Below are positions 1 through 64,000 of a DNA stretch of 64,000 bases, in pieces. How positions within the stretch are numbered: the stretch's first letter is position 1; every line of letters begins with the position of its first letter. The stretch spans positions 31,236,001-31,300,000 of the forward strand of contig NC_092674.1 in NCBI RefSeq assembly GCF_964355755.1. The letters run 5' to 3'. The position numbers were made by a program, and so were the translations under genes. Source of the DNA: Antedon mediterranea (lineage: Eukaryota > Echinodermata > Crinoidea > Comatulida > Antedonidae). A model generated the notes under the pieces. It had not been told where the DNA came from. It searched no databases and was given only the letters and a program-made list of their open reading frames with translations.

Positions 1-2416
1 ATATGTTGAGGTCTGTACTTAGTATCTTTCAAGTCTATACTTAATATGCTGTTTATTTGTCTACAACAATATTATTCTAATGATTTCAAATATTGTATTC
101 AAGATACCTTTCAATTAATTAATCAATTATATAAAACACTATAGAAATTATAATAATTGATTTGTTCTGTATTGCTTATAATAAATATTACGTTACGAAT
201 AGACAGAATATAATAAGAAGCAGTATTTAATGAAACTACTATTTAATGTAGACTGGTAATTGTCTTCTTCAAAGTAAATATATCTCTATTTGTAAAATGA
301 GAAAATACTAACTAATAGTTGGTGATGAGAAATCAAGCGATAAAATAAATTTATGTAATTTGAAGTTTATGTAGTTTTTACAAAGGTGCAAGAAAAAGTA
401 AATAAATAATTCCATACAAGGTCTTTACGTGATTCAATTTTGTAAATTATTCCAAAATATAAGTTCAGTAACCAACAAAACAGACAAAAAAAGAATAAAT
501 CTTACAACGAGCAGCTTTTACTAAAGCGCTCAACAATTTATAAACACAATTAACAATTAAATCATTTATTTGAATTCACAGATAGCACGACTGATCAGCT
601 ACAGCATCATTCTTATATATTCATTCGGGAGAAATAAACAAAATTAATAATTGATTGTACTATTGAATGCAGGGACATTCACCTTTTACAATTGAAATCT
701 AGAATTTAAGCTTGTCAATTATAATTTGTAGAAATGAGAGTGTGCACTTTTTTTCTATGAATGCGATATCACATTTCCTGACGCGATGTGCGAATTTATC
801 CAATATTATATTTCATATAATTTTCTTTTAAATCTTTGAAGATAATGAAAATTCTGTTGGAAAATAAGAGGTTTAAGAACTTAGATGTAATACTCGTATG
901 GACTGTTTAAAATTTAAAATTCTCAATATAACACAAACAGTATACTTGAACATAACAACAAGTACTGTACGTTAAATATTAACTAACAAAATATTTATCA
1001 TATATGATTACAAATAATAATAATTTGATTGCTTTTAAAGTTAAAAAAGTTTGGTTTTGTATGAAAACTTTTGTCTAAAAACTAATAAAAAAAGATGTAA
1101 AAACTAACAAAATGGATGAGTAGAAATGTGCATACAGGATGAAAAGGTAAAAAATGACTAAATTTATTGATTACCAATTATTATTGATTATTGCTTTATT
1201 GATAATGGACAAAAATGTTATCTTATGAATAATTGTGCATCTCTAAATTAATAAAATAAAATGTTTGCAATGTTTATTTGTTTTGATTTGGAGAAGTATA
1301 ATTACAAAGATTTATTGTGATTGTTTGAAAAAGCTAATATTTGACAAATTCATTATTTCTTTCTTTGTTTAATTTCTGGTGACATAATTTACAAGCATTG
1401 AACAAGATTTATAAAGCTATAATGTGTAAATTATATAGTCAGTGTACTAATGATGTATGCTATAAATAATGCCTCAAATAATAGTACATTTCTTAAATTC
1501 AATTAATTTTATAAATAAGTTGTCAAAAATAAATAATTTTGTTAATTTAAATACGTATTTAATCACATTGTATTTTAAATAATCATTTACATAAAAGTAA
1601 AAATATTGTTTGATCATTTAATGTTTCGTCAACTTATTCTGCAATTTCATTGTTTTTCAACAAAAATAACAGTATATACATTTAGATTTGATAATAGTAT
1701 CCTTGTTTAAATAAATACATTATTGATTTTAATATAATTCAATGGCTGGTGTCTAATTGCCTACCATATGACATTTCACATAGAGATATACTAATTAACA
1801 TATTAATAAGTAGTATTTATTATTATGTGTTTTATTGTTAACAATTAAGATATATTTAAAAACTATTGTATATTGAAAAAATGTAATTAGAATTGAAACC
1901 CATTTTCATTTTTATTAAATAATATATTTGTATGCTTTAATAAAATGTGATAATTTTACAATTTTAGATATATACTATATATTTATATTTTAAATATTTA
2001 AATTTATTTTTCACCATTAATTTTTTTTAAATGTTTATATATATGAAATATACAGTAGGTGTCATGCAACAGAATAATACAATTTATTAAAAATTTTTCT
2101 TTCAAGATAAATCATATATTATATATAATTGTAGAATTAATTAATTAACAGTGGCACATAATTGCTATAATTCTGTAAATAGTGGGTCTAAGTATGGACT
2201 AATAAATGAGACCGAATGTGGTGGGCCTTCACATATTTGATTGCAAAACTTTTTTTTCAATATTTTCAAAGGATAAATGTTTATATAATTTAACAATTTA
2301 GTTAATAAATGGTACTTGATTTATTGATTATAACAATACTTTTAATATATATGTATTTATTTATTTATTATATGTGATATAATAAGTATAAAATATAACA
2401 AATAATATTGTCTTAC
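1..2416 (-). other. dachshund first intron (5' part), non-coding
   Basis: This is the start of the intron that follows the first coding exon of dachshund on the minus strand; it leaves the window at the left edge. It is very AT-rich with many stops in all frames. I see no exon of the second dachshund block, no tRNA and no clear transposon. Vertebrate DACH genes also have a very long first intron. Confidence 0.6.
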
Positions 2417-2817
2417 CTGGCTGTGGTACAATCTTGGTATAAGATATCAAACTGTTCCCTGGTCAAAAGTTTGCATCGATTTACACCAGGTTGTATTGCC
2501 CCAAGACCACGTAAGATTCTAACTTGTTCCACATTACAAACAACTGGTGTAATTTCTAGTCTTTTCAACTTGGTATACACTGTATGTAGTCCTCCGACAA
2601 GATGTTTTAGAAACAGTTCAAATGCTTGTGGTAAGCATATCATCATTAGACCATTAATGTTAAAACTGGCAACTTTAGCCCCACGATATTCGACGAGTTT
2701 GCATTCATTATTCGCCGGGTCACTGCTAACAGGGGCTGGAGTACTGTAAGCCGTTTTCTCAAGTTTATACAACACACTCGTTGGTGGTATTTGAGTTGGC
2801 GGTGAACTAACAGCCAT
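2417..2817 (-). CDS. dach: Dachshund, first coding exon (DACHbox-N / Ski-Sno-Dac domain)
   Basis: This is the first coding exon of the transcriptional co-regulator Dachshund, a nuclear protein of the Six/Eya/Dach retinal-determination network. The 133 full codons contain the Dachbox-N (Ski/Sno/Dac) DNA-binding fold almost unchanged from vertebrates: NECKLVEYRGAKVASF, then ICLPQAFELFLKHLVGGLHT, KLKRLEITPVVCNVEQVRIL and GLGAIQPGVNRCKL. The exon ends after GCC AG with a GTAAGA donor (phase 2). I chose the inner methionine (MAVSSPPTQIPPTS) because vertebrate DACH also begins MAV; an in-frame ATG five codons upstream (2832) is the alternative. TATTCAG just before this ATG could be a splice acceptor, so an untranslated 5' exon is possible. 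Only about 50 residues precede the domain, so the long Gly/Ser tracts of vertebrate DACH1 are absent. The second conserved domain (Dachbox-C, coiled coil) must lie beyond the left edge. Confidence 0.95.
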
Positions 2818-2871
2818 ATCTGAATATTTCATATAAAATAACTATTTAAAAAACAAATACTAGCGATTTAC

Positions 2872-3075
2872 TTATTTCAGACTGGTGGTAGTAGAGCACG
2901 TACGTAATTCTCTAACCCAGTGCTTCGCACGAGTGTTACTATCTAACTGTTCATTCGTTGGTTGGTAGAAATCGTCAAGTGTTTTGATAGCGAGGTCATA
3001 GAGGTCACTCATACTATTATCACTCGCAGGGGTGTTGCCGAAACAACGTATATAACAATAATTGATTCGCGTCAT
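2872..3075 (-). CDS. Short open frame upstream of dachshund, possible importin-like N-terminus
   Basis: A 67-codon frame on the minus strand sits 55 bases upstream of the dachshund exon. Its middle part, MSDLYDLAIKTLDDFYQP... followed by RAKHWVRELRTC, has the spacing of the first HEAT helices of importin-13/transportin-3 proteins (AL..LY.DP ... A..WL). A possible GTACGT donor follows ...VREL. No further importin exon is visible downstream on this strand, so this may be a relic, part of a dachshund 5' leader, or chance. I treat the resemblance as weak. Confidence 0.2.
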   Translation of the reverse strand: MTRINYCYIRCFGNTPASDNSMSDLYDLAIKTLDDFYQPTNEQLDSNTRAKHWVRELRTCSTTTSLK

Positions 3076-5315
3076 ATCTAACTAGTAAATTTACCCTTCG
3101 AGTATAAACAATTTTCCATATCCTCAAATTTAAAAAGGCGTTAACACAATTTGATTAGAATTTAAGTATAGAATGGTGATTAACAGTTAGTAAAGCGAAA
3201 ATAAAAGACATTTTTTTTCTATGAACCCATTGGAATCGTTCGTTTGGTATCGCCTCACGCGATACCAAACAAACAAAACGACTTAAATTGCGATAATTTT
3301 AATCCTATATTATGTAGGAATATGTTAAGGCCTTGGTGAGAGTTCGTTCATTCTGGGTTTTAGAACAAAAGAAGTGTTTATCTAATTTCTCAAGTCTACA
3401 AAAGTAAACTTGTTTAATTTGCTTGTTTCATTATGTTTGATAATTTATTATTTTTCTGTTTTATAAGTAAAACGAAAAAAAACCTCGCTAAAATCAAGTT
3501 TTAAATGTTATTACCTAAATGTCATTACTATAAACTATACCAAATTAATTTCTGTGCTTTCCATTTTGTTGTTGTAAAAATGTATCAATTATTAATTTAT
3601 TTACTCACAATTGATATGGTTATGTATATACTCTATATATTCTTTCTATATTAAAAAAAAATTAAAACTATTAGAAATATAGATGTTGATTCAGTACCAT
3701 ATTTTTATACATTTGTACTGTTTTGTTTTTCTAGGCATCAAATTTTCGAAATAAATGTTATTTATATTTTATTCTTGATAGGCTTTGATGATAAAACAAA
3801 ATAATAATATCAATTGTAATGTTAAAGAAGTCAAGCCATGATCCATAATGTGAATTATTGTCTTTTGCAGATGATCCATTTTGTTGGTCTAAATAAGACG
3901 CAATTAACAAGCTGCATGCAATCAGAGTCAATTAAACATCATCGTCAATATACAGCACTATGTTCGCTGCTGCAATAACATATCTCACACATACGTTTAT
4001 GATACTCTTAAAGTGCTAGTAAGCGGTGTGTTTCAACTTCATATATAGATCAGTAAAGTAGGTTATACTCATATTATGGTGTCGTGAGTTTGGCATATTG
4101 CGGCCGCAGATACGCGCACACAGTTAAACAATCCAAAATATACCGAATATGATACTTTAATGGCCGCATTTCTCTTTTACAAGTAAAACGTTAAGACGAA
4201 TAAAATGTTATGATTACACACTGTGACTGCTGTCTAACCATTAGTTAGGATATGTTTGACTACATCTCAACTACGCTAGTATTTATACAGTAATCTTTAA
4301 TAAACATTGCTATGGAGTAATGGAATGTAATTTTTGATCTAATTTTGGAGGAGGACCAACTGATCCGACCGACCGGAGTCGATAAGTACAAAACATCAGA
4401 GAATGTAATTACAAATAAAATGTGTTCAATAGCATATAGATAGATATAAGAATTCTTTAAATGTTTAGAATTTAATTACAATTATGATTTATGCCAAAAA
4501 GAGCAATAAATAAACGACATTATTGGGCGTGGTATGGAACCGGAATCGAACAAATGCGTTACAGTACCGTAGGGGATATTTAATTTAGTATTGTTGTAAA
4601 ATGTAGCGTATCAGATAGATGGTGTCGTACTTAAATAGAAAGTATACGACACCCTCTATTCAAAACAAAGTTATTATTTAAAAAAATAATACTTTAATGA
4701 GGAACTGTGTTAAACCGACTAAACAATACAGCTAGCCCGCGGGTAAACGTCTCTCCGACACGACACCTAATACAAGAGATATAAAAAATGAGATTTTTCA
4801 AATATCATAACTCGATTTCGTGTGATAATCTAATAAATAGATATATTAAAAATACGATTAACGTCAATAAATGCTGTTAATATTATTGGAAAGTGTAATA
4901 CAGCTAAATAATAAATACCTTAGTATAATGTTAAGTGTAACAATGGAACAAGCAATTGCGGTTATATGCTGAACAATTAACGTCGCAAACCAAAACTTAT
5001 CAACCAATCAGAACCATTGTTTGGCGATTACGTCACTGATGGTCTGCACGACACCAATTATTGTTTGGTCTTTTTACGTATAATAATGGTATAACCCTGA
5101 GGGGTTTGCAATACTTGTATCTGACACAACAATTTAAATTGTTGTCTCAGGTTTAAGATAAACATATATCAATATTATTTGACAGAAAAAAATCAATGTA
5201 TTTAATTTAACCATGTACAAATGGATCAGGTTACCTATAATTTATAAACTGTATATTGTTGGAAATAAACGGCTTTTTGTTTTTGGAAAGGATTATAGGG
5301 AAAATAGTATTGGAA
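3076..5315. other. Non-coding region upstream of dachshund
   Basis: AT-rich sequence with no supported gene. It includes the immediate upstream flank of dachshund and is the natural place for its promoter, but I cannot identify a core promoter by eye. A short local inverted repeat (GCGATACCAAAC facing GTTTGGTATCGC) lies near 3240-3270. Confidence 0.5.
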
Positions 5316-5443
5316 TGGTTTGGACGCAACAAGGACGTAAGCGTAACGCAACTGATTTGACCAATCACAAGTAATGAATTATTTAAACTATCGCGTGTCA
5401 TTGGTCAACTCGCTTGCGTTACGTCTGTAGTAGGATCCAAACG
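5316..5443. mobile_element. Short inverted-repeat element, family 2 (CCAAT-bearing), diverged copy
   Basis: A MITE-like element. The left end GTTTGGACGCAAC... and the right end ...GGATCCAAACG face each other, with GTAAGCGTAACGCAA facing TTGCGTTACG inside. The interior has a CCAAT box at 5361-5365 and an inverted one (ATTGG) at 5400-5404. It resembles the better-preserved copy at 10289-10446. There is no coding capacity, so any movement would depend on a transposase elsewhere. Confidence 0.6.
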
Positions 5444-5929
5444 TTATAGTCAAAAACCAAGATTGAAAAAATGTTACATAACATGTAACATAATTAACAA
5501 TGTTACATAATAATAAGTTAGGCTTATTCACGAAAAATATACCATGGTAGTTTAGTTTGGTGTTCTTTATATTGATGGCATAAACATTTGGGGCGTGGCA
5601 GTTGCTATGACGATAAATGTATTAATGCTTGATTCGACAAACATTGTTACAAAATGTCATTATACAAATAAGTCGGTCAATACAATTAAATAAATGGTTT
5701 CCCACTTTGCCTCATCTCAATAAATGCTTCATTTTTTTTGTAGAAAAGAACATTTTAACAAATCATCATTAGTCGGTCGACGAAAATGTTTATATTTGTA
5801 CCAGCGACACATTAGCAATAATATTGGATTTTAAAAGCAACGTCTCCTCAATATTTGTAATTGGGTCAAGTGTTTTGTTCAGTTACAACGCAATGGTCCG
5901 TGACGATCGCCAAGCACATTCATAGAGCA

Positions 5930-5973
5930 CACCACGCATGCGCATCCATAGAGTATGTCCACGCATGCGCATC
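5930..5973. repeat. Short direct duplication
   Basis: The motif CCACGCATGCGCATC occurs twice about 28 bases apart. GCATGC and TGCGCA inside it are palindromic. It may be a chance micro-duplication; no function can be assigned. Confidence 0.4.
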
Positions 5974-6449
5974 ATCTTGACAAGCATCATTACTTTAGAA
6001 CATTCTTTATGTCATACTTCTGTATTGGGTAATGTAACACAAGTACTAAATAGTTTGATTCAGTTTGAGGGCACTATTGAAATACCAATTTTGTATTTTG
6101 AAACTAACGACTGATTTATATGATGTCATTTAAATTTCCTAACCGTGAAATACAAGCCAGATTGATGGACTGTTATATAACCACTTTCGCAGTTATTTAC
6201 ATAAAAGGTTACATTAATAAAAACCAAGAAATTAAATCACATCAATAAAGTGTTTATTTAAAAGTCAAAGTCCTTTGTCGGTTTTTAGTTTCAAATCCCC
6301 AGTGTTCTTGGTGCTTGGTGATTTGCGCTAGGGGAGTCAAATGAGATGGGGTGAAAAGCACACTGAATATCATGTCGTTTAGATAATATTAATGCATTAT
6401 ATTTTGATGTTATATCGCACCAGGAATGTGTAGTAGTTTAATGACTGGC

Positions 6450-6592
6450 TAAAGCTCTGTCTACACTATCAAACTTTATGTGATATGCCCATATATGGAC
6501 ATGATGATGTCATATCGCTACCATATTTGGGCATGTCACTAGGCACATCACATTTTTTGTGTCACATAGAGTTTGTGTAGACAGAGCTTTAA
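6450..6592. mobile_element. CArG-bearing inverted-repeat element (family 1), copy A
   Basis: A complete MITE-like copy. The left end AAAGCTCTGTCTACAC is mirrored by GTGTAGACAGAGCTTT at the right end. The interior has perfect CArG boxes CCATATATGG (6489-6498) and CCATATTTGG (6521-6530) around a GATGATGTCATATC core. No open reading frame. A target-site duplication is not clear, though AT-rich TTAA-like flanks recur. Confidence 0.85.
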
Positions 6593-7668
6593 TCTTTTTA
6601 AAAACATAATATAAGGCCTAATTTTTTTTTCTGGGAGAAAAAGACCTTTCTAAGCTATACTTTTGTCAACGAATTTCAGTGTCCAATTTGATAGATATTT
6701 GTTTTCTTTCTTTCTTTTAAAATCAAAATAATTATGTCTATAACTCAATTCATTTCCAGAGTAGGCTTACTTACTCAACAATGAATATTCCGTGTGAACA
6801 TGAATGAAAAAATCAGATAAAACTGATTTCCAATATCAAATAGAACCAATACCAATCAATTACGTAAGAGACAGTCGAAACCAAAATACAGAAGTTATTA
6901 AAATCTATCGAACGATAACACAGCATTAACAAAGCGGGCGCGATCAATCCCGCGTACGCGCGTCTACTACTTCATACTGTGTTCGATCAAGCTAACACGA
7001 ATTTAAGATATTTTATTATGAAATTAAAGTGATTGAAATTTGAGAGATGATTAATTTGACTGGTTTGAATGTTATTTCAAATACAAGTTTGTTCAATTTA
7101 GAAAAAAGCATTGGTTTCTTATAACACGTTATTTGTACTCAATGATGTATCGTGGCAGGTCTTTTGTGTTGTTCCTCGATGCCAATTTCCTTTTTGAGAA
7201 TAATTACTTGTTTGTCTCAGTTGTTAAAATGATTTTAGTGTGGTATCATATAAATACGATATTTGATCGTGAGCACTAATATTAGATATTCGTGTGCTCG
7301 ACTTAAGTTAACGAGATATCAACTACATTTAGCTTTTTCGAATAATTGCTCTGATGATGAAAAAAATGTTGAAGGGAAAATGTCTCAAAAATTAATCTCA
7401 GAAAAAAATGATTAAAATATAGTATGATGAGTGAACGCGCTGCAACCAGAATGACAAACCAATATTATTTTAAACATTATTAATGTTTTTAGGAAATGAT
7501 GAATGTGAAATGTATTTTGTCGGAGATTAATACGTGACAGTATTTTACATTAATCTTCATTTCTTCCAAAATCATTACAAAAAGTTTAATTTGGTAATGA
7601 TTCAAATGATTCGGTTTTATTACAATTATGAATCATAACAATCTGGTCAACGAATTGACAAACACATT

Positions 7669-7839
7669 TAAAGCTCTATCTACACTATCAACAAACTTTA
7701 TGTGACAAAACAATGTGATGTGCGCATATATGGACATGATGATGTCATATCACTACCATATTTATTCATATCACTACCATATATGGGCACATCACACTTT
7801 TTTTTGTCAAACTAGTTTGATATTTGGGATAGAGCTTTA
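7669..7839. mobile_element. CArG-bearing inverted-repeat element (family 1), copy B
   Basis: The ends AAAGCTCTATCTACAC and ATAGAGCTTTAG are inverted, the right end being more diverged. There is a perfect CArG box CCATATATGG at 7777-7786. The right arm keeps the GTCAAACTAGTTTGA block seen in other copies. It lies only 48 bases from copy C. Confidence 0.8.
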
Positions 7840-7887
7840 GTTCTTCTTAAGAGACAATATTCAACTTAAATACCCAGAGATTTCTAT

Positions 7888-8023
7888 AAAGCTTTGTCTA
7901 CACTATCACACTTTATGTGAAAAAGTGATGTGCCCATGGACACGATAACGTCATATCACTACCATATTTGGGCGCATCACACTTTTTTTTGTCAAACTAG
8001 TTAGATAGTGTAGACAGGGCTTA
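7888..8023. mobile_element. CArG-bearing inverted-repeat element (family 1), copy C
   Basis: TAAAGCTTTGTCTACACTAT at the left faces ATAGTGTAGACAGGGCTTAA at the right. CArG box CCATATTTGG at 7972-7981. Adjacent to copy B, so this pair may reflect a local duplication or preferred insertion. Confidence 0.82.
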
Positions 8024-8931
8024 ACTGATGAGTTTTAAAAAGTAACCATGAACATAGACAAAATGGAATACTGTATTATAATAATAAAAGTATCATTATT
8101 ACATCGTGTTTATTATTTAGAGTTTGTGTTGTTGTCAATGGTGAAATGATGACGACAGAGAACATGAATTCTAGATATATATTCTGTTTCCATATCTTTA
8201 TAATATTCACGGAATATTTATTGTTCAGTAAAATAATTATACTTTTACCAATTGTAAATAAAATACTTGCAGCGTGGACATGAATATAATGAAGGCATTT
8301 AATATGCAATTTTGAATTATTGCATCGGAGTTTGAATATTAATATTTAAGTTCTTGTGTGTTACAGTGTATGTTATTAAAGAATTTTCATCAAGCACAAA
8401 CAAAAATCGATATTTAAAAAAACATGATACGTTTTAATTTATTTTTAATTGAATTTTATGGAATTAAAGTGAGTTATCATTATATTCATTTTGTTATTTT
8501 TTTTTGTTACACACACGCAAACATGAATTAATTCTTAGTGGTTGTGAACTTGATGCAATGTCTTAAAAATAACAAATTAAAAGTAAGGCTGTGCTTGAAT
8601 TGAACAAAATGAATTTAATAGGATATTTTATGGGAAATTGTTCGTCAGTAATTCAAAATGAAGATGATAACTAAAGTTATATATTAAAATAATGAATTTA
8701 ACTTTCATAAAGTTTATGTAACAAAATATATTAAAAAAACAATCGATGGCATAAACTATTTAAACAAAACTGGTATATATTATATTAGCTTGTGTTCTTT
8801 AATTAAAATGACATGAAATAAGCAATTCATGAATACCACGAGGTCACCGATTGTCGCATTTTGAAAACCTTTAAAAATTACAGAACTTCACCAACGCCTC
8901 CTATTATACGTTTTCAAATTACACTCAGGCG

Positions 8932-9091
8932 AAAGCTCTGTCTACACTATCAAATATGGTAGTGATATGCCCAAATATGGTAGTGATATGCCCAAATATG
9001 GTAGTGATATGTCCAAATATGGTAGTGATATGACATCAACGTGTCCACATTTGTTTCATCACATTCAGTTTGATGTGGAGACAGAACTTAA
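8932..9091. mobile_element. CArG-bearing inverted-repeat element (family 1), copy D with expanded interior
   Basis: The left end GAAAGCTCTGTCTACACTAT and right end TGGAGACAGAACTTAA are inverted. The interior has expanded into four 21-base units. Three carry the perfect CArG box CCAAATATGG (8971, 8992, 9013) and the first (8950) has one mismatch. The rest of each unit reads TAGTGATATG. Confidence 0.85.
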
Positions 9092-9763
9092 CAAATCGAA
9101 ATTGTTTTCTAACATTAACAAGCAGCTTATTTATTACATCTCATAGTTTCTGCTTTAAATATTTAAGTTTTACAATTTGAACTATCATTTCTAGTGGTTG
9201 CTTGTAATCTTGTTCTTAAATATTTTCTTGATATTGTTATTGAAATTAAGTTTGACCATGAAATAAAATATTGAATGAATACTTATCCTTGTGTCTACAC
9301 GATACACACAACAACGCGTTTTATTTTGGTACATTACCTGCAAGATTTTAATCATAATCAGAGAGATTTTCAAAATTAAAATATCTATAAATATTCCTCG
9401 CGTCATAATCTGTTCGTTGTAACGGTTTTAATTGACAGCTTTTGTTTGAAATTAAACAGACAAATTAAAAGTGATAGGTGAACGTCCGGGGTTGGATTCT
9501 CTAATGAACTTATTATCTGTTTTGTCAAAGCCTTTATAGCTAATTCAATAGCAATCAAACAAACAAGATATTGCATTAGTTGCCAGACCTTATGACAGGT
9601 GATTGAGAAAGAAAAAAGCGTTTTAAAATTGTTGGTGAACGCGTTCTGAACGGATTGTTAAACGCTTGTAATACTTTAATAATGAATGTCATTGAGATTC
9701 AGACTCTCAGGAGGAATGCCGTATATTATTTAAACTAAAATTAACATTTAATCTAAAGCTCTG

Positions 9764-9899
9764 TCTACACTATAAAACTTTAGTGTTACAAAAAAATGTG
9801 ATGTCATAATATATGGACACGATGATGTCATATCACTACCATATTTGGGCATATCACATTTTTTGTCACATAAAGTTTGATAGTGTAGACAGTGCTTAA
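9764..9899. mobile_element. CArG-bearing inverted-repeat element (family 1), copy E
   Basis: TAAAGCTCTGTCTACACTAT faces ATAGTGTAGACAGTGCTTAA. CArG box CCATATTTGG at 9839-9848. The second box position (ATATATGG near 9810) has lost its leading CC. Confidence 0.85.
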
Positions 9900-10288
9900 G
9901 CAACTGTAATGTGTACATTTATTTAGGACATATAAACGCGAAATGCGTGAAACTTTGGTAAATAACGACGCGCGTTCCAATCTTTTAGACGCGCACCATG
10001 TACACTAATTTGACTCAATCAATTTAGCATTATAATGTTTTATTCAGGTTAACAACCGATTGGAAATGTTTCTAGAACATGATGTGGCCTTTAACAGTGG
10101 GTCCACATATCTAGACTCAAACTGATGCATGACTAGGCAGTTAATGTACCTGGAAGGAACCGTGTTCTCTCTCTTACCAATAATCACAGGAGACGAAATC
10201 TTATCTGTAAACTACAGACTAATAATATTATCTTATTTTTTTCTGTACGAAATACGACGGTGTAAGACTGCTCAGCTCATAGTATTAA

Positions 10289-10446
10289 AGCTTGGTTCCC
10301 ACTAGGACGCAACGCAAGAAAGTAAAACGTGTGTTAACCAATGACAAGCGACAGTTCAAATAAACCATGACCATGACTTGTGATTGGTCAACTCACTACG
10401 TTGCGGCTACGTCATTGCATTGCGTCCTAGTGGGGGAACTAAGCTT
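10289..10446. mobile_element. Short inverted-repeat element, family 2 (CCAAT-bearing), best copy
   Basis: AAGCTTGGTTCCCACTAGGA at the left is mirrored by TCCTAGTGGGGGAACTAAGC at the right, giving terminal repeats of about 25 bases. The interior carries AACCAATGACAAG (CCAAT at 10338-10342) and TGATTGGTCAACTCA (inverted CCAAT at 10383-10387), plus TACGTCA. No coding capacity. The flanks (TTAA / TTAAG) could be a TTAA target, but this is not certain. Confidence 0.8.
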
Positions 10447-10670
10447 AAGTAGACCTATAGTTATCGATCATTTCTATCTGTCTATGTATATTTATCATGC
10501 TATTTATTAACACCACTTAAGTCACTAGACTTTCCTCGTTTCGCAATACCGTTAACAATGACAGTTTTATTACGATAAAATGAATATCATTTATCATGAA
10601 AAAGATATCATTTAACACTATCAATACAAGTTCATTTTGAGATCACAAGATGGCTATTTTGGGATGCAAA

Positions 10671-10739
10671 CTTCGGGACGTTCCGGTAGACTTCGGGATG
10701 TTTCGGCAGTCTTAGGGATCTTCCGGTACACTTCGGGAA
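10671..10739. repeat. 20-base tandem repeat, about 3.5 units
   Basis: Three and a half imperfect units of the pattern CTTCGGGA(C/T)(G/C)TTCCGGTA(G/C)A. The array is more GC-rich than its surroundings. No coding role is seen. Confidence 0.7.
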
Positions 10740-12858
10740 AGAGTCACGTTTTGATTGCTTGTTTTCATTGGTTGAAAGTATAGCAACTGAAATTCCGAAC
10801 TAAAAGTGCACTCCGCTTGCTAACGACGACTTTAATCAGCAAGACTTTTTACATAAAAGGGCATTATGCTTTATATCAATGAAATACGATATATTAAACA
10901 GAGATAATCATTGCGTTTTAATGTCGAGAAATGGGGTAGAACTTACATAGAATCTGGTGGATTCATTTGTCGATTCGTGTATAAAGTTCGCCGGGTGAAT
11001 TAGTTCTCAAATGTGTTCATCTAGACCCTCCTTATTTGCTTTGCTTTATGAAATTTATTACGACATAATTTTATTATCCAATCAAAACAAAACATAGCTT
11101 ATATACGCGCGCGTGGTCAGTACGCTACCGTCAAGGATCAAAGTGATCACTAAATGTACCGCTCTAAAAAACTAATTGTGCAGAACGCTATATCAATGAC
11201 ATTATTATTAATATGGTTATTATTAATCTGTTTTAATATACGAATCTGTATACATTTTCATCTTTGAAAAAGTTCACCTCGATATACACACGGTTTAATT
11301 AAACTCGTTCATTTACAGAAACAAAACACATTAAAACGTCAGTATAGAGCATTACCGATGTCTTTTCCATCTGAACGCACTCTACTTACCGGTTTATTTA
11401 TACTTAATAAAATGAAAAACACAATAACAAATCAGAAACTTCACCCGATAATAATGAATTTAATCGATCGAACATTAAAATACTATTCATTTCGTGTCAC
11501 TTCATTTGTTATTTTCATTTAATGGAAATCCTTGCCAGTGAAATCGTTCATCGCAGTAATAACTGTAATGGCGTGCTCATTGTCAAAAAGGCCATATTTC
11601 CTTTCATAAAATATGTTGTATTCTTATGAAATGAATGCAACAGCTAATACGATCACTTTTTTTCAAATCAAATTTTCGATGATAACTTAATAATATGTCT
11701 ATCGTGTCACGTCGTCGTCAAATGAAATTTATTATAAAAATTCGGATAAAAAAATATGATATGTTATCGTTACAAAATCAAATACACCGATCAAAAAGAA
11801 AAATGAAAAAAAAAGTGGGGGAAGGGGGCTTGCGTAATGAACTGTACCGACAGTAGTCAGCAAAAGATGATACAGAAAAGACCGTACTAGAATATAGGTA
11901 ACAACAAAATCAAGGTTTTACGTTATAATAACACAAATTATTCATCTGTAACGTTCGTATACTCAACAGCAATGATATCTAAAAAGATTAAAGTCATTTT
12001 GTTAATAAATCTACAATATTTCCCTCGTGAATTCAGAGAACAATTGTTTCAATGACTGCTCCACCACGCATTGAAATCACATATCCTTCACATTCAGCAT
12101 ACGTTTACTAATATAACACGCGTGCGTGTACAAAAGTCGTTGTCAAGCACGCACACGTCACGTAAATTAAAGTATTTGTTTAATAGGTTCGTGCGCATTT
12201 ACAATAAATTACGTTACAGCAAAAACGTATAATTATTTGTGCGTTATTGTAATCAGGTGTATGTCTTATCGACAATCAAAACTAGCTCTATATCACCATA
12301 AATGACAATTATCAGGATATCAGGCAAACAAAGCGCCACGCGTGGGATGCGCGCCGACACGCATGCTTTATATCAACATGCACGGATGATGCCCCAGGCC
12401 TAAATAAGCTGAATTACAAAACAGTGACACTTTCATAATAATTTATATTAATATTCTGACAGGTATTACAATGGACTTAGAATATTAAATAGGCCTACAT
12501 TTAGACAAACTTCCATACGGTACATAAACAAAATCTTGCTTTTTAAATGTTTTGTAGGCCTAATTGGCCAAATTTTAATCTAGGCCTATGCGTCATTTTA
12601 ATATTTTTAATAAAATATTTTGATGATATAAATTTTAATTTCCTGTTGCGTCTTTTTAATGTAATGTATGCCCACGTGAGTAAAAGATTAAACGAAGTTA
12701 AAAGTCTAGCCTAAAGATGTACTTTGCTAAATAACAGCCAAGATCAAGATAATTAAATATAACTGTATTTATATTTTAATGCATTCTGTCTTCATTGGTT
12801 GCAACAGTAGTAAACGGATATAAAAACCAAAGTAATCGAATTCAAAGATGGCGATTCC

Positions 12859-12914
12859 ATCGAATGGTCATTCGATTCTATCGAATGGTCATTCGATTCT
12901 ATCGAATGGTCATT
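12859..12914. repeat. 21-base tandem repeat, about 2.7 units
   Basis: The unit ATCGAATGGTCATTCGATTC plus T is repeated. Each unit contains the inverted repeat ATCGAAT / ATTCGAT around GGTC, so each can fold as a hairpin. The unit is a whole number of codons, which is why a short repetitive frame remains open here. Confidence 0.75.
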
Positions 12915-15900
12915 TCACCTTTGACCGTTAGTGATCAAATTAAACTTACAATATCGCATTACCGAAAGTCAAATGAAAGTAATGTATTAAAATGAGCGTA
13001 CAGTTGAAATGCTGCATGTACGTAAAGCACACTACCGACGGTATGGGTGGTCCTGTGGACAAGAAGCGGACAAAAACCTGTATACGTAACGACTGACATG
13101 ATGATTGCTTTTACCTGGACTTCGAATAATACACAGATTGCCACTAATGGCTAACTAAACAATTGAGTAGATAGTACATGTCGTAATAAAGTCTCTTGCA
13201 TGCGTTTATACAAGTCAAGAGGACGATGAAAAATATGACAGTTTGAATTCCGAGTGAAATTAATGGATTGCTGTTTCCGGTCAATCGTATTTGAACCCGG
13301 TCACTCAGATTATTAACAAAATTGACATTTGATGTTTGCTTGTCTTTCTCATCAATCTTTCTGTACTCATTACCACTTTCTGAGATCTTATTAGCAAAAC
13401 AAAAAATTTACAGAACTCAAAAAGGATGGGAATGTGGTTTAGCAGTTCGTCACATCACTCTCTAAATAAGAATATTTAGGTAACTTACCTTAATTCGGGC
13501 ACAATATAAACTCTAAGTTGAGGCTTAACCTAACAAACCCTTTAATTGGTCCTCCAAATTCTGAATGTAAACTTCTCATTTTAGGTCAAGTCAACGATGT
13601 CTATAGGCCTTATAAAATAAACAAACAAAAATCCATGATTTATTTACATTTTCACACCAAGAATTTCTTAAATGATACTTATACTAATCTAAAACTATTA
13701 TTAAGTATAAATAACTATATAAATTCATGTTTATTTTTGTTATTTCCATTTGATCAGTTCATTTTATTTAAAAATACATGTTAATACTATATTTCCATGG
13801 AAACAAAGCACACATGGGCATTGCCATGGAGTAATTAACACCGTAAATTACTCAAAATAAAAAAAAAATATTTCTACTTTTACAATTCGTATATTTCCAT
13901 TGAAAGAACATGTGGATTCATTGATATTATTAATATGATTGTATACAAACGATATAGTGATAACAACTGTATACAACAACAAATGAAACAGAATTGGATG
14001 GGAGAGCGTCACTAGCTACGCGCCTATCGAGTCAACAAGTCATTCTGCGCATTATGTGAATGTATTTAAAAAAAACTCTTATTTAAAAAAAGCACTTTGA
14101 TTGATTGATTTTATCAATATAGATTCGTACATTCAACACCAATGTGAAATTTGATACCTAAATATAATGATATGTACGAAACATCATTCGTGTTGACATT
14201 ATATTTTAATTAGCATTCAATAGATTGATTCGTATTGTTGGCAGTCAGGAGACAATTCAGAATGCGTACGATATTAACACGTCTATTCATTTGTGTGTAT
14301 TGGTTATCACCATCGTTATATAATAAGAAATGAGCTACGAGCGCACAGTCATGATGCCAACATGAAAGAGTCTCCTTAATAGGTGTCCTCTGAATGGGTG
14401 TGTCACCATGGGTGTGTCACCATGGGTGTCCCCCTAAATAGAGGAGTCCTAAAAGAAGGTTTATACTGTGTTTATTTAACGAAATTATGTATGGTTGCAT
14501 TGTGCATTTTGGTTATCAACTGCGTGAAACAAAAAAGGAGGGCTGGTTGTAAGTTTGAATTGACCAATCTGTTAGTATATACCTTCCCACTGCTAATCCG
14601 AAGATTCTATCACTGCGTAATAAAAGTTAACAATATAATGTTGAGCTCTGTTATTGATAATTACAACAAATATTTGTGTTTGTATTGTTTCATATCCAAG
14701 TTTTAAATTTACTCGCCCTAAGCCCATTCTATAATGTCATATACTAAACGCACATTGTCGTTGGTTACAAACTCAATAAACTACATCATTTTTCTATTGG
14801 GACAAAAGGGTAACACGTGACAAACTGGATCAATTCAAAATGGAGCGTACCTCGTTCACTTGAATGTAAATCACCGGTTTAATTATAAATGACTTTCCCT
14901 AATTGTCTAGTAGATTGTTATTACAATCATCATAAAAATACTTCATTATTGTTTTCATTATTGCAATCAATTATAAGAACACTTTGCCTCACGCAATTTT
15001 ACGACTGAACCTCTAATTGCGCGCCACTCGAGTCGTCACACGCCAGTGTTATTTGGTCAATCTGGGTTGTTCTACGTAATGCTAAATGGTCCTACGACCA
15101 AATCCATTAACTCCACCCTCGAGTAACATTGTTACCAGGATGTTCGGGTGCGAAGCTGGATCATTATCATATAGATATATAGATGAATATTGATAGGATG
15201 CAGTTCTAGCGCTCGCAAATCACTCGAAAAATGCAATTCTTAGACCCTGGATTCAATCGAGTGGCAATCTCACGCAATCATATTGTGAAACAAAGAAACA
15301 AACATGCATTATATTGAACAGGTAGATATTACGTTCGTAATTAAATAGTATGATTAATAGCAAAGATAGAAGGATTCGCGTTTGCTTCTCTTCATCCGTG
15401 TCACTTGATTAAACGAGAAATCCTTTTAATTTTCATCATATCGCCAAAGAGCTTTGTTTATTTTCGACTCAATCCTGGTTTCTCTTAAAATGCAACTACT
15501 TGACTAAAAGAGATGTCCTTGGTACTAAAATATTGCAAGATAAACGTTAATGTAATGCTGATTGCTACAGTGGTCAGTATTCGATTGACAACACTTTGAA
15601 TTCCGACGTTTCTGTTATCAGGCCTCGTTAGAAACTACTCTTATTTGTCCGAGACGCACTTTATACAATCTATGCTTCAATATTTTAATGCATTATTGTA
15701 TTTCAAGTGTGAATGGACATTATAGAAACCAAGCCTGCTAACGAACAAGTATTTCTACATCTATTCATAAAGCACTTAAGTCATTGCAATGAATTGTAAT
15801 TATAAGTTCTGTAATAATTAACGTTCAGTGTATAATTGTATTTCAAGTGTGAACGGGCGTTATGAATTGGTTGTCGAACGACGCCTACTAACGAACAAGT

Positions 15901-18900
15901 ATTCATTACAATACTTAGAACCAAATCATTTGTAATTAATATTAAGTAATATGTTATTCATTTAGTACTCACCGACACATTAATCATCTCTATTAAAACA
16001 TTGAAGGTTTTAAAGAGGTTAATTATACAGTAATACAATATAATCAAGAAATTGCAATTCATTAACTATTATAGGCCTACACCAGTTCACATGCGACGTG
16101 TACTAAACGAATACAACTTTTAAAATCTTATTAAAATAATATAAATGTAACCATATCATATCGCCCAGAAGCTGATCGTGTCAGATCTATTTGTAACAAT
16201 AGTGTATACATTAAAACACAGTAGGTCTAAATCATCTGCATGCAAATACGATACGAAAACAATTAAGTTATAGGCTAATAACGGGAAAAAATATAAAACA
16301 GTGTATTTAAAATAAATTAATAAAGTTAATAAAGAACAACTAACTTAGGGAATGAAATGTTTAAGTCTTTCTTACAATAAGAGGCCTACAATGTAATGAG
16401 GAAGAGAATATAGGAGGAATCGAAAAGTGTGTATTATACTGGTAAAACAATATTAAATATTGTGGTTGAGCAGAAGAACTTTGCCTATGTACACAACCTA
16501 TTACGAAACTGTATACTTTTGAGCTGCTAAAGCAAACGCCCTTTTGATAGACACGATCCAATACATTGATGTTATTAATATCAAAAGAAATAAAATGAAA
16601 AGGATGCTTGAGAATTAGATATGTGATTTTGAATCCATTAAGCAATTTGATAATGTATTTTATAATGGGTGATTCCATTAGGTAAAATTACTTTGAATGC
16701 CATTAGTATAAATAACAGTAATCATTGTTGTTCCAATCCCGCAAATGGAGTTGGTTATTTTTCTCATTCTACAGTTTTTATAACGCGATTTTTCGGAAAG
16801 CGTCCAATCATACCCCGTTTACTAGTCGTAAATTGGGTCGCTTAATCGATTACATCACATCACTGTTGATATTGTAAACGAATATTTGTAATACTTGAAT
16901 ATATGTCTCAATATCATGTTAACTAATGCCACATTATGTAACAAGATGTTTACATAGAATCAATGTGTTCATATACACCCACGATACCATTAATACAAAC
17001 ATTACTAGAAAAGTGGATAGAATAGATGAGGGCGCTACTCATTAAATTTAACAACAGTCTTAATACCGTTTTATTGTTTTTACACGTAAATACCACTATA
17101 TTTACAATAAGTATACAATGTTGAAATTTGTTTTAATCTGTACAACTGTTTGACATTAACATGTAGAATAGGTCACGTAAAAGGACGTAATCTGTGCTAG
17201 CTGTGCGGTTTGAATTGAAAGTGTCAGGTATCTGAAATTCATATTAATTTGTACAATCTTCGAATAAGTTGTTAATGTTATAGTCTACCTGAAACTAGTT
17301 TGACGGAACACACATTTGTTTTATTTGCCCTGATATTAGCTAATATTAGATATGCAAAAATCGGGCAAGTTGAAAGGATTAATATTAATTATTATTATTA
17401 TTTAAATAAAGATAATGAAAAGCAATGAGTTAAATAAATAATGAGCTTTATACATATCTAGGACTATAAATGTATATACAGGTACGTAGGTTTATTTTAA
17501 CATGCATTCAAAGTAAGTAATTTATATCTAAATAAATATACACGAACGTACCGGATGATAATCCATCCAGGTATATGACGATTAACAATTATTAACATGC
17601 ATTTTCGTTGGTATAATAATAATACACCGTATGGAGAAGTTTTTACAACAAAATTATTGTTGTAAATATGATTAAAATGAAAATATAAACACATTTTAAA
17701 CAATAGTGTAGAAATCGGGGGAAATTAAAAAACGAGGCTGAAATAATAGAAAAACATCTGGCTCTGCTGAGTCAATGAAATTAATTTTATATTGGTTTAA
17801 AATATCTAACTATAGGTCAGCGTATTGATATAAATTTAAATAGCAGATGTTATAAGGTTTGCAATATTACGATAACGTGACAAAAGTAGTATTCATAAAG
17901 TAGAATTATAGGTCTACTGTATATTGAGATATATCATTAATATTTCATTATTCGTGTCAATGATGACACAAGAAAGAAGAGACGTCGAGTTTGACGCACG
18001 CGTTGCAAATATGCGTATGCAAGTAATGATGTAATAAAAATGACGCGCTCATGGCATCGACGTAACGTGGTTTTCTCTTAAATGGAATATATTTATGCGT
18101 AAAGACAATAATAACTACTTTATAATTACATTTACATGAATTTATACAATTTGGCAACAATCACATTGTCAAGGACATGAGACACATTCGACGTTCTTTA
18201 AATATTTTGATACCAATTTTTGTGTTATAATCAACATCAAGCAATCTATCACAACTCAGCATTTTAAAATAATGAAACGACGCAATTCATTATTTGCTAA
18301 TGTTATATTATACCTTTGTTTGGTTTGGCGCTATGAATAATGTATTATTGCAATTGACTAACTGCAGTCTTTAGAAGGCAGACAATCATATCAACCATTT
18401 AAGTAATTGTTTGTAAATAACACTAAACGTCTGGAAATTATAATCGATAGGAGACAGAATAATACATTTATTTTGAATTATAACTCTATCTGTATTATTA
18501 GTAAAAACACGTCATTTTCATGTCCGCAAAAAAAAAAACCCACCCACTATATTTCATAATGAACTTAGTATTACCTCGTAGATTGCAGGCGTTATGCCAT
18601 GAATATAACACGATAACTGACGCGTTAAGACGTGCACAAACGTCGCGCGCGCGTAAACTTTGTTATTTCTTGTGTTACGGACGCTTTTGAGATCCTGTTT
18701 CATGAATGGTCAACATTTAATTGTATTAAACATAGGTCTACTAACAATTTGAATTGTATTTTCATTGAACAATTAAAGTTATATTATATATTATATCCAT
18801 TTTATTATTTTACACCCGAGACATCGTAAACCTAATGGAAAACACAAAGAATGTACCCAATGTTATCTTCGTCCATTAAAGAAATCCCAAGTGTGACGAA

Positions 18901-19070
18901 ACGGCCTTGTTGCCATGGGTTGAACATTTGACACACAAAAACGACGCTTATTTGGACCGGTAATAATCATTGAATATCATATTTTTAATCTTTTATCGCA
19001 TTTTCTGCTTTTAATATTGAAGTTTATACCATTTTCAAGCTACGAGCACACTTGTTTCCGTTTCACGGAA

Positions 19071-19210
19071 CGGAAGACGGTGCCGTGTTGTTGAACGATG
19101 TCTGTCGGAAGACGGTGCCGTGTTGTTGAACGATGTCTGTCGGAAGACGGTGCCGTGTTGTTGAACGATGTCTGTCGGAAGACGGTGCCGTGTTGTTGAA
19201 CGATGTCTGT
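19071..19210. repeat. Four perfect copies of a 35-base tandem repeat
   Basis: Four identical units start CGGAAGACGGTGCCGTGTTG and end GAACGATGTCTGT. They are markedly GC-richer than the flanks. Perfect identity points to recent expansion or homogenisation. Because 35 is not a multiple of three, the frames running through it change reading phase between units and look artificial. Confidence 0.9.
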
Positions 19211-22200
19211 CGTTTTTTTGTTATTGAATTGAAAAATTACATTTCTTGGCGAAATCATATAGAAAGACGAAATGAGAGAAACGTTAAGCTTTTCGCAATC
19301 TGTTCGTTAGCATTTTATAGATGACTTTTTTTTTTCAATCATTGATTTACAATTGAACATTTCGAAGCCATCGTTCGGTACTGTTTATTGGTCTGCTTTT
19401 ATCCCCTTATGTACCTATATTAAGATATACCGCACACATATCTAGGATGACTTCAATAGTGAATTATGTTATCTATTTGCAAAAGTAGTAGGCAACCTTT
19501 CCCAACGCGATGATCCAAGCTTGAAAACAAAGATTACATCGAAAATAGATTCCATAATCGAACGCAGAAACAGCAATAGGGAATTTAACATCTAATGGCT
19601 TATCACTTGTGATTATTTCTGTACGGAATTAAATAATTGCTCTTATTATTGTCGCTCCTGTTGTGAAAACCTTTTAGTCTCAAATGGCATTGAGCGAAAA
19701 ACAAAAATCCTGCAATTTACTTAGTAACCGACACTATTTTACCCCCGACTGTTTTTAACATTCTGTCTGTAATATTGTTGATGTGAATATAGGCCATATT
19801 GATATTGATTGCGGAGGACTTGAAGGTTGTATCGGCCCCCTTCGTCCCCTGTGATTAGTATTTCGCGTTCGATTGAATATAGAGGCTTAAATTGTGTGCT
19901 GTGTTGGAATTAAATAACAAGATTTTGAAAGCATTTATATGACTGAAATGAATCGATGTAATTTAGATATTTTAGAAACGAAATACGCGTGCACACTTTT
20001 ATAACTGTGATAAATATGAGGATACTAACTAAAATGCATCGATAGAGTGAAAGTAATGGAGGGATTTAAATGATTAAAATATTAACAGTAAGGTATGAAA
20101 TATCAAACCGATGAATGGATATAAAAGTAGAAAAGGATTATGCCTATTTATATGGTTTAAAAAAAGTTGCCACAGTGACGAGGTATGATAAAAAATAATA
20201 ATAAACAAAAAAACACAACAAAAATCAATTTAATATTTGAGATAAAAATGTAAAAGAAACATTTTACCATAAATATGAATTTATGTTGAGTTCGACGGTT
20301 TTGTTTATTCTAAACTGTTATCTTTATTGAAAAAATCGTAAGAAATGTGATGACGTCATTATTGTCATTAATGTATTGAGTGTTGTGGGTCAATTCTTTA
20401 AAACCAAGGTGATTGGTACAAATAAAAAAAAAATAATAATAAATCTAGACTGTTTACATTTAAATTATATCATTAAAAAAAGTCAAAACAACTTGATGTG
20501 TGCATAGTTCATATGTAAAGTTTGTGACATTGAATCTTAGTCATCCAAAAGCCAACACGTCCACTTTCCTAGGGGACATGAAGGCTTTACAACATACCTA
20601 ACCCAAGCCTCGTAGGTCATTTATTTGATAGGCTAAGATGACATTCGAACATACCGAGGAAATGTGTTTGCTGGGGCCTGGAAGTTGGTAAACTCGACCT
20701 TGTTCAAGGTCGCAGTACGACGCCTAGCTTAGTTCAGGTACGTGGTGGGTTAGGCCAATATCATCTATTTTTGTTTTGTTATCATTTCGATTCAAATGCT
20801 CGTTTTAAATTCAAGAATGCACGATTTACCTTCTTAATGGTAATTTTTTGAAATATTTATCGATAACTCAATTTGTAATATTTGCATAATACAATGATAT
20901 TTCTAATAACTTTCACTTTTGTCGGGTCGGTGGCCGTATAAGGAATGTTTCGACTATTTAAAAATGCATTTTCTTCGTGTTTTTTCAAGTGTTTATAACA
21001 TGCGAGTAATTACATTAAAACATTTCGGCATTAGGTTTAAAGAAAATATATTGGTATCGCATTGATTAAAGTTAAAGTTAAAAGACAAAGTACAACGTAC
21101 CACAATACACGTGTCACAAACTAAACTTATATTATGTAGTTTCAAATATCGATTCATTTTATTTTAATATAAATTTTAATTAAAGGTATGATAAACCCAA
21201 TAAACATGGAGTATATTCACATCTGGATCTCTACACCAATAAAGGTATTAATTTAAAAATATGATTAAGAAGTACTTGAGTAGTAATATATTTTAAGTAT
21301 TATTAAATAAAACTCCTAAATAATACAAACGTGTAAAAATCAACAGTTCAATGAAATGGTGTAATTGTAAGAGTTGCTATCGTATGTTATTATTTCTTTG
21401 TATGATACGCTTAATAACTGGCGTTTAGTAGTTAGATACATTTAATATACTAATATAAAACACATTCATTGTTATATCACATTATTTTAATGTTGCTACT
21501 TAATTAGTTTTGAACTATTGCATTCAAATGATATTACTCTACTAAATAAACTCAACAATATTATTGATTTATATTCGTCTAAATGTGTGTTCTCTTGTTT
21601 TTATCTCTTACCTGTGTGTATATATCAGCACGTACTTACATTAAGTTCTTTTACTAAATAATTTAATAAGAATTTAACACAGTTTGCTTCTTTATAACAC
21701 AAAGAAAGTCTAGTATAGTCAATTTTTAGATCCTAATAATAATTATATGTCTATTCTACAATTTCTTTTTTTTTACATCTGGGCCAATCTTTTAATATTG
21801 TATGTTTGCATAACATGTGTTAATATATTTTGCAGTAAACATTTGCTAGTTTAAACCTATAGTTTTGGGCTTAATTCAAAATACCAAACCATCACATTTA
21901 CAAACGTTATAGGCCTAGCCTAAAAGAAACTTTAATTCAAAAAGGGACTGAGAAGTAAACATTTGAACTTCCATGGCGAGTAATTTCTCAGCGTAAACTT
22001 TTATCCACAATATTTAAAATACCGGATGGATATTGCCCTGCTCTATGATCATAATGTTTAGTTTGATTTTCTCAAGAAAGTCGTTTTACAGAATATTTCC
22101 TGCCTTTTGAGTTGTAAAGTGTAATAAAAAACAAGACAACAGATATGTGCGAAGTCTTTCGATCCGTTCACAAACTTTGCCTACCAACTTTGAGGCATCC

Positions 22201-25060
22201 AGTTAACCCCATCACTCCGAAAATTCCTTCACTCCACACGCAATAACTGAGCTAAACCGAACAGTATGTTTGCAATAACACGGGGGCCTAGAGGTCCTAC
22301 AAGTTATATGACTTCAATTAAGTAACATTAATCAACTTATTTCACTCCCAAGTTTTTAGCAATGTTTTTAAATTGTAAAGACAATGACGAATCGACATTT
22401 TTATTAGGGTGTAACAAGTTAATTAGGTGAATAAATTAAATGTCTTAAAAATGTCATTATTTTAAAAACATTGGTTATTTACAAGTCGTAATTTATACAA
22501 CGAACTTACACCCACTCCTCCTACCCATCACGCACCTTTCCTTTCCGTTCCTTTCAACTAGATTGTGTATTGTACCTACAAGGCCTATACATTAATCATG
22601 TTAAAAAATGTATTCTAGTTTCTAATTTTATACATATAAACTTTATTTTTTCAGTTTATACAGCACAACTCGTTCAATCAACATTAATTTTTTTTTCTTC
22701 ATGATATGAATAACAAAATATGAGATTAAATAACAACAAAAATAATGTTTACATTTTCCATTTGTGAGAATAAAATTATTATTCTATTAGTTACAGTATA
22801 AAAAAGTAAAAAAAATCATGTAAAATTCTCTTGCTGGTAAACCTTTCGATTAAAAATAGAAAGATAACGGTAATCAAATTAAATACATGAAGTAGACTTT
22901 AGTGGTATTACCAAAGATTTAAACGTTGTAATTCACGTATTTCATAAAATAACATTTGATGGAAATGTATCACGTATGATACGCTGAAATGGACTTTTCA
23001 AGGTAACAGAACCATTATGTTATTTCACAATATATTTATTTAGAACAATTCATTACGTGAAATCACGAATAATATTATTTAAACATGATCTGGCTGTTAT
23101 ATGGCACAATTAAATCACGTTCAGGATTTGCGTTGAAGGTTTGTTACGAATGCAAAACGTGGTAAAACGAAACATTACTAAAAGTAAAAGACAAAACCTC
23201 AGTTGGAATTGAATGTTATTGATGGAAATGTCTCAATATGTGTCGCAGAAAATTATGCACATAATTATAGCTAAATAAGAGCCTAAGGACCTACATTGAA
23301 TAAGTTCGGTTGAACTTTTATTTTCCAGATAAGATCGTTGTTATTCATTTCAAAGATATTTTTGACCGAATTTGAAGGCATAGGTTGAAAGAGTTTAGTA
23401 CTGGGCACACATCGCCATTACATTCGTTCAGTTATGTTAAAACAGATTGTATTGATAACGCACGTACACAAATGATCTGAAATGTTATTGAACGGTTGTC
23501 TCATTTTCACACGTTTGTATAAATGATGTTAGCCACTCGACTTATTTTAGGTATGAAGGTATGTGGTTCCAAAGAAATTTCATTTAGTCAATTATTACTG
23601 TAATTCAAAAGAACGTTACTTCAAATTGCACAAAGATATTTTAGATTAGTTGCACAAACGGTGAAATCGACAGGCCTGAAAGAAAATAACGTATGTGAAG
23701 TTGTCTGATTGACTCTCTGCATGGTGGATAGAAATCAATCACAAAAACCATTTCATCTCGGTGTATTTCTGCTTTTTCATTTGGCTTAGGAGCAAATGTC
23801 ACGAATTCCCGGTGCTTGTCGGCGCCGAATCGAACGCCGGGCTAGGCCTAGCTCTCAGATGGATGCAGAGTGAAGTCATTTTAAAGTCACACGAAGGTTG
23901 ATGGGGCCAGGCCTTAGCAAGTCAAACCATCATATTGCTTTATTTGTTTTTAGACAGGTGCAGAACTTTGGAGTGAAAAGATAACTCGATAAATCAACAA
24001 GTGACGAAGTCTTCAATACAATCACCACATGAATCCGTGGGATAAAGACTCGGTCTGTCCAGATGCCAAAGACAACTTCAGAATGTTAATTACAGAATAA
24101 ATGCATACACGCTTTGAGCAGCACTAAGCATGTTCTTAACTCAGATCTAAGTTATTTACAACAAAATTAAACTTAATGTCCAATAACTTAATGATTTTCA
24201 AAATACAGGAGGGGGTACCTGATAACGAGCATATGGAACGCAGCTAACTGATGACTTTTAAATTAAATTTCGTTCTGACAGAATTGACATACCGATATTT
24301 TGGTTGGTGGTTCTAATTTGATAATATCCCCCCTCCCTCCCTCCCTCCCTCGTAAGAAATATTTTGCTAGGTGACATACAGTAGAAATCTAAGATAAAGA
24401 ACTTGTGTATGCATTCTAATCTCAATAATAGATGGCCGATCCTATTAACATAATAAGAAAGTTCAAACAAACACATTCAGTGAACAAAGCAACCCCATAG
24501 CGAACACAACATTATTACAGTAATATACTGGTATTGTATAGAAGAAAAGAAAGGTTTGAGTAAACTAATAAAACATATTTAAAACCAGTTCTTCTAAAAA
24601 AATTAAATTCTATTTTTAACAAGTTAATTTAATGCTTACTTTCCGAAATAAAAGTATGGTGTATCAGTAATGCATCAATCTTTTGTTTTTGGTTAAAACA
24701 TTTCAAAATATGATATCTTCAATCCTTTGCATAATGCATCAATACAATTATAACATGGTTCCATAGGATCAGGGGTCAAAGTTGAAGGGGAAAAGGCATG
24801 CTTTTAGAAAGTAGCAAACAGTAAAAAGTGTGAGAGTAATTTATAAATTGAATATAAAAAGTGACTATTTACATAAAACTAAATAAAAGATTAGGGGCCT
24901 AGAAATGTTTATAAATAATGTTTGTAAATAATCATATTTTAAAAAACATAGTTAAACTATTCGTTATTACTGTTACATCAGAAACGATGTTACATCATAA
25001 ATGATTCTATAACAGGGCAGAAATACTTTGTAAGACAAACATTGTGTTCAACCAAAGTCT
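19211..25060. other. Gene-poor region, non-coding
   Basis: No supported gene. A (CCCT)n run lies at 24328-24350. Segments around 20540-20720 and 23800-23890 are more GC-rich than their neighbours but show no long or conserved frame. Two TAGGCCTA motifs fall here (21910, 23843). Confidence 0.5.
24328..24350. repeat. (CCCT)n simple repeat
   Basis: A run of CCCT units beginning with extra Cs. A simple polypyrimidine microsatellite, with the purine strand reading GGGA. Confidence 0.9.
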
Positions 25061-25202
25061 GAAGCTCTGTCTACAATATCAAACTAGTTTGACAAAAAAG
25101 GTGTGCCCAAATATGGTAGTGATCTAACCAAATATGGTAGTGACAGTGGACACATACATTTTTTGTCACATAAACTTTGATACGGTAGTGTCGACAGTGC
25201 AG
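25061..25202. mobile_element. CArG-bearing inverted-repeat element (family 1), copy F
   Basis: The left end GAAGCTCTGTCTACAATATC and right end GGTAGTGTCGACAGTGC are diverged but recognisable. Two perfect CArG boxes, CCAAATATGG at 25107-25116 and 25128-25137, again start exactly 21 bases apart. Confidence 0.8.
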
Positions 25203-25896
25203 AATTATCTATGACAATGTGCAGTGGCCTTTCTTCTGCGTTTAATACATTAATGTTTCTATCCTTAAAAACATTAATGTATTAGTTCAGATGTATGTAA
25301 TACATGAATGTTTCTGTTTTTCAGAATGTTGTAGTCAGTTATGTTTTTCCTGTTTTAGAAACTTGTTTAACTTTAATTGAACCTGTTTTGTTTGTTCAGG
25401 CGCTGAGGTAATGACGTAAGCCCAGAGGCGATCTGTGGTTTGATACCTCAACAATGTTATTTTAACGAATTTAGCTACCGTACAGGATATGATATTCGTA
25501 ATTAAAGAAGTTTGACCGAAATATAGATATTAACATTTAACAGTTTTTAGTTTTGATAATGTAAATGTATATTTGATTAAAGGAGAATACATCGACAGAA
25601 CAATGAAATGTAAACAACAGTCTAGCCTACCCTTCCATTTATAATTTGATGTTTATTTGGGCCTACACAGTTTCTCGTAAATAATTGTTTTGTTAACTGT
25701 TTGCAGTCAAATTGTTTTTTCTCTTCGTTATGTTATTGCAAAGCGTTCACCGTATGCAAACGACGTTTTTTGTTTATATCTATAACAATACCGATACAGA
25801 TTTAATGACGAAGAGAGAATTGTAATAATAATTTATATGTATAACAAATAATTTAAGATTTAAAAAAAAAAAAAAAAATATGTATGTAGATGTTTT

Positions 25897-26038
25897 GTAT
25901 TGCATGGCCTGCTACCGTCATACTTCCTATACCGTTCCCTATTAGACACGTTATCAATAGAATACTTGTATTACATGGCCTGCTACCGTCATACTTCCTA
26001 TACCGTTCCCTATTCGACACGTTATCAATAGAATACTT
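25897..26038. repeat. 71-base direct repeat, two copies
   Basis: Two near-identical 71-base units (CATGGCCTGCTACCGTCATA ... GACACGTTATCAATAGAATA) sit head to tail just after an A-rich run (25861-25879). They differ at a few positions. An open frame crosses both but has no recognisable protein. Confidence 0.85.
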
Positions 26039-29000
26039 TCATAACACGAGTTCTATTATTTTCCCAAACCTGAGATTGTTAGCATATTAAGATATAAATA
26101 TATACAGGTGATAAGAAAACAATACTAACAGCAACATGCTCGGCAAACTTGTGCACGGCAAATAATATACAGTCAGTAAAAAGAAAAAAGGGAGAGGGGC
26201 GGTACAGAACCGATCTCTTGTTTTTAAACACATCAATAATTAATAATATCTGGTACTAATAAGATGCTAATAGAATACATGACCATCATACACAAACAAT
26301 GGCATCTAATTTATCATGGTCAATTCATTTTTTTTTCTCTTTCGTGGGAGCAACGCACTTCAATTTTACTTGGTCAATTACAAAACTTAGGCCTACAGAA
26401 AGTGAAAATATTCCCAACAATAAGAATATGAATACAGGATATAATCAGTAATCTGCAACCTTTGTTTTGTTTTCATTATGAAATGATAAACATTTAATCG
26501 TTTGTCTCAGTTGTTGAGATGTTCTAATCCGTTTAATCCAAATAATATATCGGTAATGTTAAATTGAAATGAAATTATTAAAGTATAGTACCAGTATTTT
26601 GTTTATAATAATACTAATATAATAGTAATCATTGATATATTCCATGCATGCTATATATAATTATTATTTTAGATACATTGTGTTTTAATCAGCTATTGTC
26701 CTATAGAATGTTACAATACTCATACCAGTAGATGAATTAATGTATAATGTTTGTGACAGGATTACATAGGGAGTTAATTCGTTTGTACAATATACATTCC
26801 CTACAATATATTAAAAATACATACAAACAAAAATAATATTAACACATTCGATAGTAGCCTAAGAATTGATAAAACATATAAAAGTATGTGTGGAAGAAAC
26901 CCAGGTAAACTTTACGGCTAGGCTCCCACAATTTTTTCCCTACACAAATGTAGGTATGAACTTAAATTTAGAATTAATATTCCTCTTGTTCAAACTGTCC
27001 ATCACTACACGCACCCCGTTCTGCAAGTACTTCGTTAGTTTTGATCCAATTCACATTTCGCCTTATCTTCAGTCTATCACACACACCTACATCGTTCCTG
27101 CTGTAGCAACACTTTATCTTTGCCAGATCAAACTGGGATGATATTGTTGAAAACTAAATCAAATTCGTAAAGTTTTGTTTCGATGTTTTTAATTTACATC
27201 TGACCAATAGAAAGTATTAGGTAAATATAAAATATTGAAAACAAATAAGGGTAACTCCCGTAAACCAAACAAAAAATACTTTCTTTTTAATTTGTCTTTG
27301 GTTTATAAAAAATGGCTTAAAACAAAGTAAGTTTGGTACTCAACTCAAATAAATAGCTTGTGACGCTCTGAGCATGCGCAGTACTATCAACATGTCAATA
27401 TTGCGGCTGATGTTACGGTAAGAAATAACATTACAATATTATTAGTGATCTTAAATATCATTGTTATACATTTTGGTTTTCGAAAATCATCGTTTCGAAA
27501 ATTATCCGCAAATAAATAATAACGGTTACTTACATTACATACAGCAATCTTGCATTTCTCCTATTTTAAGAAAATCTTTACCTAGCCCCTTATTATTAAT
27601 TGATGCCCTGGTTACCATGGTGACAACCCCAGATAACACAGGGTCACTATAAATTCGTTAACCTAGTCTCTCAGTTAATATTATTATTATTAATTGATAA
27701 TCACCCACTTCCTGTCATTGATTGTGTTTAATTTTAATAAACATAAAACAGACGATACCTAAATCCTAATATAACGTATAAATTAATATCCTATTAAATG
27801 TGCGTATTAAAAAAACGTAAACTTTACCACTCTCTGGAAAATGATTAACAACCCCGCGCATCAACCATTCCTCCAACGATACCATGCCAACGTCCCCGAA
27901 ATTAATATCATATTAGAAAAGTTAACGTTTTATTTTTTACTGTTATTGGCCTTTTCCAGAAAACAATGAGGTTCCACTAATCTAGTTAGAAAGTTGTTTC
28001 TGTATAAATATATATATATATTGATGTTTAAAATTATATTTACGATCAATAATTAATAAAATAAAGGCACTGACATTATAGGTTAATTTGGTGGTGTATT
28101 GTTTTTAAAAACAACGAACATTATTTTTTAATTGAATTGATTGAAAATGAAATTATTCAGATAAGTTCATTTTAAATTAACAAGTATAGATAAAGCTAAA
28201 TAGATATAAAATAGAATGATAGCAAGAATAGTTTAACACTTTCTGTGTGTTTCAATTATTTTTGGTGGAAACCGTGAGAAAAATAAAACTGTCTTTTAGT
28301 ATATTTGCCAAATTTAATTCTAATACATTATATGGAATGGACATCTAAGTGAATAAAAACACAATAAAACTAATGGATTCGATGCTGAAAGCAATTGTAG
28401 TAATTGTCGAATTTCAAAGTATCTTCTTTGGATTGACTGTGAATGACGTAATCGTAAAACAAAATCATTGATTGGCTAATTAATTACATTATCGATATCT
28501 CAACATAAAACAAAATCACATTCGATTGTTTAAAAGGGAAACATTCGCTAACACCGTAATTTGAAAATAAACTTAGAGGAAATTGAACGGGATTGTCATA
28601 CGTGTTGTTGTACAGTTCAGGTCCGGATGCCTAACAGAAAAAGAAAACGCTTGAATTTGACATCTTGTACAAATAACGATTTGCGTGTAGGGACCCCTAA
28701 ACATTGTCCACAGTAGTGATATCTCAAATGGCAGATTTGAGTTGGCCTATCCGCTTCCGAATCTTATCATACATACAGTGTCGCAGGTGTCGACAGACAT
28801 TATGACTACACGAAACAAACTAACAACATTAACAAACCTTTCATGTTTGTATCAAGAGAGGGCGCTAACAAACAGTGTTTTAATGCTCTTTTTTATTACA
28901 AATAAAGAAATAAAAGACATGATGCTAATTGCTATCATATTAAAAAACAAATAAACGCCGTTTCTGGTGCTTTTCTTTTTAAATATACCAATTAAAAAAG

Positions 29001-32000
29001 GTTTACCCCGTTTGTGGAAAAGAAAAACAAAGGATAACCATTTATCTGTAAATATCTTATGCTATCAAATATAAACACAAATGAGGAGCTGGCCTTTTTA
29101 TAAAGCCGACTTAATTGCTTAATTGAAAAATCATTATCAAAAGAAAATATCGACGAAGGAACATCGCTTAAAGGAATTCGATGTACGAACAATTTTGTTA
29201 ATTCAAATAATGTTGTTATAGTTCGCCTTTCTTATCACTGGTAACACAACTTGATGTTCGTTACAACAAAAAAAAATTCTTCTCTTTCTTAGCGGTTTTG
29301 GTAAGTTTCAATTAAGTAGTTTAGTTTTTGTTACCGTATGTTGTTTTAATTGTAAAGTTTAAATTGTAAAGTTTTACAATTTTAACGAAACATTCGTTAC
29401 TTAAGGAAGAAACCAGTTTATATTGTACCGGTTGCATCGTTTATATTTAAATTCATAAACGTGTTAAACTTTACACCTAAATCCGAATAAAACATCTGGT
29501 AACCCACGAGAATTTCAGCAAAGGTACGGCATCATGACACAACAAGAGTCATAACACAGATTTAAAGAAACTATTCTGTCAGAATTAATCAATAAACAGT
29601 AATTAACATTATCCGCATCATCTGACGCTAGGTAACAGCCCGAAGGTGTCAGTAAATGCTCAACATACAAATTGTAGGCTCTAGAGAGAGACAAACTCGA
29701 TACACGATAAACATAATGTTAAGACGATTGCAAAACAAAACATTGGTTCATTTTATTCTGGCTTCCCTTTCCTGAACGAATCTTTGCCGATAAGCCAGGC
29801 AACGGAAACACTAATAGTAAGCTAGATTAAAAAGTCACCGTGATCGAACACCTTAGTTCCTGTATTGAGCTAAACACAGGTTCATGAAATCAAACACATT
29901 TCTATACCTGAACTACATAAATGGCCAGGCAGCAGCAGACGTTTATCTTTGTCGGCACGATGGGGTAAATAATGTATAGTTCTCAGGCTTTGGATTAAGC
30001 CCCGCCTCATGCCAAACTATCTAAACAGCCTATGATGACTTTACTGTAACAAATTAAAGGAATGCAAAAAAACTTTACTTTTCCCACGAATGAAAAGTCT
30101 TTAGACAATTTGAATTTAAACTACAAATCTCTTGAAAATTAGCCCTAAGCGAATAAACATCGAAGTAGTTAGTTATAAAGGAAATTAATTAACACAGAAC
30201 AAAGCGAGAGCAGCTAAATTTAATATTGAAACTATTAAAATATTACAATTTTATTACAGTACAGGTATGGTATAATTTTGTTTTCTCATGTCTTATGGTA
30301 GTTGTCGACGTTTATTTTGTTCCTGATCATGTTAACTTTATCTCTTCATCACAGTAGGTTGTTTACGTTTTTTAGTATATCACGTTAATTAATATCATAC
30401 CCATCTATTAGTTTATATTAAGGCTACTAAATAGCGTCTTCGTGTCATGAATACAATTCCACTTTCTGTAATCCCGGACTACTCCAAGTTTCAGTTTTGA
30501 ATTACTGATTGGAAAACAAAAACATTTTTCTTTTTATAAAGGCTTTTAATATATCTTATCATTTAGAAATATTGTAGGCATGATTATACAAACCAGGCCA
30601 GAAATTACAAAATCATGGAGTATGCTTTTTTTTCTTACAATTTTAAAATTAAAAGTTGATACATATTTACATAAATCAGTTGGTTTGACAGCTCTTAATC
30701 TAACCACAAATAAAGATGAATGAGTATCTGTTTAAATTCAAATCAAACAAATTTGACATTTTCGTTTACAAGGATTTATACAATGAATAATAAATGTTTA
30801 CTATTAGGAATGAGATTTGAGAGGTATAAAGGAGATAGAGATCAAGGAAAATAGATTTCGGTACTCTGAGCCTAAGCGATCGGCTTAAAATATTTCTACA
30901 AATCAGGGAGAAAGAAAGTTCAACGTTTCGATCGGAAAGTATATTTGAAATGACATTTACTTGTTTAGGTAACGTAACCCGATAATGGTCGATAATCCTA
31001 ATCATGTTAGTATAGTACATACACCTGCTCAATGCTGAGTTATTTATGTTTAATCAAACTGGCCGCATTTCAAGTTAGTTGTGATTTAATTTGCTAATTT
31101 TATGTTTAAAAAACAATCCGAAGATTACTCTATTTAATAATAAAAAGTTATTTTCATCATCTTAAATCATACGTTTAAAATGACATAAGTTAGGCCTTGG
31201 GTAATTCGTTCTTTCCTTGTATTTGTAAGCCATTCAGAGCGGTCAATATCAATCTGAAGACCCTGTTGCATCTTATACCTTCGTAACCAGGCTTCAATGA
31301 CATCGGATCAAAATCCTTTATATATCCTCTTACTCTCTGCACTTTTCTTGCAACAGGCTCTGTTGTGTTTATGGGTATATTTTTTCAAAATTTAATTATC
31401 TATGTAAATTTACTACTTATCTGATAGAAATATCATTTTTCAGACTCAGACAGTTCGAAATTACACGCGGAACCAAATCAAATAAATAAAATTAGGTCGG
31501 AGTTTAATGGTTTTAAAACTTTTGCGGACGGGGTGAGCCGGGTTGAAGCCCACAGCGGGCTGTCTCTGATTGACCCCGAGACCAGGCCCTACGTTTGGCG
31601 GAGCGTTGACTCCATAAATTCTATAAGACGTTTTCATTTCTTTATGGCTGACCCTGCAAACTTGGGTACTAAAATTGTCAACTTTCAACCTAATTATTAA
31701 AGTTGGCATTTTTTAAAAGAACATTTTGTCAGCGTATCATCTGTCAATGGTTTGCCATATTAACACCCACAATTTACCGCATCATATTATTTGTGTAACT
31801 TATAGGCTAGTTACGAGATTTTGATCCCCTTCGTAATAAGGGTGAATTTCGGTATAAATTTGAATATAAAATCAATAATTTAATTTAAATGGTTAAGAGT
31901 GTAATTTTACTTTTCCCTGGTTATAAATGTATGATGATATAAAGAGAGTTTATTAATTTTGTTTAGCTTTAGGACATCACTTTTTGCAAGTTCTTTGAGT

Positions 32001-34247
32001 CCCTTTCATTTTGTATCTTGTCTTTTATCATAAATGTGATAAATAAACTTGAATTTATTATTTTATTTATTAACTTCTTACTAAAATGCACATGAGGCCT
32101 ACAGAAAAATAGACAAAACACACATTAGTAAAATAATTGAATTGGATTTTTAGGTATATCCTTATACTTATTTCTCAAAACGTTCGTATACAATTGTGTG
32201 CCGGGTGTGATCTAAATGATAAACCAGTGTACATGTATGCCTATTAAGTTGTTACTTAATTATGGAGCATTATGTAAGGTACATAATATATCAGTTCCGA
32301 TATGTACATATTTAGATGAATGCTAATAGTGTGCGTTACCGGTATTGAAATAATAACCACTTGAAACAATACACTACCGGTAAATCTAAAATAAATTAAA
32401 TTTAAACCAAATACGATTACTTATAGAAATAAAATATTGATAACCAGATTCTTATTCGATTAGGAAGTAGCCTATTTATTAAATTATTCTTTTCGTCCAA
32501 AAGTCAATCGAAATAATACATTAATTAACCTGTTGAAGGCATAAATTGTTGAAGGCATAAATTTCGTTCAAGAATGTTTTCTGTTTGAAATAAACTAAAA
32601 TAATTTACAATTGAATTAATTACGGTCGTAATCACATTTGACAAATTTCTAAAGATTAAAATAAATACGAAGTTAACAAATTGATGTCAGTCTGGTGACA
32701 CTGTTGTAAGATTTAAAAAGAAATCATAGGTTTTTGACCCGTGTCTTTTGCTAAGCAGCGACCACATTTACCCCATTGTAATAAATTGAAATGTCAAAAA
32801 ATGTATATTGTAGCGAAGCGGAAACGAAATAGTAATGCATTCCGTATGCAAACGGCATACCGGTTACGGCTAGTGGCCAATGCAATATCAGTCCGGTCAA
32901 ATCCAACTTATTCGAGACATTAATCACATTATAAAGTTGCTTAGAGAAATAATTCTGGCATGAATTCGCACTTGTTATTTTGCAATTTAATTGTATCGCT
33001 AAATCACTGTTTAGCCTTGGAACTATTGTCGGAGCGATGTCCGAAAAAAATAATGTAATTAAAGAATTTGAGAAAAATAACATATAGTCATGCGCAATAG
33101 CTTCGGATAATACGCTTGCTTTCTTTGTAATCATAAAAATGTACGCTTTTTCAAATAACATTCAATATAAAAAATAGTAATAACCGTTATAAATTATCTT
33201 TATTAAAGCAATACAAGGAAATGTAATTACACTGAGACAAACAAAATGTACTAGTTTTAATGATTTATTGTTATATTTTAAACTTTGGAAGTTAGAAAAA
33301 AAAATCTTTAAAAACTTCTGGGCATTCGTTGAGTTTTCAAAGTTTTTGTAACTTCATTTTTGTGGGTCTATTTATATTTATAATCGATTCAATTAATAAG
33401 ACGTAATAATTACAAATTCTGGTCCTACTTTGATTGAATTAATTAATATAATACCAATTTTTAAAATATTTTGTTAAAGTAATCTGGAGTCTTGGTTTCC
33501 AGAGATTTCATTTCATCATTTTCTTGATTTATACATACTATTATTTCATTTATGATTTGATGAATAATAAAAGTTAAGATTACATTAAATGAGTTTTTAT
33601 GCTCAAACACGAGAATGCTAACGAATGCAATACTTTTATTTATGATTAATCTCGAATCAGTTATTTTTATGTGAAATGTTAAGACATAGATTTCCCGTGG
33701 GAGCAAGTGCGGTCGGGGTCAGTAGGTCTACGTATATGGATGGCTAACAGGGATAACCAAATAATTGAGAATTTATAAATTAAAAAAATATGTAGAATGC
33801 CAGGGTGTTTTTGTAACTGCAGTCCAGGGTATAGTTTGAATAATTGTTTTTTTATTTGTTCAAATGAACAAATTTATTATGTGCAATATAGGCCTATGCA
33901 ATGTTGGAATTGGCCGCCTTTGAAGTATACCACAAATTAAATGAAAGTCGCGCTAGATACATGCGACCAGCTAATGTACTTAACTTCCGAACTTAAACAT
34001 TAATAACATTATTTATAAATGATATTTTATTGATGTTTAATGATATAAAATAATCCCAATAATGAAACGGGTGGTGAAGTCCATCGATTTTTTAATTTAT
34101 ATTAAATAGGATATTAACATCCGGGATATATGACGAATACCAACGTATCAACAAAAACTATAAATTTAAATTCACAAATATATTTAGTTTCTTTTGTCAG
34201 AGTAAATATTACTGAAATAAATAAAGAATAATCATTTTATTTTTCAG
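26039..34247. other. Gene-poor region, non-coding
   Basis: AT-rich intergenic DNA without a supported gene. A GC-richer patch at about 31520-31610 keeps a short minus-strand frame (GLGVNQRQPAVGFNPAHP), which I do not recognise and do not call a gene. No inverted-repeat element of the two families was found here. Confidence 0.5.
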
Positions 34248-34329
34248 ATAAAATGAGGTTAAGAGTAGGGGATGAGCAGACTATGATATAACTGAAGGAG
34301 CGGGCGTGTAAGAAGACGAGGAAATCTGT

Positions 34330-34489
34330 AAAAAATAATCCGTCAAGTACTGACGCATTTTTAAAATAATCCGTCAATTACTGACGCATTTTTAAAATAA
34401 TCCGTCAATTACTGACGCATTATTTAAAATAATCCGTCAATTACTGACGCATTTTTTAAATAATTCGTCAATTACTGACGCATTTTTAA
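34330..34489. repeat. About 31-base tandem array of CGTCA-n5-TGACG palindromes, five units
   Basis: Five units of the form AATAATCCGTCAATTACTGA followed by CGCATTTTTAA. Each has inverted half-sites CGTCA and TGACG separated by five bases (GTACT-type in the first unit, ATTAC in the others). TGACG is the half-site of CREB/ATF bZIP factors. The palindrome is better preserved than the AT spacer, whose length varies by one to three bases. Confidence 0.85.
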
Positions 34490-34869
34490 CGAAACTGATG
34501 GATATAAAACATCATAAAGTTTTCAAGTACAAGAACAAATTTGTGTTTTTAAGCATTAAATTATTGACTGACAGTAGTGAATGTTTATTGTAACCACTCA
34601 ATTTAATATTATCTCAATCAGAAAAAAGGGAAGACGAGAATTAAATCATCTCCCATTTTTAGAAGCTTTCGTTTCATTTAGTTACAGGAGGTCAGTTTTG
34701 GCTAGCCTGTAACTTGGATATGACTGTGTCTGTTGGTTGATACTTAACGCGGGTTCTGTGCTGTGTCGAACACAGTATTTATTGGCGCATCGGACGCCTA
34801 ACGTGTCATGCAGATGACAACATGTGTTGACAGCAGAGACGTGTCTCCACAATGATTCAGTGTAACGTG

Positions 34870-35135
34870 TGCAAACATCATAGAGTCGACGCGTGCGCCG
34901 TGTCATAGTCCAAACAACATAGAGTAGACGCGCGCCCCATGGTTCAAACAACATAGAGTGGACGCGTGCGTCATAGTTCAAACAACATAGAGTGGACGCG
35001 TGCACCATAGTTCAAACAACATAGAGTCGACGCGCGCGCCATAGTTCACACAACCATGGAGTAAAGAATAAGACTCCATGACACAACATAGAGTGGACGC
35101 GTGCGCCGTGTCATAGTCCAAACAACATGAGTCGA
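34870..35135. repeat. CpG-rich 34-40-base tandem array, about seven units
   Basis: Imperfect units of the pattern AACAACATAGAGT(C/G)GACGCG followed by a variable CGCGCC-type stretch and ATAGTTCA. Units vary in length and some include GTGTCATAGTCC. The array is rich in CpG in an otherwise CpG-poor stretch. Long minus-strand frames across it are repeat artefacts. Confidence 0.85.
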
Positions 35136-35261
35136 CGCATCATCAGTGCTACGCTCGCGTGAATTATGTCTCTCCGAAGAAGTGTATTGAAATAGTATAA
35201 TTATTGGATGTCGATTGAGAGAATAGCTACAGGTATCAAACTGATGTTGATATTTTTCCAG

Positions 35262-35435
35262 AAGGATGATACTGCTGACGAATTTGAAGATATGATGGCG
35301 ATGGTTACGATGATGTCGATGCATGCTCAGTATATGAACAATGAATACATTAAACACTTAAAAACCCAAAATGCTTCCGGTAATGAAGGAAATGCATTAC
35401 TCGTAATATTAATCGGTTTATGGAAATGAAATAAA
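35262..35435 (+). other. Orphan exon-like segment with acceptor, stop codon and AATAAA
   Basis: A strong acceptor (GATATTTTTCCAG) is followed by 55 open codons beginning KDDTADEFEDMMAMVTMMSM, then TGA (35427-35429) and an immediately adjacent AATAAA (35430-35435). The composition is acidic then methionine-rich, and less AT-rich than the flanks. This looks like the terminal exon of a plus-strand transcript, coding or not. No matching upstream coding exon was found; a weak exon candidate lies at about 34248-34308. No family is recognised. Confidence 0.3.
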
Positions 35436-36851
35436 TATGTTATGTATTGTTATAATTAACCGTAATCACGACTGCGAAATGTGTCATAATTGTTATTATT
35501 AGCCGTCTGGTCACTAATATTAATATCGCGTTAGGAATAGTATTTGATAACAAAGAACAATAAACGAGGCAGTGTTAGTACTTATTAAAAAATTAGGATT
35601 ACTAATTCTAAAACATACGTTAGTGGAAAAAAAAACATAGAAGTTTGTTTTAAAATATGCATTGCTCCGACACAATAAACTAAGCGGCCAACAACAGTGC
35701 TTCGGCTAAAAACTTAATGAGATGGAATTTGTATATTGTTAAAGAACCGACGGTGTAATATATATCGGAACTAAACGAGTTAATCAAATAACAATGCATT
35801 TTAAATATTATTTGTATTCTAAAATACAGTAATTATCTGTTTATTCATAGCTAATCCATGTGATTAATTAACAAGTGAAATATTTCAGTTTTAACATATT
35901 TAAGTACGTAAGGGTGGTCACGTCTTGTTTCTATGTAATTTGACGTTTTCTGGGTTTAGATGTATAGGCAGATAGAAAAAAATGAAATTGAAAGATTTAA
36001 GATGTTTTTAGTTTGATGGGTAAGGAGGCTCAACTTAGCTTAACACCTGTAATTATGCTAATTAGCTGAATTTGCTGCAATAAGAAACATGGCAACAAAG
36101 TTTGAATCCCGCGGTGTATCTAAAGATGGCGCTATAAACTGTTACAAATTATAAAATAATAATCCAAATAGGCTATATGTTATAAATAAAAAGACGAAAG
36201 CCTAAAAATGAAATCTATCACCTAGGTAATTAAATTGATTTGTCTATCGGTTAGTCAGTTGAAAACCAAACTTTATCAGAAAAAGTCAGTGGAAAAAATA
36301 ATCATATTATTATCGACAAAATACTTCAGAAAAAAAATTAAAAACACTTTGCAGACGCAAAAAGTACTTAACAATGCAATTAATAGCGAATAAAATGATC
36401 CAAAGGTCAGCAAACTGATGGGGTACATGTGACATTCACAGATGACATGACACAGGCAACTCTTAAGTGACAATGACAAATAAGGAAATGACCAGTGACA
36501 ATTACAACTTTTGATTACAATATTTAACAAATTCGCTCGGAAGGATTTTTTATTCGGTAAATTAATTTTATTTTAAATTTGAGGTCTAAAATGAGATTTA
36601 AGGAAATTAACGAGGAAGACCATGCATCACGTTGAAGGTCCAAAAGCCCTCGAGCGGTTCCTGATCACCATGGAGACCAATCTGACAGATATTGCTGATG
36701 TCTTAATTTAACGATTACTGGTTTACTTAAGGTTATACAAAGTATGTGCTTAACTTAGTACAAAATGTAAAGAAAATGTAATCTGTGAATTCTAGAATTA
36801 CTAAAAGGACTTGAGAATTGATAATAAAACATCCACATACATAAATTGCTT

Positions 36852-37018
36852 TTAAGCTCTGTCTACACTATCAAACTAGTTTGACAAAAAAAAGTGTGAT
36901 GTGCCCAAATATGATAGTGATATGCCCAAATATGGAAGTGATATGACACCATCATGTACATAAAGGGCAGATCACATGTTTTTGTCAAATAAAGTTTGAT
37001 AGTGTAGACAAATCTTTA
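36852..37018. mobile_element. CArG-bearing inverted-repeat element (family 1), copy G
   Basis: TTAAGCTCTGTCTACACTAT faces ATAGTGTAGACAAATCTTTA. Perfect CArG box CCAAATATGG at 36926-36935. A one-mismatch version (CCAAATATGA) starts 21 bases before it at 36905. Confidence 0.85.
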
Positions 37019-37066
37019 GGACAACAGTTCTATGGTGTACTAGCATAGTTTGCATAATGTTGCAGT

Positions 37067-37339
37067 ACGGTATTCTTCTAACCATAATCAGTTACCTCAT
37101 ACGGTATTCTTCTAACCATAATCAGTTACCTCATACGGTAATTCTTCTAACCATAATCAGTTACCTCATACGGTATTCTTCTAACCATAATCAGTTACCT
37201 CATACGGTATTCTTCTAACCATAATCAGTTACCTCATACGGTATTCTTCTAACCATAATCAGTTACCTCATACGGTATTCTTCTAACCATAATCAGTTAC
37301 CTCATACGGTATTCTTCTAACCATAATCAGTTACCTCAT
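37067..37339. repeat. 34-base tandem repeat, eight nearly perfect copies
   Basis: Eight head-to-tail copies of a 34-base unit (ACGGTATTCTTCTAACCATA ... AGTTACCTCAT). The only difference I see is one extra A in the third copy. It begins about 50 bases beyond element copy G. No function is evident, and the uniformity implies recent amplification. Confidence 0.92.
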
Positions 37340-39535
37340 AATATAATACATTTATACCAATACCAAATATACACTTTCATATCATTGCGAGATCTCATAC
37401 ACGTGCTTCAAACGAATAGTTTAAAAGTTCAACCAAACCAACACACATAAATTCGAATTAATTAATAGTTTAAATTAATTAATTCAAACGATATTTGTAA
37501 TTTGTTAGCCTTCAATGGAATTGTTGAATGCGGAGTCCAAAAGAATCAAGCCTACTCAACAAGGTGACAGTTACTGACTCAATAACTGACAATGAAATAA
37601 TAAAATAAAATGCTATAAATATCTGCAATACAGCCATCTTTCAACACACCTTCCTTTAATGTTTTTACGTGATTGCATTTCCTATCTTCAATCTACATAA
37701 ATCCTGAATTCATCTTCGTATAAACCGGCCTATAAATAATTTATATGACGTCAAATGTTATCTTTAACCCACCTGTTTTATATTCCTTTTTTAAAAATAA
37801 TTTTGTTTTCTACATTTTTATTTCTCTAAACAAAGTTCTTTAAAAAAAATTAGGTACGAACCTAAAATATAGATATATCATTATACACTAAGGGATGGGT
37901 ATTTTTTCATATGTACACAGTTAAAGATACCGTAAATTGTCCTTCTGAAAAAAAAATTGTTAGCTACCATTTTATTTCTTAACAAAATTCGTCTTAATTA
38001 TAGATACAGCACTGTATAGATATCATTATATATTAGGGTACGGTATGTTTTTATTCGTAGCCTACACAGTTAAGTAATGATAAGAAAAACATAAAGTTCT
38101 CAATGTATTTAAGCTCTCCACCTATAGGTAAGTTAGTACTAATTATAATTATCAAACTATTGCCTAATAAGACTTATTCAGAGAGTTCATCTTATGGTAA
38201 CAAGTCTATACGGTGCGTGATTTGCTTTAGATTGCGGGCGGACGGACAAAAAACGTCAAAGTAAATCTGGCGGGAAATCTCCAAATTAGCAAAAACTTCT
38301 TAGTAATCTACAAATGATGATGTACATCTTAATTTACAATATTTGAAAAACATTTTACACATAATGATAGAGTCAACATGATGTCAAGATAGGGAAACTA
38401 TATTACGTCATTGGTGGTGTTTTGACGTTGAGGGCGGAGACAAGAAGGAAGGGGGACATTGAGTGACAGTTTAGGCCTATGTTTATAACATAATGTGTAT
38501 ATTGAGGAAGGGTGTTGATAGAGGGCACTACACCAGTACGATAGTTTCAGTAATTAAAGCATTTTGCGTCAGGAATGTTATTATACATATATATATATAT
38601 ATATAGATTTAATTTTTGCGCAGTTAGGCCTATATAAAATGTACAATGCTTAAATGCAAGAAGGCATTGAGTAAACAAACTTGATTTGGGTAACTGCTTG
38701 TTTTTCACAAGACACAACAGACAGATATATAAATATTACTGTTATGTTATTAAATCTTTAAAGTATAAATTCGTCTACATTTTCAAATGGGAAAAATACT
38801 GATAGTGATTCTAATATTTCAATTTTACTTCTAAAAAATATCTCATATTTCAAAGTTGGCACTTAGGACAAACGCTAACAGAAGATATTACAACTGTCAT
38901 GAAAAGAAAAACTGTGTTAGAAATAGAAATGAATCAATTACACGGCTTAATTGGGTTTAGCCAGAGCACTGGTCAGAGAGCAGCTGTTAGCCTAAACAAT
39001 TTTAACAAGAATCGACGTTTAAGAACCGAAGGAAATAAGATTTCGAAGGCCTGGCTGCTACAAGGATCGTCTGATATTCACCATCCTCCCTATCTCAAAT
39101 TCCCACACATACACCTTTCGCGGATATCTCGAAAATATGATAGGTAATCGAACTTGAACGTGACTACAAACTTGTTTAATGATTGCAATTTCTGTTTCTA
39201 ATTGTGTTTAATGTTTAACTAGCAATCAGTGTTCATCTGTTTATTGAAATTGAACATTCAAATACATACAGTTAGTTTGTATAGACAATTAGTTATTGCG
39301 TAATTAGACCGTAATAATACAAATTAATGAATTAAATTTAAATTATAGTTTTCCGTTGATTACACTTTAATGATTAAAGTATGTTAACGAAATAAAACTC
39401 AGCTTATGGATGAAATAAATACTAGTATATTTTATTTGAATAACAAACTATACAATATCTATTTTTATACCTCCATGGATGAAATATCTATCAAAAATGT
39501 CGTTTGGTACAAATGTATGTTAATACGTTATTTTA

Positions 39536-39640
39536 CGTACAAAGACAAATCAAAAGCAACGAACTATCCGAACTTTCGCTTATGATTGGTCAAATTACTT
39601 GCGTTGCACGTACGCATTTACGTTACGTCATAATGGCTAT
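39536..39640. mobile_element. Degenerate family-2-like element
   Basis: TATGATTGGTCAAATTACTT followed by GCGTTGCACGTACG and TTACGTTACGTCA resembles the right arm of the elements at 5316 and 10289 (TGATTGGTCAACTC, GCGTTACGTC). Clear terminal repeats are missing, so the assignment is tentative. Confidence 0.35.
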
Positions 39641-39794
39641 TGATTCAAATCGCCTCAATCTCACACTGTTGGACCATCAACAGTCTTTTAAAAACTACAC
39701 ATGTGTTGATCTTTCAATCTGATAATTAGTTGCTAACTAATTGACGACAGTTCTTTCCATTTTTTTTTTGCCTAGTCATAAATTCGGCTACCTT

Positions 39795-39800
39795 TTTAAT
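39795..39800 (-). terminator. Candidate polyadenylation signal of CCDC138 (ATTAAA)
   Basis: On the minus strand ATTAAA occurs about 270 bases after the CCDC138 stop. No AATAAA lies nearer downstream, although one occurs inside the last coding exon (around 40111). The choice is tentative. Confidence 0.35.
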
Positions 39801-40071
39801 GAAATCTGTGCACAATTTTTATATGCAGTCCATCGTTTAAATTGATAATTAGACTGATCTAAATTACCCTGTATAAAGACACATTTGTTTTTACTTTATA
39901 AATGCTATTTACATTTTTAACAGAGTCTACTAAATTATGATAATTGTTTGTGTTAAACCAGAATTTCACTCTTTCCTGGTAAACAAAGGGATAATAAACA
40001 TAGCGAACAATTATGATTGAATCAGGAATTGCGGACCTTCAACAGAGTACTCAATAATCAGTCATAGCTAC

Positions 40072-43000
40072 TCAACTTAGCATATTTTTCAGTTGTGAAG
40101 CTGGAACTTTATTTACATTCAAGTTGAAAAGAATAGAACGAAAATTGAGCGCCAAAAAGGCATCATCATGCTGACTACAGCTGTGAATCAGGTCTTGAAT
40201 GATGGTTGAAAAGCCAAGCACCTCAAAAAATCTCTTGTTCGATCTTCAAAAATAAAAGACACAAACAATTGTACTTCTCTGTGTGATTACGTCAAGGCCA
40301 TCAAACACATTAAACAGTGCTTTCAAAGTTGATTACATTAAAGAAAGAAAATGTATACCATCAGAAGGTTCTCTATATTTATACAAATATACTATTTGTA
40401 CAGCAATTAAGTTTGCCTTTGTTTAATCCTGTCACTGTCATGGGTTTGTTATATTTATTGTATTATCATGTTTTTAATTGACGAAATAAATGAAATGAAA
40501 TGTGAGCTTACAAGGTGCTGGAGATTTTTTGCTGTGATATCTCAGCAAATTTGAAGAGGTAATAGGTTGGTTTTATATCACCATTTATAGGTCCATGACA
40601 AAAAGCATGAAAAGTCAATCAGTCAAATCAGAAAAGAAATCGTGATACAGTGCATTTATCATGATAAATAAACAGGAAGCTTGGTTGGTTTTATATCACA
40701 AAAATTAAGACAAGTCAATCAATTAAAAAAAAGAAATCATGATTTAAAATAAACAGGAACTTTGGTTGAAGTGAATTTCCTTTTAAGCTCAAGATTGTTA
40801 TTCTTCAACTATACATTTTATTCAACTAGAAATTATAAATAAATGTTTATCTCCTGAAGGCAGTCTCATAAATCAACACTTTTAAAATTTATCTTATGTA
40901 AAATATTTACTGAAATAAAATTGTTTTAATGAACTCAAAAGTTGAAACAGTAGAAGCCTTAGGATATCTACGACCTTACCCCGATGTGTCATTACAAATC
41001 TGTTATTTTTATAAAATAGCTATTTATTTTACTCTTAGGAAAATGTTATCTTTTAATATGTAAAATAGTTAACGAAGTAATGTATAAATAATAAATACAG
41101 ATATGGAATCATTAAAAGGCATGATAACTGCCTATGATTTTTTTTTTGTAAATGAAGAAACAGAAACAGAAAATTTACAAGTATTAAATACTTTAATATA
41201 AATGAATATTAGATCTAATTGTTAAGATTTTAAGTTGAAACTTACCTGATCTTTGACATCTTTTGCAGTATGATGCTAAGTTTCTCCAACAGTTTGTGGT
41301 CCAGGCCTGGAGTCTTCAACATTGAAAGACAACCACGAAACCAGGATTCAGTACCACAACTTTCAAGAAAAGGGCCTAATACCACTATAGAAATAAAGCG
41401 AGTATTACAGATTTTGTCAAATATTTTCATAAAAAAAAAAAGGTACAATTTATAAAATTGTATTTATTTAATAGCTTATAGGCTATAAGGCACAAATGAA
41501 TTTCTTTTTACAGTTACACCTACAGATATGAGGCAACACAAATTCCTTATAAAGCGTTGTTAAAATTGGTTAAAATTGCCTTACTTTTTTCCAAAAGTTT
41601 GTCTATCGCAAAAAGAAGATAGGTAACGTAGGTTACAACCTATAAAGTTAACATTTTTTTTTGACACATCCAATTTATTTATTGGAATGGATGGTGACAT
41701 ACCAGATTCTGTAGCCATTTGCAAGTAGATATCAACAGCCATGTTACATATCATCTTATTGGACGGTTTCATGAATGTGACAAAAAGATCAGTAGCTTGG
41801 TATTGCATGAAGAGCTCTTTGCATCTGTCCTCTTTAAGGTCACTGCGGAGAACATCAAACACCTGTGCAAGGTGGTCAACTTAAAAATATAAAGATAATT
41901 AAAACAACCTCAGTACAAGCTTAACACCAGAACATTAGTTTACTCATCCTAAAAAAGGAAATACAGATAATTAAGACAACATAAGTACAAGCTTAACACC
42001 ATAACATTAGTTTACTCATCCTAAAAAAGAAAATACAGATAATTAAGACAACATAAGTACAAGCTTAACACCATAACATTAGTTTAATCATCCTAAATAA
42101 GCAAACCTAAATCTTAAGTAGCTGACACCAAACTGCACTCATTTATTTGTCCACGTCTCCTACTATTGATTGTAAGTATTAATAAGGAATTAATCATTAT
42201 GTGGAAGAAATAATTGTTGATCTGATTGCTTGATTGATTGATTTTTGAGTTTTAACTTGAACAATTCAACTTATTTCAGACAAGTTGTCCAAATGAAACA
42301 TATAAATACAATAAAAAAGACAAGAGAAGAAAGACTGTTGCTGTACAGTACTGTATATTGTTTGTTTTAGTACCTTGTGTAAGTGTTCTTAGTATGATCA
42401 AACATGACAGAAATCTTGAATGAATGGAAGGACTTTTGAAGAAACAGCCAGATTTAGATCTTTCTGCCACGCCTATCCGTCCAACTAAAGCATCTGATTT
42501 TAGTATGTCAGCAACACCAAGCCTTGTAGCTTTAGCATCAATACTTCTAACAACACTTGGTTTAAACAACTCTTCACCAAGCCTACGATACGTTGAAGTC
42601 ATACCTGCTCCTCGCTAAATTATGTAACAAAAAATAATAAAATAAAAATGTGAAATGGATAAGGATGAAATAATTTGTCAAAATGAAGAGTTGTCTCTAT
42701 GGTAGATTATCTATTGTCATGTATCTGTGTTATTGCAAATGACACCAGGTACGTCGCTTGTGCACATATTCGGAAAAAACATAGTCTGCACCATTGTTAG
42801 AAAAGCGTAGTAGAAACACTAGTCTAGCTCCCACACAGTAAAATTTAGTGATTTGTTCCATGAAGAGAAAGGATGCATTATAACCACTTTACAAATGTAT
42901 AAAAGAAGTGACCGACCTGTGTAGATTCTTGTGATTCTATTTGAATAAGGGACCAGTAGACAAACTGTAAACAAGGTAGATGTATCCTGACACATGCTGG

Positions 43001-46000
43001 AGGCAGCTGACCAATCATTTCTACCAACTGTGGCAAAATCTACAACCAAACAAAATTCAAAAACATTAATTACTATATTATATGCACTATATATTTTTCT
43101 TTTCTTTTTTTTACAATTTTGTTATCTGTACAACGAGTCTTTAGATTAAGCTTCTTTTTGGAATGGATATATTATGTCATCATGGTATTCCAAAACAAAA
43201 AGATGAATGAATGAATTAATAGAACTTTAATTTAAATTTATGAACAACAGGTAAAAGAAAAATGATTACTTTTGAACACTTTTCTCTGGTAAGTGCGACT
43301 GTTTGTGGTCTTTCAGCGACTTGTGTAGTGAATCGCAAATGTACTTCACACAACCAGTCCAACAACTGGCCTAAAATATCAAACACCAAAGGCTGTAATG
43401 ATAAAATAATATTTTAGAAGGGCACCATATCAGTACTATATTATTATTAGATTATGATAAATTATTGAATTAATGTTTTCACATCTACAGTAGCTCATGT
43501 GCACGAGTAGGGGGTTACCCCGGTGATTTACAGTAGCTCATGTGCACGAGTAGGGGGTTACCCCGGTGATCTACAGTAGCTCATGTGCACGAGTAGGGGG
43601 TTACCCCGGTGATTTACAGTAGCTCATGTGCACGAGTAGGGGGTTACCCCGGTGATTTACAGTAGCTCATGTGCACGAGTAGGGGGTTACCCCGGTGATC
43701 TACAGTAGCTTATGTGCACGAGTAGGGGGTTACCCCGGTGTGTTTTAACATCTACAGTAGCTCATGTGCACGAGTAGGGGGTTACCCCGGTGATCTACAG
43801 TAGCTCATGTGCACGAGTAGGGGGTTACCCCGGTGATTTACAGTAGCTCATGTGCACGAGTAGGGGGTTACCCCGGTGATCTACAGTAGCTCATGTGCAC
43901 GAGTAGGGGGTTACCCCGGTGATTTACAGTAGCTCATGTGCACGAGTAGGGGGTTACCCCGGTGTGTTTTAACATCTACAGTAGCTCATGTGCACGAGTA
44001 GGGGGTTACCCCGGTGATCTACAGTAGCTCATGTGCACGAGTAGGGGGTTACCCCGGTGATCTACAGTAGCTCATGTGCACGAGTAGGGGGTTACCCCGG
44101 TGATCTACAGTAGCTCATGTGCACGAGTAGGGGGTTACCCCGGTGATCTACAGTAGCTCATGTGCACGAGTAGGGGGTTACCCCGGTGATTTACAGTAGC
44201 TCATGTGCACGAGTAGGGGGTTACCCCGGTGTGTTTTAACATCTACAGTAGCTCATGTGCACGAGTAGGGGGTTACCCCGGTGATCTACAGTAGCTCATG
44301 TGCACGAGTAGGGGGTTACCCCGGTGATTTACAGTAGCTCATGTGCACGAGTAGGGGGTTACCCCGGTGATTTACAGTAGCTCATGTGCACGAGTAGGGG
44401 GTTACCCCGGTGATTTACAGTAGCTCATGTGCACGAGTAGGGGGTTACCCCGGTGTACCAGTACATCACATCCACTGGGAGACCAGTCTTTTACTGAAGG
44501 TCACCCAGTATAAATAAATAAAAATAAAAAATAACTATAACCATGATGGTAATAATAAATTAATAATATTGATGATTAAAAACAAGTTACACACCTTTTG
44601 CTGTCTTTGTAAAATCTTGCCTGCCTCTTTTTCTTGTTTAATTGCATTTTTCTCAGCTTCCAGTTGTTCCTTCACAGTTATCTTCTCCACATCACTTACT
44701 CGTTCATCATAATCTTTTTTTCTTAATATATTCTGTAATCGTCGTTGCAAATTATTGGCTTGCGTTTCAAATTTGCTGTTCATTTCTTGAGCATTGGTGA
44801 GCTTTGGACAACACAAGAATACATTTAATTTATAAATACACTAGTTACCACTAGTTACACAGTAAACAAGCATTATCAGTTCATTCAACAGTTGAGGTAA
44901 TATATTATTTTTATCATTTATTAATTAATTTATTTGAACCATATTTAATGAGGGTGATTTATCCAGAAATTGCTGATCATTTGGGACCCTTAGTCTTATT
45001 TTATCATATAGAAACTATCAAACTAGGAGCCCCAATGTACTCACCTGTTTTCTGAGAGAATCATTGCCTTGCTTTAAGGTTTCAAAGGATGCCTTCATTC
45101 TCTTTATTTCCTTATTTTTTTCTTTCAAAGAATTTTCCATTTCTAGTAACTGTGACTTGTGATCCTAATCAAGAAATTAAACAATTTAACAAAAGAATGA
45201 GAATAGAAACAGTGTTGTACAGGTTGGGAAAACCAGGATCTATCACCAAATCACAATTTTCCGATTTTACTGTATTTTTCCAAATTTAAACCAGAATTTG
45301 TTTTTTTTAAAAACACAAATTTGGTCCATCAGAGTTTGGGAATTGACTGGATATACTCTCACTGAATAAAACTAATAGCAAATAGCATAAAAAGATGATG
45401 TTGTCAATAATGACCTGCACTGACCTCTTGTAGTTGTCTCCATTTACCAGAGATTTCTCGTTGTATATTCCTCCTACTTTCATCATGTAGTGATTGGCTC
45501 ATGTCTTCTTGCTCCTCCAGAAGCCGTTCTCTTTCATAAACCTCTTGCTCTCGCACTAACACCTCATATTCTCTTTCTTTCAGGATTTCGTTTTCTTCCT
45601 AAATAAAAATAATAATACATAGCAAAAAATAATAAAACAGAATATACAGAAGTCTAATCTAAAGCTCTGTCAACACTATCAAACTTTATGTGACAAAAAA
45701 ATGTGATTTTCCCATATATGGACATGATGATGTCATATCACTACCATATTTGGGAATATCACCACCATATTGGGGCATATTACACTTTTTCAAACTAGTT
45801 TGATAATGTAGACAGAGCTTTATGAATTCAGGGGTGTCCAGTTTATGGGGTCTGGACTTCCCTAAACTTTAGAACATGCAGTTGCAGACCTCAAGTACTT
45901 ATTCTACTCTGGTTTGTTAAAGAAGACCTAATTCTTTTTTTTTCTTATTGTCAGACAAAACTCTGGATTTGGCCCAGTATATATATCCATTTTCATGTCC

Positions 46001-47395
46001 AAATGTTAATAAATGGAATTAATCTTCCACTGATGAATGAATGTTACCTTTAAACGGTTTCTTATAAGATTCAACTCAGCATACACATCATGCATGTTAT
46101 GACGTTCCTCCTCTACATCTTTTCGTCGACCCTTCTGTCTTGGCCTGGCAGACTTCTTGTACAAAGAACTAGTGGAAACATCAGACTCTTTTAAAATGCT
46201 TGGACTCTGCGAGTAATTCTCATTTTTGGTGGCAGTAGTATCTAAAGAAAAGGATAAAAACAAGTCCAAATTTAGATCAGTTCTTGAAATATATTGCAAT
46301 ATTCTACTCTAGCATTACTTATAATTAAACAAATATTTATTTAATATAATTATCTAAAAGAGTCTAGTTTGACAAAATATGTGTGATGTGCCTAAATACT
46401 GTATGGAAGTGATATGCCCAGATATGGTATTGATATGACATTATCATGTCCATATATGGGCACATCAAATTTTTTTTGCTGTTTTTTGCTTAAAAATGAG
46501 TTTAGAAAATGTAACATACTAACCATAACTTCTGTAGCTAGATTTCCCATCTGGGGTCAACATCCTCAACGATTCATTGGCCACTTCAAGACGTTCACTA
46601 CTGATCTTTACTATTTTGTACATTTCTTTCAGAGCGCGGTTGTAATGGCGTCGCTCTGGGCTGGACAGTTGACCAGGAGTCCATTCTGTGCTGATATAAT
46701 CCATAGATGGGGACTTCATAGAGGGCAGAGTAACTTGATTAAACAAAAAATGAAAATTTAAATTGGAAATTTACATTCATTTATTATAATATAGTAATTT
46801 TATAAAAGTACAATTAATTAGCCTGCCTAATATTCATTAGTGCATTAAGATAAGGTTTTTTATGGACATAATAGGCCTACTTATAGGCCTACATAAATGT
46901 AGCTAGTTTAGTATTTAAATGCATAGATTATTAGAACCTTCTTCAGCTATTGTTGTTGGATATGTAAAATCTTCAGTGTACGACTGCAATCCATTATCCT
47001 AAAAAATAAAGAAACATTATTAATTATTATAAATCACAGATTAAAATGTAAAAGCTAAGCAAGCACTGTATTTAGCTGGGTCCTACACTAGGCCTAGGTG
47101 TACTGTTTTGTAGTAGATGCCTAGTACGATTTAGGTTACAGTAACGTGAGGTCTCTCACGTCCACATAATTGGGTCCAAACGTCCACATTATGAATACAA
47201 GCTTATCAAGGCAGGGTAGCGAAAAACAATATTCGCATGCAGCAAACTAGCTAGCCTGCCTTCAAACAAGGCCTAATAAGTAATATAGCGACAAGTTAAT
47301 ATGTTTTGCCATTAGGCCTATAAAAAAAATATTACCACTTTTCCCCATATAGATCGAACCATTGGATCATCTTCATTACTCGATGATTTCATCAT
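40072..47395 (-). CDS. ccdc138: CCDC138, complete 13-exon gene, 666 residues
   Basis: Coiled-coil domain-containing protein 138, a protein linked in vertebrates to centrosomes and ciliary bases; its biochemical role is unclear. Exons (minus, 5' to 3'): 47336-47395, 46938-46998, 46524-46733, 46048-46241, 45425-45598, 45045-45164, 44595-44801, 43270-43392, 42917-43039, 42374-42614, 41703-41879, 41246-41384, 40072-40243. All joins are GT-AG with matching phases and total 2,001 bases. The length is almost that of the human protein as I recall it (about 665). Residues about 1-110 are low-complexity and 160-342 are coiled coil (EREYEVLVREQEVYERERLL). From 342 on the protein is helical and best conserved: CLQFVYWSLIQIES, FLSCLIILRTLTQ, DHLAQVFDVLRSDL, LEKLSIILQKMSKIR, and last exon FLALNFRSILFNLNV. 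The first ATG pair (MMKSS) was taken as start; the frame is open further upstream. The long intron 7 holds a 22-unit minisatellite and intron 4 holds two family-1 elements. Confidence 0.92.
41897..42101. repeat. 72-base tandem repeat, three copies, in CCDC138 intron 10
   Basis: Three units of 72 bases share AGTACAAGCTTAACACCA and AACATTAGTTTACTCATCCT. The second and third are nearly identical; the first has several substitutions and the third is truncated at its end. Intronic, with no coding role. Confidence 0.85.
43487..44455. repeat. 43-base minisatellite, 22 units in 6+5+6+5 higher-order blocks, CCDC138 intron 7
   Basis: Twenty-two nearly identical 43-base units (ACAGTAGCTCATGTGCACGA ... 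GGGGGTTACCCCGGTGAT then CT or TT). The last unit of each of the first three blocks is lengthened to 52 bases by a TGTTTTAACATCT linker, splitting the array at 43754, 43978 and 44245 into blocks of 6, 5, 6 and 5 units. The 5' flank (ATGTTTTCACATCT) resembles the linker. Each unit has a GGGG-TTA-CCCC hairpin and a GTGCAC palindrome. It fills most of a 1.2-kb intron. Confidence 0.97.
45660..45822. mobile_element. CArG-bearing inverted-repeat element (family 1), copy H, in CCDC138 intron 4
   Basis: TAAAGCTCTGTCAACACTAT at one end and ATAATGTAGACAGAGCTTTA at the other. Perfect CArG boxes CCATATATGG (45712-45721) and CCATATTTGG (45744-45753). It sits in the intron upstream of exon 45425-45598, away from both splice sites. 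Confidence 0.85.
46362..46476. mobile_element. CArG-bearing inverted-repeat element (family 1), copy I, fragment
   Basis: An internal fragment: AGTCTAGTTTGACAAAATAT, then GTGTGATGTGCC, GAAGTGATATGCCC and a perfect CArG box CCATATATGG at 46450-46459. The outer AAGCTCTGTC repeats are missing. It lies in CCDC138 intron 3, just downstream (in transcription) of exon 46524-46733. Confidence 0.7.
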
Positions 47396-48277
47396 ATATT
47401 CAATAAAATGACTAGAAAAATAGAAACATAAAAATTGTAATTTCGCGGTGATTGTTTTTTTTTTGTGTAGGGGGCGCTGTGGGAAAAACAGTAGTTGCCA
47501 GACAATCATAAAATTACTACCCAAAAAAGGACACATTTATTTTAGAACGTTCAAGAAAATAAAATGAATTTGACAGAATGACATCAATTGTATTCAATAA
47601 ATTACATTTATTATATTATTATTATGATAACATAAACCAAGCATACCTAGTCCTACATTTTAATATTATATTAACTTACATGCACAATCAACTAGGCACA
47701 CATTAAAAATGGCACTACTATAATTATTTATATCAGAATGTTGTCAGCATTTAGTACTTTCACATGGAATGTGTCAAGGTAACATTAATAAAAAATACAT
47801 TATTGCACACACAATAAAACATAGTTCCATCCACTCCCCCACCCATAAAATCTTTTTTTTTGTTAACATGGTATTAAATAGCATTGATGTACGTTTTTAT
47901 TATAATGTTAAAAATACTCAAATGAATTTTTAAGATCTTCATTAAAAAAAAAAATTTTTGATATAATTTAAAACTACTTCAACCTCCATTGTCATTGTAC
48001 TTTAACAAAACTTTTGATTTTAAAACTGGTTTGTATCATAAAACTCTAAAAAAATACTTAAATAATTGTGTGATATTCCTCCCTGTTATTTAGTAGTTGT
48101 ATTTGTGATGACTCTTATTATCATCTAAAATCAATCAACTTTAAATTAATTTATTTTGCAGAAACTACAATACACCTGAATTTATCTTATTCATGTTTGA
48201 ATGTAATCAGGTGATGTACCAAGAAATACTTTAAATCAAATTGTCTAGCTTTTCTTGAAATTTCACAGTATATTACT
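47396..48277. other. Interval between CCDC138 start and the kinase gene 3' end
   Basis: An 882-base spacer that should contain the CCDC138 promoter and the kinase 3' untranslated region. AGTTGCCAGACAATC (GTTGCC at 47494-47499), about 100 bases upstream of the CCDC138 ATG, resembles the left half of an RFX X-box; the right half is imperfect. GGGGGCGCTG nearby (47470) is the only GC-rich stretch. No further gene is seen. Confidence 0.5.
48150..48155 (-). terminator. Polyadenylation signal AATAAA of the SAM/TKL kinase gene
   Basis: AATAAA on the minus strand starts 123 bases past the stop codon of the kinase gene, the usual position for a 3' processing signal. Confidence 0.55.
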
Positions 48278-55043
<6,766 letters not shown>

Positions 55044-55710
55044 TTTGAGAGAGGAGGACTAGGCTAGTAGGCTGGCTAGGCCTCTTACACAAAAAAACAT
55101 AAACAAAATGGTTTGTTTGTTTTCAAAGAGCGCCACCAACATGTACCTATTGATTTATATATGGAACGCTTTTAGTGCCCAAAAGTATTCAAGAACAGGA
55201 CTTGGCGCGCTGCAGTGTGAAGGTGTTAGAGGCTAGTGATCCTAGGCCTTGTATTGTTTGTTTTACTTTAAATTAGTCTGCAACAATACTGTTGATCAAT
55301 TTTATACCGTTTACGTGTGTGTGCGCTCAACAGGCGTACCGCACTGGTGATTTTGACAACACACACACGTACACACACACACACGTGTCGGACCTCCCAC
55401 TTCGTGGGGAATTTCCCTTTTTGTTTAGTACACTACAATACAGGGAGTATGAGTGTAAAAAAAAACAATTGTTATTTCGACCTATCCTACTACTTTTTTA
55501 TAGACCTGGTTAAAAATACTTACGTAGATGGAGTAGAATAATCACAAATAAATATTTAATATATTGTACTGTATAGAAACATGAATAGTGACTTATTAAA
55601 AATAGGCCTATTTTTTTTATGGGAAAGATGATATTGATAGTTTTGATGTTCTACTGTCATTACCAAATGAATTCTTTATTTCAGGGGAATGCTAGGCCTA
55701 TTCATTCAAT
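55044..55710. promoter_or_regulatory. Divergent promoter region between the kinase gene (-) and FANCF (+)
   Basis: The 667 bases between the two start codons transcribe outwards in both directions. The stretch includes an E2F-like TTGGCGCGC at 55202-55210, a (CA)n run (55359-55384) and, before the FANCF ATG, an acceptor TTCTTTATTTCAG ending at 55684, implying a non-coding first exon for FANCF. No TATA box in a telling position was found. The short CG-containing island around 55200 contrasts with the AT-rich flanks. Confidence 0.55.
55359..55384. repeat. (CA)n microsatellite
   Basis: An interrupted CA run (ACACACACACGTACACACAC...) inside the kinase/FANCF divergent promoter region. Short and imperfect. 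Confidence 0.85.
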
Positions 55711-55721
55711 ATGATGAATGA
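55689..55721 (+). other. Upstream open frame overlapping the FANCF start
   Basis: An ATG in the FANCF leader, just after the 5' acceptor, opens an 11-codon frame (MLGLFIQYDE, stop TGA) whose end overlaps the main ATG (55711) in another frame. If retained in the mature mRNA it would be expected to lower initiation at the FANCF start. The frame includes a TAGGCCTA motif. Confidence 0.5.
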
Positions 55722-58524
55722 GATTGTTAAGAATGCCCAGTCATTTGTTGAGATTCTTCAGAACACTCGTGGAAGTGAAGTCCAATGTTGGGACACCAAA
55801 GATTTAAAAACAGCACTTGATTGGGCAAAATATTTTGAAGAGGTACTTATATAAAAAGTTAATTATGCATGTTGTGAAAAAGGGTATGAATGCATTGTGT
55901 GTTTCATGTGTGAAGCAAAATTAATGATCTCTAATCTCATCTGTAATAATTTTACTATTAAATAAATAAATTGCATTTTACAGACATCAAGAATTTATCC
56001 AAATATCTGATACACAAACGCCTTCCTTATAAAAAATATATATTGTGAGCAGAGTTAATAAGCAGGGGCATATAATGTGATAACTGAAATGAATGAATTA
56101 CGTAGTTGTGAACTCGTAGAATTTCAAACCTTTTTTTCTTAAGGTATATAATAAACTTATAGACAAACCTAAAACAATGGAGCAAATAGATAAGAAACTC
56201 AAGATTATTTGTTGTATACCGGGAGCAGCGATTGGTGATACTATCTTAACTTTACAAGATCTTAGCCAATCACAGAGATTGTTACTTAAGGTCAGTTTAT
56301 TCAAATAGTTTGTTTTCACAATTATGTTATTATAGAAGCAATGCCAATTTTATATGTATACATTATTTTTTTTCCATTTTTGCAGAATCTGATTCAGAAT
56401 CCAAATTTACCAAGTGATATATTTGGAAATGTTTTGAATCTATACACTGGGTTACCAGAGCATAATGGTCACACAGGTTTTGATTGGCTGGTTCAGGTGA
56501 GTTTAGTGAATTTGGTTGTTGCTCCGAGCCTCCGATGTGTATTCTTGAATGTGTTCCTGAAGATTAACCAACCCACTGATATTTTGTAATTTATTTTAGG
56601 ATGTAAGTGAGAGCATTCAGGCAAAATCAAGCAGAGCATGTTTACAAGAATCAATGCTGAAAACAAACAGCGAAGAAACAGCATGTAAAGGTGAATACTG
56701 TATATGTAATGGGGGAGAGGTCACTCATGTAAAAAGGGAGAGGTCACTCATGTAGGAGGAGAGGTCACTCATGTGGGAGGAGAGGTCACTCATGTTGGAG
56801 GGAGAGGTCACTCATGTTGGAGGGAGAGGTCACTCATGTTGGAGGGAAAGGTCACTCATGTTGGAGGGAGAGGTCACTCATGTGAGAGGAAGAGGTTACT
56901 CATGTGAAAGAAAAAAGTCACTCATGTTGGAGGGAGGGGTCACTCATGTGGGAGGGAGAAGTCACTCATGTTAGAGGGATAGGTCACTCATGTTGGAGGG
57001 AGAGGTCACTCATGTTAGATGAAGAGGTTACTCATTTTGGAGGGAGAGGTCACTCATTTTGGAGGGAGAGGCACTCATTTTGGAGGGAGAGGTCACTCAT
57101 GTGGGGGAAAGAGGTCACTCATGTTGGAGGGAGAGGTCACTCATGTGTAAAAATTACCATTTTGTTTTTATCGTTTTTATTTCAGGATTAAAAGAAAAAC
57201 AAGAAGATATTTTAAATGCAAGATTTTTGAAACAATTTCTCATACATCAACAGAGCAACAGTTTATATCCACAAAGGTAAGAAACTTTATTCTTCTAGAT
57301 TATAAATAATGTATAGATTGTTAAAAAGCAACCAATAGGCCTAATCGCAGTGCAGATGGAGCTGGTATGGTGAAATCAGAATACTCTATCCACGCATTGT
57401 TCACAACAATAAATATATAAACTACTGTGTACTTAATATAGAATAAAAAGAGTATTATTTTATTTTAGAACAAGTGAATATTTGGATTGGATACTGCATA
57501 GAGCTGCATCGGAGCCGAATGGAATGGTACAATTTTAAATTCAAAAAATTAAAATATGTAAAAATTTAATTATACTGTATCTAAACTCAACAAACAACAG
57601 CTTTGGTTACTATTTCAATACACATACAACATGGTACTAATAAGGTGCCTAAAAGTAGCATAGTAAAAAAATAAAGAATACACAATTTGATGTAGGCAAA
57701 TGATATATTATTAGCCATAAAATCTGAAGAAGTTGACTTATATTTTACTTCAATTTTTCACATAGCGCAAGTCCTTTTATCCTAGACTCAACTTTAATTG
57801 TCCCACCCAGTCCACAGAAATAAACCAAGTCCATAGCCATTTTATAGATGTTCTTTTTATTTTATTTATTTATTTAACTTTCTCACTGCACACAAACACA
57901 TGACATAAGGCAGCGAAAAGAAAAGGATGAACAGGTGACAAGCGCCTCTATCCACATCCCGCCCCCTTAAAATAGTAACAAAAATACATACATACAAACA
58001 TGCTAACTGAACTATTGATGCCTGCAACGGGAACATCGACAACATGATATCCATGTCCATGTATTATTGAGTTTAAAATTGTTTTTAAATTTTTCACCAT
58101 AAAAATTTACAAACAGGCATATTGAAGAGTAAATGAGAATTGTTAGACCTGATTCGATACGGTAACTGATTCCAAATGGGAATAATCGTTTGAAAATATG
58201 ATAATTTGTGAAATTCAGATTTACACTTATCGGACATAAGAACATATTGGTCAGACAAAATCTGGTCAACTCACTTATAAACCTACTGCACTGTTCATTG
58301 TACTAGGTTATAAACCTACTGCACTGTTCATTGTACTAGGTTTTAAATGTTATACTTCATACATTTTATTTGTACAGCGTGTAATTGCAATGACAATCTC
58401 ACTGCCAGCCAAAAGTGACATCTATGAAAAGCAAGATGTTGATAAGTGTGAACAGTTTATATTTGCTTGGATTCAAAAGAACAAATCAAAATATACCCAT
58501 CAACTAAAAGAAGAGAACACATGA
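55711..58524 (+). CDS. fancf: FANCF-like Fanconi anaemia core complex subunit, 7 coding exons, 258 residues
   Basis: Likely orthologue of FANCF, an adaptor of the Fanconi anaemia core complex that helps ubiquitinate FANCD2/FANCI during crosslink repair. Exons: 55711-55842, 56144-56290, 56386-56496, 56600-56690, 57186-57276, 57469-57526, 58378-58524; 777 bases in total with matching phases. Evidence of identity is the spaced similarity to vertebrate FANCF as I know it: WDTKDLKTALDWAKYFEE near the N-terminus (vertebrate WDxxxVRRALQWARY), a leucine-rich DLSQSQRLLLKNLI helix, LQESMLKTNSEE with ARFLKQFL, then NGMRVIAMTISLP and CEQFIFAWIQKN. The order is the same as in the vertebrate protein. It stops where vertebrate FANCF continues for roughly 115 residues of helical repeats. 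Vertebrate FANCF is intronless, whereas this gene has six coding introns, one filled by a minisatellite. It shares its promoter with the kinase gene. Identity rests on visual comparison only. Confidence 0.75.
56711..57147. repeat. 22-base minisatellite in FANCF intron 4, about 20 units
   Basis: About twenty units of the form GGAGGGAGAGGTCACTCATG plus two variable bases, purine-rich on the plus strand. Units vary by point changes (TTACTCATTTT, GTGAGAGGAA) and one loses two bases. Repetitive open frames across it (EGEVTHVGGRGHS-like) are artefacts: the exons on either side splice in phase around it. Confidence 0.93.
58275..58340. repeat. 33-base direct duplication
   Basis: Two identical 33-base units (TTATAAACCTACTGCACTGT ... 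TGTACTAGG) lie just upstream of the last FANCF acceptor. The duplicated GTACTAGGTT places two similar branch-point-like stretches before that exon. Confidence 0.9.
58365..58370 (-). terminator. Candidate polyadenylation signal of the mucin-like gene
   Basis: Minus-strand AATAAA about 183 bases past the mucin-like stop codon. Using it would place the whole FANCF last exon antisense to the mucin-like 3' untranslated region. Confidence 0.4.
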
Positions 58525-58552
58525 CTTGTCATCAGTGAATGTGTAATTCATC

Positions 58553-59254
58553 TCAGGAAGGCCCTTGAAATGTTGGAGCTACAGCGGTTTTTGCCTTGAT
58601 AATTGCAACCACAACTCCTACGGTCAAACAGAAAAGAAGTAGAGTTCCCATCAAAATACCAACAATGGCGGAACCAGTTAATTTGTTGCCTTCTTCTTCT
58701 GATTGGTTTCCAGTACTCATTGTCATTGTAGATGCAGTAGTGTGTTTATTTACTGTAGAATAATTGGTGTTTGTGACCATGGTTGATTGTTGTCTGGCGG
58801 TTGCATGAGTACCTGTGGTGGTACTTGCCGTTATGTCACTAGTACCTCCGGTATCATTTGTCACAGTAGTAGTAGGAGTGGTTACATTCGTTGCTAAGCC
58901 ACTTATTGTTGTCTCAGTAGTAGCGGTTTCATTTGCAGTAGTGTGTTTATTTACTGTTGTATATTTGGTGTTTGTGACCGTGGTTGAGTGTTGTCGGGTG
59001 TTGGTGTCGGCTGTTCTGTCACTAGTACCTCTGGTGGTTTCTTGGAGAGTGGTTCTATCAGTTTGTGAGACAATTTCTGGAGTAGTATCACTACTTGTTG
59101 TCACAGTGGTGGTAGACGATTCTTGGAAAGTGGTTCCATCAGTTTGTAAGCCAGTCATTGTTATCCACATAGCAGTGGTTTCATTTGTAGTTTGAGCGAA
59201 TTGAATAGGAACACATGTCAGTATTAAGCAAAGAGGCAGCCAAATAATGTCCAT
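58553..59254 (-). CDS. Threonine-rich mucin-like single-pass membrane protein, 233 residues
   Basis: An intronless frame for a predicted type I surface glycoprotein. It has a signal peptide (about 1-20, MDIIWLPLCLILTCVPIQFA), a Thr/Ser-rich ectodomain (21-190) suited to dense O-glycosylation, six N-glycosylation sequons (N24, N108, N123, N133, N164, N183), a transmembrane helix (about 194-218, AIVGILMGTLLLFCLTVGVV) and a short tail ending APTFQGPS. The ectodomain has an internal duplication: RQHSTTVTNTKYTTVNKHTT (87-106) and RQQSTMVTNTNYSTVNKHTT (154-173). No cysteine-rich or EGF/SEA domain is seen, so it is not a classical large mucin. A possible acceptor TTTATTATAG lies 9-10 bases before the ATG, suggesting an untranslated 5' exon. 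It converges with FANCF. No orthologue recognised; such proteins evolve quickly. Confidence 0.72.
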   Translation of the reverse strand: MDIIWLPLCLILTCVPIQFAQTTNETTAMWITMTGLQTDGTTFQESSTTTVTTSSDTTPEIVSQTDRTTLQETTRGTSDRTADTNTRQHSTTVTNTKYTTVNKHTTANETATTETTISGLATNVTTPTTTVTNDTGGTSDITASTTTGTHATARQQSTMVTNTNYSTVNKHTTASTMTMSTGNQSEEEGNKLTGSAIVGILMGTLLLFCLTVGVVVAIIKAKTAVAPTFQGPS

Positions 59255-61659
59255 CTTGCCCTCTATAATAAATGTATTAAAAAAATGTTAATCTAATTAC
59301 AGTAATCTAAAAATAAAATTAATTTAAACCGGTATGAAAATTACCTTCTGTATAACAAAAAGATGTGACCTACTTTTAATTCCTTTTATTTCGGAAGCGT
59401 TTACCTTCCAGATTACACATACTTTGGCCTTTCAGTTTTAAAGTATACAGAAATTTTATTTTGTAATTTTAATTTCATGCCAATAATATGTTTTGATAGC
59501 CAGACTCCCTTATAAATAATGTAAATAAAAGTATCTAAATTTACCTGAAATTTATGTCTTGTAACCGGTGTTTTATTAAAGTTTTAAAAGTGAAAGCCGT
59601 TATTTCAACCTAAACAACTTAGAAGCCTTAATAAAACAACTTGGTAAAACAAGTAGTTTCCTTATTCATTGAGAAATTGAATGTCAAATGTCAGTTTTAC
59701 GAAATAATATCCACATCAAAATCTCCATGGTAATTCCAAAAATGTTTTGGTAACTTCCATTATTTTGTAGGTGATACCAACTTGATGAGGAAGCTGAAAA
59801 TAACTTTCTTTAAATAATATTTTGTAGCGAAGATTTTCCTTGATGTTTTGATGGCCCAAGTAAATCAATTTTCAAAATCACTTTTTGCAGATGCTTTTAA
59901 TATCTAATAACAGCAGGGGGAGATTCCAAGTTTGTAACTTGATATCGTAGATGTTCCAATAAATCTCCTTAAGATAAAAAGAAATTTCATCCAACGAAAA
60001 TAACTCCATAAAATCTGTAGCAAGTTAAAATGTACAAACATTGAATTATATTATAGTTCCATGGTACAAACAAGTTTTTGAATAAAAAGAGAAAATCAGT
60101 TCATAAATTTGTTAATTTATTTAATTGTTGCATACCACATTTGCTTATCTAAACAAACTTCAACCTTAAAGAAATCTAAAAATATTTTACCCAAAGATAC
60201 CAACTAACACCAATTATACAAGATTAAGAGAGCTTGTGACCTGCAATGACCCATGTTACTATGGTTACCGACATGTTATACAACTGAACACTCAAAGGCC
60301 GTATTTTTGGGGAAATCCCCTGCACCATCAAACTTCTCCCCCATTGTGTCCAAATTTGTTTGGGAGACCAAAGGGAAATCATTGTGGTTTAGGTCGACTG
60401 CATATACACCAACTTTAAATTATACCAGGTCTGTTCCTACCTACAATTTTTATTGTTAATGTTTTTACTTTTAGGAAATTGTGGTTGACCTTATTCTGAC
60501 CTTTCAATGCAAATCATAAGCTCTCTTTATCAAACATCAATACTATGTAATTGTTTTCCAAAATTAATTATTGATCAACATTTACATTCTGAAAGGGAAA
60601 ACAAGGTTTTATACAACATGTTTGTTTTGATCTCAACTGTAATCATGCATAGATCATCAATAGTTAAAATCTGTTAAATTGTCTGGTTGTACCAGAGAGC
60701 CAATACAGTGTTACAGATTCAGTAGTCTATTATATAATGATATATAATATGTGCCACGTATCGAGGCCAATGTATGTGATAGTTCATGCACTATAATATA
60801 ACCTAAACATTTTTGGTGTATTCCCTTTTTTTCCCGAATAAATTTATTTTCAACATCAATTTTCCCAAATTAATAAATCAATTTATTACCTACGCACTTT
60901 TTTTTTTCTTTAAATATAAACTTAAAATAATGAAAGCAATGTTAAACTTCTTATAAATGTTTTATTATAACCATGGTTACAGGATGCCAAACTTGCATAC
61001 GAACTGAGACAACAATTTAAATTGATTTTTGTCGGATACAAATCACGGTGATTGGTATAACGCAGCATTCCTATATGTTTTACATTACTCCTAATATCAA
61101 CACTCAACATTTCACTAACATTTGACAAAAAAACTGTGGTACCGTAATACCATTATTGAAGATTTATGTGGTACCATCAATTTCATTTTATTTATTTTCA
61201 ATCATGTCAACTAAGAATATAAACAAGTAAAAAATGTAATTTGGATAAAATATTTAACTTCATGTTAATTTATACTTGAAAAATTGTGTTACTTTTAATT
61301 CAAATGAATAACTTAAAAACATGTACAACTCATTAAAATTAAGTTTACTTATATAATTACATAATTATAACATGAATGGTACGACGACTTAAGTATTGCA
61401 TTTAGCCGATCTAAATAAAATGGAATAAGTTTGTGAAATAACCCAGTGCACAGTGATATTAGCACCAGAATTAATTTAGTAAAATAAGCACTAAACGGTC
61501 AAAAAACTGTTTTCCCTTGGTGGTATATTACTCATCTGCCAAAAAAAAAAAATGCAGACAACTGATCATTTACAGTAGTTTTGGGAGGGGTCAAACTAGA
61601 CATAATTAATCTGTTTGAACTAAAATTCACATATCTGTTAAATAGGTTATATTGGACAT

Positions 61660-61905
61660 GGGATACCTGCTGCAGTAGTAGTATTTGTAGTAGTAAATAC
61701 ACATGGTACAGTGAAATGCTGGACTTGGATACTGCAGTAGTATTGTTATAGTAGTATAAATACACATGGTACAGTGAAATGCTAGACTTGGATACTGCAG
61801 TAGTATTGTTATAGTAGTATAAATACACATGGTACAGTGAAATGCTGGACTTGGATACTGCAGTAGTATTGTTATAGTAGTATAAATGAACATGGTACAG
61901 TACAG
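61660..61905. repeat. 63-base minisatellite, nearly four copies
   Basis: Units recur with a period of exactly 63 bases (ACATGGTACAGTG at 61701, 61764, 61827 and 61890), sharing ATACTGCAGTAGTATTGTTA. The first and last units are diverged. Since 63 is 21 codons, repetitive frames stay open on the minus strand (SISLYHVYLYYYNN-type); I regard them as artefacts. Confidence 0.92.
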
Positions 61906-62052
61906 TGGACTGGTCCTTTATTTGGATCTCACCGTGTGGACTACAAAATAATTGCCACTATAATTCTTCATCCACGGTAGGAAGTGTTGTTTTAAAAATT
62001 AATTGGAAAGCATGAATTTAAATTGTGATTACAGATGCATTAATATGCATCA

Positions 62053-62058
62053 TTTATT
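62053..62058 (-). terminator. Polyadenylation signal AATAAA of calnexin
   Basis: AATAAA on the minus strand begins 40 bases past the calnexin stop codon. A short 3' untranslated region is implied, unless a more distal signal is used. Confidence 0.5.
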
Positions 62059-62097
62059 GAACTTTGACCTTATTGCTAGTCTACCTTCAAGTAATAT

Positions 62098-63803
62098 TCA
62101 ATCTTTTTGACTCTTCTTCCTTCTTGGTGATTTCCTACAAGAAAAAAATATGATACAGTATATCAGTAACGTTGTTATTGTAAATGTAATGTGTGCCTTA
62201 TCACCAACCAGTTGCAAGTCAAGGGTCAAAGGGACCACTTTATGCAACACAACTCAAAATAAGTAACGTAATTTAACATAATGGAATGAAATAATTTACC
62301 TTTGAAATGTTAAAGGTAATTTTAATCTACCCTGATGTACTTTTAAATAATGTAAACAATCAACCAAGCAATAAATAAATTGAAGCGTATAATAATTGGA
62401 CTTTACTTACCTAGGCCCATCCCCACTACCATCTTTAGATGCTTCACCACTGTCAACATCATCCCCTTCCTGAAAAAACAAATATCTTAATGTTTATTTC
62501 ACAACAAATATACAACAACATGGATCCCTAAAACCAATTCTGCGTTCTATCCACTACTTAGTATTAGCTTAGTACTTTTTATTTCCGTTACGCAATGAAT
62601 TTGGTAGTAGTCGCTGTTTCTAAAACGCAGTACACACAACAATTCAACAGTACGAACGTCAGGTATATTCCTTTTATTGTAGCTGGCTTAACACAATACC
62701 ACGGCTTACCGGCAAGCTGGCTTAACAATACCACTGCTTGCACCAGTTATAACCTTCTATCTACGTTAACACTGCTTTATACACTGTAACACTTGTCCAA
62801 CTGGTAAACAGTAACTTACTAACATAGATTCCGCATCTCCGTTGCCTTTTATAAGTGGACACATTTGTTATGCAAATTAAAACTTTACGGCTGACTAAGT
62901 CAAAAACACTGCATGGTGTTTAACAATACAGTACTAACTTTACTGTAGCAACAGTACTACCATGATATTTTTTATTTATGTGATGTCATACTGTAATAAA
63001 CCATGACCATATTTGGAGGCCTGCAATATAACATTGTTCCTACCTTCGTTTCTAGGTCTGATTTACTTGCTTTTTTCTTTCGTTGTCTTACTGTCTTGCT
63101 TTCTTCTTCTTTGACTTCTGTATTTTCTTCCTCTTCAGCTGCTGCCTCTTCTTCTGCTTGTGTTTCTTCCTCTGCTTCATCATCCTCTGTGACATCATCA
63201 GTTTTCTTTAAATCTCCTTTTTTCTTTTTGAAAAGAAATGTATAGATAAGATAATTTATCAACACATAATACCCTAAAATAAATAATTTGCACCCAATAA
63301 CCATGATATGTCTAGAACTATACTACAACATTTTTGAATAAAAAAAATATAAAAATACACGTTAAGAAAAACGTCTCAATCTACTTACAGATGGTGAGCA
63401 GAATCGAGCACATAAGAAGATTGGAATGATTACAACGAGTGCATACACAGCCCATAACCACGGCCTCTCGTCTGTCGCACTAAGTAGTCCAGATACTACT
63501 CCATCCTGTTACAAGAAAACAACCGTAATTCGTAAAAAAATCACACACAAAAACTTTATTTGGATCTAGATTTGTTAAATATATTGAATGGACCTATTTC
63601 TGTTCCAAATGCTTCGAAAGGGCTTAATTCCTGATTACAGAGTGTCTTATACTTACTCCTGATAATACTGATTGTTCATCTCCACTCTTTAGCGCCCATG
63701 AATCGGCAGCCCATTGATCTGCAACCTCTCTTGATGACGTTATAATGAAGTTATCAAAAAGAATATCGTTGTTCATTGTCCATAACTCTAAACCTAGTGA
63801 GCC
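62098..63803 (-). CDS. canx: Calnexin, 3' five coding exons (partial)
   Basis: The C-terminal part of calnexin, the membrane-bound lectin chaperone of the endoplasmic reticulum that folds monoglucosylated glycoproteins. Exons (minus, 5' to 3'): 63657-63803, 63389-63505, 63044-63223, 62411-62469, 62098-62134, with consistent phases (0,0,0,2). The first encodes the end of the globular lectin domain ([20 protein letters not shown], then [13 protein letters not shown]), close to the vertebrate GFELWSM..DI.FDNFII. The second contains the membrane-proximal [10 protein letters not shown] and the transmembrane helix ([14 protein letters not shown]). The third and fourth are a cytosolic acidic tail ([20 protein letters not shown]). 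The fifth ends the protein [12 protein letters not shown], a basic, SP-containing tail like vertebrate calnexin (RSPRNRKPRRE), which carries ER-retention and phosphorylation signals. The signal peptide, most of the lectin domain and the P-loop lie beyond the right edge. Confidence 0.93.
62470..63043 (-). other. Calnexin intron between the acidic-tail exons
   Basis: A 574-base intron within the calnexin gene. It holds a plus-strand 64-codon frame (62595-62789) with no recognisable product and the short direct repeat CTGGCTTAACA(C)AATACCAC (around 62683 and 62717). No element of the two inverted-repeat families is present. Confidence 0.6.
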
Positions 63804-64000
63804 CTACAAAATCATCAACAAATATTAGTCATAATTGAGATAGGATGCTGTATGTTAAATCTGAAGAACCAAAAGAATATTGGAAAGTTGATGGGACCCT
63901 TAGGGGAGAAGAATGTTGTTGAAAAGGTGTAGCATCTTAGTCAACAGCGCCTTTGATCACCTGTTGCTGGAATTGGCGCTTTACAAATTCGTATATATTA

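Follow-up and report, generated by a model that had tools for sequence, protein, structure and literature searches.

An abundant palindromic MITE carrying CArG motifs in the genome of the crinoid Antedon mediterranea

Genes, element copies and CArG boxes in the window

The window analysed here is a stretch of 64,000 nucleotides from Antedon mediterranea (contig NC_092674.1, positions 31,236,001 to 31,300,000). It contains a dachshund homology domain (Ski/Sno/Dac) on the minus strand at 2413-2841 (Pfam, E 2e-38) and domains of CCDC138 on the same strand at 41581-44840. Nine copies of one dispersed inverted-repeat element had been predicted in this stretch from the sequence; all nine were located, and a search of the window with a profile of the element led to the same nine places.

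Copy 1 (6452-6589, plus strand) folds as a single hairpin and carries CArG boxes at 6489-6498 (CCATATATGG) and 6521-6530 (CCATATTTGG). Copy 2 (7671-7837, plus) has an additional 21-bp unit and one box at 7777-7786 (CCATATATGG), and copy 3 (7889-8022, plus) has its box at 7962-7971 (CCATATTTGG). In copy 4 (8933-9089, minus) the 21-bp unit is repeated 3.9 times, with boxes at 8971-8980, 8992-9001 and 9013-9022. Copy 5 (9756-9897, plus; box at 9839-9848, CCATATTTGG) had been given a start at 9764, which is 8 bases late. Together these five copies (6452-9897) occupy 3.45 kb, approx. 3.6-7 kb from the exon with the dachshund domain. Since the domain is encoded on the minus strand at 2413-2841, the cluster lies upstream of that exon, and the gene context proposed for it was confirmed. 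Copy 6 (25062-25201; boxes at 25107-25116 and 25128-25137) and copy 7 (36854-37016; box at 36926-36935, CCAAATATGG) are both on the minus strand. Copy 8 (45662-45820, plus; boxes at 45712-45721 and 45744-45753) and copy 9 (approx. 46371-46478, minus; box at 46450-46459) had been assigned to introns of CCDC138; the gene was named correctly, and the copies, at 45.66 and 46.36 kb, lie within or adjoining it.

The end motif AAGCTCTGTCTACACTATC was found at 13 places in the window with up to three mismatches, where 0.01 were expected, and the internal unit gave 18 matches where none was expected. Copy 9 is an exception to the shared ends claimed for the whole set: its terminal repeats were not recognisable. 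Perfect CC(A/T)6GG boxes were observed 21 times in the window compared with 4.75 expected from shuffles; none of 100 shuffles of the whole window reached 21, the maximum being 11. Fourteen of the 21 boxes lie inside the nine copies with at least one in each, in agreement with the earlier count. When 90 kb were sampled at nine arbitrary places in the genome, two clear copies and at most three weak or cut ones were seen, so the window, with nine copies in 64 kb, is denser than average.

An Rfam scan of the window gave no match, and neither, as expected, did a search of a phage collection. A second inverted repeat is located at 10298-10434; its arms are 27 bp long, 85% identical and 83 bp apart. 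This repeat starts with CCCACTAGGACGCAACGC and possibly represents a second MITE family. Tandem arrays were detected at 43483-44455 (43 bp x22, inside the CCDC138 gene region), 56713-57146 (22 bp x20) and 37066-37340 (34 bp x8). An open frame of 429 aa on the minus strand (52752-54041) showed a weak SAM-domain match below the cut-off.

Structure of the element and its insertion junctions

The element is a palindromic MITE of approx. 142 bp with ends of the form AGCTCTGTCTACACTATCAAACT. The consensus derived from complete copies, also approx. 142 bp, reads AAGCTCTGTCTACACTATCAAACTTTATGTGACAAAAAAATGTGATGTGCCCATATATGGACATGATGATGTCATATCACTACCATATTTGGGCACATCACACTTTTTTTGTCAAACTAGTTTGATAGTGTAGACAGAGCTT, and the end sequence in the form that bounds the element reads AGCTCTGTCTACACTATC. 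The ends are inverted, the length is typically 110-250 bp, and among the reading frames listed for the window those within the body are all short. A literature search on the end sequence gave no match. The whole element forms one long imperfect palindrome, and each of three copies from the window folds into a single hairpin (z from -9.5 to -10.8). When copy 1 is folded, its left box CCATATATGG is base-paired to its right box CCATATTTGG; lying opposite one another in the two arms, the boxes are mirror images of a single sequence. The 21-bp unit around the right box (GTGATATGCCCAAATATGGTA type) is present in as many as four tandem repeats in the window (the copy at 8933), and 4.8 tandem units were found at one locus sampled elsewhere (L069). 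At two other sampled places (L033:283-326 and L113:294-346) tiny palindromes of approx. 45-55 bp are made up of a pair of element ends set back to back. We concluded that the observation is real and that the element is abundant and was correctly described, and that it is ordinary in kind: all nine repeats belong to a known sort of element, a small abundant DNA transposon.

Insertion junctions were read from 63 complete copies (126 ends), of which 36 copies were unconditioned, having been chosen with no regard to the base at W, while the TTAA-anchored copies were conditioned at one end. If the element is bounded by AGCTC...GAGCT, the duplication would be TWA. Reading outward, the flank of the 126 ends was T, T, W, A, G, at frequencies of 0.91 and 0.92 for the two T, 120/126 for A or T at the W position, 0.87 for A and 0.41 for G. 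The G outside TWA is found at 41% of the 126 ends against a background of 15% (p 3e-13). An extended target preference around the duplication is therefore present, and the junctions read C|TWA|G.

The base at W agreed at both ends in 23 of the 36 unconditioned copies (T/T in 13, A/A in 10) and disagreed in the others (A/T in 12, T/A in 1), an agreement with a Fisher p of 0.025 that became 0.003 when the TTAA-anchored copies were added. A TTAA duplication of the piggyBac-like kind was rejected, as TTAA stood at both ends in only 1 of the 36 unconditioned copies. In twelve of the 36 the junctions are TAAA...TTTA, in accord with TA and with neither TWA nor TTAA. These twelve, read as TA-AAGC...GCTT-TA, are what would be expected if the same MITE belonged to a superfamily duplicating TA only (Tc1/mariner, Stowaway-like), the extra A/T being part of its ends. 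We regard this as unlikely, because the 23 copies whose W is identical at the two ends fit a three-base TWA (p 0.025, or 0.003 with the anchored set), and because the preference for an outer C...G agrees with the extended targets that have been described for PIF/Harbinger elements and their relatives.

A TWA duplication and terminal repeats that usually start with A or G define PIF/Harbinger transposons (PMC4482050), which typically also prefer an extended target (PMC2836001). The terminal repeat of our MITE starts AGCTCTG, as this rule expects. The genome contains 150 scored matches to DDE_Tnp_4. An autonomous parent was sought at 13 of these loci, 2.7 kb each, and none was flanked by the ends of the MITE; one ordinary copy was seen near one of them (L132). 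Empty sites were sought among the sequences collected, and none was found. Given the 13 loci without matching ends and the A/T class of junctions, we consider a PIF/Harbinger (Tourist-like) MITE the best fit to the C|TWA|G junctions, likely and not proven.

With Tourist-like PIF/Harbinger MITEs such as rice mPing the Antedon element shares a short non-coding palindrome, a high copy number, and a TWA-type junction with an extended target preference. It differs in its ends and body, for which no counterpart came up in the sources consulted, in the 21-bp internal units, in that no autonomous partner was found at the 13 loci read, and in the mismatch at W in a third of the copies. The NuwaII group of PHIS transposons (C|TNA|G) likewise has C...G on either side of a three-base T.A core; its reported terminal repeats, however, start with GG, with N in the middle of the core, whereas the Antedon repeats start with AG and the middle base is A or T in 120 of 126 ends.

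Copy number and CArG boxes in the genome

In the 354 Mb genome the exact 20-base ends of the MITE occur 11,148 times and the reversed control 0 times; CArG-bearing units with up to three mismatches number 31,785, again with 0 in the control. The family is dispersed, as the original prediction stated, and of high copy number, and we infer a size in the order of 10,000 to 20,000 copies. Of 80 copies sampled elsewhere in the genome, 64 had at least one perfect box and 16 had none.

Perfect CArG boxes number 66,265 genome-wide, compared with 20,176 for the reversed pattern. The excess of approx. 46,000 corresponds to approx. 70% of the total, and 55 of the first 100 boxes listed were one of the three decamers typical of this MITE. 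From the excess and the decamer counts we concluded that the family and its satellites probably supply about two thirds of the perfect CArG boxes in the genome.

Among the first 100 exact end matches listed, approx. 45 belong to three tandem arrays (L005-L028 at C1:409-414 kb, L069:1385-2097 and L070:1-4362) with periods of 42, 134 and 92 bp. At L069 the full copy that closes the array has the same flank as the array. MITE-derived satellites are already known, for example Xstir and miDNA4 of Xenopus, which likewise consist of MITE ends or internal units repeated in tandem (PMC9659126); in the Antedon arrays each unit of 42, 92 or 134 bp joins one MITE end to adjacent non-element DNA.

That transposons multiply one transcription-factor motif is already known as well, and it is the scale of CArG seeding that is notable here. 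MITEs have amplified E2F sites in Brassicaceae, where about 85% of the motifs lie in transposons (Henaff 2014, as reviewed in PMC12595863). In that account a transposon family also supplies most copies of one 10-base motif, and binding was shown, whereas the Antedon case consists of the motif alone, decaying faster than the measured neighbour. CArG-like motifs of PHERES1 are carried by RC/Helitrons in Arabidopsis, with binding (ChIP) and expression evidence (PMC6914339). Multiplication of CArG by DNA transposons is common to both cases; the superfamily and the kingdom differ, and the use of the motif in Arabidopsis is backed by ChIP. In open-access literature, covered incompletely and by titles and abstract openings, no animal MITE with CArG or SRF sites was found.

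Decay of the boxes and their possible binding partners

To compare the CArG boxes with neighbouring element positions we used unaligned genome-wide pattern counts of a 31-base stretch, GATGATGT-CATATCACTA-CCATATTTGG-GCA, which includes the right-hand box and one neighbour as yardstick. The full site occurs exactly 1,563 times. When the ten box bases were freed the count rose to 3,993, and when the ten neighbouring bases were freed it rose to 2,618. The CArG-preserving pattern gave 1,679 and the A/T-preserving pattern of the neighbour 1,692. Where the flanks are intact the right-hand box thus survives in 39% of places and the neighbouring ten bases in 60% (p 2e-60), in counts that mix variation among source copies with decay after insertion and to which a small selected subset would be invisible. 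Altered boxes were still CArG in 4.8% of cases (116/2,430), whereas A/T-preserving changes made up 12.2% (129/1,055) of the altered neighbours. The original prediction had taken decay of the boxes at the pace of the rest of the element as one sign that the CArG content is incidental; on this sequence half of the question, the right-hand box was found to decay even faster than the neighbour measured.

In the first 100 places listed, the two C of the box were lost 17 and 10 times and the two G 43 and 38 times, while the A/T core hardly changed (0-5 changes per 100 per position). Twenty-seven of these 100 places end in AA, most as CCATATTTAA, an inherited type which has therefore multiplied without that CArG box. 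With this type removed by the same proportion, the box was intact in 54%, still below the 60% of the neighbour. Alignment-based estimates of conservation were rejected as biased. A first aligned sample showed no clear conservation excess of the boxes, and a second ranked the right box 2nd and the left box 47th of 82 best-kept decamers; as the aligner favours the best of several tandem units, the unaligned counts were preferred. For the right-hand box there is no sign of selection for CArG, in a count that a small subset would escape.

The perfect CC(A/T)6GG boxes had been described as SRF/MEF2 sites. This wording is loose in its second half, as MEF2 prefers YTAWWWWTAR. The family had further been thought to spread ready-made response elements. 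Boxes are indeed spread (66,265 against 20,176), but the idea that they are kept as response elements finds no support, given the survival of 39% against 60%, the loss of GG and CC and the amplification of CCATATTTAA. If the family were kept or spread through SRF binding, as a distributed network of response elements, then the approx. 46,000 boxes above the reversed control, the box in 80% of sampled copies, the cluster near dachshund and the earlier example of Arabidopsis Helitrons spreading MADS-factor sites (PMC6914339) would all speak for it. Such a network is nevertheless highly improbable, because the box decays faster than its neighbour and breaks at GG/CC, the box-less type was amplified, and A/T-preserving changes were not favoured (4.8% vs 12.2%), although unaligned counts are blind to a small used subset. 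Scarcely better is the chance that, with the perfect CArG boxes of the genome roughly tripled by this one family and most of them decaying freely, either a minority located close to developmental genes, dachshund among them, or the titrating mass of boxes affects SRF regulation. Judged by sequence evolution, SRF use of the boxes is not supported, and they are probably by-products, at most latent or decoy candidate SRF sites.

The reading we prefer, with a probability of roughly 0.78 for the explanation as a whole, is that a palindromic MITE of approx. 142 bp is moved in trans and that its CArG motifs are incidental and decay after insertion. To the observed ends, palindrome, copy number and target preference we would add, as the presumed enzyme, a PIF/Harbinger-type transposase that acts with a Myb-like partner on the non-autonomous MITE and cuts with it at C|TWA|G targets. 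One CC(A/T)6GG decamer lies in each arm, within a 21-bp unit (GTGATATGCCCAAATATGGTA type) that undergoes tandem expansion as well. Because this decamer is almost self-complementary and sits in a palindrome, an intact copy shows about two CArG motifs. In this reading amplification multiplied the motifs, and after insertion the boxes decay like unconstrained DNA.

It is plausible that the 21-bp unit is a putative subterminal binding site for the mobilising proteins. A stronger version, in which the boxes or the unit bind the transposase or Myb-like protein of the element itself and are constrained in source copies and not after insertion, is possible though doubtful. The unit is subterminal in both arms and repeated 1-4 times, its A/T core hardly varies (the same 0-5 changes per 100), and for ORF1 of PIF/Harbinger, binding to the DNA of the element has been reported or proposed (PMC2836001). 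The amplification of the CCATATTTAA type, however, means that not every unit needs a perfect box, and the autonomous partner was not found among the 13 DDE_Tnp_4 loci.

A MITE can thus flood a genome with one transcription-factor motif with no sign of selection on that motif, which calls for caution in reading the motif content of transposons as regulation. The Antedon genome offers a natural system in which to ask if SRF is titrated by CArG motifs present in the tens of thousands, and for annotation this MITE family should be masked before CArG scans. Within the family, a subfamily whose first unit ends in TTTAA and whose second unit contains CCATATTTGG has been amplified genome-wide, as seen for example at the sampled loci L058, L092 and L111.
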